Virus record (IMG/VR): IMGVR_UViG_3300025736_006128 | Coordinates: 1 to 37,868 of that record | Reading direction: 5' to 3' (one strand) | Length of the DNA stretch: 37,868 bases | DNA from: a virus | In this document: one piece after another, positions 1 through 37,868 of the stretch | Layout of the letters: each line of letters begins with the position of its first letter | Numbering within the stretch: position 1 is the first letter of the stretch | Program-made: the position numbers and the translations under genes | The notes under the pieces: model-generated | What the model saw: the letters and a program-made list of their open reading frames with translations, nothing else | Databases searched by the model: none | Told to the model about the DNA's origin: nothing

Positions 1-941
1 GCCGTCAAACGAACCCCCGTCGGCGGTAGCGGTGCCTGGCGCATGGTCACGCCCTCAATATTCTCATGGTCAAAATAAACAAAATACGTCGCCCGGTTAT
101 ATGTCCCCTGCGCGCCCATCATTTCAAAAATCAACTTAAACTTACCATTCCCGGAAGCAATGCACCGCCCGCCCGCGAAATCAAATACCTGCACATCATC
201 AAAAAATTCCAGCGGCGCAAACGTTCCCGAAACCGCCCTGTCCGGGCTCAACACATTATCGCCACCGCCGCCCTGCGAAAGCATATACCGGTGCGGATTT
301 AACAAACACATCGGGCTGCCATTTTCCAGGCGCTCGATACACCACAAATACGCGCCCCCTGAATCCGTGAAATTTACGTCAAACTGAAACTCAGTCCCGG
401 AAAAATGCCACGGGTCCCCACTGCTGCCGCTGCCGCCGGTACGATTCAGAATCGTCAACCCCGCCACCTGCGGCTTCACCGTATTCGCTGGTTTGTAAAT
501 CCGCCCCACATCCAGCGACTCCCACGGCGGCAGCTCGAAATACACATGCATCCGTGAACTGCTGCTGATTTCCCGAAACGTTTTATCCGCGCCATCCTTT
601 TCCCGTGCCGAAATCCTGAAATAATACGTACCCGCCCGGAAGCCGTCCCAATAAAACACCTCATTTTGAAAATCCTCCCAGCTGGTAAACGGCCCGGAAA
701 AAAACTGCGTACTGCAGTTGCGATACCAGTCCAGATGCACCTCTCCGGCAAACTCCCAGTCGTCCGATTGATACTTCTCCGGCACCCAATACCGCCAACT
801 AAATTCGCCACTATTACACACCACCGGATCCGACCACGTGCCCGCGCCCCGACTAATCGCATTCATCCCAATCGGCTCCGCGTACATCCCGAAAAGCACC
901 GCCGGCAGTAAAAAAATAACCCATAAATAAACTTTTTTCAT
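1..941 (-). CDS. Secreted protein of unknown function, C-terminus cut by window edge
   Basis: The reading frame is open from an ATG at 941 to the left edge, giving about 313 residues with no stop. The first 20 or so residues (MKKVYLWVIFLLPAVLFG) form a good signal peptide: two lysines, a hydrophobic core and small residues. The body is rich in W, Y, G and D and looks like an extracellular beta-rich protein. The last visible residues (PLPPTGVRLT) resemble the start of a fibronectin type III-like repeat. A GGGGTG ribosome binding site lies just upstream of the ATG. A TATAAT on the minus strand at 1012-1017 could be a -10 box, but I see no convincing -35. It diverges from the plus-strand gene at 1131. 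No family is recognised; it may be an exported adhesin-type cargo gene. Confidence 0.7.
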   Translation of the reverse strand, partial: MKKVYLWVIFLLPAVLFGMYAEPIGMNAISRGAGTWSDPVVCNSGEFSWRYWVPEKYQSDDWEFAGEVHLDWYRNCSTQFFSGPFTSWEDFQNEVFYWDGFRAGTYYFRISAREKDGADKTFREISSSSRMHVYFELPPWESLDVGRIYKPANTVKPQVAGLTILNRTGGSGSSGDPWHFSGTEFQFDVNFTDSGGAYLWCIERLENGSPMCLLNPHRYMLSQGGGGDNVLSPDRAVSGTFAPLEFFDDVQVFDFAGGRCIASGNGKFKLIFEMMGAQGTYNRATYFVYFDHENIEGVTMRQAPLPPTGVRLT

Positions 942-1060
942 CAGACACCCCGCATTAGTTAACCCTAATAAATACAACACATAAAGCCCCACGCCCCCTA
1001 ATAATGCAACCATTATACCGAAAAAAAATGCACTTTTTTTGCCTGACCCGTAAAAAAGCC

Positions 1061-1089
1061 TTGACTTTTATAATGTAATATGTTATATT
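1061..1089 (+). promoter_or_regulatory. Sigma70-type promoter for the AT-rich gene at 1131
   Basis: TTGACT at 1061-1066 and TATATT at 1084-1089 are separated by exactly 17 nt. Transcription would start near 1096, giving a leader of about 35 nt with an SD (GGAGAG, 1120-1125) before the ATG at 1131. Confidence 0.7.
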
Positions 1090-1130
1090 CTACTAACGAC
1101 ACAGACAAGAACCCAACTCGGAGAGAGAAA

Positions 1131-1898
1131 ATGAAAACAATGCTAGCAAAAACAAAATCAGGAAAAGAACTTGAAGTTGAAGTCAAATTTGGCGTGAACG
1201 GGATTTACGGCGTAATAAATAACATACATAACGTAACATTTGAAACGATAACCGGTCGAAGCTGTATCGCACTAACACCGGAAATTATTAAGGCTGTAAT
1301 GAATGTCGAAACCAGTATTAAAAGACCGGTTATAGCATTAACTGAAGATTGGGAGCCTATCGAAGCGGCATGGAAAGTAGAACAAAAAGAATTAGCAATG
1401 GCTGGGAAAATTGTTGGTTATACGTACAAACGCGGATGTGATGCAGCAGACACGAACTTGTTTGAATATGATTTTGATGATAAACTGATTTCGTGGAAAG
1501 CACAATGTGAACGTATTGAAGCTGATGAAAAAATGGCGACAATTTTAGCTTCCAAAGAAATATCAGAAATCGCTGAAAAAGTTGGGGCGGAAGAACTTGA
1601 TGCAGACGGCATGAGTTATTTCGGTTATAAGTTTGATTCTAACACTGTAACTAATTTGCTGGAAGCCATGAACGAAAAATTAGGCGTTATAAGCAAAAAA
1701 CAGGATGCTAAAAACGAAGCTGAAAAAGCCGAATATGATGCTAAATTCGCAGAAGCAAAAGAAACAGGCAAACCTGTAAAATTAGAAAGTTACACAGTTG
1801 ATTGTAACGATTCTTATAGAGACTGTTCTTGTGACAACATTGTAACAATGGCAATGCCGGACGGCACAACAAAAACAAACAGAATCCACTGTTATTAA
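1131..1898 (+). CDS. AT-rich orphan gene, unknown function
   Basis: This encodes 255 residues from the ATG at 1131, chosen because GGAGAG precedes it by 5 nt. An in-frame ATG at 1080 exists but falls inside the promoter. The protein is soluble, acidic and lysine-rich. It has a probable helical/coiled-coil stretch in the second half (repeated A, E and K around residues 195-225) and a Cys-rich tail (DCNDSYRDCSCDN). Base composition and codon use are clearly more AT-rich than in its GC-rich neighbours, and it has its own consensus promoter and a following hairpin. That is the pattern of an independently acquired 'moron' gene. I do not recognise a family. Confidence 0.75.
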   Translation: MKTMLAKTKSGKELEVEVKFGVNGIYGVINNIHNVTFETITGRSCIALTPEIIKAVMNVETSIKRPVIALTEDWEPIEAAWKVEQKELAMAGKIVGYTYKRGCDAADTNLFEYDFDDKLISWKAQCERIEADEKMATILASKEISEIAEKVGAEELDADGMSYFGYKFDSNTVTNLLEAMNEKLGVISKKQDAKNEAEKAEYDAKFAEAKETGKPVKLESYTVDCNDSYRDCSCDNIVTMAMPDGTTKTNRIHCY

Positions 1899-1924
1899 AA
1901 AAACCAGCCCCGCTTCGGCGGGGC
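1898..1924 (+). terminator. GC hairpin after the AT-rich gene
   Basis: GCCCCGC (1907-1913), a TTCG loop and GCGGGGC (1918-1924) form a perfect 7-bp stem directly after the stop. There is no T tract on the plus strand. The A run before it would give a T tract for minus-strand transcription, so it may act mainly in that direction. A second GCCCCG/CGGGGC hairpin lies at 1966-1986, followed by a short T run. Confidence 0.5.
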
Positions 1925-2016
1925 ATCGCCTGAATCTATCGACCTTGAAGAATAAACCATAACCGGCCCCGTCAAACCGGCGGGGCTGAATCTAAATTTT
2001 TTGTGGAGGAGAAATA

Positions 2017-2361
2017 ATGCCATCCCGCTCCGTATACATCCCGGACGACTTACTCAAAAAATGGGACGCCGTAAAAGATAAATCCGGACTCGTCAAAAAC
2101 GCCATCACCGGTGCCACCGACGGCATCCACCTGACGGGCGTCCCCGAGCACATTATCGAGGCCCTGCAGGCCCACGCCAAAGCGCGCGGCCTCAGCCTGG
2201 AAGCGCTCCTCATCGATGAAGCCGTGAGCAACCTTTACGGCGCCCTGGTCAAGTGCCCAAAATGCAACTGGCCCCTCATCGACGAACGCGAAATTCCCGA
2301 CGATGGGGCCGGCGAAATCACCTGCCAGAACTGCGGCACAGTTTCAACATTAGAACTGTAA
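2017..2361 (+). CDS. Tandem ribbon-helix-helix plus zinc-ribbon protein
   Basis: This 114-residue protein starts at an ATG preceded by GGAGGA (2005-2010). Residues 1-30 (RSVYIPDDLLKKWDAV then SGLVKNAI) fit a CopG-like ribbon-helix-helix. Residues 37-72 (IHLTGVPEHIIEALQAHAK followed by RGLSLEALL) look like a second one of the FitA/Arc type. The C-terminus has a CPKC...CQNC zinc ribbon. RHH proteins bind DNA as dimers through the beta-strand, so a small transcription regulator is likely; the target is unknown. The last codons and the stop lie inside a type E palindromic repeat, so the C-terminal tail may have been set by repeat insertion. Confidence 0.75.
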   Translation: MPSRSVYIPDDLLKKWDAVKDKSGLVKNAITGATDGIHLTGVPEHIIEALQAHAKARGLSLEALLIDEAVSNLYGALVKCPKCNWPLIDEREIPDDGAGEITCQNCGTVSTLEL

Positions 2362-2518
2362 AGTTGTGCCCCAATTCCCCCTTTGAAGGGGGTGGCTCCA
2401 CCGCAGGTGGAGACGGGGGATGTTTCTTCCCGGTTATCCCAAAACTCCCCCGGAGTGCATTGCCTTTATGCAATGCGATTCACAAACCCCGGGAATGCCG
2501 ACCTCCGTGTCGGCGCTT
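2345..2518. repeat. Repeat cluster E-A-D-B
   Basis: E (CAACATTAG then AAAGTTG, 2345-2366) overlaps the end of the RHH gene. A (2374-2426) has the CCCCCTTTGAAGGGGG core, a CTCCAC/GTGGAG hairpin and closing GGGGGAT. D (2451-2477) has GCATTGC/GCAATGC around CTTTAT. B (2488-2518) has a CCGAC/GTCGG hairpin. The exonuclease leader follows directly. Confidence 0.85.
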
Positions 2519-2552
2519 CTGTTTTTTTTCTTATCCAAAAAAAGGAACCACC

Positions 2553-3134
2553 ATGAACCTACTATTTTTCGACACCGAAACCACCGGCCTCCCAAAGGAT
2601 TTCAACGCGCCAATCACCGACACTGACAATTGGCCCCGCCTGGTACAGCTCGCGTGGATCCTCACCGACGAAACCGGCAAAGAACTACAGCGCCGTAACG
2701 ACATCGCCAAGCCGGAAGACTTCGAAATCCCGGCGGAAGTCACCGCCGTTCATGGCATCACAACCCATCGGGCACAAGTAAATGGCATCTCGCTAGGCTG
2801 GATGCTCGACCACTTTGAGGCATCCGCTCAAATATCCGGGGCCCTGGTGGCCCACAACATCACCTTTGACCTGAACATCATTGGCGCCGAGCTGGTCCGC
2901 AAAGGCATGTTTCGGCCCCATGAAAAAACCAAAACCATTTGCACCATGAACTCCGGAGTAGAGTTATGTAAACTTACAGGTAGGTACGGCAAATACAAAC
3001 GCCCTCGCCTGGCCGAACTCCATGAGTTTTTATTTGGGGAAAATTTCGACAACGCCCACAACGCCATGGCCGATACCGAAGCCATGAAGCGCTGCTTCTT
3101 CGAAATGGTCAAGCGTGGTGTCATCAAAATATAA
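2553..3134 (+). CDS. DnaQ-like 3'-5' exonuclease (DEDDh)
   Basis: This 193-residue protein starts at an ATG after AAAAGGAACC. The reading frame is open far upstream, but that part is only translated repeat DNA. Exo I is FFDTETTG (D7, E9), Exo II is the AHNITFDL stretch, and Exo III is HNAMADTEAM with the H and D of DEDDh enzymes. Known members remove nucleotides 3' to 5' from DNA or RNA with two metal ions, for proofreading or end processing. The domain is nearly the entire protein, so it is a stand-alone exonuclease like those in phage replication or repair sets, not a polymerase domain. No replication gene is visible nearby. Confidence 0.9.
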   Translation: MNLLFFDTETTGLPKDFNAPITDTDNWPRLVQLAWILTDETGKELQRRNDIAKPEDFEIPAEVTAVHGITTHRAQVNGISLGWMLDHFEASAQISGALVAHNITFDLNIIGAELVRKGMFRPHEKTKTICTMNSGVELCKLTGRYGKYKRPRLAELHEFLFGENFDNAHNAMADTEAMKRCFFEMVKRGVIKI

Positions 3135-3142
3135 TGCGCCCA

Positions 3143-3172
3143 CCTGGGAATGCCGATCTCCGCATCGGCAGT
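3143..3172. repeat. Type B palindromic repeat
   Basis: GGGAATGCCGATCTCCG with the CCGAT/ATCGG hairpin, directly after the exonuclease stop and followed by a pyrimidine-rich TTATCTTTTATC run. Confidence 0.85.
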
Positions 3173-3223
3173 TTATCTTATCTTTTATCTCTTATCTTTA
3201 ACTCCACCACCCGAACCCAAAAC

Positions 3224-3268
3224 AAAAAAACGGCCCTCTGCTGGCACTAAACGCCAACCAGGGCCGTT
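3224..3268 (-). terminator. Rho-independent terminator closing the tail-end operon
   Basis: AACGGCCCT (3229-3237) pairs with AGGGCCGTT (3260-3268) over a loop that itself pairs partly. Read leftward it ends in a T run (the A run at 3224-3230). It lies about 30 nt past the stop of the last minus-strand membrane gene. Confidence 0.85.
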
Positions 3269-3296
3269 CCATCATGGGAAAAATTTAATCCCCGTG

Positions 3297-3533
3297 CTAT
3301 TCTTTTACCACACCCGCATCATGCTTACCAAACTTAAAACCCACGACCTTGCCATCACTACCAAGCACCTTAGTACCCAGCACAATCCCGAGCAATACCA
3401 ACACATTCGCCGGGATGTCCAGCAGCTTTTTTTGGACAATACAAAGCACCATCCAGGTCAATACCACCAGAAACGTCACGCCAACCATTATCAGCCGTCC
3501 CGATGATAGGGTACCATCAAAAAATCCACGCAT
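3297..3533 (-). CDS. Small two-span membrane protein
   Basis: This encodes 78 residues. Two hydrophobic segments are visible, at about 13-33 (RLIMVGVTFLVVLTWMVLCI) and 38-55 (LDIPANVLVLLGIVLGTKVL), with a charged C-terminus (GFKFGKHDAG). It is the last gene before the terminator and follows another small membrane protein. Size and topology fit a holin-like or accessory phage membrane protein, but no family motif is seen and the lysozyme is at the other end of the window. Confidence 0.65.
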   Translation of the reverse strand: MRGFFDGTLSSGRLIMVGVTFLVVLTWMVLCIVQKKLLDIPANVLVLLGIVLGTKVLGSDGKVVGFKFGKHDAGVVKE

Positions 3534-3536
3534 CTT

Positions 3537-3818
3537 TTACCCCGCAATCTTCTGCCGTTTCGCAATCACCAAATTTTTGAAAGCGAAAAACGAAACCAGC
3601 AACACCACCGCCATCACCGCCGCCAAAGAACCATCACCCACCAGCGCCGCCATTCCGCAACTCACCACAATCACCAGCATCAGCCCGATAACCGCCACCA
3701 TCGGCTTCAGCATCAGCCGCGGCCGAATCTGACCCGGGTGTTTCACGTACAGCGCAAGCCAGCCCAGCATATAACCACCCAGCAGCATCATCAGCGCATA
3801 AATTAATCCGTATACCAT
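3537..3818 (-). CDS. Small three-span membrane protein
   Basis: This encodes 93 residues with hydrophobic segments at about 3-25, 39-60 and 64-82, and a basic C-terminus (KNLVIAKRQKIAG). It lies 3 nt downstream of the cohesin gene and 3 nt upstream of the next membrane gene, so it is cotranscribed with both. Function is unknown; a holin-like or envelope-anchoring role is possible. Confidence 0.65.
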   Translation of the reverse strand: MVYGLIYALMMLLGGYMLGWLALYVKHPGQIRPRLMLKPMVAVIGLMLVIVVSCGMAALVGDGSLAAVMAVVLLVSFFAFKNLVIAKRQKIAG

Positions 3819-3821
3819 GTT

Positions 3822-4244
3822 TTACCCCTTCACCGTTAGAGTTATCACCGCCACCGGCACCTCATCCGCCGGCGCCGTCACCGTTACCGTGTCATCATTC
3901 CAGGTCACATCCGCCTCCTTGCCCGTTTCGCCCTGCACCGTATCCGGTACCAGCGTCAAGTCATGGGTTCCCGCCTTCAGCGTTGTGAAATCAACCTCCA
4001 GAAGCAGGTATCCACCCACCGCCACGCCATTATCCGCATTCGTATAACCCAGCATCAGGTTACCCTGAAGACCATTCACCAGCGCCGCATTCTCATGCGC
4101 GAAAACACCCTGTTTCCGGATGTCACCCACCTGCAAAGCCGCCGGGTCATACCGCAACCGAAAGCCCACCGTCTTCAGCGGCAGCTTATCCAACTGCAAC
4201 CGGACCTCCACCGTAACCGTCTGTCCAATCGAAAAACTATTCAT
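3822..4244 (-). CDS. Cohesin-like domain protein
   Basis: This encodes 140 residues from the ATG at 4244, which overlaps the upstream dockerin gene by 8 nt (ATGAATAG). Nearly the whole protein fits a cohesin-type beta-sandwich: FSIGQTVTVEVRLQL, then TVGFRLRYDPAALQVGDI, a central MLGYTNADNGVAVGGYLLLEVDF, and a closing DDTVTVTA strand. Known cohesins bind dockerin domains with high affinity and calcium dependence, mostly in cellulosome scaffolds. No signal peptide is visible, although its dockerin partner has one. The frame is open upstream to 4418, so a +1 shift in the preceding A6 run would fuse the two products. A different carbohydrate-binding-like beta-sandwich is the main alternative. Confidence 0.7.
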   Translation of the reverse strand: MNSFSIGQTVTVEVRLQLDKLPLKTVGFRLRYDPAALQVGDIRKQGVFAHENAALVNGLQGNLMLGYTNADNGVAVGGYLLLEVDFTTLKAGTHDLTLVPDTVQGETGKEADVTWNDDTVTVTAPADEVPVAVITLTVKG

Positions 4245-4914
4245 TTTTTGCCATCCCAAAAAGTGAGTCAAATTCCACTTGGTCCCACACGTCAACATCC
4301 CCGTCAGCATCAAAATCAAATTCCGGATTGTAGCGCGTTGACTGCGTCGTCGTCCCAAAAGCCACGTCAAACGCCGCCTGGTCAAACACCCCGATAATCC
4401 CGTCATGGTCCGCGTCACCAGTCACGAATAGCTCAAACGCGTAAGCCGCACCCGTGCTCAGCTCAACCACGCATTCGCCACCATACGCCATCACCCTCGG
4501 CAAACGCACCAAAACCGTATCACCCGGCGCCCCCAGAATATCCGCGAACAGCTTCCCGTTAATGTACACCGAAGCCGACCCATTTTCCGGCACATAAAAC
4601 TCCAGAGTATTTTTCTCATAACTGACCGCGAAAATATCCCGCGAAATGATGGATGAAAACCCGCTTTCGTCCCCGGAAAAATTAAAAGCCGTCACCGCGA
4701 AATGCGACAACAGATTCAGGCTGTCCGGAATTTCCCAGCGCCCCGAATCCTTGGCGGCGCTACCCACCGGTTTCAGCGCTTCCGATCCGCTTCCGGCATA
4801 CAGTTTGTACCCGGCCAGATCCGCTTCAACATTCGAATTCCATTCCACAAAAATTCCCGCGCCAGCCGTGCTGAAAAAAAATAAAATAAAAATTGGAATC
4901 CATAATTTTTTCAT
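4237..4914 (-). CDS. Secreted protein with Fn3-like and type I dockerin domains
   Basis: This encodes 225 residues. Residues 1-19 (MKKLWIPIFILFFFSTAGA) are a signal peptide. Residues 22-95 resemble a fibronectin type III-like domain (VEWNSNVEADLAGYKLY ... FAVTAFNFSGDESG). A second beta-rich segment follows. Residues 166-220 form a dockerin type I domain with two complete 12-residue calcium loops: D167/D169/D171/D178 (DADHDG) and D200/D202/D204/D211 (DFDADG). Dockerins bind cohesins, and the next gene encodes a cohesin-like protein, so the pair may form a complex. The last codons contain an A6 run just before the stop. An exported host-surface or virion-appendage role is inferred only. Confidence 0.8.
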   Translation of the reverse strand: MKKLWIPIFILFFFSTAGAGIFVEWNSNVEADLAGYKLYAGSGSEALKPVGSAAKDSGRWEIPDSLNLLSHFAVTAFNFSGDESGFSSIISRDIFAVSYEKNTLEFYVPENGSASVYINGKLFADILGAPGDTVLVRLPRVMAYGGECVVELSTGAAYAFELFVTGDADHDGIIGVFDQAAFDVAFGTTTQSTRYNPEFDFDADGDVDVWDQVEFDSLFGMAKNE

Positions 4915-4922
4915 AACTGTTC

Positions 4923-5204
4923 CTATGAATTTTTTTTCAATTCTTCCAGAATGGTTTCGATTCGCCCCAGCCGCCCCTCAACCAGATTCCAAAGTTTGTT
5001 ATGCGAAACTTCCAGGGCATGAAGAACCTTTCCCAGCGCATCAAAAGATTTTTCCAATCCCTCAACCCGGACCGTCACCTTGATAAGCTCGTCGCACGGA
5101 CAATCATGCGCCTTCCTTTTGCGTAACCCGTCGTTCACGTATGCGCCCAGGAATAAACAAACCACACTCGACAGCACCGTAATCATAATCATTGTCGCAT
5201 CCAT
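4923..5204 (-). CDS. Single-span membrane protein with coiled coil
   Basis: This encodes 93 residues. One transmembrane segment lies at about 5-23 (MIMITVLSSVVCLFLGAYV), followed by a basic stretch, a CPC motif and a long amphipathic helix (about 40-93) with regular V/L spacing that fits a coiled coil. Similar layouts occur in small phage membrane proteins such as spanin or XhlA-like components. The gene sits just upstream of the dockerin gene. Function is not established. Confidence 0.65.
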   Translation of the reverse strand: MDATMIMITVLSSVVCLFLGAYVNDGLRKRKAHDCPCDELIKVTVRVEGLEKSFDALGKVLHALEVSHNKLWNLVEGRLGRIETILEELKKNS

Positions 5205-5387
5205 TCACGAATTTCCCCTAATTCCAATGTAAGTACAATAAACTAAGTCAATTACAATGCAAGACATACATTGTTCAATAATTGTGCCAGCCACCAGACC
5301 AACCGGACCGCCGCGGCAATACATCCCGGCACACCACCATCACCCCCCACCCGCACCTGATATGCCTACGCGCGCGTTATACGCAAA

Positions 5388-5460
5388 ATTGCCGAAAAAT
5401 TGCCGCAAATTGCCGCTAAATTGCCGCTTAAAATTACCGGCAATTACCCGTAATTACCGC
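5388..5460. repeat. Helically phased ATTGCCG/ATTACCG heptamer array
   Basis: ATTGCCG begins at 5388, 5399, 5409 and 5420, spaced 11, 10 and 11 nt, about one DNA helical turn. It is followed by ATTACCG (5433), CGGCAATT on the opposite strand, and two further ATTACC copies. This looks like an iteron or multi-operator array. Confidence 0.7.
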
Positions 5461-5477
5461 CCTCAAGAAACCCTTTA

Positions 5478-5608
5478 AATATTAACATTAGTCAGCTAAT
5501 GTTAATATTATTAAATCCCCCTTTGAAGGGGGTGGTTTTGCCACCGGCAAAAGTGGGGGATGTTTCTTGCCAAGTCACCCGGGAACGCCGATCTCCGCAT
5601 CGGCGCAT
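5478..5608. repeat. Composite E-A-B repeat
   Basis: E (5478-5509) is a perfect palindrome with 14-bp arms around TCAG (AATATTAACATTAG and its complement). A is at 5514-5564 with a TTTTGCC/GGCAAAA hairpin. B is at 5578-5608. Pyrimidine-rich tracts follow. Confidence 0.85.
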
Positions 5609-5726
5609 ATCTTTTTCTTTTTCTCGGCAGCTCTTATCTTTTTCTTTTTAATCTAATCCACCCAACCGTGGAGTTTTGCGCTCTTTGCAAAAACTCCGAG
5701 TTTAATGGCAAGTGTTTTTCTTGCCG

Positions 5727-6128
5727 TTAAACCGCGCACCTCACAAACTTCAACGCCACCACCGAATTCACCGGATAACCACCCATCCGCAAGTTCTCCT
5801 CAATCTCATCCGTTAGCAACTGCCCCGTAAAATACGTCCCCGGTGTTTCGGCATACCTGTAATACACCGATATTGGGGCCGGATGCCCATAACCATCCAC
5901 CCACCCGGCCAGCGTATCCAGCTTCGCATTCGTCAGATCCGCGTTATGAATGCGGATATTTGCCAGCGCCGTTTCGGTCGCCTCTTTGGGGCTGTAATAC
6001 ATTCCCACCTTACCCGTCTGCTTCACATACGAATCCGAGCCCCGGCTCCAGTTCCAATCCACATACTGAACCTCATTCTCATCAAAATCCAGCGTAGTCG
6101 CCCCGTTCACCACTCGTAAACAAACCAT
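5727..6128 (-). CDS. Probable tail-associated protein, unknown family
   Basis: This encodes 133 residues from an ATG with AAAAGGA 7 nt upstream. It is soluble, with probable beta strands (MVCLRVVNGATTLDF; APISVYYRYAETPGTYFTG) and a segment NIRIHNADLTNAKLDTLAGW. Placed between the beta-helix spike gene and the dockerin genes, it is probably a distal tail or spike accessory protein. I recognise no family. Confidence 0.6.
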   Translation of the reverse strand: MVCLRVVNGATTLDFDENEVQYVDWNWSRGSDSYVKQTGKVGMYYSPKEATETALANIRIHNADLTNAKLDTLAGWVDGYGHPAPISVYYRYAETPGTYFTGQLLTDEIEENLRMGGYPVNSVVALKFVRCAV

Positions 6129-6628
6129 ATCAAATCCTTTTTAAAATTCCCCCTTTGAAGGGGGTGCCCCTGCCAACGGCAGAGGTGGGGGATGTTCTTT
6201 ATCTCTTTTCAAACACCTCAACCCGTCAGAAATGGGGGACGTTTTTCTTTTCCCCAATAATTCGTGTCATGTCGAGCGTAGTCGAGACACGACACCGCTT
6301 TGCAACCTTACACCCCGACAATCGCTCCGCGTAAGGTTCGACCGCACTTCCGAAACGCCCCCATGCTGGGATAACTACCCCTCCAGGCAGCAAACAGTCC
6401 CTTCATGCAATCTGACGTTGCAATCTGTGGGGCTTGTACCGTCCGTCCGGCTCTATCTCTTTTCCAGCACCTCGCCCCCTCCCATTCCACCTTTGAAGGG
6501 GGTGGCTCCACCCTTGGTGGAGACGGGGGATGTTCTTTATCTCTTTTCTGACTCCGTACGGGCAGATTCCATATCTGCCCCCTTCTTTTCTTTAAAAACT
6601 CCTTAAGGCAAGGGCTCCTCTTGCCGGC
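6129..6628. other. Repeat-filled intergenic region
   Basis: A copies are at 6145-6197 and 6484-6534, and a C copy (TGTCGAGCGTAGTCGAGA) at 6266-6293. Between them are degenerate hairpins such as GGGCAGAT/ATCTGCCC near 6559-6582. Open frames on either strand here are low-complexity translations of the repeats; I see no gene. Confidence 0.7.
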
Positions 6629-7825
6629 CTATTCAGACGCCCACGCCCCATTCTCATTCTCCAGCCACTGCCCGAAAACCCCCGTCAAATGCACCCGACT
6701 CCGCGACACCAGCGTATACCCCACCCGTGTAATCGGAATCTTCGTCAACGTCCGCGTCGGACTCCCCACGTTTACCGTCATCAAATCCCCGAACTCCGCC
6801 ATCAAATCCTGCATTTCCGCTTCCAGACTGATTTCAAAAATTCCAAACGCAAAAATCGAATACAGCCGGTTCTGCAGCCGCGCCACCGTCATCGAATCAC
6901 TCAGGCTCCACTCCAGCGCCCCCACCGACCACGCACTCGGCCGCGCGAACAAAACCCCGTCAGCCGTAAAGGCAAAATTTCCGTCAGCGCTTAGATTTGT
7001 TCCGGCCTGATATAATGGCGAATCCGCATCCTTAATATTAAAATCCTCCGAACCACTGGCCACACTCACAAAACAATTCGCCGCCGTTTTACTGTCCTGG
7101 CTATTTGACCCCGGCGCAGTCGTATCCCCGCCGACATTGTAATCGCTATCCGCATGAAACGTCCCCGCGAACGCCGCCGTGCTTTGCCCCACACACACAT
7201 TGTTTTTCGCGTAAACCGTTCCCGAATATTGCCGAATACCGGTCGCCCCGTCAAACACCGTGTTATTGTAAACATACGCCGCCACCACGGAAGCAATATT
7301 AATCCCGTAACCCGTATCGACGTAAACAATATTATTCACCACCGTCACCGTTATCGCGGAATCATCCAGCTTAATCCCCAACCCGTCAGCCGAACCTTCC
7401 CCGTAAATAATGCACGAATCAATCCGGATGTCCGGGTCAGCGATTGCCCCCACGCCATACACATTTATCGCCTGGCAGGCCCCGGTCGCACTGCCCGAGT
7501 TGAACTGCAGCCCCCGGATCCGGATATGCGCTTCCTGAACCGTAAATATATTCGACAGCGCGCCGGTATAGTCAATCGTAAACCCCGAACCCAGCGAGGC
7601 GTCATGCCATTCTGTTTCCATCGCGTGAATATCGACATAATACGCCGGATTAGTGGCAAACGAATTAATCACCACCCCGCTGTCCATCACCGCATCGTCA
7701 TAACATTCCAGTTCGTGATACACACCGGCCACCTGCAGGTTTTTCCCTTCCGTCGCTTCCCACACCCGGAAATCAGAATAATCCCGCCCCACCGCCGTTC
7801 CAATCGTTACCGTTTCAACCGCCAT
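6629..7825 (-). CDS. Right-handed beta-helix tail spike-like protein
   Basis: This encodes 398 residues from an ATG preceded by a GGGGGTGGTGG stretch. Residues about 90-230 show the short strand-turn repeats of parallel beta-helix proteins (IRIRGLQFNSGSATG; IRIDSCIIYGEGSADG; TVVNNIVYVDTGYGINI; AYVYNNTVFDGATGI; TVYAKNNVCVG), with N-rich turns. The last 90 residues differ and end in VHLTGVFGQWLENENGAWASE. Phage beta-helix proteins bind or degrade host surface polysaccharide. The start overlaps the upstream gene by 11 nt. No catalytic residues can be named, so enzyme activity is open. Confidence 0.75.
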   Translation of the reverse strand: MAVETVTIGTAVGRDYSDFRVWEATEGKNLQVAGVYHELECYDDAVMDSGVVINSFATNPAYYVDIHAMETEWHDASLGSGFTIDYTGALSNIFTVQEAHIRIRGLQFNSGSATGACQAINVYGVGAIADPDIRIDSCIIYGEGSADGLGIKLDDSAITVTVVNNIVYVDTGYGINIASVVAAYVYNNTVFDGATGIRQYSGTVYAKNNVCVGQSTAAFAGTFHADSDYNVGGDTTAPGSNSQDSKTAANCFVSVASGSEDFNIKDADSPLYQAGTNLSADGNFAFTADGVLFARPSAWSVGALEWSLSDSMTVARLQNRLYSIFAFGIFEISLEAEMQDLMAEFGDLMTVNVGSPTRTLTKIPITRVGYTLVSRSRVHLTGVFGQWLENENGAWASE

Positions 7826-8639
7826 ATGCCACCACCCCCTTACCCGGATTCACAAAAAACCGATTCGGTAGCGGTATTTGCGGCCGTTCCGCCACCTCCG
7901 CCAACGTCATTTCCGGATCCAAACCGAACCGCAACAAATAATTCCCCGCCGACCGCCGCCCCTGCTTCACCAAATCCACGATCCGCGTTTCCAGCCCCAG
8001 CGTCTTACCATGCTTCTTCCAATCAATCGTCCAGCGCCTCTCAAACCCCTTACCATCCACCCGCTTCAGACATTTCATATCTCTGATTCCCCCTTTGAAG
8101 GGGGTGCCTCCACGCAGTGGAGGTGGGGGATGTTCTTCCGTCTCCCCAAATTCCCCGTCAGGTACCCACACCGTCAACACCCGCGACAACTCCCGCCGCC
8201 CCCAGGGCCACGTTTCCATCACACTCTTCCCGTCAGAAAACCCATGCGTCCCCAACAGCTCCAGCGGCATCGATTCCTTCAGCTCCCCCTCAAGCACATC
8301 CCGCGCCACACTCCGCAGCTTCATCTTTGGCACATCGTGATAACTCACCCCGCGTGGCGCTTTGGCCGTCATGGCCCGTGCCGTAACTCCACACGCCGCA
8401 ATCTTTTTCCGGAACACAGCCCCGTTAGGTTGCCGCACCGTCATCGTCCGGTCGAAATATTTATCATACAACCGTGGCGAAAAAGGCATCATCATCCCCG
8501 ACGTCCCGCGCAACAGCATGTCCGCCCAGGTATAAAAGATATCATCCTCATCCTTCACCGCCAGAATATCCCCCACCTGACGCGCATTTTCCGGACTCTT
8601 ACTATACCCCGGATTTATCACCACCGCAAATTCCGCCAT
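7815..8639 (-). CDS. Tail-region protein interrupted in frame by a type A repeat
   Basis: This encodes 274 residues from an ATG with GGAGG upstream. The N-terminus (VVINPGYSKSPENARQVGDI) and a central MKLRSVARDVLEGELKESMP stretch are soluble; no family is recognised. Residues about 168-184 (HPPPPLRGGTPFKGGIR) are exactly the translation of a type A element (8086-8136, 51 nt = 17 codons), which keeps the frame open. Without it the flanking sequence reads GETEE...DMKCLKR smoothly. This is the behaviour known for Rickettsia palindromic elements. The gene lies between the methyltransferase and the spike, so a baseplate or tail-tip role is likely. Confidence 0.65.
   Translation of the reverse strand: MAEFAVVINPGYSKSPENARQVGDILAVKDEDDIFYTWADMLLRGTSGMMMPFSPRLYDKYFDRTMTVRQPNGAVFRKKIAACGVTARAMTAKAPRGVSYHDVPKMKLRSVARDVLEGELKESMPLELLGTHGFSDGKSVMETWPWGRRELSRVLTVWVPDGEFGETEEHPPPPLRGGTPFKGGIRDMKCLKRVDGKGFERRWTIDWKKHGKTLGLETRIVDLVKQGRRSAGNYLLRFGLDPEMTLAEVAERPQIPLPNRFFVNPGKGVVAYGG
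8086..8136. repeat. Type A repeat inside a coding frame
   Basis: It has the full CCCCCTTTGAAGGGGG core, a CCTCCAC/GTGGAGG hairpin and a closing GGGGGAT. It lies wholly inside the 274-codon gene without stop or frame change. Confidence 0.9.
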
Positions 8640-8648
8640 TATCTATTC

Positions 8649-8859
8649 CCCTCCTGGGAATGCCGGAGGCGAACGCTCTCTGTTCGCCCCGTATCGGCAG
8701 TTTTGTCTTTTCTTTATCTTTCCCCATTCCCCCTTTGAAGGGGGTGGTTTTGCCACCGGCAAAAGCAGGGGATGTCGTCATCATTATTCATCTAATGTTA
8801 CCGCCCCAAATTCCCCCTTTAAAGGGGGTGGCTCCACGCAGTGGAGACGGGGGATGTTC
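8649..8859. repeat. Hybrid B/G repeat and two A repeats
   Basis: B arms (GGGAATGCCG ... GTATCGGCAG, 8649-8701) are split by a G hairpin (GCGAACGC ... GTTCGC). A copies follow at 8726-8776 and 8809-8859, and an E half-site (TCTAATGTTA) lies between them at about 8787-8796. The gap between the methyltransferase and tail genes (8640-8905) holds nothing else. Confidence 0.8.
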
Positions 8860-8905
8860 AATCTTTGTCTCTTATCTTTATTCTCTATCTCAGCAACTCT
8901 TATCT

Positions 8906-10330
8906 TTATTCTCTATCTCCGCAACCCTTATCTTCCTCTTCAAACCCCAACAACCCCAACTGCACCCCATCCCGCAGCACCGCCTGCACCCGCCGCTTTG
9001 CAATCACACAATTTCGAATATCGTTATCAATCCCAATAATCGGAATACCCAACTCAGCCGCACCGACAAGCGTGGACCCCGTACCAATAAACGGATCGCA
9101 TATCAAATTAACCTCCGGCATAGTCGCCAACCTCAATAAGTATTTCATAAGTTCCACAGGCTTAACAGTTGGATGCTGATACAACTCTAAATCTTTTGGA
9201 TGGGTTTCGTTTTCCTGATGTTCAGCCCGTTTAGATACTGGATAAGCGTCCTTGCACACAGGACAGTAAAACCAGCGTTCACGTTGGGCGGCCTTTGCAC
9301 AATAAAAGAATCGAGCGGCGGAACCGGTGCCGGAATAACCCTTTTGCCTTACGTCGCTATTTTTAGAGCCCCAAATAGAACCCTTGTTTGTTGTCATGCC
9401 ATTGGATGGCCCCGTCACCGGAAACTCACCCACCACACACGCAGACCCATCGTGGCAAATATTTGCAGGGTATCGGCCTTTTGTGTTGCTGGTACCATTT
9501 CCATTGTGTTTTTCCCAGTAACTGGCATTCGCATTATAGATTGTCGGCTTTTCACCCTTATACGCATGTGTTTCTTTTATTTCATCAGTTTCCACCCGCC
9601 CGCCATCAATCCACAACCCACTCACGCCATGCTCCAGCGCATTCGCAAAACCAGTCCCGTCAAATGGTTTTTGAGCGTAGCAAATAGGTTCCATCGCAGG
9701 TTTCAGGTTTTGCTTGCCGTATTTCCAGCCGTCCCATGTTTTCGCGTCGTCCGGTGCGGGGGCTGTAATTTTACACTCTTTCGGCATCCCGACAACTCTC
9801 ATATTTAAGCTACTACCACCGGGCTTATTCGCCGCTGGTTGTTTATGACTCCCTAAAACCTCGCGTTCCGCCCCAGCCTTCTTGTCAATTTGCTTGCTTA
9901 TATCTGTACTTTTTGGAAATCCCGATCCGAACATCCAGCTCAAAAAGTTATTTATTTCCCACCCGGAATCCTCAATAGCGCAGACCATCCGGTGATACGT
10001 CCGGCAACCGCCAAACGCGAATAAGTTTGCACCGGGTAGGCATGAGTTTAGTATTGGAGTCCAGAAGTCTATGCCTGGGACCGACTTATCCCAGCCCTTA
10101 CCCATAAAACCAATCCCATATGGCGGATCACTCACAATCGCCGTCAGCCCACCCAAATGCGGCATAACCGTCCTGTTATCCCCATAATAAATCGTAATAT
10201 TACCGTCCCTGTAAAATGGAACCACGTCCCTGTATCCCTTCTCTTTATCCGTTCCCTGCCCCAAATTCCCCCTTTGAAGGGGGTGGCTTCGCCTCCGGCG
10301 AAGATGGGGGATGTTCTTTTCGGAGTGCAT
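8906..10330 (-). CDS. Beta-class DNA N4-cytosine/N6-adenine methyltransferase
   Basis: The longest frame is 474 residues. The catalytic motif DPPYG is at 68-72 and the AdoMet-binding motif DPFIGTGS at 412-419. Catalytic-first order defines the beta class. The middle holds the target-recognition region, including a FYCPVCKDAYPV zinc-finger-like segment followed by His residues. Known enzymes methylate DNA to protect it from host restriction or for regulation. No partner endonuclease is visible, so it is an orphan phage methyltransferase. The first 30 or so residues are translations of D and A repeats. A GTG at 10225 (residue 36), 10 nt after GAAGGG and just before the real domain, is the more likely start. 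Confidence 0.9.
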   Translation of the reverse strand: MHSEKNIPHLRRRRSHPLQRGNLGQGTDKEKGYRDVVPFYRDGNITIYYGDNRTVMPHLGGLTAIVSDPPYGIGFMGKGWDKSVPGIDFWTPILNSCLPGANLFAFGGCRTYHRMVCAIEDSGWEINNFLSWMFGSGFPKSTDISKQIDKKAGAEREVLGSHKQPAANKPGGSSLNMRVVGMPKECKITAPAPDDAKTWDGWKYGKQNLKPAMEPICYAQKPFDGTGFANALEHGVSGLWIDGGRVETDEIKETHAYKGEKPTIYNANASYWEKHNGNGTSNTKGRYPANICHDGSACVVGEFPVTGPSNGMTTNKGSIWGSKNSDVRQKGYSGTGSAARFFYCAKAAQRERWFYCPVCKDAYPVSKRAEHQENETHPKDLELYQHPTVKPVELMKYLLRLATMPEVNLICDPFIGTGSTLVGAAELGIPIIGIDNDIRNCVIAKRRVQAVLRDGVQLGLLGFEEEDKGCGDRE

Positions 10331-10347
10331 TGCCTTTATGCAATGCG
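10264..10347. repeat. A and D repeats overlapping the methyltransferase start
   Basis: A is at 10264-10316 with a CTTCGCC/GGCGAAG hairpin; D is at 10321-10347, identical in sequence to 2451-2477. The 10330 ATG lies inside D. Confidence 0.85.
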
Positions 10348-10408
10348 CCGGCGCCCCATGCCAAACCGAGGGTGGGGTTTTCGCGGTCCCCCGTCAAAGA
10401 ATTTTATA

Positions 10409-10783
10409 TCACTTTTTTATCAATAATTTCTTATAAAACAAGTTAAACGAACTCAGAAACAACGCGGAAAAAAGTATCGTCCAGAACACCATTCCTAAAA
10501 AATACATAACCGCCGGGCCGTTACCCAGAATTTTCCAGTCAAAACTCACATATGCGTGTACCGCCGCGAACACAAAATAGGCGACTATCGAACCAACATG
10601 GAAAGCATCAGCCCAATGCCACCCATCATTTTTCCACTTTCCGGCATCACCGTCCATACCCATTTTCCGGTCCCAAAAAGACCCGGTTAACCGCATCTTC
10701 GTCGCGTGGTCGTTTACCGTATCCCGCACCGCCTTTGCGAATCCACTCAAAATTCCAAAAAACACAATAAAAAGTTCAAACAT
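10409..10783 (-). CDS. Three-span membrane protein
   Basis: This encodes 124 residues from an ATG with GGAGG 6 nt upstream. Hydrophobic segments lie at about 2-17, 66-82 and 89-115. Between the first two is a polar loop with basic, D and W residues (RLTGSFWDRKMGMDGDAGKW). It sits between the distal tail genes and the methyltransferase. Small multi-span membrane proteins of this type occur in phage genomes, but I cannot assign a function. Confidence 0.65.
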   Translation of the reverse strand: MFELFIVFFGILSGFAKAVRDTVNDHATKMRLTGSFWDRKMGMDGDAGKWKNDGWHWADAFHVGSIVAYFVFAAVHAYVSFDWKILGNGPAVMYFLGMVFWTILFSALFLSSFNLFYKKLLIKK

Positions 10784-10826
10784 AATTGCCTCCGTATTTA
10801 TTTTTTTGCCCGCTCTTTGGTTGACG

Positions 10827-10932
10827 ACTCCCCCTTTGAAGGGGGTGCGTTTTCGCCAGCGAAAACGTGGGGGATGTTTCTTTTATCTTTTTGATCCCCG
10901 CGCCCTGGGAATGCCGATCTCCGTATCGGCGC
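10827..10932. repeat. A and B repeat pair
   Basis: A is at 10827-10879 with a GTTTTCGC/GCGAAAAC hairpin; B is at about 10904-10932. They fill the gap between the membrane gene and the distal tail gene. Confidence 0.85.
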
Positions 10933-10942
10933 TTTCCTCTTG

Positions 10943-12518
10943 CTACCCCCTCAAAAACGGCACATAATAATCCACCATACTTTCCGAACCCAACAACTCC
11001 GCCGGACTCGCCTGCAAATCATTCGACTGATCGTGACCCTTATTTTCCGCGTCCGTACAATCCCAGGCATAATGCACCATAAACGCATTAAAAGGCTGCA
11101 ACCGCCGCACCGTCGGATTCCCAATCACATCCGGCGTCACCAATTCAGCAGCCACATACTCCGCCCATTCCGGATGCAAAACCATCAGCCGGAACTTGCC
11201 CGAAATCCCCTGCGCCATAAAAGCAATCCCATGTGGCAGCAGCGTCATAATCGCCTCCAGCACCGTAATCTGCGCCGTCCCCGTGGCCATCTGCTTCGCG
11301 AAGCTCAGCGTCAGCGCGTCGTTTTTCGTCAACGCCTGGCACACATTAAACGTCCCGCCAACCGTACCCGGCGGCTTTTCCGCTTCGTCCACTACACTGC
11401 TGGTCAAGTTCACATCAATCTGGCTGTCCGGAATCCCCGCGTAATCGTGCAGCAGTTCATAAATAATCTGCGGCAGCGTTTTCGCCACAAAATTCACCGC
11501 CACATGAAACGCCAACGTATCCCCCGCCGTCGGACTCGTCCAGTCCGCGCTGGCAATCTTGACATGGCTATCCGTCGCATCCGTCACATCATAAAAATCA
11601 CTGGCCGTACTCCCTTGAATATCCGGAATATTCGGCCCCGTCACCGTAAACGTAGTGCTGCTGTCCATGCGAATACCATATTCCCCCGGAAACGCCCCCG
11701 CATACACCGTAATTCCCGTCAAACTCGTACTGGCCGCATCATCCCAAACCAGCGCCGTTTCCATCTGCCCCTGAAAATTCGCCATCTTCGTCGGCGTGGG
11801 ACTGGTGCTGATAATCCGTAACGGCGCACTCAGCAGCAGGGCATGCATATTGTCCAGCCGCAACGTAGCCTTACCGCTCCCCAGCTCAAACGCCTCCCGC
11901 GCCACCCCCCGATAAACTTCCACATAATTAGCAGCATCCGCATTCAGCCGCAACCGCACGCTCACCTCCTGCCCGGCCACCGGCAAACTACTCACCACAC
12001 TGCCGGCCGCATAGCCATCCGTTAGGTTTGGACTAAAATTAACCGTACTGCCCACAATACTGGAAATCGTCACCTTTTCACTATTTGTCCCGTCGCTGAG
12101 CACAATCACTTCACTCGCCTGAAAATCCAGCAGCCCGTCTTCCAGCGTCAGCGCCCCCGCCGTTGCAATCACAGCACTGGCCAGAATCCGCTGCACCTCG
12201 CGGAACTGCCCCCCGGCCCGCCCGCCAAACGCGTCAAAGCCCTCATTCGGATTACTAAACGTAATCGTCAGCGGCCGCAAAACCATTGAATCATTCGCCG
12301 TTCGGATTACTAAACGTAATCGTCAGCGGCCGCAAAACCATTGAATCATTCGCCGTCGGTGAAATAGCCGAGCCATTTTCAATAAACCCAATCGTTTCAA
12401 TCCCGTTTTCATCACCCAGCAAAATCGCCTCACCATCCGGGTCCAGCACCACCTCAACCATAAAGTACGACGCCGGAAAAAGCGTTGCCGCCCAGGGACT
12501 ATCAGCTCGTATACCCAT
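10943..12518 (-). CDS. Distal tail/baseplate protein, frame broken by a 55-bp tandem duplication
   Basis: Two frames belong to one gene: MGIRADSPWAATLF from the ATG at 12518, and the main frame ending at 10943. A 55-bp exact duplication at 12246-12355 shifts the frame; removing one copy gives 506 continuous residues (TANDSMVLRPLTITFSNPNE). The protein is large, beta-rich and Gly/Thr-rich with no transmembrane segment. A later part (ITVLEAIMTLLPHGIAFMA) and the NAFMVHYAWDCTDAENKG stretch resemble tail hub or baseplate proteins only by position. Its start follows the previous gene's TAG directly. The gene is probably intact in the real genome. Confidence 0.7.
12246..12355. repeat. Exact 55-bp tandem duplication
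   Basis: Positions 12246-12300 and 12301-12355 are identical. A length of 55 is not a multiple of 3, so the tail gene is frameshifted. A probable assembly artefact. Confidence 0.9.
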
Positions 12519-13059
12519 CTATTTCGGCCCCACAAAATTTAAAGTCGTAACCGTTTTCACGTCCTGCCCGTCTATATTTCGGCCCCACAAAATTTAAAGT
12601 CGTAACCGTTTTCACGTCCTGCCCATCTATGATATACCGCACCCGCACATCCGGCGTTAACCAGCAGTCCACCGAATCCCAGCTTCCGCCGTCATTCTGA
12701 TACCCATTGTAATACACGCGGCAATAACGGGATTGCGAAGTTATTGGCAACAACAACAAAATCTTTGTAATTGTATCATCGTAAATACTCCCGGTAGCCG
12801 CCAAATCACTCGCCCGGGTCGGAAACCGCCGCGCCACCACCAGCGGCACACTGATTTCAATCGGCACCGACGTTCCCAGCGCACTTTCCTTCACCGGATC
12901 CCAAATCACAGGCAGATCCCCTGCCGCCTGCATTGACGCCAGCCGTCGTTGTGGCCGTTTCCGCACCCGCCCGGAAATCTCATCACTAAAGAAAAATGAC
13001 CGATATATCACCGACCCCGAACTATTAATCAAAAAAACCGCCACATCCGCTTTTTCCAT
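12519..13059 (-). CDS. Distal tail protein after the tape measure, 3' end broken by a 55-bp duplication
   Basis: The start is the ATG at 13059 with AAGGA upstream. Residues 1-25 (EKADVAVFLINSSGSVIYRS) begin a soluble protein. A duplication at 12521-12630 sends the frame into an artificial tail ending at 12502. With one copy removed the protein is 161 residues ending in TTLNFVGPK, followed at once by TAG-ATG of the next gene. It is the first gene downstream of the tape measure, the usual place of a distal tail protein. No sequence family is recognised. Confidence 0.65.
12521..12630. repeat. 55-bp tandem duplication, one mismatch
   Basis: Copies 12521-12575 and 12576-12630 differ at one base (GCCCG versus GCCCA). 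One-copy removal restores both the end of the upstream gene and the TAG-ATG junction. Confidence 0.9.
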
Positions 13060-13586
13060 GTCCCGCCATTCCTTCTGTTATTCCCCCTTTGAAGGGGGTG
13101 GGGTTTCGCAGCAGCGAAACCTCGGGGGATGTTTCTATTTATTTTTTGCTCTCACCATCTCGCGATTCATCTCAATTATAACCGGCAATGCGCCCGGGAT
13201 TTTAACCCGGCAGCCAAAGTTACCAGAAAACTTAACCTGGAACCTAAAAAGACCTCGGCCTCGGGTTCCTCACGTATAGCCGATTTTACGGCGTCCCGAA
13301 ATATTGCGAAGCCTGGACGTTCGCACCGTCCGTGACACATTGCCATTTTTTAATTCCCTGTCAGTTGTGGGCGTTTTGCTTCGCGAACGTCCTTTGTTCG
13401 CGCAAACTCCGTTGCGACCGCTCTTTGGTCGCACCATTACCCAACTAATGTTGATATCTGAAATCCCCCTTTGAAGGGGGTGCCTCTGCATCAGCAGAGG
13501 TGGGGGACGTCCAACATCACGTCCCGCCCCATGGACGTTTTGCGCTCCTTGCAAAACTCCTCAAGGCCTTCGTTCTATGAAGGCCC
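13060..13586. other. Repeat-filled gap downstream of the tape measure gene
   Basis: A copies are at 13080-13132 and 13461-13510, an E half-site (AACTAATGTTGATAT) directly before the second A at about 13443-13457, and G-like hairpins (GCGAACG ... GTTCGC) near 13382-13403. The open frame at 13270-13554 runs through these repeats and is not a gene. Confidence 0.7.
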
Positions 13587-16500
13587 TTAGTCCCTAAAAT
13601 GATTCACCGTCACACTATTCCGCTCCCGATCCGCCAGCCACTTTTCGCCCGTACTGTAAAAAACATCCAAATACGTCTCCGGCCCCGGATTATTCACCAT
13701 CACCTGCACATTCCGCTCCTGCTGAACCGCGCCGGCCCCGGAACTATCCCCAACCGCCTCAACTGACGCCGCCGAAAACGGCTGAAAAATTGTCGGCATC
13801 GGCGCTTCCGTCGGCGCCACATCCCTACCCCGGTGAAATCGCGGCAACGACCCGGTCAGACCCGCCACCAGCGCCATCACATCCCCGGACTCAATAAACC
13901 TCTCCCACGCAGGCTTACTATACATCCGCGTCACATCCGGCGGAATCACAGCTTCATCGTTCCGAAGCACCGCCAGCAACTCATTCCCGGCCAGCATCCC
14001 GTTGTGGGCCTTTATAAAATTTGGATTGCCGCCAGTGGTGGTTGGTAGTGCCGTATCCCGCGTCAACTGTTTTCCTGCCTGATACGTTTCCGGACTAATA
14101 TTCGCTATCGCCGCCGTCAGCCTTTCCACGCCGCTCAGCAGCGTACTCATCGCCGTAGGAATACCCCAGCCATTCATCGGCCCGTTTTCCGCCGTCTCAA
14201 AAAAATCACCCGTCTGATCCGTGGGAATTTCCCCACCAATCGCCGTAAACTGACTTTCCAGACCCAACAGCGCCGACATCGCATCCATATATGCCTGACT
14301 TGATGGATCCATTTCGCCGACATAAGCCCGCATTTTGAAAATCAACTGTCCCAACTGCTCATCCGCCGAAGTCGCGTCCAAATCTACCTTGAAATAATTA
14401 ATATCATCCAGCAAGCCCAGCGCGGACTCTAAGTCCGTATTGAAACCGCCAAACGAACCAATCATGTCGCTGTAATTATCGCCCCAGTCAATATCAAAGC
14501 CACCCCACGCCGTATTTGCCACCCGCAGCGCCATGTTGTGATAATCCAACGACTCATTTGTGCCGTCAATCCCCAGCTTCGTATCTTGCAAGCTGGCCGG
14601 CAACGGCTGCATACTCGCATCCAGCAAACCAAACCCGGCCGCATTCCTCTCCAATGCCTTACTCGTTCCCCCCGCCGCTTCAGTAATCTTCCCCAACCCC
14701 GCCGGCACCGGCTCCATGGTCGCATCCAACAGCTTCATACTTTCCGCGCCATCCGTAGTCGCCGTAGTCTGGTCAATCATGGCCCCGGTGAATTCCTTAC
14801 TCGCCTTCCGGTTAACGTTCAGCGTAATACCGTATTTGGTATAATATTCATCCGCCGTTTCCACCTCACCATTCAGCACCGCCTGCGCCGCCGCCGCCTC
14901 CCAGATTTCATCCTGCAAATCCCGGTACGCCTGCGTTCCCGGAATAAGAGCTACCAGCGCTATTTCGCCCAATCTGATTTGGTCTGCAATAAGCTGCTGC
15001 AGCCCGGTTGAATCAAATGCAGCACCATAATAATCAGCCAAATCAAACGCTTTTTGGCTAAGAAAATCAAGCGCGTTGAATACGTCATCAAAATTTGTCT
15101 CAAATATAAATGCCGCCAGAAACCCGTTTATTCTTTCCTGCAGGTCTGCAATATTTTCCAGCGAATCATTATAGGCATCCATGTACCCTTTGGTTTTGTA
15201 AAAAGCGGAAGACTCCATTGCCTTTTGCAGCAAGTCGTCATATGCATCCAACAATCGGATTGGCGCCGTCGTATCAATACTATCAATCGCTTCTTGCGTC
15301 GCCAGAATCTCATCGCCCCAGACACCCCAGGACTCGATTAGTTCTTCAGCCGTATATCGATGTTCTTCCGATTTGCCCATAAACGCGGTAAGCGCTAAAG
15401 ATGCCGCCTGAAAACCCAACGCAACCGGATTCAACCCACCCAACAAAAGCCCCTGCATCAGGTTTTGCACCAACGTCAACGCCCCGTCACCGATCTCTCC
15501 TAAGTCAAAGATTTGCCGCGTTAAGTCGCCAAACCCGGCAATCCCCGCCTGAATCATTTCAGGCGTGTCAGCCATGGTTGCCTTAAAGGCTCCCCACGAA
15601 TTTTCCGAACCCTTCAGCGACGCCCATAATAAATCCCACGTTTCCGTCTGCGCCTGGGTTTTAATATCCAGCCCCTGAATCGCATCGGCCGTTTCGTCAA
15701 TTTCCGTAACAATCTGCGCGTATTCTTCCTTCGCCGCCTCCAGCCGTTCCCGCACCGTGTACCACGCATCCGAATGCACCGGCAGCAACGCCAATTCCTC
15801 TTCCAGCTGTGTCACCGATTTCCCGCGAACACTATTCAAGGCGCCGGTGTCAGTCGTCAGGGTCCGCACCGCCACGGTTTGTTTCTTGGTTTTATCCGTC
15901 TCGGCAACCAGCCGCTCGTTTATCGCCTTAATTCTCGAATCCAGCTCTTTATATTCAACCAACTGCTTAACCTGCGCCTTAGACAGCCCCTCTTTAGTCA
16001 TTTTCGTTTCAACCAGGCTGTCTTTATATCCCTGCCAAAGGTCTTTTTGTTCTTCGAGCTGGGCGGTGGTTTGAATACCCAGCGCAATCAATTGCGACTC
16101 AATATCAATCGTTTCTTTCTGCTCTTTGTTTACCGCCGCCTGCTTTTCTAGCAGATCCTCCGTAACACCCTTGGTGAGCCCAAGCGTAACCATGAGCCGT
16201 TGCCAGCCGCTTGTATATGGCGTCAACGCCCCCGTCGCCCGCGCGACCGCACTGGTGAGCCGATCATTGTCCTCTGCTGATTCATTAACGCCGATGTTCC
16301 GCAATTCCTGAAGCGTATTCAGCGCACTTAGCGCCGCAGTCAGCCCCTCCTGTTTTTCCCTCAACTCGTCCGTTTTTATATTCAGGATGTCGTCGGCCGC
16401 GTCTTTTAAACTTCCGTTATAATCATCCAGCTTTTTTCCCGATAACGCCAGAATCTTTTCAAATTTCGCCTGAATTTTGGCCTGGCTTTCTACGGCAGCC

Positions 16501-17918
16501 TTGTATTGTACCGACCCCTTGGTTGCCTTTTCAATCCGGCCCTGTTGAATATCGTACTGCGATTTTAACTTGTTTAGTTCGTTGAGATTATCACTAATCG
16601 CATCCGTATTCGCCAAAAATTCCTTATGCTGCTCCTGGCTGGCCGCATTCAGCGCCGCAATCGTCGCCACCAGCGCCACCATTATCAGCCCAATCGGCCC
16701 GAAGCTGGTCGCCATCAGCCCGTTCATCGTCTTCAATGCCTTAGCTGCCAGCGTGTAAATCTTGTAAGCCGCGACCAGCGCCCCAATCGTCATCACTGTC
16801 TTGCCCAGGGTTTTGATAATCACCACCAGGGCGTCGTCATGCTCATTCAAAAACGCCAGCGTACTAGTCAGCACCGGCAACAACTCCTGCCCCATCTCAA
16901 TAAAACTCGTCTGGATAACGTTCTTAAAAATATTCCCCTGCGCCGAAAACGTTGCCATCTGCTTTTTAAACGCATCTTCCATGGCCCCGCTGGAATCAGC
17001 CACATCCGCCATGGTTTCCACAAAACCTTCATAATTATTCGTCATGGATAGAATGGCTTTTTTCGCCCGTTTTTCCATGTCCAGCGTACCCAGCGTCATG
17101 GCCTGCTGCTCAACAGTCAACCCGTCCAGCTTCCCGGCCAAATCACCAATCACCGGTTCCAGCCCCCGGAAATTACCCTCGACGTCAAAAACAGCCACGC
17201 CCAGCTTTTCCCACTTCTCGCGGTTTTCCACCATACTGTCAAACGCCCGCGCCAAATACGTCGTCGCGCTTTGGGCCTCAATCCCGCTTTTTGTCACATG
17301 TGCCAAAGAACCATACACATCTTCCAGACTTACCCCCAGCGCTGCCGCTGCCGGCAATACGTTCCCAATCGCATTCCCCATCTGCTCATAGGTCAGCACA
17401 CCCTTCTTCACCGTGGAAAATTGCAAATCATACACCCGCTGCAATTCGCCCATCTCCATACCGTAGGCATTCAGCGTGGCCATTCCGGCCTTCACTGCCA
17501 CATCAACCCCCGTCACCCCGGCCGTGGCCGCCTGTGCCGCCAGGCTCAGCGAACCAATCGCCGTGGACGTATCCGCCCCGGCGGAAATCAAATCATACAG
17601 ACCCGCGGTCAGCGATGTCACCGACGCCGGCACTTCCTTGGCCAGCGCCAGCACCCCGTCCGTCAGCCGCCCGAAATTCCGATCCGACGTATCCAGCAGC
17701 GTGTTGACATTCGCCATTTCCTTTTCAAACTTCGCCGCCGCCGCCACCGAAACCGCAAACGCCGCCGCCCCGGCCAAAAGCGCTACGTTCAGCCCCTTCT
17801 GGATCTTCTGCGCCGTCGCCTCCGACTGCCCTGCAGCAGCCCCCAATTTCTTTGAAAAATCTACATCATACAGCGACAAATACGCGATAATGCTGCCCGC
17901 GCCATTCGGCATATTCAT
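13587..17918 (-). CDS. Tail tape measure protein (TP901-type core)
   Basis: This encodes 1,443 residues from the ATG at 17918 with AAGGA 7 nt upstream; a GTG at 17924 is less likely. After a short helical N-terminus with a hydrophobic stretch (about 46-64), residues 65-330 match the TP901 tape measure core (FEKEMANVNTLLDTSDRNFG; KEVPASVTSLTAGLYDLISAG; KAGMATLNAYG; SLEDVYGSLAHVTKSGIEAQ). A hydrophobic part follows (about 365-430), then long coiled coils. Known members set tail length and pass into the host envelope at infection. At roughly 1.5 angstrom per residue a tail a little over 200 nm long would be expected. Confidence 0.95.
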   Translation of the reverse strand: MNMPNGAGSIIAYLSLYDVDFSKKLGAAAGQSEATAQKIQKGLNVALLAGAAAFAVSVAAAAKFEKEMANVNTLLDTSDRNFGRLTDGVLALAKEVPASVTSLTAGLYDLISAGADTSTAIGSLSLAAQAATAGVTGVDVAVKAGMATLNAYGMEMGELQRVYDLQFSTVKKGVLTYEQMGNAIGNVLPAAAALGVSLEDVYGSLAHVTKSGIEAQSATTYLARAFDSMVENREKWEKLGVAVFDVEGNFRGLEPVIGDLAGKLDGLTVEQQAMTLGTLDMEKRAKKAILSMTNNYEGFVETMADVADSSGAMEDAFKKQMATFSAQGNIFKNVIQTSFIEMGQELLPVLTSTLAFLNEHDDALVVIIKTLGKTVMTIGALVAAYKIYTLAAKALKTMNGLMATSFGPIGLIMVALVATIAALNAASQEQHKEFLANTDAISDNLNELNKLKSQYDIQQGRIEKATKGSVQYKAAVESQAKIQAKFEKILALSGKKLDDYNGSLKDAADDILNIKTDELREKQEGLTAALSALNTLQELRNIGVNESAEDNDRLTSAVARATGALTPYTSGWQRLMVTLGLTKGVTEDLLEKQAAVNKEQKETIDIESQLIALGIQTTAQLEEQKDLWQGYKDSLVETKMTKEGLSKAQVKQLVEYKELDSRIKAINERLVAETDKTKKQTVAVRTLTTDTGALNSVRGKSVTQLEEELALLPVHSDAWYTVRERLEAAKEEYAQIVTEIDETADAIQGLDIKTQAQTETWDLLWASLKGSENSWGAFKATMADTPEMIQAGIAGFGDLTRQIFDLGEIGDGALTLVQNLMQGLLLGGLNPVALGFQAASLALTAFMGKSEEHRYTAEELIESWGVWGDEILATQEAIDSIDTTAPIRLLDAYDDLLQKAMESSAFYKTKGYMDAYNDSLENIADLQERINGFLAAFIFETNFDDVFNALDFLSQKAFDLADYYGAAFDSTGLQQLIADQIRLGEIALVALIPGTQAYRDLQDEIWEAAAAQAVLNGEVETADEYYTKYGITLNVNRKASKEFTGAMIDQTTATTDGAESMKLLDATMEPVPAGLGKITEAAGGTSKALERNAAGFGLLDASMQPLPASLQDTKLGIDGTNESLDYHNMALRVANTAWGGFDIDWGDNYSDMIGSFGGFNTDLESALGLLDDINYFKVDLDATSADEQLGQLIFKMRAYVGEMDPSSQAYMDAMSALLGLESQFTAIGGEIPTDQTGDFFETAENGPMNGWGIPTAMSTLLSGVERLTAAIANISPETYQAGKQLTRDTALPTTTGGNPNFIKAHNGMLAGNELLAVLRNDEAVIPPDVTRMYSKPAWERFIESGDVMALVAGLTGSLPRFHRGRDVAPTEAPMPTIFQPFSAASVEAVGDSSGAGAVQQERNVQVMVNNPGPETYLDVFYSTGEKWLADRERNSVTVNHFRD

Positions 17919-17961
17919 ATCCACATCCTTGTGGTTTTTGCGTTACATCCTGTCCTGCTTT

Positions 17962-18110
17962 TATTCCCCCTTTGAAGGGGGCGGGGTTTCGCTTGCGAAA
18001 CCTCGGGGGATGTTCTCCCCGTTCACCTCTCACCATTTCTGAACTAATGTTGATATCTTGAAATCCCCCTTTGAAGGGGGTGGCTCCACACAGTGGAGAC
18101 GGAGGATGTT
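17962..18110. repeat. Two A repeats with an E half-site
   Basis: A copies are at 17962-18014 (GGTTTCGC/GCGAAACC hairpin) and 18060-18110. The E half-site AACTAATGTTGATAT lies at 18044-18058, directly before the second A. Confidence 0.85.
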
Positions 18111-18118
18111 CCTCCCCC

Positions 18119-18484
18119 TCACAAAATCAACTTCACCTTCACCGACGCCTCCCCCTCTTCATACACCGCCGCCAACTCCTTTTCCGGCACCTTCAGCTTT
18201 TCGCACACCGTCCGCCAATCCGTTTTCAATGTCGAACACCGTTCAATCACATTAAACGGCGGCTTATGCGGCTCCGCCGCTTTGGCATAATCATATTTCC
18301 CGCGGCCCTTACTGTACGTCGCCCGCACATTCTCCACCGTCACCGTCTGCTTTAATTGCAGCACATTCGCCCGAATTTCCTCTTCCAGTGCCCGCATTTG
18401 CAACCGCAACGCCTCCCAGCGCCGCATCTTTTCCGCCAACTCCGGTGCCACCGGCATCACAATCTTAATTATCTTCTTCGCCAT
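18119..18484 (-). CDS. Small helical protein between chaperone and tape measure genes
   Basis: This encodes 121 residues from the ATG at 18484, chosen for the GGAGG 6 nt upstream. Residues about 12-52 are one long charged helix (ELAEKMRRWEALRLQMRAL) that fits a coiled coil, followed by a mixed domain (KGRGKYDYAKAAEPHKPPFN). It sits between the tail assembly chaperone and tape measure genes, where extra chaperone-like proteins occur. No family is recognised. Confidence 0.65.
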   Translation of the reverse strand: MAKKIIKIVMPVAPELAEKMRRWEALRLQMRALEEEIRANVLQLKQTVTVENVRATYSKGRGKYDYAKAAEPHKPPFNVIERCSTLKTDWRTVCEKLKVPEKELAAVYEEGEASVKVKLIL

Positions 18485-18492
18485 CAAACCCC

Positions 18493-18684
18493 TCCCCGGG
18501 AACGTCGTTCTCCCGAACGACGGCTCTTATCTTTTTCTCTTATCTTTTCTCTTCCAGTGCCTCAACTTGGTCACCTTATCTATAAGGCGACCAAAAACAA
18601 TAGCGCAGACTGAAGGACAACCCTTCCATTCTAAACCTGAAAACTGCCGCCGGCCGTGTCATGTCGAGCGTAGTCGAGACACGA
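18493..18684. repeat. B variant and C repeat
   Basis: B variant at 18493-18523 has its hairpin changed to GTCGTT/AACGAC. C at 18658-18684 carries TGTCGAGCGTAGTCGAGA. The rest of the gap to 18708 is pyrimidine-rich and holds no gene. Confidence 0.75.
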
Positions 18685-18708
18685 TACACCAGCCACACCA
18701 CCACCCTC

Positions 18709-19496
18709 TCATTTAAAAACAATCCGCGTCCGCTTCCGCGCTGGCGCAAACAGCGACTTAATATGGTCTTTCCGCTTTCGTTGTGAATTTATCAGCGACG
18801 TTCCCAGCGCATCCGTCATCAGCTTAATAAATTTCGGCATATGCTCACTCACGACCTCCAGCAGCTGACCGTGCTGATTCTTCACGTGTTCCAGCCCCAG
18901 TTTCATAAATTCGAACCGCAGCGGATCTTCCATGTCCGCCAGCATGTCCGGGTCCCACGGCCCCCGACTGTATCCCAGCCGTTCGGCCAGCGCGCACTGG
19001 AGTTGAAACTGCCCCCAGCTCGCGCTGTCGATTAGTTTGGGGCAATTTCCTCAACTTCCTTGTCCCGTTCGTCCTTTTTGACCTTCAGCGCATCCTGGGC
19101 CTTTGTCATGGCATCCAGCGCCTTTTCATTTTCATTGATGTGTTTATAAAAATCCTCCACATCCCGCTCAGACCGCAAAAACTTCCGCAACCCATTGTCC
19201 GTCTCTTCGAACAACGTTTCCTGCAGCAGATACGCGTAAATCAACCCGCCCTTTTTCTGCTGAATCGTTTTGTTTTCCTGCAGTGACTTCAAAAAACCGG
19301 CATCCGATTCCTTGTTATTCCCCTTACTCAACTCCGCGATTTTTTTCTCCGCCCGCAACGTCACATCGCCCAACACACTTGCCGACGCCTGTTTCATCAC
19401 CAACGACACGACATCATCACCCACCGGCAAATCAAAATCAACCTGCAATAAATTATGACCCGCATTTGCTTTCCGAATTGCATCCATCCCGTTCAT
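18709..19496 (-). CDS. Frameshifted tail assembly chaperone (G-T-like fusion)
   Basis: The second frame (about 19040 down to 18709) has no start of its own. It reads LIDSASWGQFQLQCALAER, GPWDPDMLADMEDP and a basic C-terminus. It lies in the -1 frame relative to the upstream gene, whose last codons are gcC CCA AAC TAA, with the slippery heptamer CCCAAAC at 19041-19035. A -1 slip there bypasses the stop and joins the two, as in the lambda G/GT chaperones. The fusion would have about 262 residues. Position upstream of the tape measure gene is exactly that of known examples, where such proteins coat the tape measure during tail assembly. Confidence 0.85.
19032..19496 (-). CDS. Tail assembly chaperone, unshifted (G-like) product
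   Basis: This encodes 154 residues from the ATG at 19496 with AAGGAG 7-8 nt upstream; the longer open frame to 19661 has no ribosome site at its start. It reads MNGMDAIRKANAGHN, then a domain with QASASVLGDVTLRAEKKIAEL, and a highly charged helical end (KDERDKEVEEIAPN). It ends at TAA right after the slippery heptamer, so most ribosomes make this short form and some make the fusion. The ratio of the two forms matters in known phages. Confidence 0.85.
   Translation of the reverse strand: MNGMDAIRKANAGHNLLQVDFDLPVGDDVVSLVMKQASASVLGDVTLRAEKKIAELSKGNNKESDAGFLKSLQENKTIQQKKGGLIYAYLLQETLFEETDNGLRKFLRSERDVEDFYKHINENEKALDAMTKAQDALKVKKDERDKEVEEIAPN
19035..19041 (-). promoter_or_regulatory. -1 ribosomal frameshift site CCCAAAC
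   Basis: The heptamer is in the X-XXY-YYZ register of the upstream frame (C CCA AAC) and touches the stop TAA. The -1 frame is open for about 110 codons after it. Confidence 0.85.
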
Positions 19497-19509
19497 AGCA
19501 CTCTCCTTG

Positions 19510-19764
19510 TTATCGGTTATCAATTGCATCAAAAAATTCACGCTTCGTTTGCACCACCTTACGCCGGAACTCTTCCAGCGTAAACGAAATAGCCCCGCAC
19601 TGGACCACACATTTATCCAGTGACGGGGCTTCAATATCTGTTTCAAAATGCGCCACCGCAATCAGCTGACCGCCAGAAGCCCGGACAACGTCAATATCCG
19701 GATCCTCACCAGTCATCACCCGTTGCAATGCGACTTTGTATAAATTGCTAATCGGTTTTAACAT
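19510..19764 (-). CDS. Small protein between tail tube and chaperone genes
   Basis: This encodes 84 residues from an ATG preceded by AAAGGAG. It is a compact soluble protein (VRASGGQLIAVAHFETDIEAP; ISFTLEEFRRKVV). The next gene starts 13 nt further on, so the two are cotranscribed. It may be a further tail chaperone or tube accessory. Family unknown. Confidence 0.65.
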   Translation of the reverse strand: MLKPISNLYKVALQRVMTGEDPDIDVVRASGGQLIAVAHFETDIEAPSLDKCVVQCGAISFTLEEFRRKVVQTKREFFDAIDNR

Positions 19765-19825
19765 ACCGCACTCTCCTTTATTTCTCTATTAAGGGCGCGG
19801 CCCATCAGAACCGCGCCCCCATCAA

Positions 19826-20620
19826 TTAAGCAGTCACTTTAAAATAGCCAATTTCCGTCTTTTCACCCGTGGCGGCCGCTGTAGTAGCGGTTACCGTACC
19901 GGCACTTTCAGAAAAACCGGAAAGCTGTTGCACACCTTCATCAGCACTGGCAGCATAAACCTTCACAAACGCCAGGGTTTCAGTTAACAGCAAGTGCCGT
20001 GAAGCCTTACCCGAACCCACCATATTCAGCGGCGTACCGCTCAGCACCAGCGCCGTAGTGGAAGCATCGCCCGCGAACATATCCACCACAAACTCAACCG
20101 GTGAACTGGCCGGCAGCGGCGGGAAATACGTTTTAAACGGAATCGACATTTCCGGAGAAGCATCTTCCTGCCAGCTTTTAGATCCGGACAAATCAAGAAT
20201 CATGTCCACAATAATCGTGGATCCCTGAATAGCACCCGCTTCGGTACGATTAAGAATTTCCATGTGCCCGGCCACAAAATCGGAATTTTCATAGGCCGGA
20301 ACCAGCGCGTGATCCGTACCGGCCGTCCACCCGCGCAACGTTGCCAACAGCTCTTCCCGCTCCACCGTATTCACGGTAAGACTACCATTCCATACCGGCA
20401 GTCGCTTGTAAGTTTTTCGCTTATTGCCCTGGCCAATCTGCTTGACCTCAACTTCTTCCACACTGGGCTCACCGTATTCAATCGCCGTAATACCTGGTAA
20501 ATTTACCACTGTTGCCGGCGCGGCGACGGTTTGGCCACACGCCCACCAGCGGGTTAATCCGTCGCGGCCATAACTTAACTGGTCAATTCCAGCAGCATCT
20601 AAAAACTCAGTTCTGGACAT
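19826..20620 (-). CDS. Major tail (tube) protein
   Basis: This encodes 264 residues from an ATG preceded by AGGAGG. The assignment rests on context and shape: it lies between the tail terminator and the chaperone/tape measure genes, has no transmembrane segment, and is beta-rich with an N-terminal tail-tube-like domain (ATVVNLPGITAIEYGEPSVE; LPVWNGSLTVN). The C-terminal 90 residues (VVDMFAGDASTTALVLSGTP onward) look like a second Ig-like domain, a common addition to tube proteins. Confidence 0.75.
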   Translation of the reverse strand: MSRTEFLDAAGIDQLSYGRDGLTRWWACGQTVAAPATVVNLPGITAIEYGEPSVEEVEVKQIGQGNKRKTYKRLPVWNGSLTVNTVEREELLATLRGWTAGTDHALVPAYENSDFVAGHMEILNRTEAGAIQGSTIIVDMILDLSGSKSWQEDASPEMSIPFKTYFPPLPASSPVEFVVDMFAGDASTTALVLSGTPLNMVGSGKASRHLLLTETLAFVKVYAASADEGVQQLSGFSESAGTVTATTAAATGEKTEIGYFKVTA

Positions 20621-20640
20621 CCTGTCCTCCTGTTATTCCA

Positions 20641-21141
20641 TTATTTCAAAAACGTGACTATTAATTCGCACCGAAATTCTTTGATATCCGTAACCGCCCG
20701 AATAATCCGCGGCCCCTGTATATTCTGCACCCGCACGCCCTCACCCGCCAGCGTGGTTGCGCTGACCGTCGTTCCGCTCAGCGATAAATCAAAAGTCGCC
20801 ACCGCGCTCACATTGCTTTTTTTGAAAAAATCCAGCACCGTGGATGCCATCACATTCAGTTCCTGTTCCGAACCCGTTTTCCGATCATCCCAAAAGCCAA
20901 TCTTAATTTCCCACCGACTTGCACCCCGCAAACCACCACCCACGCTACCGACACCCTGCCCCACAATCATCGGCGGTCCCACATGAATCACCGGCTTATC
21001 CAGCTCTTCCAGCACATCGCCCATCGGGAAATTGTAAATCACATCCCAGCGACTCCACGGCGCGGCCGCCTGCTGGCCACGCAACAGCTTCACAAACACC
21101 TGCTGCAAATCATCAATTATGTGATCATCACGAATATTCAT
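20641..21141 (-). CDS. Tail terminator/completion-like protein
   Basis: This encodes 166 residues. The start ATG follows directly on the upstream stop (TAG-ATG). The N-terminal helix (DDHIIDDLQQVFVKLLRG) and the segment RWEIKIGFWDDRKTGSEQEL with a C-terminal EFRCELIVTFLK strand fit tail terminator proteins of siphoviruses in size and order. Such proteins cap the tail tube and join it to the head. Identification is by position and general pattern. Confidence 0.65.
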   Translation of the reverse strand: MNIRDDHIIDDLQQVFVKLLRGQQAAAPWSRWDVIYNFPMGDVLEELDKPVIHVGPPMIVGQGVGSVGGGLRGASRWEIKIGFWDDRKTGSEQELNVMASTVLDFFKKSNVSAVATFDLSLSGTTVSATTLAGEGVRVQNIQGPRIIRAVTDIKEFRCELIVTFLK

Positions 21142-21621
21142 CTACTTTTTCAACCCCAGCCCAAAATCACAAACATCCGTTCCAATAACATCCGCCATCA
21201 CGGCCAGCGTCTCATCACGCTTCAAACTTGTTGCCTCGGACATAAAAGGCCGGGCCTCCATTAGCTTCGTCCCGTCATGCACATGCGGCGCGTAAGGCGC
21301 AATCGTTTCATCCGCGTAAACAATGCCGTATTCACCGGCTTGCAAATTCTTAATCGCCCGCCGTAACTGTGCCAACTGCACCGGCACCGGCAGCTCACCC
21401 GCGTTCGTTTTCGGCCCACGCACAAAGTGCTGACCGCCACGCGGCCCTGTTTCCATCCCGTACGCCGGCCCGGATACGTTCTTAATAGCCTCTTTCTGCA
21501 CAATCTGAATACCTAACCGTATCGCCCGAACCCGTGCCTTCATCTGCGCCGCCTGGGCTTTTTTTACCCGGTTCAGCCAACTGTTCACATCCACTCGCAT
21601 CATCTGTTTTGGTCCGGCCAT
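21142..21621 (-). CDS. HK97 gp10-like head-tail joining protein
   Basis: This encodes 159 residues from the ATG at 21621, which overlaps the upstream stop as TAATG. The N-terminus is a basic helix (VKKAQAAQMKARVRAIRLG) and the C-terminal half has APHVHDGTKLMEARPFMSEA, the signature of HK97 gp10-type proteins (a Y/H...G motif then ARPFM). Known members act at the neck between head and tail. Confidence 0.85.
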   Translation of the reverse strand: MAGPKQMMRVDVNSWLNRVKKAQAAQMKARVRAIRLGIQIVQKEAIKNVSGPAYGMETGPRGGQHFVRGPKTNAGELPVPVQLAQLRRAIKNLQAGEYGIVYADETIAPYAPHVHDGTKLMEARPFMSEATSLKRDETLAVMADVIGTDVCDFGLGLKK

Positions 21622-22136
21622 TACTCCACCCGCTTCAAAATGCACACCTGCGCCAATACCTGGCCGGAACTGGTTTCAAAATACTCCACCACGTGCCGGC
21701 ACACATAGTATTTTGATTTAAAATTAATCGTATCAGACGTCTCAACCAGCGGGTTCATGTCAAACCAAACGCCCGTATTCGTCACCACCCCAACCATCAG
21801 CAAATCGTCTTTCTGCATCTCACCAATGACCGTGGCCAGCTCCTTACTGCGTGCCGCGTACCAGGTCTGGCCCTGTGCCGTTACCATATAAGCCAACAGC
21901 GTGGTTTCGGTGGTCGTGGTATCAATAATCTCGCGCCCCTGGCAATCTTCCGCCGTCAGATGCGCCGCATGCCAGCCCGGCGAATACGCCCCCCGTTCCG
22001 CCAGACACGGACACGCTGTACCGGTCTTTTGTGTCAGCGTTACCGGCATCCCGTTACGCTTAATATCCCACCGCCACCGTTCTTTGTTGGTCATCTTTTC
22101 AAGCCTGTTTTGAACACTATGAGAATAAAGAGACAT
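21621..22136 (-). CDS. Head-closure-position protein
   Basis: This encodes 171 residues from the ATG at 22136, chosen because it overlaps the upstream gene least; an in-frame ATG at 22148 exists. It contains a Cys pair (ACPCLAERGAYSPGWHAAHL) with a later C and H, possibly a metal site, and a beta-rich C-terminal half (DDLLMVGVVTNTGVWFDMNP). It sits between the connector and gp10-like genes, where head-closure proteins are found. No family motif is certain. Confidence 0.6.
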   Translation of the reverse strand: MSLYSHSVQNRLEKMTNKERWRWDIKRNGMPVTLTQKTGTACPCLAERGAYSPGWHAAHLTAEDCQGREIIDTTTTETTLLAYMVTAQGQTWYAARSKELATVIGEMQKDDLLMVGVVTNTGVWFDMNPLVETSDTINFKSKYYVCRHVVEYFETSSGQVLAQVCILKRVE

Positions 22137-22584
22137 TGTCCGGAGCATCCCGTAAATTTAAATTTGAATCGTCCACACCGTCAGTTTCATAATCCGCACC
22201 ACCCGTCACCCCGCCATATGCCGCGAACGTAATCGCCCCTGCCTGCAGCAGCTTCTCATACGCCTCGTTTCGATATGCCTGCACCTGATGAATCCGCTCG
22301 TCCGCCTTTACCCGCGCCGACTCGAATGGCCCCACCGTAAAATCCTCCACCGGTGGGTTCCCCACATACGCCGCAGCCGAAAAGAGAATTTCCGCGATAT
22401 CCACCAGCGTTTGCTTATAGGCCACCAAATCTGCGTACGTCACCGAACCGTCCGCCAGAATAGCAGCAACCTCCGCCTCAGCTGCCGGAATATACACCTT
22501 ACTATTCAGCGTGGCGTCCGTAACCTCATTTTCATCCATCCGCAGCTTGGCCCGTACATCAGCCGGTGTAATCCGATAGCTCAT
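22117..22584 (-). CDS. Head-tail connector/adaptor protein
   Basis: This encodes 155 residues from an ATG with AAGGA upstream. It is mostly helical, starting SYRITPADVRAKLRMDENEV, then a helix bundle (YIPAAEAEVAAILADG; LVDIAEILFSAAAYVGN). That matches the general make-up of gp6/gp15-type connectors that bind under the portal. It is the first of a run of overlapping neck genes. Confidence 0.75.
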   Translation of the reverse strand: MSYRITPADVRAKLRMDENEVTDATLNSKVYIPAAEAEVAAILADGSVTYADLVAYKQTLVDIAEILFSAAAYVGNPPVEDFTVGPFESARVKADERIHQVQAYRNEAYEKLLQAGAITFAAYGGVTGGADYETDGVDDSNLNLRDAPDNVSLFS

Positions 22585-22640
22585 TCAGTTTTCCTTGTTT
22601 TCGCCTCGTAGAGACGCGTTGCACGCGTCTTCCCGCAACC

Positions 22641-22769
22641 ATCAACTTTAGGCAACTAATGTTGATATCTTGAAATTCCCCTTTGAAGGGGGTGGTTTCG
22701 CCCCCGGCGAAAGCAGGGGATGTCTAACAGCAATTCCCCTGGGAACGCCGATCTCCGTATCGGCAGCTC
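22641..22769. repeat. Composite E-A-B repeat
   Basis: E at 22641-22669 (CAACTTTAG ... CTAATGTTG), A at 22675-22723 with a TTTCGCC/GGCGAAA hairpin, B at 22738-22769, then TCTATCTCTTATCTTTT. The gap (22585-22845) also has short GACGCGT inverted copies near 22610-22630 and 22798-22835. Confidence 0.85.
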
Positions 22770-22845
22770 TATCTCTTATCTTTTCCACACCATAGAGACA
22801 CGCCGCAACGTATCTAAATTACAACGCGTCTCTACCTGAGATTAT

Positions 22846-23955
22846 TTAATAATCGCCAAGATTCAGCCAGAACAATGTTGCGGTACCAGATACCCACATG
22901 GTATCATTCGCGCTGCAATCGTCGGCTGCAATGGCAAAATTTAAAAAGGCGTCTTTTGCCCCGGTATGCCCATCAAAAGAGGCCATCGTGGCGTTATACC
23001 CGTTTATTGTTTTCAATCCCCCAGCAAAATCACCTTCAACCTTGTTTACCAGGTCTTGCTCGGTTGTTGATAGTTCCTCGTTGTCGGTGGCTGTCGTTAC
23101 CGTTCCGATCCCAACGTCCTCGGTAGCGTCATCGGCAATTCCGCCATAAGCAGCGGCAAGAGAAAGATTCAAAACAGAACCGAAGTACTGTAAAAACCCT
23201 TCTGGAAAATCATGGATTTTTACCGAACCATGCGCCCCGGCTGCACCGGCATCAGTAATTACGACTGCCAGCGAATCAAAGGTTATTGTCGTTTTATTCA
23301 TAGCATCAACGACGTTTGCGGATGACATTCCTATTCCGGTAACACCACCAGCGGCAACATATCCCAGCGTCGCACCGCCGTCATCAGCGGCATCCAAACG
23401 CCCGGAATAGGTAACAACACCCGTGCCCTTTGGCGTAATATTAATATCAATATTCGAATCAGTCCCATCAGCTTCCAAAGTAGTCCCGGTCAGCGTAACC
23501 GCAGCCGCGGCAACGTTGGTATCGAATGTCGTACCGTTTACGGTGGTGCTGTTTACGGTCGTACCATTTACGGTGGTGCTTGTCAAGGTCGTAATGGTCG
23601 TGGCGGCAATCGTCCCGCCTTCAACATTGTCACCGCTTATCTGGTTATCAGCCAGCGTCAGCGTTCCGGCAGATACGTCCAGCGTTTTTCCGGCGCCAAC
23701 CGTAATGTCAGATCCGGCAATAGTTACATAACTCACTGTTCCGCTGTCAATATCAACACTTGTCAGCGTCGGTGCCGTCAGCGTCTTCCGCGCCATCGTT
23801 TCCGTCACATACTTCAAACAATGCCGCACTTCAGCCATACCGTACTTACCGAACGTTTTCGGATAACTCGTCCGCGTACTCGGGTAAATTGCCGCGAAAG
23901 CCGCCACCGTAAAAATCAGCAGAATCCCGACAATACCCCATTTTTTTAATTTCAT
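22846..23955 (-). CDS. Signal-peptide protein with Thr/Asn repeats in the head module
   Basis: This encodes 369 residues. The N-terminus (LKKWGIVGILLIFTVAAFAA) is a typical signal peptide or membrane anchor. Residues about 50-150 are low-complexity strands with repeated NGTT/NSTT (around 128-143), and the C-terminal 100 residues form a distinct domain ending DCSANDTMWVSGTATLFWLN. The ATG overlaps the upstream stop by 4 nt (ATGA), so it is translationally coupled to head genes. An exported protein in this position is odd. It may be a decoration or fibre protein with an unusual hydrophobic start. Confidence 0.7.
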   Translation of the reverse strand: MKLKKWGIVGILLIFTVAAFAAIYPSTRTSYPKTFGKYGMAEVRHCLKYVTETMARKTLTAPTLTSVDIDSGTVSYVTIAGSDITVGAGKTLDVSAGTLTLADNQISGDNVEGGTIAATTITTLTSTTVNGTTVNSTTVNGTTFDTNVAAAAVTLTGTTLEADGTDSNIDINITPKGTGVVTYSGRLDAADDGGATLGYVAAGGVTGIGMSSANVVDAMNKTTITFDSLAVVITDAGAAGAHGSVKIHDFPEGFLQYFGSVLNLSLAAAYGGIADDATEDVGIGTVTTATDNEELSTTEQDLVNKVEGDFAGGLKTINGYNATMASFDGHTGAKDAFLNFAIAADDCSANDTMWVSGTATLFWLNLGDY

Positions 23956-24290
23956 GATTTGCGTCCCTTCGCTGTTGCTTTTGCGCTGCGTTGGTGCGTG
24001 GTCCGTGGTATCACCTTTGCCGGCTCAGCCGCTGGTTCTGCCTTCAGCTCCAGCTCCGCCGGTATTGGTGCCTGAACGGGATCAATAGTCGGCTCAGCCA
24101 CATCCAGCACCCGATAACGCCCGTCAACCAGTTCCGCCTCATGCCGCCAGAACCGATTATTCGGAACGTCTTTCAGGATCACCGTGCCGCCATTTTTTTT
24201 GATAGCCGTCCAACTGACCCGGATTTCATAATTCGGACCAATCTTATGAACCGCACCCCTCGCAATCGCCGTGAATGTTTTTTCGTGCAT
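23952..24290 (-). CDS. Small head-module protein with Pro/Ala-rich tail
   Basis: This encodes 112 residues from the ATG at 24290, which has AAAGG about 8 nt upstream; an ATG at 24299 lacks one. The first 70 residues are a small beta domain (FTAIARGAVHKIGPNYEIRV; GTVILKDVPNNRFW). The rest is a P/A/E-rich linker ending in a basic stretch (HQRSAKATAKGRKS). It lies just after the capsid gene. Function unknown. Confidence 0.65.
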   Translation of the reverse strand: MHEKTFTAIARGAVHKIGPNYEIRVSWTAIKKNGGTVILKDVPNNRFWRHEAELVDGRYRVLDVAEPTIDPVQAPIPAELELKAEPAAEPAKVIPRTTHQRSAKATAKGRKS

Positions 24291-24358
24291 TAAAATCACC
24301 TTTCATTCTCAAAGAAATGCACCGCCATATGCGGTGCATTTCATCATTACGTGCGATA

Positions 24359-25477
24359 TTACGGTGCTACGTCCAACGATACCAGGGCGTTGGCATCAGT
24401 CACATCAACATCCATCCGGATACTGATAACCGTGACCACTTTTTGCGCCGTGATAACTTTTTCAGTTTCTTCCATCACCGCGAAATCATTGCTGTACATC
24501 GTCAAAGCATGTCTCGGATCCATAGCTAAAACAAAATTAGCCGGAACCGGGCCGTCGTCCCACTGATTCAAATTCGGAATCGGCACGTTGATTTCGCCCC
24601 GCTGAGCTTTACCCTGGGTCAGCTGTACGGTCTGACCCCACCACTTCACAGCGGCAGCGGTTCTGGCTGCGGCCTCAGTAATTTTGTAAGGCGATCCTGG
24701 CGTTGCGGAAAATTTGATAATATCTTCAATATCAATGGAGCCGGTACTGGAAACATCAACCACGTGGGCGGCCGGAACATTGTTATAAGCCTGCTGCAAA
24801 ACCCAGTCAGTCATATCAATACCCAACTGAGAAAAACGCCGCTCAATAAACTGCCGGAACATACTCACTGGCATCGAATCGATATCGTTGTAACTGTATG
24901 TCAATTCCCGACCAAAATCCTTTAGCGTACCCTGTTCAGAATCACGAATCAACCGGGCTTCCGGGAATTTATGTTCAGTGCCGCCGGTTTGATAAGCCGA
25001 ACCGCGAGCAAATGACCGGTTTTGTTTGGTGGAAGAATCTTTGATTTTCACATACCAGGTACCCGGAATCGTGACCCGATTCGGGCAAAACACACTCGCC
25101 AAACCCTCTTTCAGGGCGGCGGCGAAAACCATGTCCAGAATAACACCCGGCAATAACGCCATGGTACTGGCATCCTGTTTAAATGCATCCATCGTGCTGC
25201 AGCTTGAACCATTCAGAGTAATACCATGTGCGGCAACAGCCATTTCCAATGCCGTTAACGGTACAACCTGACCGGATGCCGCGTAAGCGGCCTTCATCGC
25301 CTGAATCTGGAAATTATCCCGTCCGTAATATGGCGTTGCAGCCATCACTTTTTCTTTATCAACGAAATGCTTTTCCAAAAAGGCATTGAAGCCCCCCTGG
25401 GTAGCAGCATCGTCATACATGCCGGCACTGAGTTTGATCTTCTTCAGCTCTGCCGGAATCTTTACAGTATCAATCAT
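24359..25477 (-). CDS. Major capsid protein
   Basis: This encodes 372 residues from the ATG at 25477 (AAAGGA at good spacing; the ATG at 25483 is too close). It follows the protease-scaffold and decoration genes in the standard order. The protein is soluble with an N-terminal helical arm (AELKKIKLSAGMYDDAATQ), a central FARGSAYQTGGTEHKFPEAR stretch and a C-terminal half (PNLNQWDDGPVPANFVLAMD; MYSNDFAVMEETEKVI) of the kind seen in HK97-fold capsid proteins. A terminal ISIRMDVDVTDANALVSLD strand ends the domain. Confidence 0.8.
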   Translation of the reverse strand: MIDTVKIPAELKKIKLSAGMYDDAATQGGFNAFLEKHFVDKEKVMAATPYYGRDNFQIQAMKAAYAASGQVVPLTALEMAVAAHGITLNGSSCSTMDAFKQDASTMALLPGVILDMVFAAALKEGLASVFCPNRVTIPGTWYVKIKDSSTKQNRSFARGSAYQTGGTEHKFPEARLIRDSEQGTLKDFGRELTYSYNDIDSMPVSMFRQFIERRFSQLGIDMTDWVLQQAYNNVPAAHVVDVSSTGSIDIEDIIKFSATPGSPYKITEAAARTAAAVKWWGQTVQLTQGKAQRGEINVPIPNLNQWDDGPVPANFVLAMDPRHALTMYSNDFAVMEETEKVITAQKVVTVISIRMDVDVTDANALVSLDVAP

Positions 25478-25547
25478 TGTCATTTCCTTTGGACAAATCC
25501 ATTTGTTTCAGTGAATTGGAAATAACTCTCGTGTAAAATCCGGCCGC

Positions 25548-26015
25548 TTATAAGCGTGCCTGACAATAGTTGCTGTCGCTGTCTTTAGCCTGAACCATAC
25601 CAATCCCACCAGTATCCGCGCCCTTAACATTCGTCCAGGTAGCGCCATCGACCAGCAGTTCCTGCCCCAGAGCGGCGCCGGAAGTCCCAATCGGGAATTC
25701 ATCCGTACCGTTGCCACACATATGAACCGTGCCTTCTTTGTCAGCGTATGCGTACACCCGACAGGTCAATTCATAATCATTGTCGTCGTCTTCAATGATT
25801 TCCACGATCCGGGCATGAAACACATCACCGTCAGCACACGCAGAAACCTCACGGTTATTAGAAATCGACATTTTAACCAGCCGACCCTTAGCCAGCTCCT
25901 TCGTAGCCAGCGCGCCAATGGCAGTTGCCAATGAGCTGTCCGGCCAAAAAACCTCTTCCGGGAAATTGCCGAGTACGCCACCTTCACCGGGTATGTTCAT
26001 TCCATAAGTTGGCAT
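25548..26015 (-). CDS. Capsid decoration-like protein
   Basis: This encodes 155 residues from the ATG at 26015 with AAGGAGG upstream; the longer frame to 26039 is not supported. It is a small beta-rich protein with ELAKGRLVKMSISNNREVSA and CRVYAYADKEGTVHMCGNGT. Its place between protease-scaffold and capsid genes is that of head decoration proteins (lambda gpD-like), which stabilise the shell. Confidence 0.7.
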   Translation of the reverse strand: MPTYGMNIPGEGGVLGNFPEEVFWPDSSLATAIGALATKELAKGRLVKMSISNNREVSACADGDVFHARIVEIIEDDDNDYELTCRVYAYADKEGTVHMCGNGTDEFPIGTSGAALGQELLVDGATWTNVKGADTGGIGMVQAKDSDSNYCQARL

Positions 26016-26062
26016 TAAAAACCTCCTTGTTATTGCCAAATAAAATCAGTTATTAACTTTTT

Positions 26063-26137
26063 TAAGGCGAACCCTCTTTGTTCGCCCATCCCCCTTTGAA
26101 GGGGGTGGGGTTTCGCTTGCGAAACCTCGGGGGATGT
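26063..26137. repeat. G hairpin and A repeat
   Basis: GGCGAAC ... GTTCGCC at 26065-26085 is followed at once by A at 26088-26137 (GGTTTCGC/GCGAAACC hairpin). Confidence 0.8.
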
Positions 26138-26148
26138 TCTTCCCTTTA

Positions 26149-26634
26149 TTACCGAATCCCCGCCGAACTCGCCGAAACCTCAATCATTTCCGGTTCGCCG
26201 TTGTCACCATCAGCCGTCTGCTGTGCAGTCGGATGCTGGTCATTATACAGCTTCTCATACCGCTGCAACGTTTTCTTAATCTGGTCCAACGGTACCGATT
26301 GCAGCTGTTCTTTTTCGCCGTCAACTTCATCGTCACCAATCATCCCAACCCGATTACCCATAGTCGTAGTCTGTTCAATTAAGTCGGTGCGATAAGCTTT
26401 CGCGTCATCGTTGGCCTGTTGCATCACGGCCTGTTCCACGTTCTCGCCAAAAACCGCATCCATCGCCTGAACCCGTACTTTTGCCGCGTCAAGGTCGGTT
26501 TGCAACTGCTGCATGGCTTCCAATTTACCCTCATAAGCCGTCTGCAACTCAGTCAAAACCCCCTGTACCGCCTTTTCATCCGTGCCGTCAACTTCTTTAT
26601 CAAAGCCCAGCACCGCGCTCAAAATTTTAATCAT
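26149..26634 (-). CDS. Nested scaffold protein from an internal start
   Basis: The ATG at 26634 is residue 345 of the protease-scaffold frame. It is preceded by GGAGG (26645-26649), 10 nt away. The 161-residue product (MIKILSAVLGFDKEVDGTDE onward) is almost entirely helical with coiled-coil segments (LTELQTAYEGKLEAMQQLQ). Phages such as lambda make a separate scaffold (Nu3) from an internal start in the protease gene in the same way. Confidence 0.7.
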   Translation of the reverse strand: MIKILSAVLGFDKEVDGTDEKAVQGVLTELQTAYEGKLEAMQQLQTDLDAAKVRVQAMDAVFGENVEQAVMQQANDDAKAYRTDLIEQTTTMGNRVGMIGDDEVDGEKEQLQSVPLDQIKKTLQRYEKLYNDQHPTAQQTADGDNGEPEMIEVSASSAGIR

Positions 26635-27666
26635 TTCCTGTTTTCCTCCGTTGGCACCATCGCCGTCCGCCGCCTGCGTAGAACTTCCATCCGGGATAAC
26701 CACCGGGTCCGCTGGCGCACCGGTCGAACCCTGTGCTCCGTTTATATTTTTTGGCGCCGGGTTATCCACCGACCCCCCGTCATTGCCTGCATCATGTTTA
26801 TTCACCACACCCGCGCCATATTGCCGCCCCAAAAAGCAGTGACTGGCTTCCATCGCCTGTGCCGGCCAATCCTCCGAACTTGTGAATTCCCACCATTTCA
26901 GCGTCTTGCCGTCTTCACTGTAAACCGCGTCATACCCAGCGCAATTGAACCCGATACTAATATCCGTACCCAATCCGGCCTGAATCTGCCGCACCCGCGC
27001 CTGCTCTTCCGCCGTCACATTCAGCATATAATACCGAATCACCAGCCAACCCAAAGCCCCGTCACGCCCCTCAATATCCGCCAACAGTGCCGCAATCTTT
27101 GCCGGTTTATAAGGCAGCCCGTTCAGCGTTTCCCGGTATTCCTCCGCGCTCATCGTATCCACCCGCGCCGCATACACCCGACCATCGCCCAGACTATCCC
27201 AATCGTGGTTATTCAGTTTCTGCTTGCCCACCATCGTCTTCGCCAACTGCTTCAAAAATGCCAATGGCACCCGCTCGCCTTGCCGATTCACAAACGAATT
27301 CGCCAGGTAATCTTCAAACACCACCACCTGATCCTGCTGAATCGATTCCGGGTGCTTCATTTGCGCCTGAACCTTTTTCCACTCAGCCGAAGTCAGCTTC
27401 ACCGCCTGCTTGCTTTCCGGCACCGAAAACTGCAAATCAACCCGTGCGCCCGGCACAAACGCCGCCTGCCGACAATCCGACGAACCCAGCCAGGCCAAAC
27501 ACGCCACGGTCGAGTCAAACGTCTGATAACCCGCGTTCCGTTCATCATTCGCCCGGAAGGTCACCACCCCGTTCTTAGCCGCCACCGCCGGCGTCGTAAA
27601 ATCCGGCCCGTCATATGCGAACTTCCAAAATCGCCGGCTATGTTTTAATTCCTTAAATTCCGCCAT
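26149..27666 (-). CDS. Prohead protease-scaffold fusion
   Basis: This encodes 505 residues. Residues about 115-250 form a prohead protease-like domain: FEDYLANSFVNRQGERVP, NNHDWDSLGDGRVYAARV with candidate catalytic H154, and LGTDISIGF with candidate S237. A Gly/Pro/Asn-rich linker (about 295-340) leads to a coiled-coil scaffold region. The protease frees and matures the procapsid while the scaffold shapes it, then is cleaved. The start ATG has AAGGA upstream. It lies just before the decoration and capsid genes. Confidence 0.8.
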   Translation of the reverse strand: MAEFKELKHSRRFWKFAYDGPDFTTPAVAAKNGVVTFRANDERNAGYQTFDSTVACLAWLGSSDCRQAAFVPGARVDLQFSVPESKQAVKLTSAEWKKVQAQMKHPESIQQDQVVVFEDYLANSFVNRQGERVPLAFLKQLAKTMVGKQKLNNHDWDSLGDGRVYAARVDTMSAEEYRETLNGLPYKPAKIAALLADIEGRDGALGWLVIRYYMLNVTAEEQARVRQIQAGLGTDISIGFNCAGYDAVYSEDGKTLKWWEFTSSEDWPAQAMEASHCFLGRQYGAGVVNKHDAGNDGGSVDNPAPKNINGAQGSTGAPADPVVIPDGSSTQAADGDGANGGKQEMIKILSAVLGFDKEVDGTDEKAVQGVLTELQTAYEGKLEAMQQLQTDLDAAKVRVQAMDAVFGENVEQAVMQQANDDAKAYRTDLIEQTTTMGNRVGMIGDDEVDGEKEQLQSVPLDQIKKTLQRYEKLYNDQHPTAQQTADGDNGEPEMIEVSASSAGIR

Positions 27667-27882
27667 GCCTGAATTCCTTTTTTATATGTCATGTTGAGCG
27701 TAGTCGAAATATGCCCCACCTCGCAGCTCTTATCTTTTTTTCTGTTCCCACATCGGCCCTTCTTGGAATGCCGGAGGCGAACGCTCTTTGTTCGCACCGT
27801 ATCGGCAGCTATTCTTTGTCTTGCCAGTCGGCACCTATCTTTTATCTTTTCCCATCTCGGCCGCTTTAATCTTTTTCTTAAA

Positions 27883-28007
27883 AAACAAAAAAAGCCCGAC
27901 AATCACTTTCGATTGCCGAGCTTCACTGGTCTGATTAGCCCGCTCTATTTTTCCCCCAAATCCCCCTTTGAAGGGGGTGGCTCCACGCAGTGGAGACGGG
28001 GGATGTT
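27883..28007. repeat. 125-bp direct repeat, left copy (terminator plus A element)
   Basis: Identical to 36397-36521. It begins with an A run and terminator hairpin and ends with a full A element (27959-28007). Confidence 0.95.
27886..27923 (-). terminator. Rho-independent terminator (left copy)
   Basis: AAGCCCGACAATC pairs with GATTGCCGAGCTT (two G-U pairs) over a short loop. Read leftward a T7 run follows. It would stop transcription from the right before the protease gene, so the head operon needs a promoter downstream of it or antitermination. Confidence 0.85.
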
Positions 28008-28088
28008 TCTTACCAATTTCCCCGGTAACTTAGCACTTATCTGTTTTCTACCCCTGGTCCCGACACGAATGTCGCTACCCCAACCCAT

Positions 28089-28316
28089 TTATTCTTCTAC
28101 GATTGGGTATTTCTTTGCCCTCTTCTTTACCTGTATTTCAGGAACCACGCCCTCAGCATTCATTTGCCCGCTAGGTGCCCGTTTCGTCGCCATCCCCACC
28201 GAAACCACCGGCGGCGTAGTCATTTCCGCATGCAGACACTTCGCGCACAATTCCGGCGCCTTATCCGCCACCGCAAAAGTAATCTGCGCGCCACATTTAG
28301 TACAAGCAGTAATCAT
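28089..28316 (-). CDS. Small zinc-ribbon protein
   Basis: This encodes 75 residues. CTKC near the N-terminus and CAKC about 20 residues later form a four-cysteine zinc ribbon. The C-terminal half is disordered and ends in a basic VKKRAKKYPIVEE. AAGGGG lies about 11 nt before the ATG. Small phage zinc ribbons can be DNA, RNA or protein adaptors. Its leftward transcription would end at the terminator directly downstream. Confidence 0.65.
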   Translation of the reverse strand: MITACTKCGAQITFAVADKAPELCAKCLHAEMTTPPVVSVGMATKRAPSGQMNAEGVVPEIQVKKRAKKYPIVEE

Positions 28317-28404
28317 AATCTATTAACCCCTTGTTTTTATTGTACTATAATCAACTTACCCCTCCATTGTGCAAAAAAAATGCCAGCCCGTCGCAGATAA
28401 TTGC

Positions 28405-28529
28405 CACATTAGCGTACTAATGTTAATATTTTAAATTCCCCCTTTGAAGGGGGTGCCTCTGCCGCCGGCAGAGGTGGGGGATGTTTCTTGCCAACTCCCC
28501 TGGGAATGCCGATCTCCGAATCGGCAGCT
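28405..28529. repeat. Composite E-A-B repeat
   Basis: E at 28405-28430 (CATTAG CGTA CTAATG), A at 28434-28485 with a CCTCTGCC/GGCAGAGG hairpin, B at 28499-28529, then TTATCTTTTTCTC. Confidence 0.85.
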
Positions 28530-28768
28530 TATCTTTTTCTCTTTTTATCTTCCCAATCCCGTAGAGCCGCATTGCACGCATCTCCACCTTACCCCCACCC
28601 AACCCCGCGCCCTACCCCCGCCCCCCCGGAAACACTGTAAAGTTCGCCAAAGCCGAACCTTCCAAAACGTATTCCCAAAACAGTCCGAAAAATCCGGACA
28701 GTTCCCCCACACCCTAACAACTCTTACGATATACTTTATATTTTATGACGATATATTTTACTTTTATA

Positions 28769-28797
28769 TTGACTTTTACAAAGATTTAGGGTAAATA
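28769..28797 (+). promoter_or_regulatory. Sigma70-type promoter for the plus-strand island
   Basis: TTGACT at 28769-28774 and TAAATA at 28792-28797 with a 17-nt spacer. The expected start near 28804 leaves a leader of about 40 nt to the ATG at 28843. Confidence 0.65.
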
Positions 28798-28842
28798 AAT
28801 TCGAGGTACAACATAACCACCAAAACGGGAAGGGGAAATACG

Positions 28843-29274
28843 ATGGGACGTAAATCAGTCATATTTTTATCTATAATTCTAATTTCACTGATGTGCATCT
28901 CCGTGGCCAACGCCACACCCGACTACTACGGCTTCCAGCCAATCAACGCGGACTACCTCGCCAATGGCTGGAATATGGTCCACCTCACGGGGTCCATGGC
29001 CCTAAATATTATTCTACGGGTTCGCTACGATTTAACCCCACTTGAAGCAGGCATAATCACTGTTGTTGCAAACTTCACGTGGGAGTTTTTTGACACGGCC
29101 TACGCGAATTTGCGAAAAGGCCCGTCGGCACTAGACCAGATACTCGATAAAAGGGGGCCGGATTGGCGAGATCCGACGATGGGTGCCATCGGCGTTATAA
29201 CAAGCAACGTCGCCTGCGGTATCCGCTTTCGCAATAAAACACCAATGGCAACCATAACAATTAAACTAAGATAA
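28843..29274 (+). CDS. Exported/membrane protein, weakly YfiM-like
   Basis: This encodes 143 residues from an ATG preceded by GGAAGGGGAA. Residues 1-25 (RKSVIFLSIILISLMCISVA then NA) are a signal peptide. The rest has MVHLTGSMALNIILR, a hydrophobic helix (about 68-80) with WEFFDTAYAN, and DWRDPTMGAIGV. The order H...(K/W)E..D...D....G resembles small periplasmic proteins of the YfiM/DUF2279 kind, a weak match from memory. It has its own promoter and is the first gene of the plus-strand island, so it may be a lysogen-expressed gene. Confidence 0.65.
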   Translation: MGRKSVIFLSIILISLMCISVANATPDYYGFQPINADYLANGWNMVHLTGSMALNIILRVRYDLTPLEAGIITVVANFTWEFFDTAYANLRKGPSALDQILDKRGPDWRDPTMGAIGVITSNVACGIRFRNKTPMATITIKLR

Positions 29275-29328
29275 TAAGTGTCTCCAGGCACTCAAAAAAT
29301 AGCCAAAGACTGCAAACTGGCAGAAACC

Positions 29329-29456
29329 ATCAACATTAGCTTAGAAATGTTAATATGAAAATTCCCCCTTTGAAGGGGGTGGTTTTGCCGCAGGCAAAAG
29401 CAGGGGATGTCTAATCACCCCATTCCCCCGGGAATGCCGATCTCCGTATCGGCGGC
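29329..29456. repeat. Composite E-A-B repeat
   Basis: E at 29329-29356 (CAACATTAG ... AAATGTTAATAT), A at 29360-29411 with a TTTTGCC/GGCAAAA hairpin, B at 29427-29456, then TTTGTCTCTTTCTT and the leader of the next gene. Confidence 0.85.
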
Positions 29457-29498
29457 ATTTGTCTCTTTCTTGAAAACCAACAAAAAGGAACCAAAATA

Positions 29499-30272
29499 AT
29501 GCAATACAAACCAACTCTAATCCGGGGCACCAACTTACCCGAACCCGACAACTTCTCGCTGATCCTCCAAAAGCGCCCCTTCAAATGCGGCCTTATCTCC
29601 GTCGACTGGACACCACCAACAATATGCGGTGGATGGTATATGAATAAAGAATACGCCACAGACCAGGCCATGGCCCTGCTCAACGCCGCCTTCGCGCAGT
29701 GGAAGGCCGAAAAACGGCCCTGCATCCACGCCCACAAAGGCGGCCGGTTCGATAGGTGGATGGCATCCATTTCCGCTTGCGAAATCGATAAGCTGAAGCA
29801 ACTGGCGGCACAACTTGACCTTAGCCAGACAGACACCCTGCTCCTAATCGGCCCGCTGGTTCGGGTATGCGGCAAGGGCACCTATGCCCTTGAAAAATAC
29901 ATGCCGCGCAAAGCCCAGCGCCGGGGGTTTTTAATCCACGTGACCGCCAAAGAACAGGGCCGGCTGGACAGTATCCGGACGGCGCTGGACATCAAAAACA
30001 ACACCGAACTGTTGCGGAAAATAATATTCGCCGGCTTTCACACCATTGCCTTTCTGGACGGCCTGATGGACACCTCGCGGATCATTACCCCGGAAGACAA
30101 AGCCGCCCAACTACGCGGCTGGTTCAAGATTTTACCGGGTATGCCCGGCAAAACCCGGCTCCAAAAGGTGGCGGCCTTAAAAAAACAGCTAAACAATCCG
30201 ATGCCGTTTACGAAACCAACACCGGTACCGGCAACCCATAACCAACCAGCGGAGGCCTGTCTGGTAAAATAA
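29499..30272 (+). CDS. Protein with two RHH-like segments
   Basis: This encodes 257 residues from an ATG after AAAAAGGAACC, a leader almost identical to that of the exonuclease gene. Residues about 85-120 (WMASISACEIDKLKQLAAQL, then QTDTLLLIGPLV) and about 142-178 (GFLIHVTAKEQGRLDSIRTA, then NNTELLRKIIFAGF) both show the strand-helix-helix pattern of ribbon-helix-helix DNA-binding proteins. The tail is Pro-rich. A regulator is likely; the N-terminal 60 residues are not recognised. It resembles the tandem RHH protein at 2017 in layout though not closely in sequence. Confidence 0.65.
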   Translation: MQYKPTLIRGTNLPEPDNFSLILQKRPFKCGLISVDWTPPTICGGWYMNKEYATDQAMALLNAAFAQWKAEKRPCIHAHKGGRFDRWMASISACEIDKLKQLAAQLDLSQTDTLLLIGPLVRVCGKGTYALEKYMPRKAQRRGFLIHVTAKEQGRLDSIRTALDIKNNTELLRKIIFAGFHTIAFLDGLMDTSRIITPEDKAAQLRGWFKILPGMPGKTRLQKVAALKKQLNNPMPFTKPTPVPATHNQPAEACLVK

Positions 30273-30374
30273 CAGCATCCGGCCGGCGACAAAGCGCTAA
30301 TTCTCCCATGAGATAGCCAATTCGATACACTCTCGCGCCGCCGGCCATATGCTATTATTACCGGCGAAAACAAC

Positions 30375-31286
30375 ATGATACGACGATGGACACCAGACGA
30401 AATCCAATACCTGCGGGAAAATTACCAGCAAAAAATGGATGCTGAACTCGCCGTATATTTAGATCGGCCGCTCCACGGTATTAAAAATCAAAAAATAAAA
30501 CAGGGCTTACGCCTGACCAAGGCCGAGGCCGTGCGCCGACGTACAGAGGCCCAGGCCGCCAAATATGCCGAGACATTTATAATCTGGACACCAGAACAGG
30601 ACCAATTCCTGCGCGAAAATTACCCGAAATTCACCGCGAAGGAAATGTCACAAAAGATGAGCCGCAGCCACGCGTCCATCAAGGGCAGAGTGGCCAAGCT
30701 TAAAATCACACTGCCGAAAAGAATTCGCCGGAAACGCCAGGAAGTCAGTCGCTTCCAAATAGGCCAGCCCGCCTGGAACAAAGGCATCAAAGGCCTGCAT
30801 TTCAGTCCGGACACCGAATTCAAAAAGGGCTGCCGCCCGGCAAACACCCGGCACGACGGCGACCTTTCAGTTCGCACTGATTCCAGCGGAATCAAATACG
30901 TTTACATCCGCATCGCCCTGGGTGAATGGGTGCTCTTCCATCGCTGGATTTGGGAAAAAAATCGCGGGGCAATTCCGGAAAGCCACGTCATCCGTTTCGT
31001 CAATGGTGACAGCAGCGACTGCCGTCTGATAAACTTTGAAATGATTACCTGCAGGGAGCATGTCGGCAAAAACCACAACCGCGAGAAAGCCAGCGCAGCC
31101 ATGAAACAAGTATGGGCGGCCGGCACCTTTTACGAAAAAGACTCCTACGTTGCCGCCACACTGGCCCCGCGCGACAAGGAACTGCGGGTAGAATATTTAA
31201 AAAACCCTGAACTAATAAAAACCAAAAGATTGCAATTGAAACTAAGGAGGGCCATAAAGGATGTCGCTACAGCAGACACTGAATAA
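30375..31286 (+). CDS. HNH endonuclease with N-terminal HTH modules
   Basis: This encodes 303 residues. Residues 1-115 hold two Myb/SANT-like modules that each start with W-TP-(D/E)-(E/Q) (WTPDEIQYLRENY; WTPEQDQFLRENYPKF), followed by a basic KRIRRKRQE stretch. Residues about 165-225 form the HNH domain: YVYIRIALGEWVLFHRWIWE, then IPESHVIRFVNGDSSDCRLI and NFEMI. This is the pattern of phage free-standing homing endonucleases. Known members cut DNA in phage genomes lacking the gene and promote its spread. The second half of the HNH reads FVNGDSSD where H-x-DG is usual, so activity may be altered. Its end overlaps the next gene by 26 nt. Confidence 0.85.
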   Translation: MIRRWTPDEIQYLRENYQQKMDAELAVYLDRPLHGIKNQKIKQGLRLTKAEAVRRRTEAQAAKYAETFIIWTPEQDQFLRENYPKFTAKEMSQKMSRSHASIKGRVAKLKITLPKRIRRKRQEVSRFQIGQPAWNKGIKGLHFSPDTEFKKGCRPANTRHDGDLSVRTDSSGIKYVYIRIALGEWVLFHRWIWEKNRGAIPESHVIRFVNGDSSDCRLINFEMITCREHVGKNHNREKASAAMKQVWAAGTFYEKDSYVAATLAPRDKELRVEYLKNPELIKTKRLQLKLRRAIKDVATADTE

Positions 31287-31650
31287 CATGGTTGGCTTGC
31301 CATACCTGGTCAACACCCACGAACACATAATCATTCGGGTAAAAGTAGACGGAGACACCGTCCATATCATCACCGACAAAGACTGGTTTAAATTTGACAT
31401 CGAAGAAGCCCCCGACAAAATCAAGGGCTTCCTCCCCATGGATAAAGAAGTTGAAACCTCCGACATCATGACTTTGCCGAAATTATCGGACAACAAAGAC
31501 CTTACAAGTATCGTCATGGAGCAAATCCAAATGGTCCGCAAAGACCCGGCACACATCCCGGTGGCCAAGGCCGTAAGCGGCTGCATCCAAACACTGTTGA
31601 ATATGACCAAGCTCCAGCTACAAATTGAAAAATACAAAATAAATAAATGA
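31261..31650 (+). CDS. Unknown small protein overlapping the HNH gene
   Basis: This encodes 129 residues from an ATG with AGGAGG (12 nt upstream) and AAAGG just before it. It is soluble: a beta start (EHIIIRVKVDGDTVHIITDK), a middle linker and a helical end (AVSGCIQTLLNMTKLQLQIE). The 26-nt overlap suggests translational coupling to the HNH gene. No family recognised. Confidence 0.65.
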   Translation: MSLQQTLNNMVGLPYLVNTHEHIIIRVKVDGDTVHIITDKDWFKFDIEEAPDKIKGFLPMDKEVETSDIMTLPKLSDNKDLTSIVMEQIQMVRKDPAHIPVAKAVSGCIQTLLNMTKLQLQIEKYKINK

Positions 31651-31658
31651 TTCACAGG

Positions 31659-31770
31659 CCCGGGAATGCCGATCTCCGCATCGGCAGTTAGCCTTTTCTT
31701 TAAAAAAAGGCCATAACCCACAACGGCAATACATCCGCCTAAAACCATCAACATTAGACCAATAATGTTA
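31659..31770. repeat. B and E repeats
   Basis: B at 31659-31688 and E at 31747-31770 (CAACATTAG ... AATGTTAA). No A copy lies between them here. Confidence 0.8.
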
Positions 31771-31792
31771 ACCTTAAAGAGAGGAAAACCCA

Positions 31793-32080
31793 TTGATTAA
31801 CTGGAAAACAATTGAACACGACACCCCCGGTAAAAACGAACCGATCACAACGTGGGTTGCTACAAATATAAGTCAAGTTGACTTAACAGTTCAGCGATTC
31901 CTGGTGAATGAAAAAGATATGGACGACGGCTGGAATGGATACGTAATGAACTGCCCACCAATGTACACGCGCAGTTATTTAAGCAGCGGAAATCAGTTTG
32001 ATGCTAAACACGAAGCGTTGGACAATTTGAAAAGAGGCTTGAAAGCTACTATCGAAGAAATAGATTCGCTGGTAGCGTAA
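31793..32080 (+). CDS. Small unknown protein, TTG start
   Basis: This encodes 95 residues from TTG at 31793, preceded by GAGG at good spacing; no in-frame ATG fits as well. It is acidic and soluble, with WVATNISQVDLTVQRFLV and a helical end (HEALDNLKRGLKATIEEID). It lies 23 nt before the next gene. Function unknown. Confidence 0.6.
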   Translation: MINWKTIEHDTPGKNEPITTWVATNISQVDLTVQRFLVNEKDMDDGWNGYVMNCPPMYTRSYLSSGNQFDAKHEALDNLKRGLKATIEEIDSLVA

Positions 32081-32103
32081 AATTAATTCAAAGGGTAATT
32101 TTT

Positions 32104-32466
32104 ATGAGTAATCAACTTGATCTTGGTTTTGATGCGGAATTTAAAGAAAAGGCCCGCCAGGCCAGATTTGCCAAACAGCGGAATGACTGGAAAATCTGCT
32201 GGGATTGGGATGGACCGGAAGTTGGCCAACCGCTCGAAGTAGGCTCCTGTTGCGTCAAAGATGTATGTGGCGTTAGGAGTTTTTGGTATATGGCCCCGTG
32301 TATCGCCGAAAACCAGCTTTCGCCAGATAAATGGCTGGTACGGGTGCAGTATTATGATACAGACCCGGAACATTGCCGACGCCACAATGGAATAAAACTA
32401 ATTTTAGAGACTGATGAAATTTGGCCCCCAGTGCGCCATTTGACTAATCATAGGTGCACCGTTTAA
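32104..32466 (+). CDS. Small Cys/Trp-rich unknown protein
   Basis: This encodes 120 residues from an ATG. The N-terminal helix (DAEFKEKARQARFAKQRNDW) is followed by a W/C-rich beta segment (ICWDWDGPEVGQPLEVGSCC; WYMAPCIAENQL). It is the last gene of the plus-strand island and ends 16 nt from the convergent MuF gene. I see no terminator between them. Function unknown. Confidence 0.65.
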   Translation: MSNQLDLGFDAEFKEKARQARFAKQRNDWKICWDWDGPEVGQPLEVGSCCVKDVCGVRSFWYMAPCIAENQLSPDKWLVRVQYYDTDPEHCRRHNGIKLILETDEIWPPVRHLTNHRCTV

Positions 32467-32482
32467 CCCTGAGCCCGCGCCA

Positions 32483-34632
32483 TCATATCAACCCACCATC
32501 CCGATCATCCTTAGAATACGGCGCATCATACGGCGTTTCCCGATCCCATTTATCCCGAACATCCTTATCCGTCTCCCACAGCGGAATCCGAATACACATA
32601 CAATTATGCACCGCAAACCCCTGCGCCACGTAACTTTCGTCACCGTCCACGCTTAAATTGTACACCGTGATCGCCGTGCGCTGTTCCCGCTCGATACGCG
32701 CCACCGGCACATCCATAAACTCAATCGCCCCGGCATGATTCCGAATCAGCTCAGCCACCTGCATCGGCGCCGAATGCCAATCCTTTTCCGAAACGTGAAT
32801 CACCCGATACCCTTCCGCCGTCAACTCCGCATCACGGGCCGCGTCCTGCGCCTGCCGGTTTTTATGCCAATAAGAACCATCATACTCCACAATAATCTTA
32901 TAATCCGGAATACAGATATCCGCGTACCGCGTCGTCCGTGCCGTCACAATTGGCAGTTCCAATACCGCACTCGGCCAAAACCGCTTAACCTCCCAGAACA
33001 CCCGTATTTGCGCCTGAGACGTCCGAATCCGACGGGCGCCAGGATGGTTCCGACAATACCGCCGCAATGACACCGACACCCGCTTTCGATTCGCAGCCGC
33101 CGCTTCCGGATGCGCCGTCCGCCAATGCAGCTGCATACTTCGCGCATAGCCCGGATTGCCACGATGAAACCGGCTCAGGCTGATTGACATCTTTATCCGC
33201 TCACCCGCCCGCGTATACCGCCGCCGCTGACTTTTCGCCATCCGTTGCCGCGTTACCGATGACGTTTCCGCGTGTTCTTCCCGCGTCACCTGGCTTTCGC
33301 ATGCCTGACTGCAAAACCCAACCTCAGTCCCGGCATTCCCTTTCCAGCGTGAATACGGAATCAACTTACCGCACTTCCGACAGCGCGTGGCCAGCACCCG
33401 CACCTTATCCCCAATATGAATATTCTCGGCCGGTTTCCATTGCCCGTTCACCAGCGCCTCATGATTCGGCGTCAACTTCACCGTCACCGCCCGCGGCACC
33501 GCATCCGCCCGATAGGGTTCAAGCACATACGCCACCCCCACCAGCGTCTGATTATAGGCGGAATTCACGTGCTTCTCCGTCACCACTCGATATTTTCCCT
33601 GATGCGTCAGCACCAAATCCCCAACCGCAATTTCGCGAATCTGCCGCCACCCATCCGGCGTTTTTACTTTTGTATAAGACGGCACGCAATGCGGATGCGT
33701 ATGCGTCACCGGCTGCGGCCCTTCACCCAACTTCCAGACCCGCCCCTCAAACTGATCGCATATCTCACACGCCCCGGCCGCGATACTCCATTCCTCAAAA
33801 TTCACCTCAGCCGCACGGGATTGCAAATCAAACGCCGAATTAATCATCAACGTGCTTTCGGACCGGGCAATCCGATTCCAATACCACATCTTGCCCTCAC
33901 CCACCTGCTTCCGCATGGCCCGCCCCGCCTGCAGCACACTTTTCTTGCCCTTAGCCATATCCAGCAACGTCTGGTGAAATCCCTCGCGCCATGAGGACTG
34001 TATCTCCGCCCGAATCCGAGACGCACCAACATCATACGCCGCACGGAAATACACATTATCCTGCTGCACCAACAGCCGCATCGCGTCAATTTCATCGTCC
34101 GTCATATCCGGCAGCTTATGCGCCTTCAACAGATTGACCGTCTCTGAAATTCCCACCGTGAACGACAAAAACATGTAGAAATTCCCACCGTGAACGACAA
34201 AAACATGTATTGCATCAATACCGCCGCCGGCACAACCGCCTGTTTCTGTTCCAGCTCACGCGTACCCAGAATATCCTCTTCCAAATCCAAAACGGCCGCG
34301 TCATAGCCCCGCTGAGCGGCTTTATTATAAACAAAAACGCGATCATCGTAACCGGGCACCGGTTCGCCAATCGCGTCAGCTCGCAACTCGTCCAGCGACG
34401 GCAAGTCCAGCACCTCAATCAGCCGCAGCTCAAACGCCTCAACCTTCTCAAATATCGCGTTAAAACAGTCCTTATTAATCTTCCGAATCTTTGGCCAGCG
34501 ATGTTTCCGCCCGGCCTGTTCCAGTTCCCACGCTGTCGGGTCCGTCGCATGTTTGCAGGCGATCGGCTTTTCCGGAATCAGCCCCTGCGTCAAGCTCAGT
34601 AATCGTAGTCCGGCTTCCCCCATAGAATCCAT
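32483..34632 (-). CDS. SPP1 gp7/MuF-type head morphogenesis protein with intein; frame broken by a 32-bp duplication
   Basis: Start ATG at 34632. A 32-bp duplication (34146-34209) splits the frame after VLMQYMFLSFTVGIS; removing one copy gives 705 residues. The intein (32603-33688, 362 residues) sits inside the C-terminal metal-binding motif. After splicing, 343 residues remain with CEIC ... THPHCMCIRIPLW, the Cys/His pattern of the Mu gpF/SPP1 gp7 family. These minor head proteins bind the portal and are packaged in the virion. The N-terminal half is helical and Lys/Glu-rich. It directly follows the portal gene, as is usual. Confidence 0.85.
32603..33688 (-). mobile_element. Intein with Vsr-like (EDxHD-type) homing nuclease
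   Basis: It starts at Cys1 (CVPSYTKVKTPDGW, block A) and continues with IREIAVGDLVLTHQGKYRVV; TPNHEALVNGQW is block B with the T-x-x-H motif. It ends in VYNLSVDGDESYVAQGF then AVHN, followed by Cys+1 (blocks F and G). The insert holds a zinc-finger pair (CRKCGKLIP ... FCSQACES), a basic NUMOD-like region, and a nuclease core PDYKIIVEYDGSYWHKNR with RDAEL and GYRVIHVSEKDW. The E-x-D-...-W-H-...-D order fits Vsr/DUF559 and EDxHD homing nucleases rather than LAGLIDADG. Confidence 0.88.
34146..34209. repeat. Exact 32-bp tandem duplication
   Basis: 34146-34177 and 34178-34209 are identical; the length is not a multiple of 3 and breaks the MuF-type gene. Confidence 0.9.
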
Positions 34633-34636
34633 CAGT

Positions 34637-36197
34637 CTACTCCGTCAGTAAATTATGTGCATTTTTTGCCGCAAATCGGGCATACGCCCGCCTCCGCAAG
34701 TCTTCAATCATCTCGTTCGTATTCATCGACAATTTAGCCGGCAGAATTTTTTTTCGTTGTAAATCTTCAACAACCTCGGCCGCCGACACCAGTCGTTCGT
34801 ATTCATCGACAATTTAGCCGGCAGAATTTTTTTTCGTTGTAAATCTTCAATAACCTGAGCCGCCGACACCAGGCCACAATCCAGCAACCAGACCGCACTC
34901 GCGATCTCTTTATTCGCCGCCTGTGAATTATAAAGCCGCGCCTTAGCTGTTTCAACCGCATCCTGCAGGCCGATTTCATCCCAGACAATCTTGAATTTCG
35001 TCCCGGCATACCCGGCAAAATTCAGCGCATACCAGATAATCCGGTCAATCGCCGGCTCCGTTGCCGTCCGATACCCCGTAATCGACTTAGCCAGCATCTT
35101 CCGCTGTTCCGTCGTCATCCGTTCAGAGGTGGACCATGAAAAACCAAAGAACGCCGGTGGTATCTCCGTCTTAGCCGCGAACATCTCCAAAATAGTCCGC
35201 ATCGGCACTTCCAAGGGCATCACATCCGCGTCCGCACCCAAAGTACTTATTTTAACAGTTCCACCCGGAGGCGCCACCGTATGCAGGTCCGTCATCTTTC
35301 CCATGCGCCGCTTCTGCATCAGTGCTTTTGTAGAAGCCTTCAATTTGTCCGACACCTGACCGGCAATTTCGTATGATTTCTTCATCCCCTCAATCGGATT
35401 ATTTATCGGAAAATTTCCCGGCTCAACCACCAGGAAGAACGACGGATCCCCCACCTTCTGCAGCTGATTATCAATAGTTTTTATTATCCGCTGAAACACA
35501 TTACCCACGAACGGCAATCCATAGAACAACGACGTTCCGGATGGCTGACCATTGCGTTTGTCTGGTGCCACCTGGTACACAAACTCCGGCCGGTCAAACG
35601 GCTTCACCCGCACCGCCCCGCGTTGAATAGAACCCAGCACCCAGCGGCCATCCACCTTCGCGAACCCCACCCGCTCCGAATTCGCATTCAGCAACCGATC
35701 CACGCCATTTTCCAGCGCCGTCGGCACCAGCTCCACAAAGCCGTTCCCCTGCTCCAGCCCTGAATCAATCGCCTGCGTCACCACATTGTGCATCCCGAAA
35801 TTCAAATCATTCACCAGCACCGTGCGCAAAAAGTCATCAACGAATTCCTGAGCCCGCGTATTCCCATCGCAATCAATCGAAAACGTCCCCACCAGGCGCT
35901 TAATCTTATTCACCCCAACATCTAAAATTGGCACCGACTCCCGCAGCACCCGAAACACCCGCCCCCGCACCCCGTTTGCCTTCAGCGCGCCATCCACTTA
36001 ATCTTATTCACGCCCACATCCAGAATCGGCACCGACTCCCGCAGCACCCGAAACACCCGCCCCCGCACCGCGTTCGCATTCAGCGCGCCATCCACACCAA
36101 AAATCTCTTCCAGCGGAGTTTCCCACGCCTTCGTCTGTGGCCCCAGCCCACCAGAACCCGCACTACTCGCGGCCTGTCGTCCTGCCGGAATTATCAT
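34637..36197 (-). CDS. Portal protein, frame broken twice by tandem duplications
   Basis: Start ATG at 36197 overlaps the upstream stop (ATGA). Duplications at 35899-36094 (98 bp) and 34713-34872 (80 bp) each shift the frame. Removing one copy of both gives 460 continuous residues from MIIPAGRQAASS to a stop at 34637. The middle part is portal-like: NKIKRLVGTFSIDCDGN, AIDSGLEQGNGFVELVPT, PSGTSLFYGLPFVGNVFQRI, and EIPPAFFGFSWSTSERMTTE before a long helix. Portals form the dodecameric DNA channel at one capsid vertex. The start of the MuF gene lies 4 nt beyond the stop. Confidence 0.85.
34713..34872. repeat. 80-bp tandem duplication with three mismatches
   Basis: Copies 34713-34792 and 34793-34872. 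The mismatches change VSAAEVVED to VSAAQVIED, a conservative strain-like difference. Confidence 0.9.
35899..36094. repeat. 98-bp tandem duplication with about eight mismatches
   Basis: Copies 35899-35996 and 35997-36094 near the start of the portal gene. Most differences are synonymous (for example ILDVGVNKIK is kept in both). Confidence 0.9.
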
Positions 36198-36388
36198 CCC
36201 TGATACCCCTCGTCCTTTGAAATATCGTTTACATGCACAATATCCGCGACACCCTTGCACGTGTCAACATCATGCAGCAAAATATGGCCACCAAGCGGAT
36301 CAAAACACTGACAGCCGCACCTGGGACACACCCTCGGCGTTATCCCCGCTTTTTTCTGTAATTTTTTAAGTTTTTTATTCACAGCCAT
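36194..36388 (-). CDS. Small zinc-ribbon protein before the portal gene
   Basis: This encodes 64 residues. A basic start (NKKLKKLQKKAG) is followed by CPRCGCQC and a later H/C pair (ILLHDVDTCKG), which fits a metal-binding ribbon. A GTG at residue 3 has GGGGG at a better distance than the ATG at 36388. The stop overlaps the portal start by 4 nt. Small zinc proteins at this place occur in several phages; role unknown. Confidence 0.6.
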   Translation of the reverse strand: MAVNKKLKKLQKKAGITPRVCPRCGCQCFDPLGGHILLHDVDTCKGVADIVHVNDISKDEGYQG

Positions 36389-36396
36389 CCCCCGAC

Positions 36397-36521
36397 AAAC
36401 AAAAAAAGCCCGACAATCACTTTCGATTGCCGAGCTTCACTGGTCTGATTAGCCCGCTCTATTTTTCCCCCAAATCCCCCTTTGAAGGGGGTGGCTCCAC
36501 GCAGTGGAGACGGGGGATGTT
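36397..36521. repeat. 125-bp direct repeat, right copy (terminator plus A element)
   Basis: Identical to 27883-28007; A element at 36473-36521. Confidence 0.95.
36400..36437 (-). terminator. Rho-independent terminator after the lysis genes (right copy)
   Basis: Same hairpin and T7 run as at 27886-27923. It follows the lysozyme gene by about 120 nt and precedes the zinc-ribbon/portal genes. Confidence 0.85.
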
Positions 36522-36557
36522 CTGTTCAGTTTTTATTATCCGTACCAACCCCAGCCA

Positions 36558-37085
36558 CTACAACTTCACCTCGCGTGACTTGAATCGCAACGGATCTAAA
36601 TACCGTATCCCCCAGGCCAAATCCTTCGCCCGGTTCGGACTATCCTGCCGCGCCCACCTGGAATTCAACATCTCGGCCGCCGCCAACTGATAATTACCCG
36701 CCTTCAACGCCGCTATCGTCTTCTTAAACCCCAGAAAACCCGCCATACCCATCTGATAAATCATTTCAACCACCACCGCACTCACCGCAATCGGCTGAGC
36801 ATGCAGCCACCGGTAGCGGCGCAAAACAATACGGACAATCCGCAATACCAGCACCCGAACCAGCGCCTCAGACACATCCACCGACAACCGTCCATCCACT
36901 GCCAGCCCCAAATGCTTCAGCGTCGTCAAACGAACCCCATGCCCAACCGTCGGATACCCGTTCGGGCAACTATACACCCACGAGCGAAACCCCTCATGTC
37001 GCAAAATACTGGGGATAACCATCATCAGAATCACCTCTTCCGATTCCGGATTCACGCCAATACTTGTTCCATCTTCCGCCCTCAT
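36558..37085 (-). CDS. GH24 (T4-type) lysozyme/endolysin with Cys at the catalytic Asp position
   Basis: This encodes 175 residues. ILRHEGFRSWVYSCPNGYPT then VGHG contains the family's E-x8-(D)-x5-T triad as E31, C40 and T46; T4 lysozyme has E11, D20 and T26 at the same spacing. The C-terminal half is helical (VVVEMIYQMGMAGFLGFKKT). The enzyme cuts the MurNAc-GlcNAc bond of peptidoglycan at lysis. The T4 D20C mutant is known to stay active, so this one is probably functional. No signal peptide is seen, so release should need the holin upstream. The start overlaps the holin stop (ATGA). Confidence 0.9.
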   Translation of the reverse strand: MRAEDGTSIGVNPESEEVILMMVIPSILRHEGFRSWVYSCPNGYPTVGHGVRLTTLKHLGLAVDGRLSVDVSEALVRVLVLRIVRIVLRRYRWLHAQPIAVSAVVVEMIYQMGMAGFLGFKKTIAALKAGNYQLAAAEMLNSRWARQDSPNRAKDLAWGIRYLDPLRFKSREVKL

Positions 37086-37297
37086 GATAGCACCCCAAAC
37101 ACATCAGCCAGCCCCAGCAGCGCAAAAAGCACAACCCCGGACAGCAGCAACCAATTCCGGAAACGTTCCACGGCCTTCAACTGTTCTTTTTCATACACCG
37201 CGTCCATACTAAAATAAACCCGGTCATACCAGGCCCACACCAGCGGCAGAATCGCCGCCCACGCCAACATCAGAATAAAAAACCGCATTAACTCCAC
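37082..37297 (-). CDS. Two-span membrane protein, holin candidate
   Basis: This encodes 71 residues from the GTG at 37297, chosen because AAGGAGG lies 7 nt upstream; an in-frame GTG at 37318 lacks a site. Transmembrane segments lie at about 4-24 (MRFFILMLAWAAILPLVWAW) and 48-68 (WLLLSGVVLFALLGLADVFG), separated by a charged stretch (AVYEKEQLKAVERFRN). Size, topology and the 4-nt overlap with the lysozyme gene fit a class II holin, which opens the membrane for the lysozyme. Confidence 0.7.
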   Translation of the reverse strand: MELMRFFILMLAWAAILPLVWAWYDRVYFSMDAVYEKEQLKAVERFRNWLLLSGVVLFALLGLADVFGVLS

Positions 37298-37324
37298 CGC
37301 GCGCCCTCCTTCTATCACCCTAAA

Positions 37325-37358
37325 TCAATCAACATTAGTCACGTAAAGTTGATTGATT
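37325..37358. repeat. E palindrome with extended arms
   Basis: AATCAATCAAC (37323-37333) and GTTGATTGATT (37348-37358) are perfect 11-bp inverted arms, with CATTAG inside. It lies just upstream of the holin gene and may act as an operator or hairpin there. Confidence 0.75.
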
Positions 37359-37499
37359 ATTACATTTAAACTCAAATAAAATATCCGCGCCCAATAGCCA
37401 GGACGCCACCCGAATCAACGGCGCGACAAATAACAGGCGCAATTTGAACCAACGAATACCCGTCACATTCAACGTTCCTACCAGTTTTTGTCGTTTCAT
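37335..37499 (-). CDS. Small single-span membrane protein
   Basis: This encodes 54 residues from the ATG at 37499, which has AGGGAG close upstream; an earlier ATG at 37538 lacks a site. One hydrophobic segment lies at about 23-38 (RLLFVAPLIRVASWLLGA) after a basic N-terminus, with a FEFKCNNQS end. The stop region overlaps the E palindrome. Probably an accessory lysis or envelope protein; no family recognised. Confidence 0.5.
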   Translation of the reverse strand: MKRQKLVGTLNVTGIRWFKLRLLFVAPLIRVASWLLGADILFEFKCNNQSTLRD

Positions 37500-37569
37500 T
37501 AACTCCCTTACGCTTCTATCTATTTTAATCCAGGCCATATTTTATTGCCCCGTTAGTATTAGTGTTTTC

Positions 37570-37599
37570 CCCTGGGAATGCCGATCTCCGTATCGGCAG
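37570..37599. repeat. Type B palindromic repeat
   Basis: CTGGGAATGCCGATCTCCG with the CCGAT/ATCGG hairpin, followed by a TCTTATCTCTTTCC pyrimidine tract. Confidence 0.85.
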
Positions 37600-37652
37600 C
37601 TCTTATCTCTTTCCTTTCTCTTTCTTTTCTCTTTTCCCAACCCAACCACCCA

Positions 37653-37690
37653 CAAAAAAAACCGGGCCGCACCTCAAGATACAACCCGGC
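37653..37690 (-). terminator. Rho-independent terminator after the right-edge gene
   Basis: CCGGG (37662-37666) pairs with CCCGG (37685-37689); read leftward a T8 run follows. It ends transcription from the truncated gene just upstream. Confidence 0.75.
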
Positions 37691-37700
37691 TTTCATCACA

Positions 37701-37868
37701 TCAGGCGGGCAGCCTGTCATTCTTAAAAAGATATCGCCGCTCCACCCGGCTCACGTCCTGTGTATCCGGATTACGGTGAAGCGTCTGCCAATCCTTAGCC
37801 TGCAATATCTCCTGGAGATCCCCCGATACCGGCACGCTCTCCAAAACCTCAACTTGTTTTATTTCTGA
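37701..37868 (-). CDS. C-terminal end of a gene cut by the right window edge
   Basis: The frame is open from the edge to TGA at 37701-37703, giving 55 residues (SEIKQVEVLESVPVSGDL ... RVERRYLFKNDRLPA). It is charged and soluble. Its place upstream of lysis and portal genes makes a terminase subunit possible, but nothing in this short piece proves it. Confidence 0.6.
   Translation of the reverse strand, partial: SEIKQVEVLESVPVSGDLQEILQAKDWQTLHRNPDTQDVSRVERRYLFKNDRLPA

Follow-up and report, generated by a model that had tools for sequence, protein, structure and literature searches.

The dockerin and cohesin genes in the window

The window, i.e. the whole stretch of viral DNA that was analysed (an IMG/VR record of 37,868 bases), comes from a tailed phage, since a portal (phrog_30703, E=7.8e-53), a major head protein and a tape measure are all clearly recognisable in it. 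Its late genes are transcribed from right to left, and at the far end of this operon, after the tail genes, lie two overlapping genes whose features, together with those of their neighbours, are as follows:

4923..5204, minus strand: upstream neighbour, 93 aa, with one TM segment and a coiled coil, possibly lysis-related (read from sequence)
4237..4914, minus strand: gene 1, a secreted protein of 225 aa with an Fn3-like domain, an unassigned segment and a dockerin (open reading frame; relatives in G005 and L111)
4858..4914, minus strand: signal peptide, residues 1-19, MKKLWIPIFILFFFSTAGA (read from sequence; N-terminus hydrophobic in each of the three pairs)
4636..4857, minus strand: Fn3-like domain, about residues 20-93 (Fn3 of 5jip, and Pfam fn3 in relatives)
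4426..4635, minus strand: segment without an assigned fold, about residues 94-163 (gap in alignment A4)
4252..4422, minus strand: dockerin, residues 165-221 (A4 profile against solved dockerins, best 2y3n_B, E=4.6e-11)
4381..4416, minus strand: first Ca loop of the dockerin, DADHDGIIGVFD (acidic residues as ligands at 1, 3, 5 and 12)
4282..4317, minus strand: second Ca loop of the dockerin, DFDADGDVDVWD (acidic residues as ligands at 1, 3, 5, 9 and 12)
4237..4244, minus strand: 8-nt overlap ATGAATAG of the cohesin-gene start and the dockerin-gene stop (likely translational coupling)
3822..4244, minus strand: gene 2, a bare cohesin of 140 aa without an export signal (Pfam Cohesin, profile, structure model and Foldseek)
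3537..3818, minus strand: downstream neighbour, a small membrane protein of 93 aa, starting 4 nt past the cohesin gene (read from sequence)
3297..3533, minus strand: second small membrane protein, 78 aa (read from sequence)

The sequence-only reading of this DNA had described an overlapping dockerin and cohesin gene at the end of a phage tail operon. The two open reading frames, viz. 4914-4237(-) and 4244-3822(-), and their overlap by 8 nt are confirmed, and the placement at the operon end also stands; however, the pair lies beyond the tail genes, among genes for small membrane proteins, and in its relatives it is found upstream of the terminase. The corresponding junctions in these relatives, which are described below, are a 4-nt ATGA overlap in one case (L111) and a distance of 7 nt from stop to ATG in the other (G005). 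A programmed frameshift fusing the two genes was considered and rejected, because the frame offset and the spacing vary between the three pairs (+1 in the window, past the stop in G005 and -1 in L111). No Pfam families were matched by the products of 4923..5204 (none above the cut-off), 3537..3818 or 3297..3533. The protein encoded by 3537..3818 has a holin-like appearance and may be a holin, and the neighbours of the pair are plausible candidates for lysis genes.

Characteristics of the two proteins

The dockerin protein carries a Sec-type signal, the cleavage of which is placed by eye between MKKLWIPIFILFFFSTAGA and the G that follows it; signal peptides in this work were judged by eye and from hydropathy. 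The signal peptide and the two Ca loops of the sequence-only reading are borne out, whereas its Fn3-like domain is weak when the window protein is considered by itself (E=0.19 to the Fn3 of 5jip) and is supported by Pfam fn3 matches in related proteins, with E-values of 3.1e-7 (L188) and 0.006 (L111). The segment of about residues 94-163 is missing from the G005 and L111 relatives in the alignment A4. Both 12-residue Ca loops are canonical in the window and in G005 (D/N ligands at positions 1, 3, 5 and 12), and those of L111 are also canonical except that its loop 1 has an S in position 5. The recognition face of the window dockerin is repeated internally (VFDQ..FD..FG and VWDQ..FD..FG), as is that of L111 (NLIDKM and NLIDKM), and such an internal repeat is a mark of dockerins that bind cohesins in a dual mode (PMC12484212). 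The window protein alone gave no match to Pfam Dockerin_1 (PF00404), whereas both of its relatives did so (28.9 and 23.6 bits against a cut-off of 22.9), and due to this its membership in the family is taken from profiles made with the relatives. Based on these profiles the protein is a predicted dockerin, and the type I label given to it earlier is put in doubt, as it resembles the type II-like 2y3n_B and 2b59_B at least as closely as type I dockerins. An AF2 model of the dockerin protein had a pLDDT of 35.6, and a Pfam scan found no enzyme domain on it.

The second protein had been read as cohesin-like, and it matches Pfam Cohesin (PF00963) with 26.3 bits against a cut-off of 24.1 (E=9.3e-6). 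Its structure model, made from a 3-sequence alignment, has a pLDDT of 74.6 and a pTM of 0.72, which is a moderate confidence, and lacks the first half of strand 1; two of the five models were good and three were poor. All 23 Foldseek matches of this model in the PDB at E<=0.001 are cohesin entries, and ranks 1-48 are occupied by cohesin or cohesin-dockerin entries (best E 2.8e-6), so that the fold check proposed with the earlier reading came out in favour of the jelly-roll of a cohesin. The best cohesin in VIA-align was 2jh2_A (Z 9.4, rmsd 3.7, 110 aligned residues); amid or below the cohesins, however, were a fibrillar-adhesin domain (Z 8.4) and the C-terminal domains of streptococcal antigen I/II (Z 8.3-7.8), and the family is thus not settled by the fold alone. 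It is the sequence match and the modelled fold taken together that identify the protein as a cohesin. An apparently extra C-terminal strand of the phage cohesins was considered as a donor strand; this reading was dropped, since in structural alignments the strand coincides with the last strand of solved cohesins, at their end. Only two viral structures in BFVD match the model at E<=0.001, and cohesin folds thus look rare among catalogued viruses.

Presence of the same gene pair in two divergent phages

Relatives of the window phage were sought with an alignment of six portals, followed by a second portal search in bacterial genomes, and in total three pairs are at hand (window, G005 and L111). 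The first relative, G005 (IMGVR_UViG_3300037461_000445, 39.9 kb), has about a dozen structural and other proteins in common with the window at 19-42% identity; its signal-Fn3-dockerin protein (L088 12306-11731) is followed, 7 nt past the stop codon, by a cohesin-like gene. Directly downstream of the latter (L088 10160-11077, minus strand) is a gene whose product looks like a lipoprotein and contains a caspase domain (Peptidase_C14, E=8.7e-15). The second relative, L111, is a contig with phage genes from a Bacteroidota MAG (JAKQLB010000277.1), in which the pair is located at 5223-5771 and 5768-6232; this MAG contig could be misbinned. The portals of the three phages are 32-36% identical, and the order of dockerin followed by cohesin is the same in all of them. 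However, the genomic slot of the pair differs: in G005 and L111 it lies between replication-type genes and the terminase, just upstream of the latter and outside the head and tail genes, and yet the pair is intact in all three. With assumed gene counts, the chance of such adjacency in three of three phages is about 1e-5. A strongly hydrophobic N-terminus is present in all three dockerin proteins and in none of the three cohesins. Due to the identities of the domains and the retention of the pair in the same order in divergent phages, it is clear that this pair is a genuine, patchy phage module, and the earlier claim that both halves are neighbouring phage genes is well supported, the same pair having been found in related phages as had been suggested as a check.

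The three dockerins belong, by sequence profiles, to one family: each of them is recovered by a profile made from the other two, with E=6.3e-13 for the window protein from its two relatives and 3.1e-7 and 3.9e-13 for the other two, and the best matches of the three-dockerin profile (A4) among solved structures include 2b59_B (2.8e-8) besides 2y3n_B. By the same type of comparison the phage cohesins are much more divergent than the dockerins. The three-cohesin profile (A3) matches 3l8q at E=1.6e-6, and when the window protein is left out, every significant PDB match of the G005 and L111 profile is a type II-like cohesin, the five entries (among them 3l8q, 1qzn and 1zv9) having E-values between 9.5e-5 and 3.2e-4. 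A profile of the window and G005 cohesins recovers that of L111 at E=0.004. The window protein is missed by the G005 and L111 profile even at E<=1, hhalign of the cohesins gave a short local match only, and Pfam Cohesin does not detect the G005 and L111 proteins.

Close relatives of either window protein were found neither in viral contigs nor in GenBank phages. A Pfam Cohesin search of the 52 records behind related phage loci also found nothing, which is a weak negative, as the same search misses the G005 cohesin. Phage-type cohesins were absent from the 40 genomes searched in the phylum to which the Caldithrix MAG belongs, and among 296 genomes of the JAKQLB genome's phylum they were limited to that genome itself and three weak matches. 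Two of these matches are host cohesin-domain proteins, and the third, which falls in an apparent secreted serine protease, is probably due to chance.

Possible functions of the pair

Few known non-covalent protein pairs are as strong as cohesin and dockerin, which are a standard tool of synthetic biology. The explanation which in our view best accounts for the observations as a whole, and in which our confidence is about even, is that the two genes encode a phage cohesin-dockerin clip. The product of gene 1, with its Fn3-type domain and C-terminal two-loop Ca-binding dockerin, would be exported by its signal peptide, and gene 2, probably coupled to it in translation, would yield a cohesin without further domains that remains cytoplasmic. 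Binding between these two proteins is probable, and it would use the Ca-dependent interface that is standard for such pairs. Free Ca is scarce in the cytoplasm. Dockerins depend on Ca for their folding as well as for binding, as in the work on type II dockerins listed in PMC12484212. As the dockerin is exported and Ca-requiring and the cohesin is not exported, the clip would be gated by compartment: its halves should meet and close only after export or lysis, for which we see roughly equal chances for and against. Owing to their differing export compartments, the two proteins might also never meet in life.

The partner of such a clip may be the virion, which would thereby be dressed, or it may serve as a host-surface plug or a lysis accessory. 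Its likeliest use would be to fasten the secreted Fn3 protein to an item made in the cytoplasm, e.g. virions or released debris. The sequence-only reading had put forward that appendages are attached to virions or to the host surface, which may be among the uses of the clip. Attachment to virions specifically is a tentative proposal with a modest chance. General Pfam and PHROGs scans recognised no capsid-binding domain in either window protein, and the phage cohesins bear no other domain or conserved virion-attaching tag. That all three cohesins are without an export signal is compatible with their synthesis in the cytoplasm along with the virion, and equally with other roles. It is rather unlikely that a compartment-gated clip acts on the virions themselves, the cytoplasmic cohesin being made with the virion and the exported, Ca-dependent dockerin-Fn3 adhesin being picked up by the progeny only at lysis; if true, phage particles would be dressed non-covalently after their assembly.

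A different reading, to which we give a modest chance, is that the genes form a host-surface module (moron), in which the exported Fn3-dockerin protein docks onto cohesin scaffolds displayed by the host and changes its adsorption or superinfection, while the cohesin binds host or phage dockerins in the cytoplasm or upon its release by lysis. Secreted cohesin-domain proteins are present in Bacteroidota relatives (L185, Pfam 8.4e-12, and L186), cellulosome-like complexes are reported for Cloacimonadota, plausible hosts thus including groups with known cohesin-dockerin systems (PMC8542988), and the pair is outside the head and tail genes in G005 and L111. However, the presence of a phage cohesin immediately downstream in all three cases is left unexplained by such a module. 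The pair could also belong to the lysis region, with the cohesin reaching a periplasmic dockerin protein after a holin opens the membrane and helping to disrupt or tether the envelope. This accords with the surroundings of the window pair, which has a TM/coiled-coil gene on one side and genes for small membrane proteins on the other, with the signal-Fn3-dockerin gene of the unrelated phage L188, which comes right after membrane/coiled-coil genes and a DUF5675 gene, and with the amidase at the end of the late genes in the record G004; a role of this kind is nonetheless improbable, as the pair is away from lysis genes in G005 and L111, the window lysozyme is placed elsewhere (36558-37085) and L188 has no cohesin beside its dockerin. 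The reading to which we give the least weight is that the two folds have unconnected roles and are not binding partners. The phage cohesins are indeed highly divergent, and cohesin-like and dockerin-like modules are found beyond cellulosomes in many organisms, some of them without a known partner (Peer et al. 2009, cited in PMC8542988); but the strict adjacency in three divergent phages, the intact Ca ligands and the duplicated recognition face all speak against it.

Relationship to known cohesin-dockerin systems

The best profile matches for both phage partners are the cellulosomal type II pairs (A. cellulolyticus ScaB, 3l8q/1qzn; C. thermocellum, 2b59; B. cellulosolvens, 2y3n), with which they have the cohesin fold and the two-loop dockerin in common. 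However, the phage cohesin is bare, without a scaffold, an anchor or a signal peptide, it is 14-21% identical to type II cohesins over structural alignments, and the phage dockerin is borne by an Fn3 protein free of enzyme. A single cohesin was found in the window, and a cellulosome, with its scaffoldin of several cohesins and its dockerin-bearing enzymes, is not seen there. The cohesin domain of the secreted Bacteroidota protein L185 is matched by the phage profile, and the scaffoldin of Ca. Stygibacter (Cloacimonadota, PMC8542988) is of the same class; these proteins are large, exported and multidomain, whereas the phage cohesin is single-domain and predicted not to be exported, and they are a possible host-side source of the phage domain.

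Among phage proteins, T4 Hoc (PMC10385173) likewise uses Ig-type domains for surface contacts, but it attaches by a capsid-binding domain of its own, the place of which would here be taken by a separate non-covalent clip and an exported adhesin. The gene of L188 (IMGVR_UViG_3300047586_000066, 5953-6747, plus strand) resembles gene 1 in its signal peptide, Fn3 and dockerin (Dockerin_1 2.5e-10, besides the fn3 match given above); it is located in a much larger record (102 kb), and what follows it is not a cohesin but an Fn3-like protein of 92 aa without a signal peptide. The L188 dockerin domain has no match in GenBank phages. Gene 40 of Vibriophage VvAW1 (PMC3558961) is reported to be similar to dockerin type I proteins, with no cohesin reported. 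No published phage-encoded cohesin-dockerin pair was found in the literature searched, the coverage of which is incomplete. The modules are thus familiar and it is their arrangement that is new, viz. a minimal, viral and conserved two-gene pair. Such a pair would supply natural, minimal, single-domain cohesins, it would offer phages a new route to assemble or display proteins, and it would directly test how phages of cohesin-bearing bacteria meet those surfaces.

Other characteristics of the window

The window also encodes, at 3-1013(-), a signal-bearing protein of 337 aa that runs off the contig end and has no family match; it could be another secreted protein of the Fn3 type. Dense families of palindromic intergenic repeats are present (e.g. 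at 5514, 6146, 28435 and 28491: CCCCCTTTGAAGGGGGTG... and GGGAATGCCGATCTCCGTATCGGC), and no exact copy of the 24-nt repeat GGGAATGCCGATCTCCGTATCGGC was found in the genomes and viral contigs searched. Short tandem duplications are found at 12246-12355 (55 nt, 100%), 34713-34872 (80 nt, 96%) and 35892-36087 (98 nt, 89%), where reading frames of the tail gene and the portal end, and these frames appear to be split by them; the duplications may be due to assembly error or to real slippage, and the dockerin and cohesin genes are unaffected by them. The gene for a MuF-like head protein at 32483-34174(-) is broken by a probable intein, with matches to Intein_splicing (9.1e-8) and to a DUF559-type endonuclease domain (1.3e-7).

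Follow-up and report, generated by a model that had tools for sequence, protein, structure and literature searches.

The DNA analysed here, referred to as the window, is the whole of IMG/VR entry IMGVR_UViG_3300025736_006128, a phage record of 37868 bases. Tailed-phage genes were recognized in it (tape measure, major head, neck, portal, lysozyme-like, DNA methylase and an intein-bearing protein), and in a simple coding-score gene map 78% of the window lies in genes, nearly all of them on the - strand. A + strand gene island at about 28843-32466, its genes taken from the ORF list, shows differing codon use and includes an HNH_3 endonuclease; an intein-like gene at 32483-34174 gave matches to intein splicing and HNH/DUF559, and two tandem duplications lie inside the portal gene or at its end (34713-34872, 80 nt, 96%; 35892-36087, 98 nt, 89%). 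Searches with the major head protein, the ORF 26149-27666 product and the intein-bearing protein found no relative in viral contigs, while among named phages the head protein had no match and the tape-measure protein matched in part only. No host was found by the pattern of repeat B (below) in 68, 199 and 394 genomes or by the major head protein in 68 genomes, and the scanned proteins of the window included no recognized transposase.

Three short repeats, termed A, B and E, recur in the window. Profiles built from the window copies themselves and searched over the whole window gave 19 A, 12 B (10 plain, and two whose loop contains another hairpin) and 9 E. Two hairpins make up A, the first (CCCCCTTTGAAGGGGG) constant and the second exchangeable, and its GGGGGATGT end is again constant; B is a hairpin, and E is nearly palindromic. 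All 19 A and all 12 B are on the + strand. At four sites the three were found, as the preliminary description had claimed, in the fixed order of E palindrome, A, B hairpin and T/C-rich tract, all on the + strand: 5478-5622 (E 5478-5509, A 5517-5563, B 5578-5606, tract to about 5622), 22641-22782 (E 22641-22668, A 22677-22723, B 22737-22765, tract), 28404-28543 (E 28404-28430, A 28438-28484, B 28498-28526, tract) and 29329-29471 (E 29329-29355, A 29364-29410, B 29426-29454, tract), the last being flanked by two + strand ORFs. A fifth, interrupted composite lies at 2343-2531 (+), with a weak E at 2343-2366 (E-value 0.086), A at 2377-2423, an extra hairpin GGAGTGCATTGCCTTTATGCAATGCG and B at 2487-2516.

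Partial versions, also claimed earlier, in fact prevail: E is missing immediately ahead of 12 of the 19 A, and 14 of the 19 lack a B within 30 nt. E-A without B occurs at 13432-13510 and at 18031-18109, the latter with a solitary A (17966-18013) 17 nt ahead, and A-B without E at 10830-10948. A stands alone at 6149-6195, where it is followed by a TCTTTATCTCTTTTC tract, and at 6487-6533 with the same 3′ tract (14/14 nt); further solitary copies lie at 13083-13132, at 10268-10314 (at the 5′ end of the - strand ORF 8906-10330), at 26090-26137 (adjoining the stop of gene 26149-27666) and at 36476-36520 (the right end of an exact 125-nt duplicate). The copy at 8089-8133 is in frame within the open frame of ORF 7815-8639 (- strand), for which no homologue was found that would reveal an empty site. 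B is alone with its tract at 3143-3187 and with differing arms (CGTCGTTC/GAACGACG) at 18494-18539, and it carries a second hairpin in its loop at 27757-27822; the segment 37328-37615 holds E alone (37328-37355) and B alone (37570-37598). All of these are on the + strand, as are two exceptions to the order: B-A-A at 8653-8857 (B with a second loop hairpin 8653-8714, A 8729-8775, A 8813-8857) and B-E at 31659-31778 (B 31659-31687, E 31747-31770).

Other hairpins accompany these repeats. At 8653-8714 and 27757-27822 a GGCGAACGCTCTCTGTTCGCC-type hairpin replaces the B loop, and members of this hairpin family are also solitary at 13381, 13412 and 26065. A further palindromic repeat, GTGTCATGTCGAGCGTAGTCGAGACACGA, is present in three copies (6263-6295, 18655-18687 and 27685-27717); possibly similar repeats occur in Bacteroidetes.

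The E-to-A gap is 7-10 nt for seven of the nine E. Between A and B, the four composites have 13-15 nt; the distance widens to 25 nt at 10830 and, with a further hairpin in between, to 63 nt at 2377. The earlier figures were about 4 nt for E-A, a value that varies with the position chosen as the end of E, and 14-16 nt for A-B. Chance was modelled by random placement in the 6943 nt of intergenic space over 5000 rounds, with E-A gaps of up to 15 nt. Seven E-A pairs were seen versus 0.43 expected and four E-A-B units versus 0.02 expected, neither number being reached in any of the 5000 placements, and five A-B pairs versus 1.06 expected (P value=0.001). Permutation of the labels only gave 0/20000 for E-A, 0/20000 for E-A-B and 0.0136 for A-B. 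Order and spacing in the window are thus non-random, though with the two order exceptions. Because E-A is strongly non-random and A-B more weakly so in both tests, the tight core is E-A and B is optional.

Outside the window, the A frame is constant, CCCCCTTTGAAGGGGG-[hairpin]-GGGGGATGT, while the enclosed hairpin varies freely. At least 106 stretches in genome contigs carry it; the records listed include many Candidatus Hydrogenedentota and also Bacteroidetes, Balneolaceae, Chlamydiota, Marinimicrobia and Parcubacteria, mostly as MAGs, and no B or E was found at E-value 0.001 in the bacterial A loci listed. A strict A pattern was present in 16 of 68 Hydrogenedentota genomes (244 copies, 122 per strand), the densest having 52 in 5.1 Mb; the window, with 13 strict copies by our own reading of the aligned copies, all on the + strand, is about 34 times denser per base. 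In a sample of 394 genomes from another phylum, 19 contained A-like frames, which enclose a wide variety of hairpins. In a scan that may omit the window's own record, a 16-base core of A was found in 51 of 2.9 million viral contigs, nearly always once per contig; in many of the 51 the core lacks the GGGGGATG end, so that these need not be A, and none has B or E. One viral contig (L187, 4041 bases) holds three A-like copies on one strand, with hairpins resembling those of the window, and a Hydrogenedentota MAG contig (L035, 4211-5138) holds about ten A arrayed in tandem, one every 103 nt.

B-like repeats, often as inverted pairs, were found in 2 of the 68 Hydrogenedentota genomes, in one doubtful case of 199 and, within a single phylum, in 48 of 394; at the loci of 15 of these 48 genomes, one loose partial match to A was the only sign of A nearby. 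E was not found in the bacterial or viral loci searched, nor was E-A-B found outside the window. A general 'E slot' 5′ of A in bacteria was considered and rejected, with hairpins lying upstream in one genome group (6/10), weakly in another and not elsewhere. A and B are therefore separate families of short palindromic repeats, each present in other bacteria independently of the other. The earlier proposal of a transposed non-autonomous unit holds in so far as the composite is non-random and its main part, A, appears mobile (below), yet E, A and B do not form a single element: A lacks E and B in bacteria, A lies alone in genes, and 48 of 394 genomes have B-like repeats but, as judged from the loci of 15 of the 48, not A beside them.

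The evidence on mobility of A comes from its copies inside genes and its neighbours. Copies in frame inside ORFs were found in bacteria and in one viral contig (L009), whose portal protein has a 24-residue insertion with the A peptide that is missing from two phage homologues. In an O-antigen-ligase-like gene, one A-derived stretch is common to all genomes compared, with an extra A before it in one genome and after it in another. In a PolA-like protein and a histidine kinase, A-derived stretches lie between regions aligning to solved structures, and this evidence is weaker as the alignments end short of the inserts. The PolA stretches are at L058 4037 and L053 7609, in a Parcubacteria MAG and an unclassified MAG, respectively, and L058 has a second A-like peptide near its stretch. 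Among neighbouring A within 300 nt in bacterial loci (the tandem-array locus L035 being left out), 41 of 51 are inverted, 30 with the GGGGGATGT ends outward and 11 opposite and tightly spaced; the window, unlike bacteria, has all A on one strand and no inverted pair. No empty sites were found for the window copies, nor any close phage relative. From these homologue comparisons, A appears to be mobile by itself.

Possible traces of joint copying were found beside the composites. In the 14 nt 3′ of A, 12 positions agree between 5517 and 28438 and 11 between 28438 and 27962, whereas the linkers of composites 22677 and 29364 agree at fewer than 10 of 14. At 27962-28020 (+), A (27962-28006) is followed by what by eye seems to be a B that has lost its hairpin, with a linker 11/14 nt like that of the composite at 28404. 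We consider it probable that A, B and probably E are tiny non-autonomous REP-like mobile DNA palindromes that were joined as E-A and E-A-B and then copied further. Alternatively, independent insertions at a few permissive or preferred places, for example beside palindromes, could have yielded the order with no copying of units. This is consistent with A and B being separate families elsewhere, with the nesting of hairpins within one another and with the target palindromes for REPs reported in PMC3733652, but it fits poorly with the fixed spacing (E-A 7-10 nt, A-B 13-15 nt) and with the linker similarity among 5517, 28438 and 27962, and we regard it as a lesser possibility.

The structure of A was examined for signs of selection as DNA or RNA. 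In nine window copies of equal length, four pairs in the second helix of A differ at both positions, amounting to 14 cells, and none is altered on one side alone, so the variable internal arms noted in the preliminary description do co-vary. The covariation score and the paired percentage were reached by 0 of 500 shuffles and the number of two-sided pairs by 48 of 500, and further pair types fell below the shuffles. In bacteria, a stem was found in 76 of 78 distinct inner segments of A, with 464 Watson-Crick, 7 G-T and 35 mismatched cells (G-T and mismatch scored alike), and the window stems have 84, 3 and 3, respectively. G-T was thus no commoner in the bacterial copies than a random non-Watson-Crick pair. 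RNA under selection is expected to tolerate G-T pairs. Since the arms co-vary with almost no G-T pairs, the data favour a palindrome that acts at the level of DNA, with a structured RNA being the less likely reading of A. As one-sided states are absent, the second hairpin seems to change as a whole unit.

These results bear on the other earlier proposal, that the composite is transcribed and acts as a structured RNA cassette in processing, stability or regulation. The co-varying arms and the good folding of E-A-B on both strands (z about -2.6 to -4.8) would suit such a role; however, folding is equally good on both strands, G-T pairs are not preferred in the bacterial copies, Rfam 15 gave no match at gathering score, and most copies are antisense to their neighbours while those of the + island are sense. 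The RNA cassette is accordingly disfavoured, and we judge it improbable.

Strand composition was then compared with the orientation of the repeats. The + strand is C-rich, with negative GC skew in all 18 of the 2-kb blocks listed and a skew of -0.28 in those intergenic parts that are free of A and B, and the third positions of + genes keep the sign of the window's skew; on these grounds the window is of a single strand polarity. The repeats follow this polarity and not gene direction, as one A and two B within the + gene island are likewise in + orientation. With one mismatch permitted, 15 copies of the T-rich tract CTYTTATCTTT were counted versus 1.05 expected, all 15 on the + strand. B with such a tract could act as a terminator of + strand or antisense RNA, A-B and E-A-B being terminator clusters: 8 of the 10 plain B were listed as terminator-like on the + strand, and the B at 31659 sits 9 nt past a + strand ORF. 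Yet nearly all genes are on the - strand, so that B would face the wrong way, its T-tract is interrupted and begins late, B bears little resemblance to the strongest of the other terminator-like sites (27924-27891 and 36438-36405), and A and E would be left unexplained. We give little credence to a terminator function.

The 125-nt segments 27883-28007 and 36397-36521 are identical, with one border in the T-tract of a - strand terminator and the other at the final base of GGGGGATGTT, where A ends. A retro-copy, in which a - strand transcript cleaved at the outer border of A and stopped by the terminator was reverse-transcribed and inserted, would explain these two borders but is most improbable, as it is a single event, plain DNA duplication suffices, and no reverse transcriptase was found among the window proteins scanned.

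A mobilising enzyme was sought among Y1 transposases, as the preliminary description had pointed to TnpA-REP. In the A-bearing phylum Hydrogenedentota these are present in 54 of 68 genomes, 15 of them among the 16 A-bearing genomes and 39 among the 52 others (Fisher P value=0.16; the MAGs may be incomplete). At 40 Y1 loci, no A was found within a distance of about 1.5 kb, and one A-bearing genome (G002) gave no Y1 match. A MITE is expected to carry the terminal inverted repeats of a parent transposon and its target-site duplication; the ends of A are only imperfectly inverted (AnTCCCCC / GGGGGATGT) and no target-site duplication was established, parent transposons having been sought among Y1 only. 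With an association of P value=0.16 and 0 of 40 loci, a RAYT gains no support as mobiliser of A, although it may still be one. A tie between the orientation of A and GC skew in viral contigs, seen at first (12/15, P value=0.035), was dropped after a wider scan (8/12 contigs, P value=0.39), in which none of three new contigs agreed with the trend; for single A in bacteria the figure was 53/93 (P value=0.21). As the viral trend failed, strand-specific insertion is carried forward as a hypothesis.

For the favoured reading of mobile DNA palindromes, the following course is proposed. A would insert alone, between genes or in frame within them, as homologue comparison suggests. In this phage, A would have been joined on its left to the palindrome E, and E-A then to B; the joined units may have been copied round the genome, giving the partly related linkers, and further hairpins would have nested in them. 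The second hairpin of A would be exchanged or corrected whole, both arms together. The mobilising enzyme would have to be supplied by the host; the nearest model is an HUH/Y1 enzyme like TnpA-REP, which works on single strands and recognises hairpins, and for which the data here offer no support. The uniform + orientation in a genome of one polarity would fit a strand-specific insertion step. A bolder version, which we find unlikely, treats A as a phylum-crossing frame whose DNA hairpins are exchanged like cassettes, with strand-specific insertion into single-stranded DNA, and which phages amplify, fuse to other palindromes and carry between phyla.

How the smallest bacterial repeats move is a largely open question. 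A presents one frame across phyla, with interchangeable hairpins, in-frame copies in genes and a copy density in the phage far above that in the genomes scanned. The phage and bacterial copies thus form a dense natural data set on movement of hairpin repeats as DNA or RNA and on their spread by phages. In the literature searched, no publication with the core sequence of A was found under five spellings, a search that sequences shown only in figures would escape. The small dispersed repeats (SDR) of cyanobacteria (Elhai, 2008, a study cited in PMC4390886) are reportedly mobile and very small, undergo compensatory changes and nest in one another; they are said to be 21-27 nt long and from one host group, and A, B and E may resemble them.

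In PMC3733652, PMC3116915 and PMC8266576, REP/BIME/REPIN are short, high-copy, mostly intergenic palindromes, with some copies inside genes (DNA-repair genes included), and REP target palindromes and composites of REPs with other stem-loops are described; they also form inverted dimers with 20-100 nt spacers. Neighbouring A are mostly inverted in bacteria, but A in the window has no inverted pairs. The window repeats share with tagged REP/REPIN the build of 20-50 nt, high-copy, mostly intergenic palindromes. However, A has two hairpins and no RAYT nearby, and in the aligned copies it has GGTG before hairpin 2 in place of GTAG/CGTC, while B and E have neither tag. As the GTAG/CGTC tag and a linked RAYT were looked for and not found, A, B and E are not filed as tagged REP. 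A has two adjacent hairpins with complementary changes, as do the mitochondrial double-hairpin or repetitive hairpin-forming elements (PMC2800124, which cites Paquin, 2000), which are also inserted in intergenic and coding DNA and have no known enzyme; these belong to organelles and have other sequences, and are likened by description only. In-frame insertion in protein genes, found for A, is likewise described for Rickettsia palindromic elements (PMC3733652), which differ in sequence and hosts and are again likened by description only. The nearest described kinds are thus REP/BIME/REPIN, Rickettsia palindromic and double-hairpin elements, and A, B and E work like these; what is unusual is the E-A-B composition, the uniform orientation and the density in a phage.

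Follow-up and report, generated by a model that had tools for sequence, protein, structure and literature searches.

Our combined findings suggest that a segment within a probable tail-associated viral gene is very probably one copy of a short palindromic repeat, non-autonomous and REP-like, which entered the gene by insertion and was kept because the reading frame stayed open. The gene lies in a stretch of viral DNA of 37,868 nt (IMG/VR record IMGVR_UViG_3300025736_006128), which was analysed over its full length and is referred to here as the window. We call the repeat type A.

The in-frame element and its carrier gene

A sequence-only reading of the window had described a complete type A element at positions 8086-8136 (plus strand, 51 nt; ATTCCCCCTTTGAAGGGGGTGCCTCCACGCAGTGGAGGTGGGGGATGTTCT), adding 17 codons to a tail gene without a stop or a frameshift. 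We found that the element is indeed in frame, but its length is less exact than described: the conserved core of this copy covers 46 nt (8089-8134, plus strand), and the net difference in length from the homologue in a related contig, L107, is about 18 codons, so that the borders are unsettled to the base. The core consists of CCCCC TTTGAA GGGGG TG, an inner hairpin at 8107-8123 (plus strand) with a perfect 7-bp stem (CCTCCAC/GTGGAGG) and a GCA loop, and T GGGGG ATGTT, and folding gave two stable hairpins on both strands of the element. Over the core, it shares up to 94% nucleotide identity with intergenic copies. Read on the minus strand, the element encodes HPPPPLRGGTPFKGGI(R), which would add about 17 amino acids in the context ...FGETEE-HPPPPLRGGTPFKGGIR-DMKCLK... 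and contains no stop. In most of 132 bacterial copies, five of the six frames through the type A element are open, and the lack of a stop is thus weak evidence for insertion; more is learned from the location of the element within a real gene and from how its relatives compare than from the open frame.

The carrier gene (7815-8639, minus strand) codes for 274 amino acids with no internal stop. Judged by synteny, it is probably tail-associated, being downstream of a PhageMin_Tail gene and adjoining a beta-helix protein gene (6629-7825, minus strand). The name tail gene is drawn from its position; Pfam and PHROG searches returned no match for the protein itself; AlphaFold2 gave no usable model of it (mean pLDDT 33). 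The coding parts that flank the element are alike in codon-position composition and the element itself differs from them. The insertion lies between a conserved 'WGR-EL..V-V(P)DGE' block and a 'K-LK...RRW' block, a place at which homologues vary in length.

A single-protein homologue search of IMG/VR and a phage collection found nothing significant for this product, and its relatives were reached only through two neighbouring genes, 10943-12286 (minus strand), which led with 42% identity to the syntenic contig L107 (IMG/VR 3300037485_002668), and the beta-helix gene, whose kept adjacency located positional counterparts. Gene order is conserved between L107 and the window. Between the L107 homologues of these two neighbours lies one uninterrupted ORF (L107:9384-10118) that matches residues 1-271 of the window protein (E about 1e-11, 24-31% identity) and is the only statistically strong homologue of the viral gene. 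It aligns on both sides of the element and lacks the segment (L107 ...LYIPDAEFADEKE-IKALR... versus window ...VWVPDGEFGETEE-HPPPPLRGGTPFKGGIRD-MKCLK...), in agreement with the proposal that homologues without it could be found. In several further contigs from the beta-helix neighbour search, the ORF just upstream represents a distant counterpart that has the WG(R/K)-E block in common with the window protein; these have weak E-values and are linked mainly by position. In two of them (L158 and L162) little or no sequence separates the WG(R) block from the ALK block, and others have unrelated sequence of various lengths at the insertion point, which can thus be considered a length-variable stretch. 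The inserted peptide HPPPPLRGGTPFKGG was seen in none of the counterparts examined, so that homologues carrying it as part of a conserved domain, the finding that would have spoken against insertion, did not appear among them. An exact, nucleotide-level empty site was not found among the relatives examined. The viral protein was also sought in 68 Hydrogenedentota genomes, with no hit; this search had no positive control and shows little.

Type A copies in the window and in bacteria

With mismatches allowed, the window holds 19 type A copies, all with a core of 46-51 nt; the outer pattern occurs exactly 10 times, against none in 100 shuffles. Of these, only the copy at 8089-8134 falls within a supported gene. 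Given that 78% of the window is coding, one coding copy in 19 is a strong intergenic bias (P about 3e-11, with a hand-chosen gene list), measured in the window only. Intergenic copies, all on the plus strand, are found at 6149-6196, 6487-6534, 8729-8776 (directly upstream of the carrier gene), 8813-8858 (the direct neighbour of the preceding copy), 10830-10878, 13083-13133, 13465-13511, 17966-18014, 18065-18110 (which, with its flanks, matches the in-frame copy at 81% identity across 78 nt), 26090-26138, 27962-28007 and 36476-36521. Two further plus-strand copies were left out of the in-frame count because they precede the conserved domains of their ORFs: 2377-2424, in the long ORF 2253-3134 upstream of its exonuclease domain and probably 5' of the true start, and 10268-10315, in the N-terminal end of a methyltransferase ORF taken at its greatest length (8906-10330) and probably extragenic.

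The remaining plus-strand copies belong to a composite of about 140 nt that occurs four times with similar spacing (5476-5624, 22636-22784, 28397-28545 and 29324-29471), in which a type C hairpin (CAACATTAG...CTAATGTTGAT) is followed by A and then by B (CTGGGAATGCCGATCTCCGTATCGGC). The A copies of the first three composites are intergenic (5517-5564, 22677-22724 and 28438-28485) and that of the fourth (29364-29411) lies between plus-strand ORFs. The copy at 27962-28007 is within a 125-nt segment (27883-28007) repeated with 100% identity at 36397-36521, which suggests recent local copying. Other features were noted elsewhere in the window. Near-perfect tandem duplications of 80 nt (34713-34872) and 98 nt (35892-36087) are present in and next to the portal gene, and a minus-strand ORF (32483-34174) has weak intein-splicing and DUF559/HNH homing-endonuclease-like matches in its middle and weak head-morphogenesis matches outside them; it may be a head gene with an intein.

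Across genomes, the family has the layout CCCCCTTTGAAGGGGGTG-variable hairpin-GGGGGATGTT, with a constant outer motif and an inner hairpin that changes between genomes and between copies. In a scan of 84,980 species genomes, at least 98 DNA stretches carried the outer motif, and among the matches listed most were from Hydrogenedentota, with some from Bacteroidota, Chlamydiota and Patescibacteria MAGs. Exact copies were present in 12 of 68 Hydrogenedentota genomes, with up to 30 per genome, and a reversed control pattern gave none. The longest inner stem averaged 6.9 bp in the window, compared to 4.1 bp (sd 0.4) after swapping halves between copies, and 4.8 bp in bacteria, compared to 3.0 bp (sd 0.1) after such swapping. 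The inner hairpin thus varies yet stays self-complementary, which suggests that the structure is needed, as DNA or as RNA. The window's own TCCAC/GTGGAG hairpin variant had no exact-pattern match among the 84,980 species, the exact element was in no other IMG/VR contig, Rfam gave no match at gathering thresholds, and an exact-string literature search found no paper containing the core string.

The search for type A copies in other coding frames proved fruitful in bacterial MAGs. Copies lie within the PF20256-matched span of a xanthine-dehydrogenase-like protein (L031), within the span matched by PF04932 (Wzy_C, O-antigen ligase; L093) and, in the DNA polymerase I of L035, in the stretch that separates the 5'-3' exonuclease domain from the polymerase domain. 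At the same place in Wzy_C homologues from other Hydrogenedentota genomes, two have no copy (L142, L144), two have one (L139, L146) and one has an inverted pair (L141), counts that leave out two alignment rows in wrong frames (L143, L145). The copies in bacterial genes are independent support for in-frame insertion by the type A family. An inverted A pair in frame, adding two peptides, was observed in an O-antigen-ligase-like gene (L046 5763-7998, reverse complement, and L141).

Orientation differs between the two settings. In the window, the plus strand carries all 19 A copies, close neighbours among them being in direct orientation, and all nine B copies. Window genes occupy both strands, plus-strand examples being the exonuclease ORF 2253-3134 and an HNH ORF (30375-31286), and the orientation of A ignores gene strand around the plus-strand genes of the 2.3-3.1 kb and 28.8-31.3 kb stretches. 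Bacterial A copies occur in both orientations, and of 33 pairs less than 400 nt apart, 32 are inverted.

Probable origin of the inserted segment

The reading that we favor is that of a hairpin-forming unit that would be moved or copied by an enzyme acting in trans, possibly one of the Y1 kind that works on single-stranded DNA. As the sequence is poor in stops, an insertion of suitable length would yield a Pro/Gly-rich linker, and selection would purge insertions that break genes while retaining rare ones in loops. The location of 18 of the 19 window copies outside supported genes is the outcome expected from purging of damaging insertions, and the copy at 8089-8134 would be a survivor of it. 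Any function of the inserted peptide itself is most probably slight or absent.

Y1 transposases were detected in 13 of 14 A-bearing bacterial genomes tested. A motif scan of 30 Y1-transposase loci from A-bearing genomes found no A copy, and we therefore propose a trans-mobilised hairpin element and leave the enzyme unnamed. The ends of type A are inverted over only about 7-8 nt (ATCCCCC...GGGGGAT), and in a search for target-site duplication, matching flanks were not in excess for any k from 2 to 9, apart from small effects at k=2. As the searches turned up neither a mobilising enzyme nor a target-site duplication nor an exact empty site, we infer mobility from presence and absence and from dispersal. 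Within these limits, the earlier view of an element both mobile and tolerated within coding sequence is supported.

Could the segment instead lie between two genes? The element would then be intergenic, with the upstream ORF reading through it into a gene starting at the ATG near 8077 (MKCLKRVDG..., about 89 aa). This ATG lies only a few codons past the element, and a position outside genes would match that of 18 of the 19 copies. However, L107:9384-10118 is a single ORF over both halves, the distant counterparts in L158 and L162 are also continuous across the insertion point, and the downstream part agrees with the upstream part in frame and in codon-position composition. The one ORF in L107 and the frame and composition shared by the halves favor a single gene that received an insertion, and we consider two separate genes quite improbable. 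Within a single gene, a restart of translation at this ATG, directly after the element, is possible.

It is also unlikely, if somewhat less so, that the element is a viral regulatory hairpin (start-associated, a terminator or a processing site) that came to lie in a gene by chance, with its mobility incidental. The single direction and nearly exclusive intergenic location of the A and B copies agree with such a role, as do the two stable hairpins on both strands. Yet members of the family occur in several bacterial phyla, oriented either way and also within unrelated genes, and in the window the distance to gene starts and stops varies and orientation is independent of gene strand near plus-strand genes. 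Finally, a chance resemblance of the repeat to a conserved Pro/Gly-rich loop of the protein family could draw on the length variability of the insertion point among distant counterparts, but is already contradicted by the core identity of up to 94% to intergenic copies, as well as by the perfect inner hairpin and by the lack of the peptide in every counterpart seen; we regard it as extremely improbable.

For the REP-like repeat that we favor, the one-strand distribution in the window calls for an account of its own. Spread through a single-stranded DNA intermediate during viral replication is a tentative and rather doubtful idea. If true, it would account for the one-strand A and B copies in the window versus the inverted pairs in bacteria, and the in-frame copy would be a by-product of an untagged REP-like family invading virus genomes. 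Alternatively, the same bias might reflect a regulatory function linked to the strand of the genome.

Relation to known palindromic repeats

Rickettsia palindromic elements (RPEs) occur between genes and in frame within unrelated protein genes, to whose products they add a peptide (PMC2229807, PMC10969869), and one tested enzyme with an RPE insert stayed active, the effect being judged neutral or slightly detrimental (PMC2229807). The parallel drawn by the sequence-only reading is apt for behavior, as type A is also found in frame within protein genes that have homologues without it. The name does not carry over: RPEs are rickettsial and measure 105-146 bp (PMC2229807), or about 150 bp in a later review (PMC10969869), whereas the type A core has 46-51 nt and is found in other phyla and a virus. 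RPEs are set apart here by description (size and hosts), and there was no Rickettsia among the A-bearing matches listed.

Type A resembles REPs in being a short palindrome with many dispersed copies, mainly intergenic in the window, and its inverted bacterial pairs (32 of 33) are like REP doublets, BIMEs or REPINs. Intragenic REPs are known, including in DNA polymerase I (PMC3733652), and the copy in DNA polymerase I of L035 recalls such systems (PMC3733652, PMC8266576). The movement of REPs is attributed to Y1 transposases that work on hairpins in single-stranded DNA (PMC8266576), and in some species RAYT genes lack flanking REPs (PMC3733652). Unlike REPs, however, the window copies have a single orientation with no inverted pairs, no GTAG/CGTC tag was found in the type A core or conserved flank positions when the copies were read, and no RAYT/TnpA-REP (Y1) transposase lay beside A copies in 30 loci of A-bearing genomes. 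Bacterial MITEs (ERIC, NEMIS, RUP) are small and non-autonomous, have inverted ends and in some cases form in-frame fusions (PMC2229807, PMC10969869). Type A shares their small size, inverted ends and in-frame copies, but differs in the shortness of its ends, about 7-8 nt, and in showing no sign of target-site duplication. We assigned type A to none of the three groups, given its mismatch in size with the RPEs, the failure to see a GTAG/CGTC tag or to find a transposase link as in REPs, and these differences from MITEs.

In-frame palindromic repeats are already known in Rickettsia and in some REP-rich bacteria. The likely novelty here lies in one more REP-like family, untagged, of which a copy has come to sit within a viral gene. 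Rare protein-coding palindromic repeats are thereby extended to a probable phage structural gene. The fixed outer motif combined with a free but self-complementary hairpin makes type A a clean system for studying repeat movement, and the single orientation of the virus copies, versus the inverted pairs of bacteria, is a testable difference.
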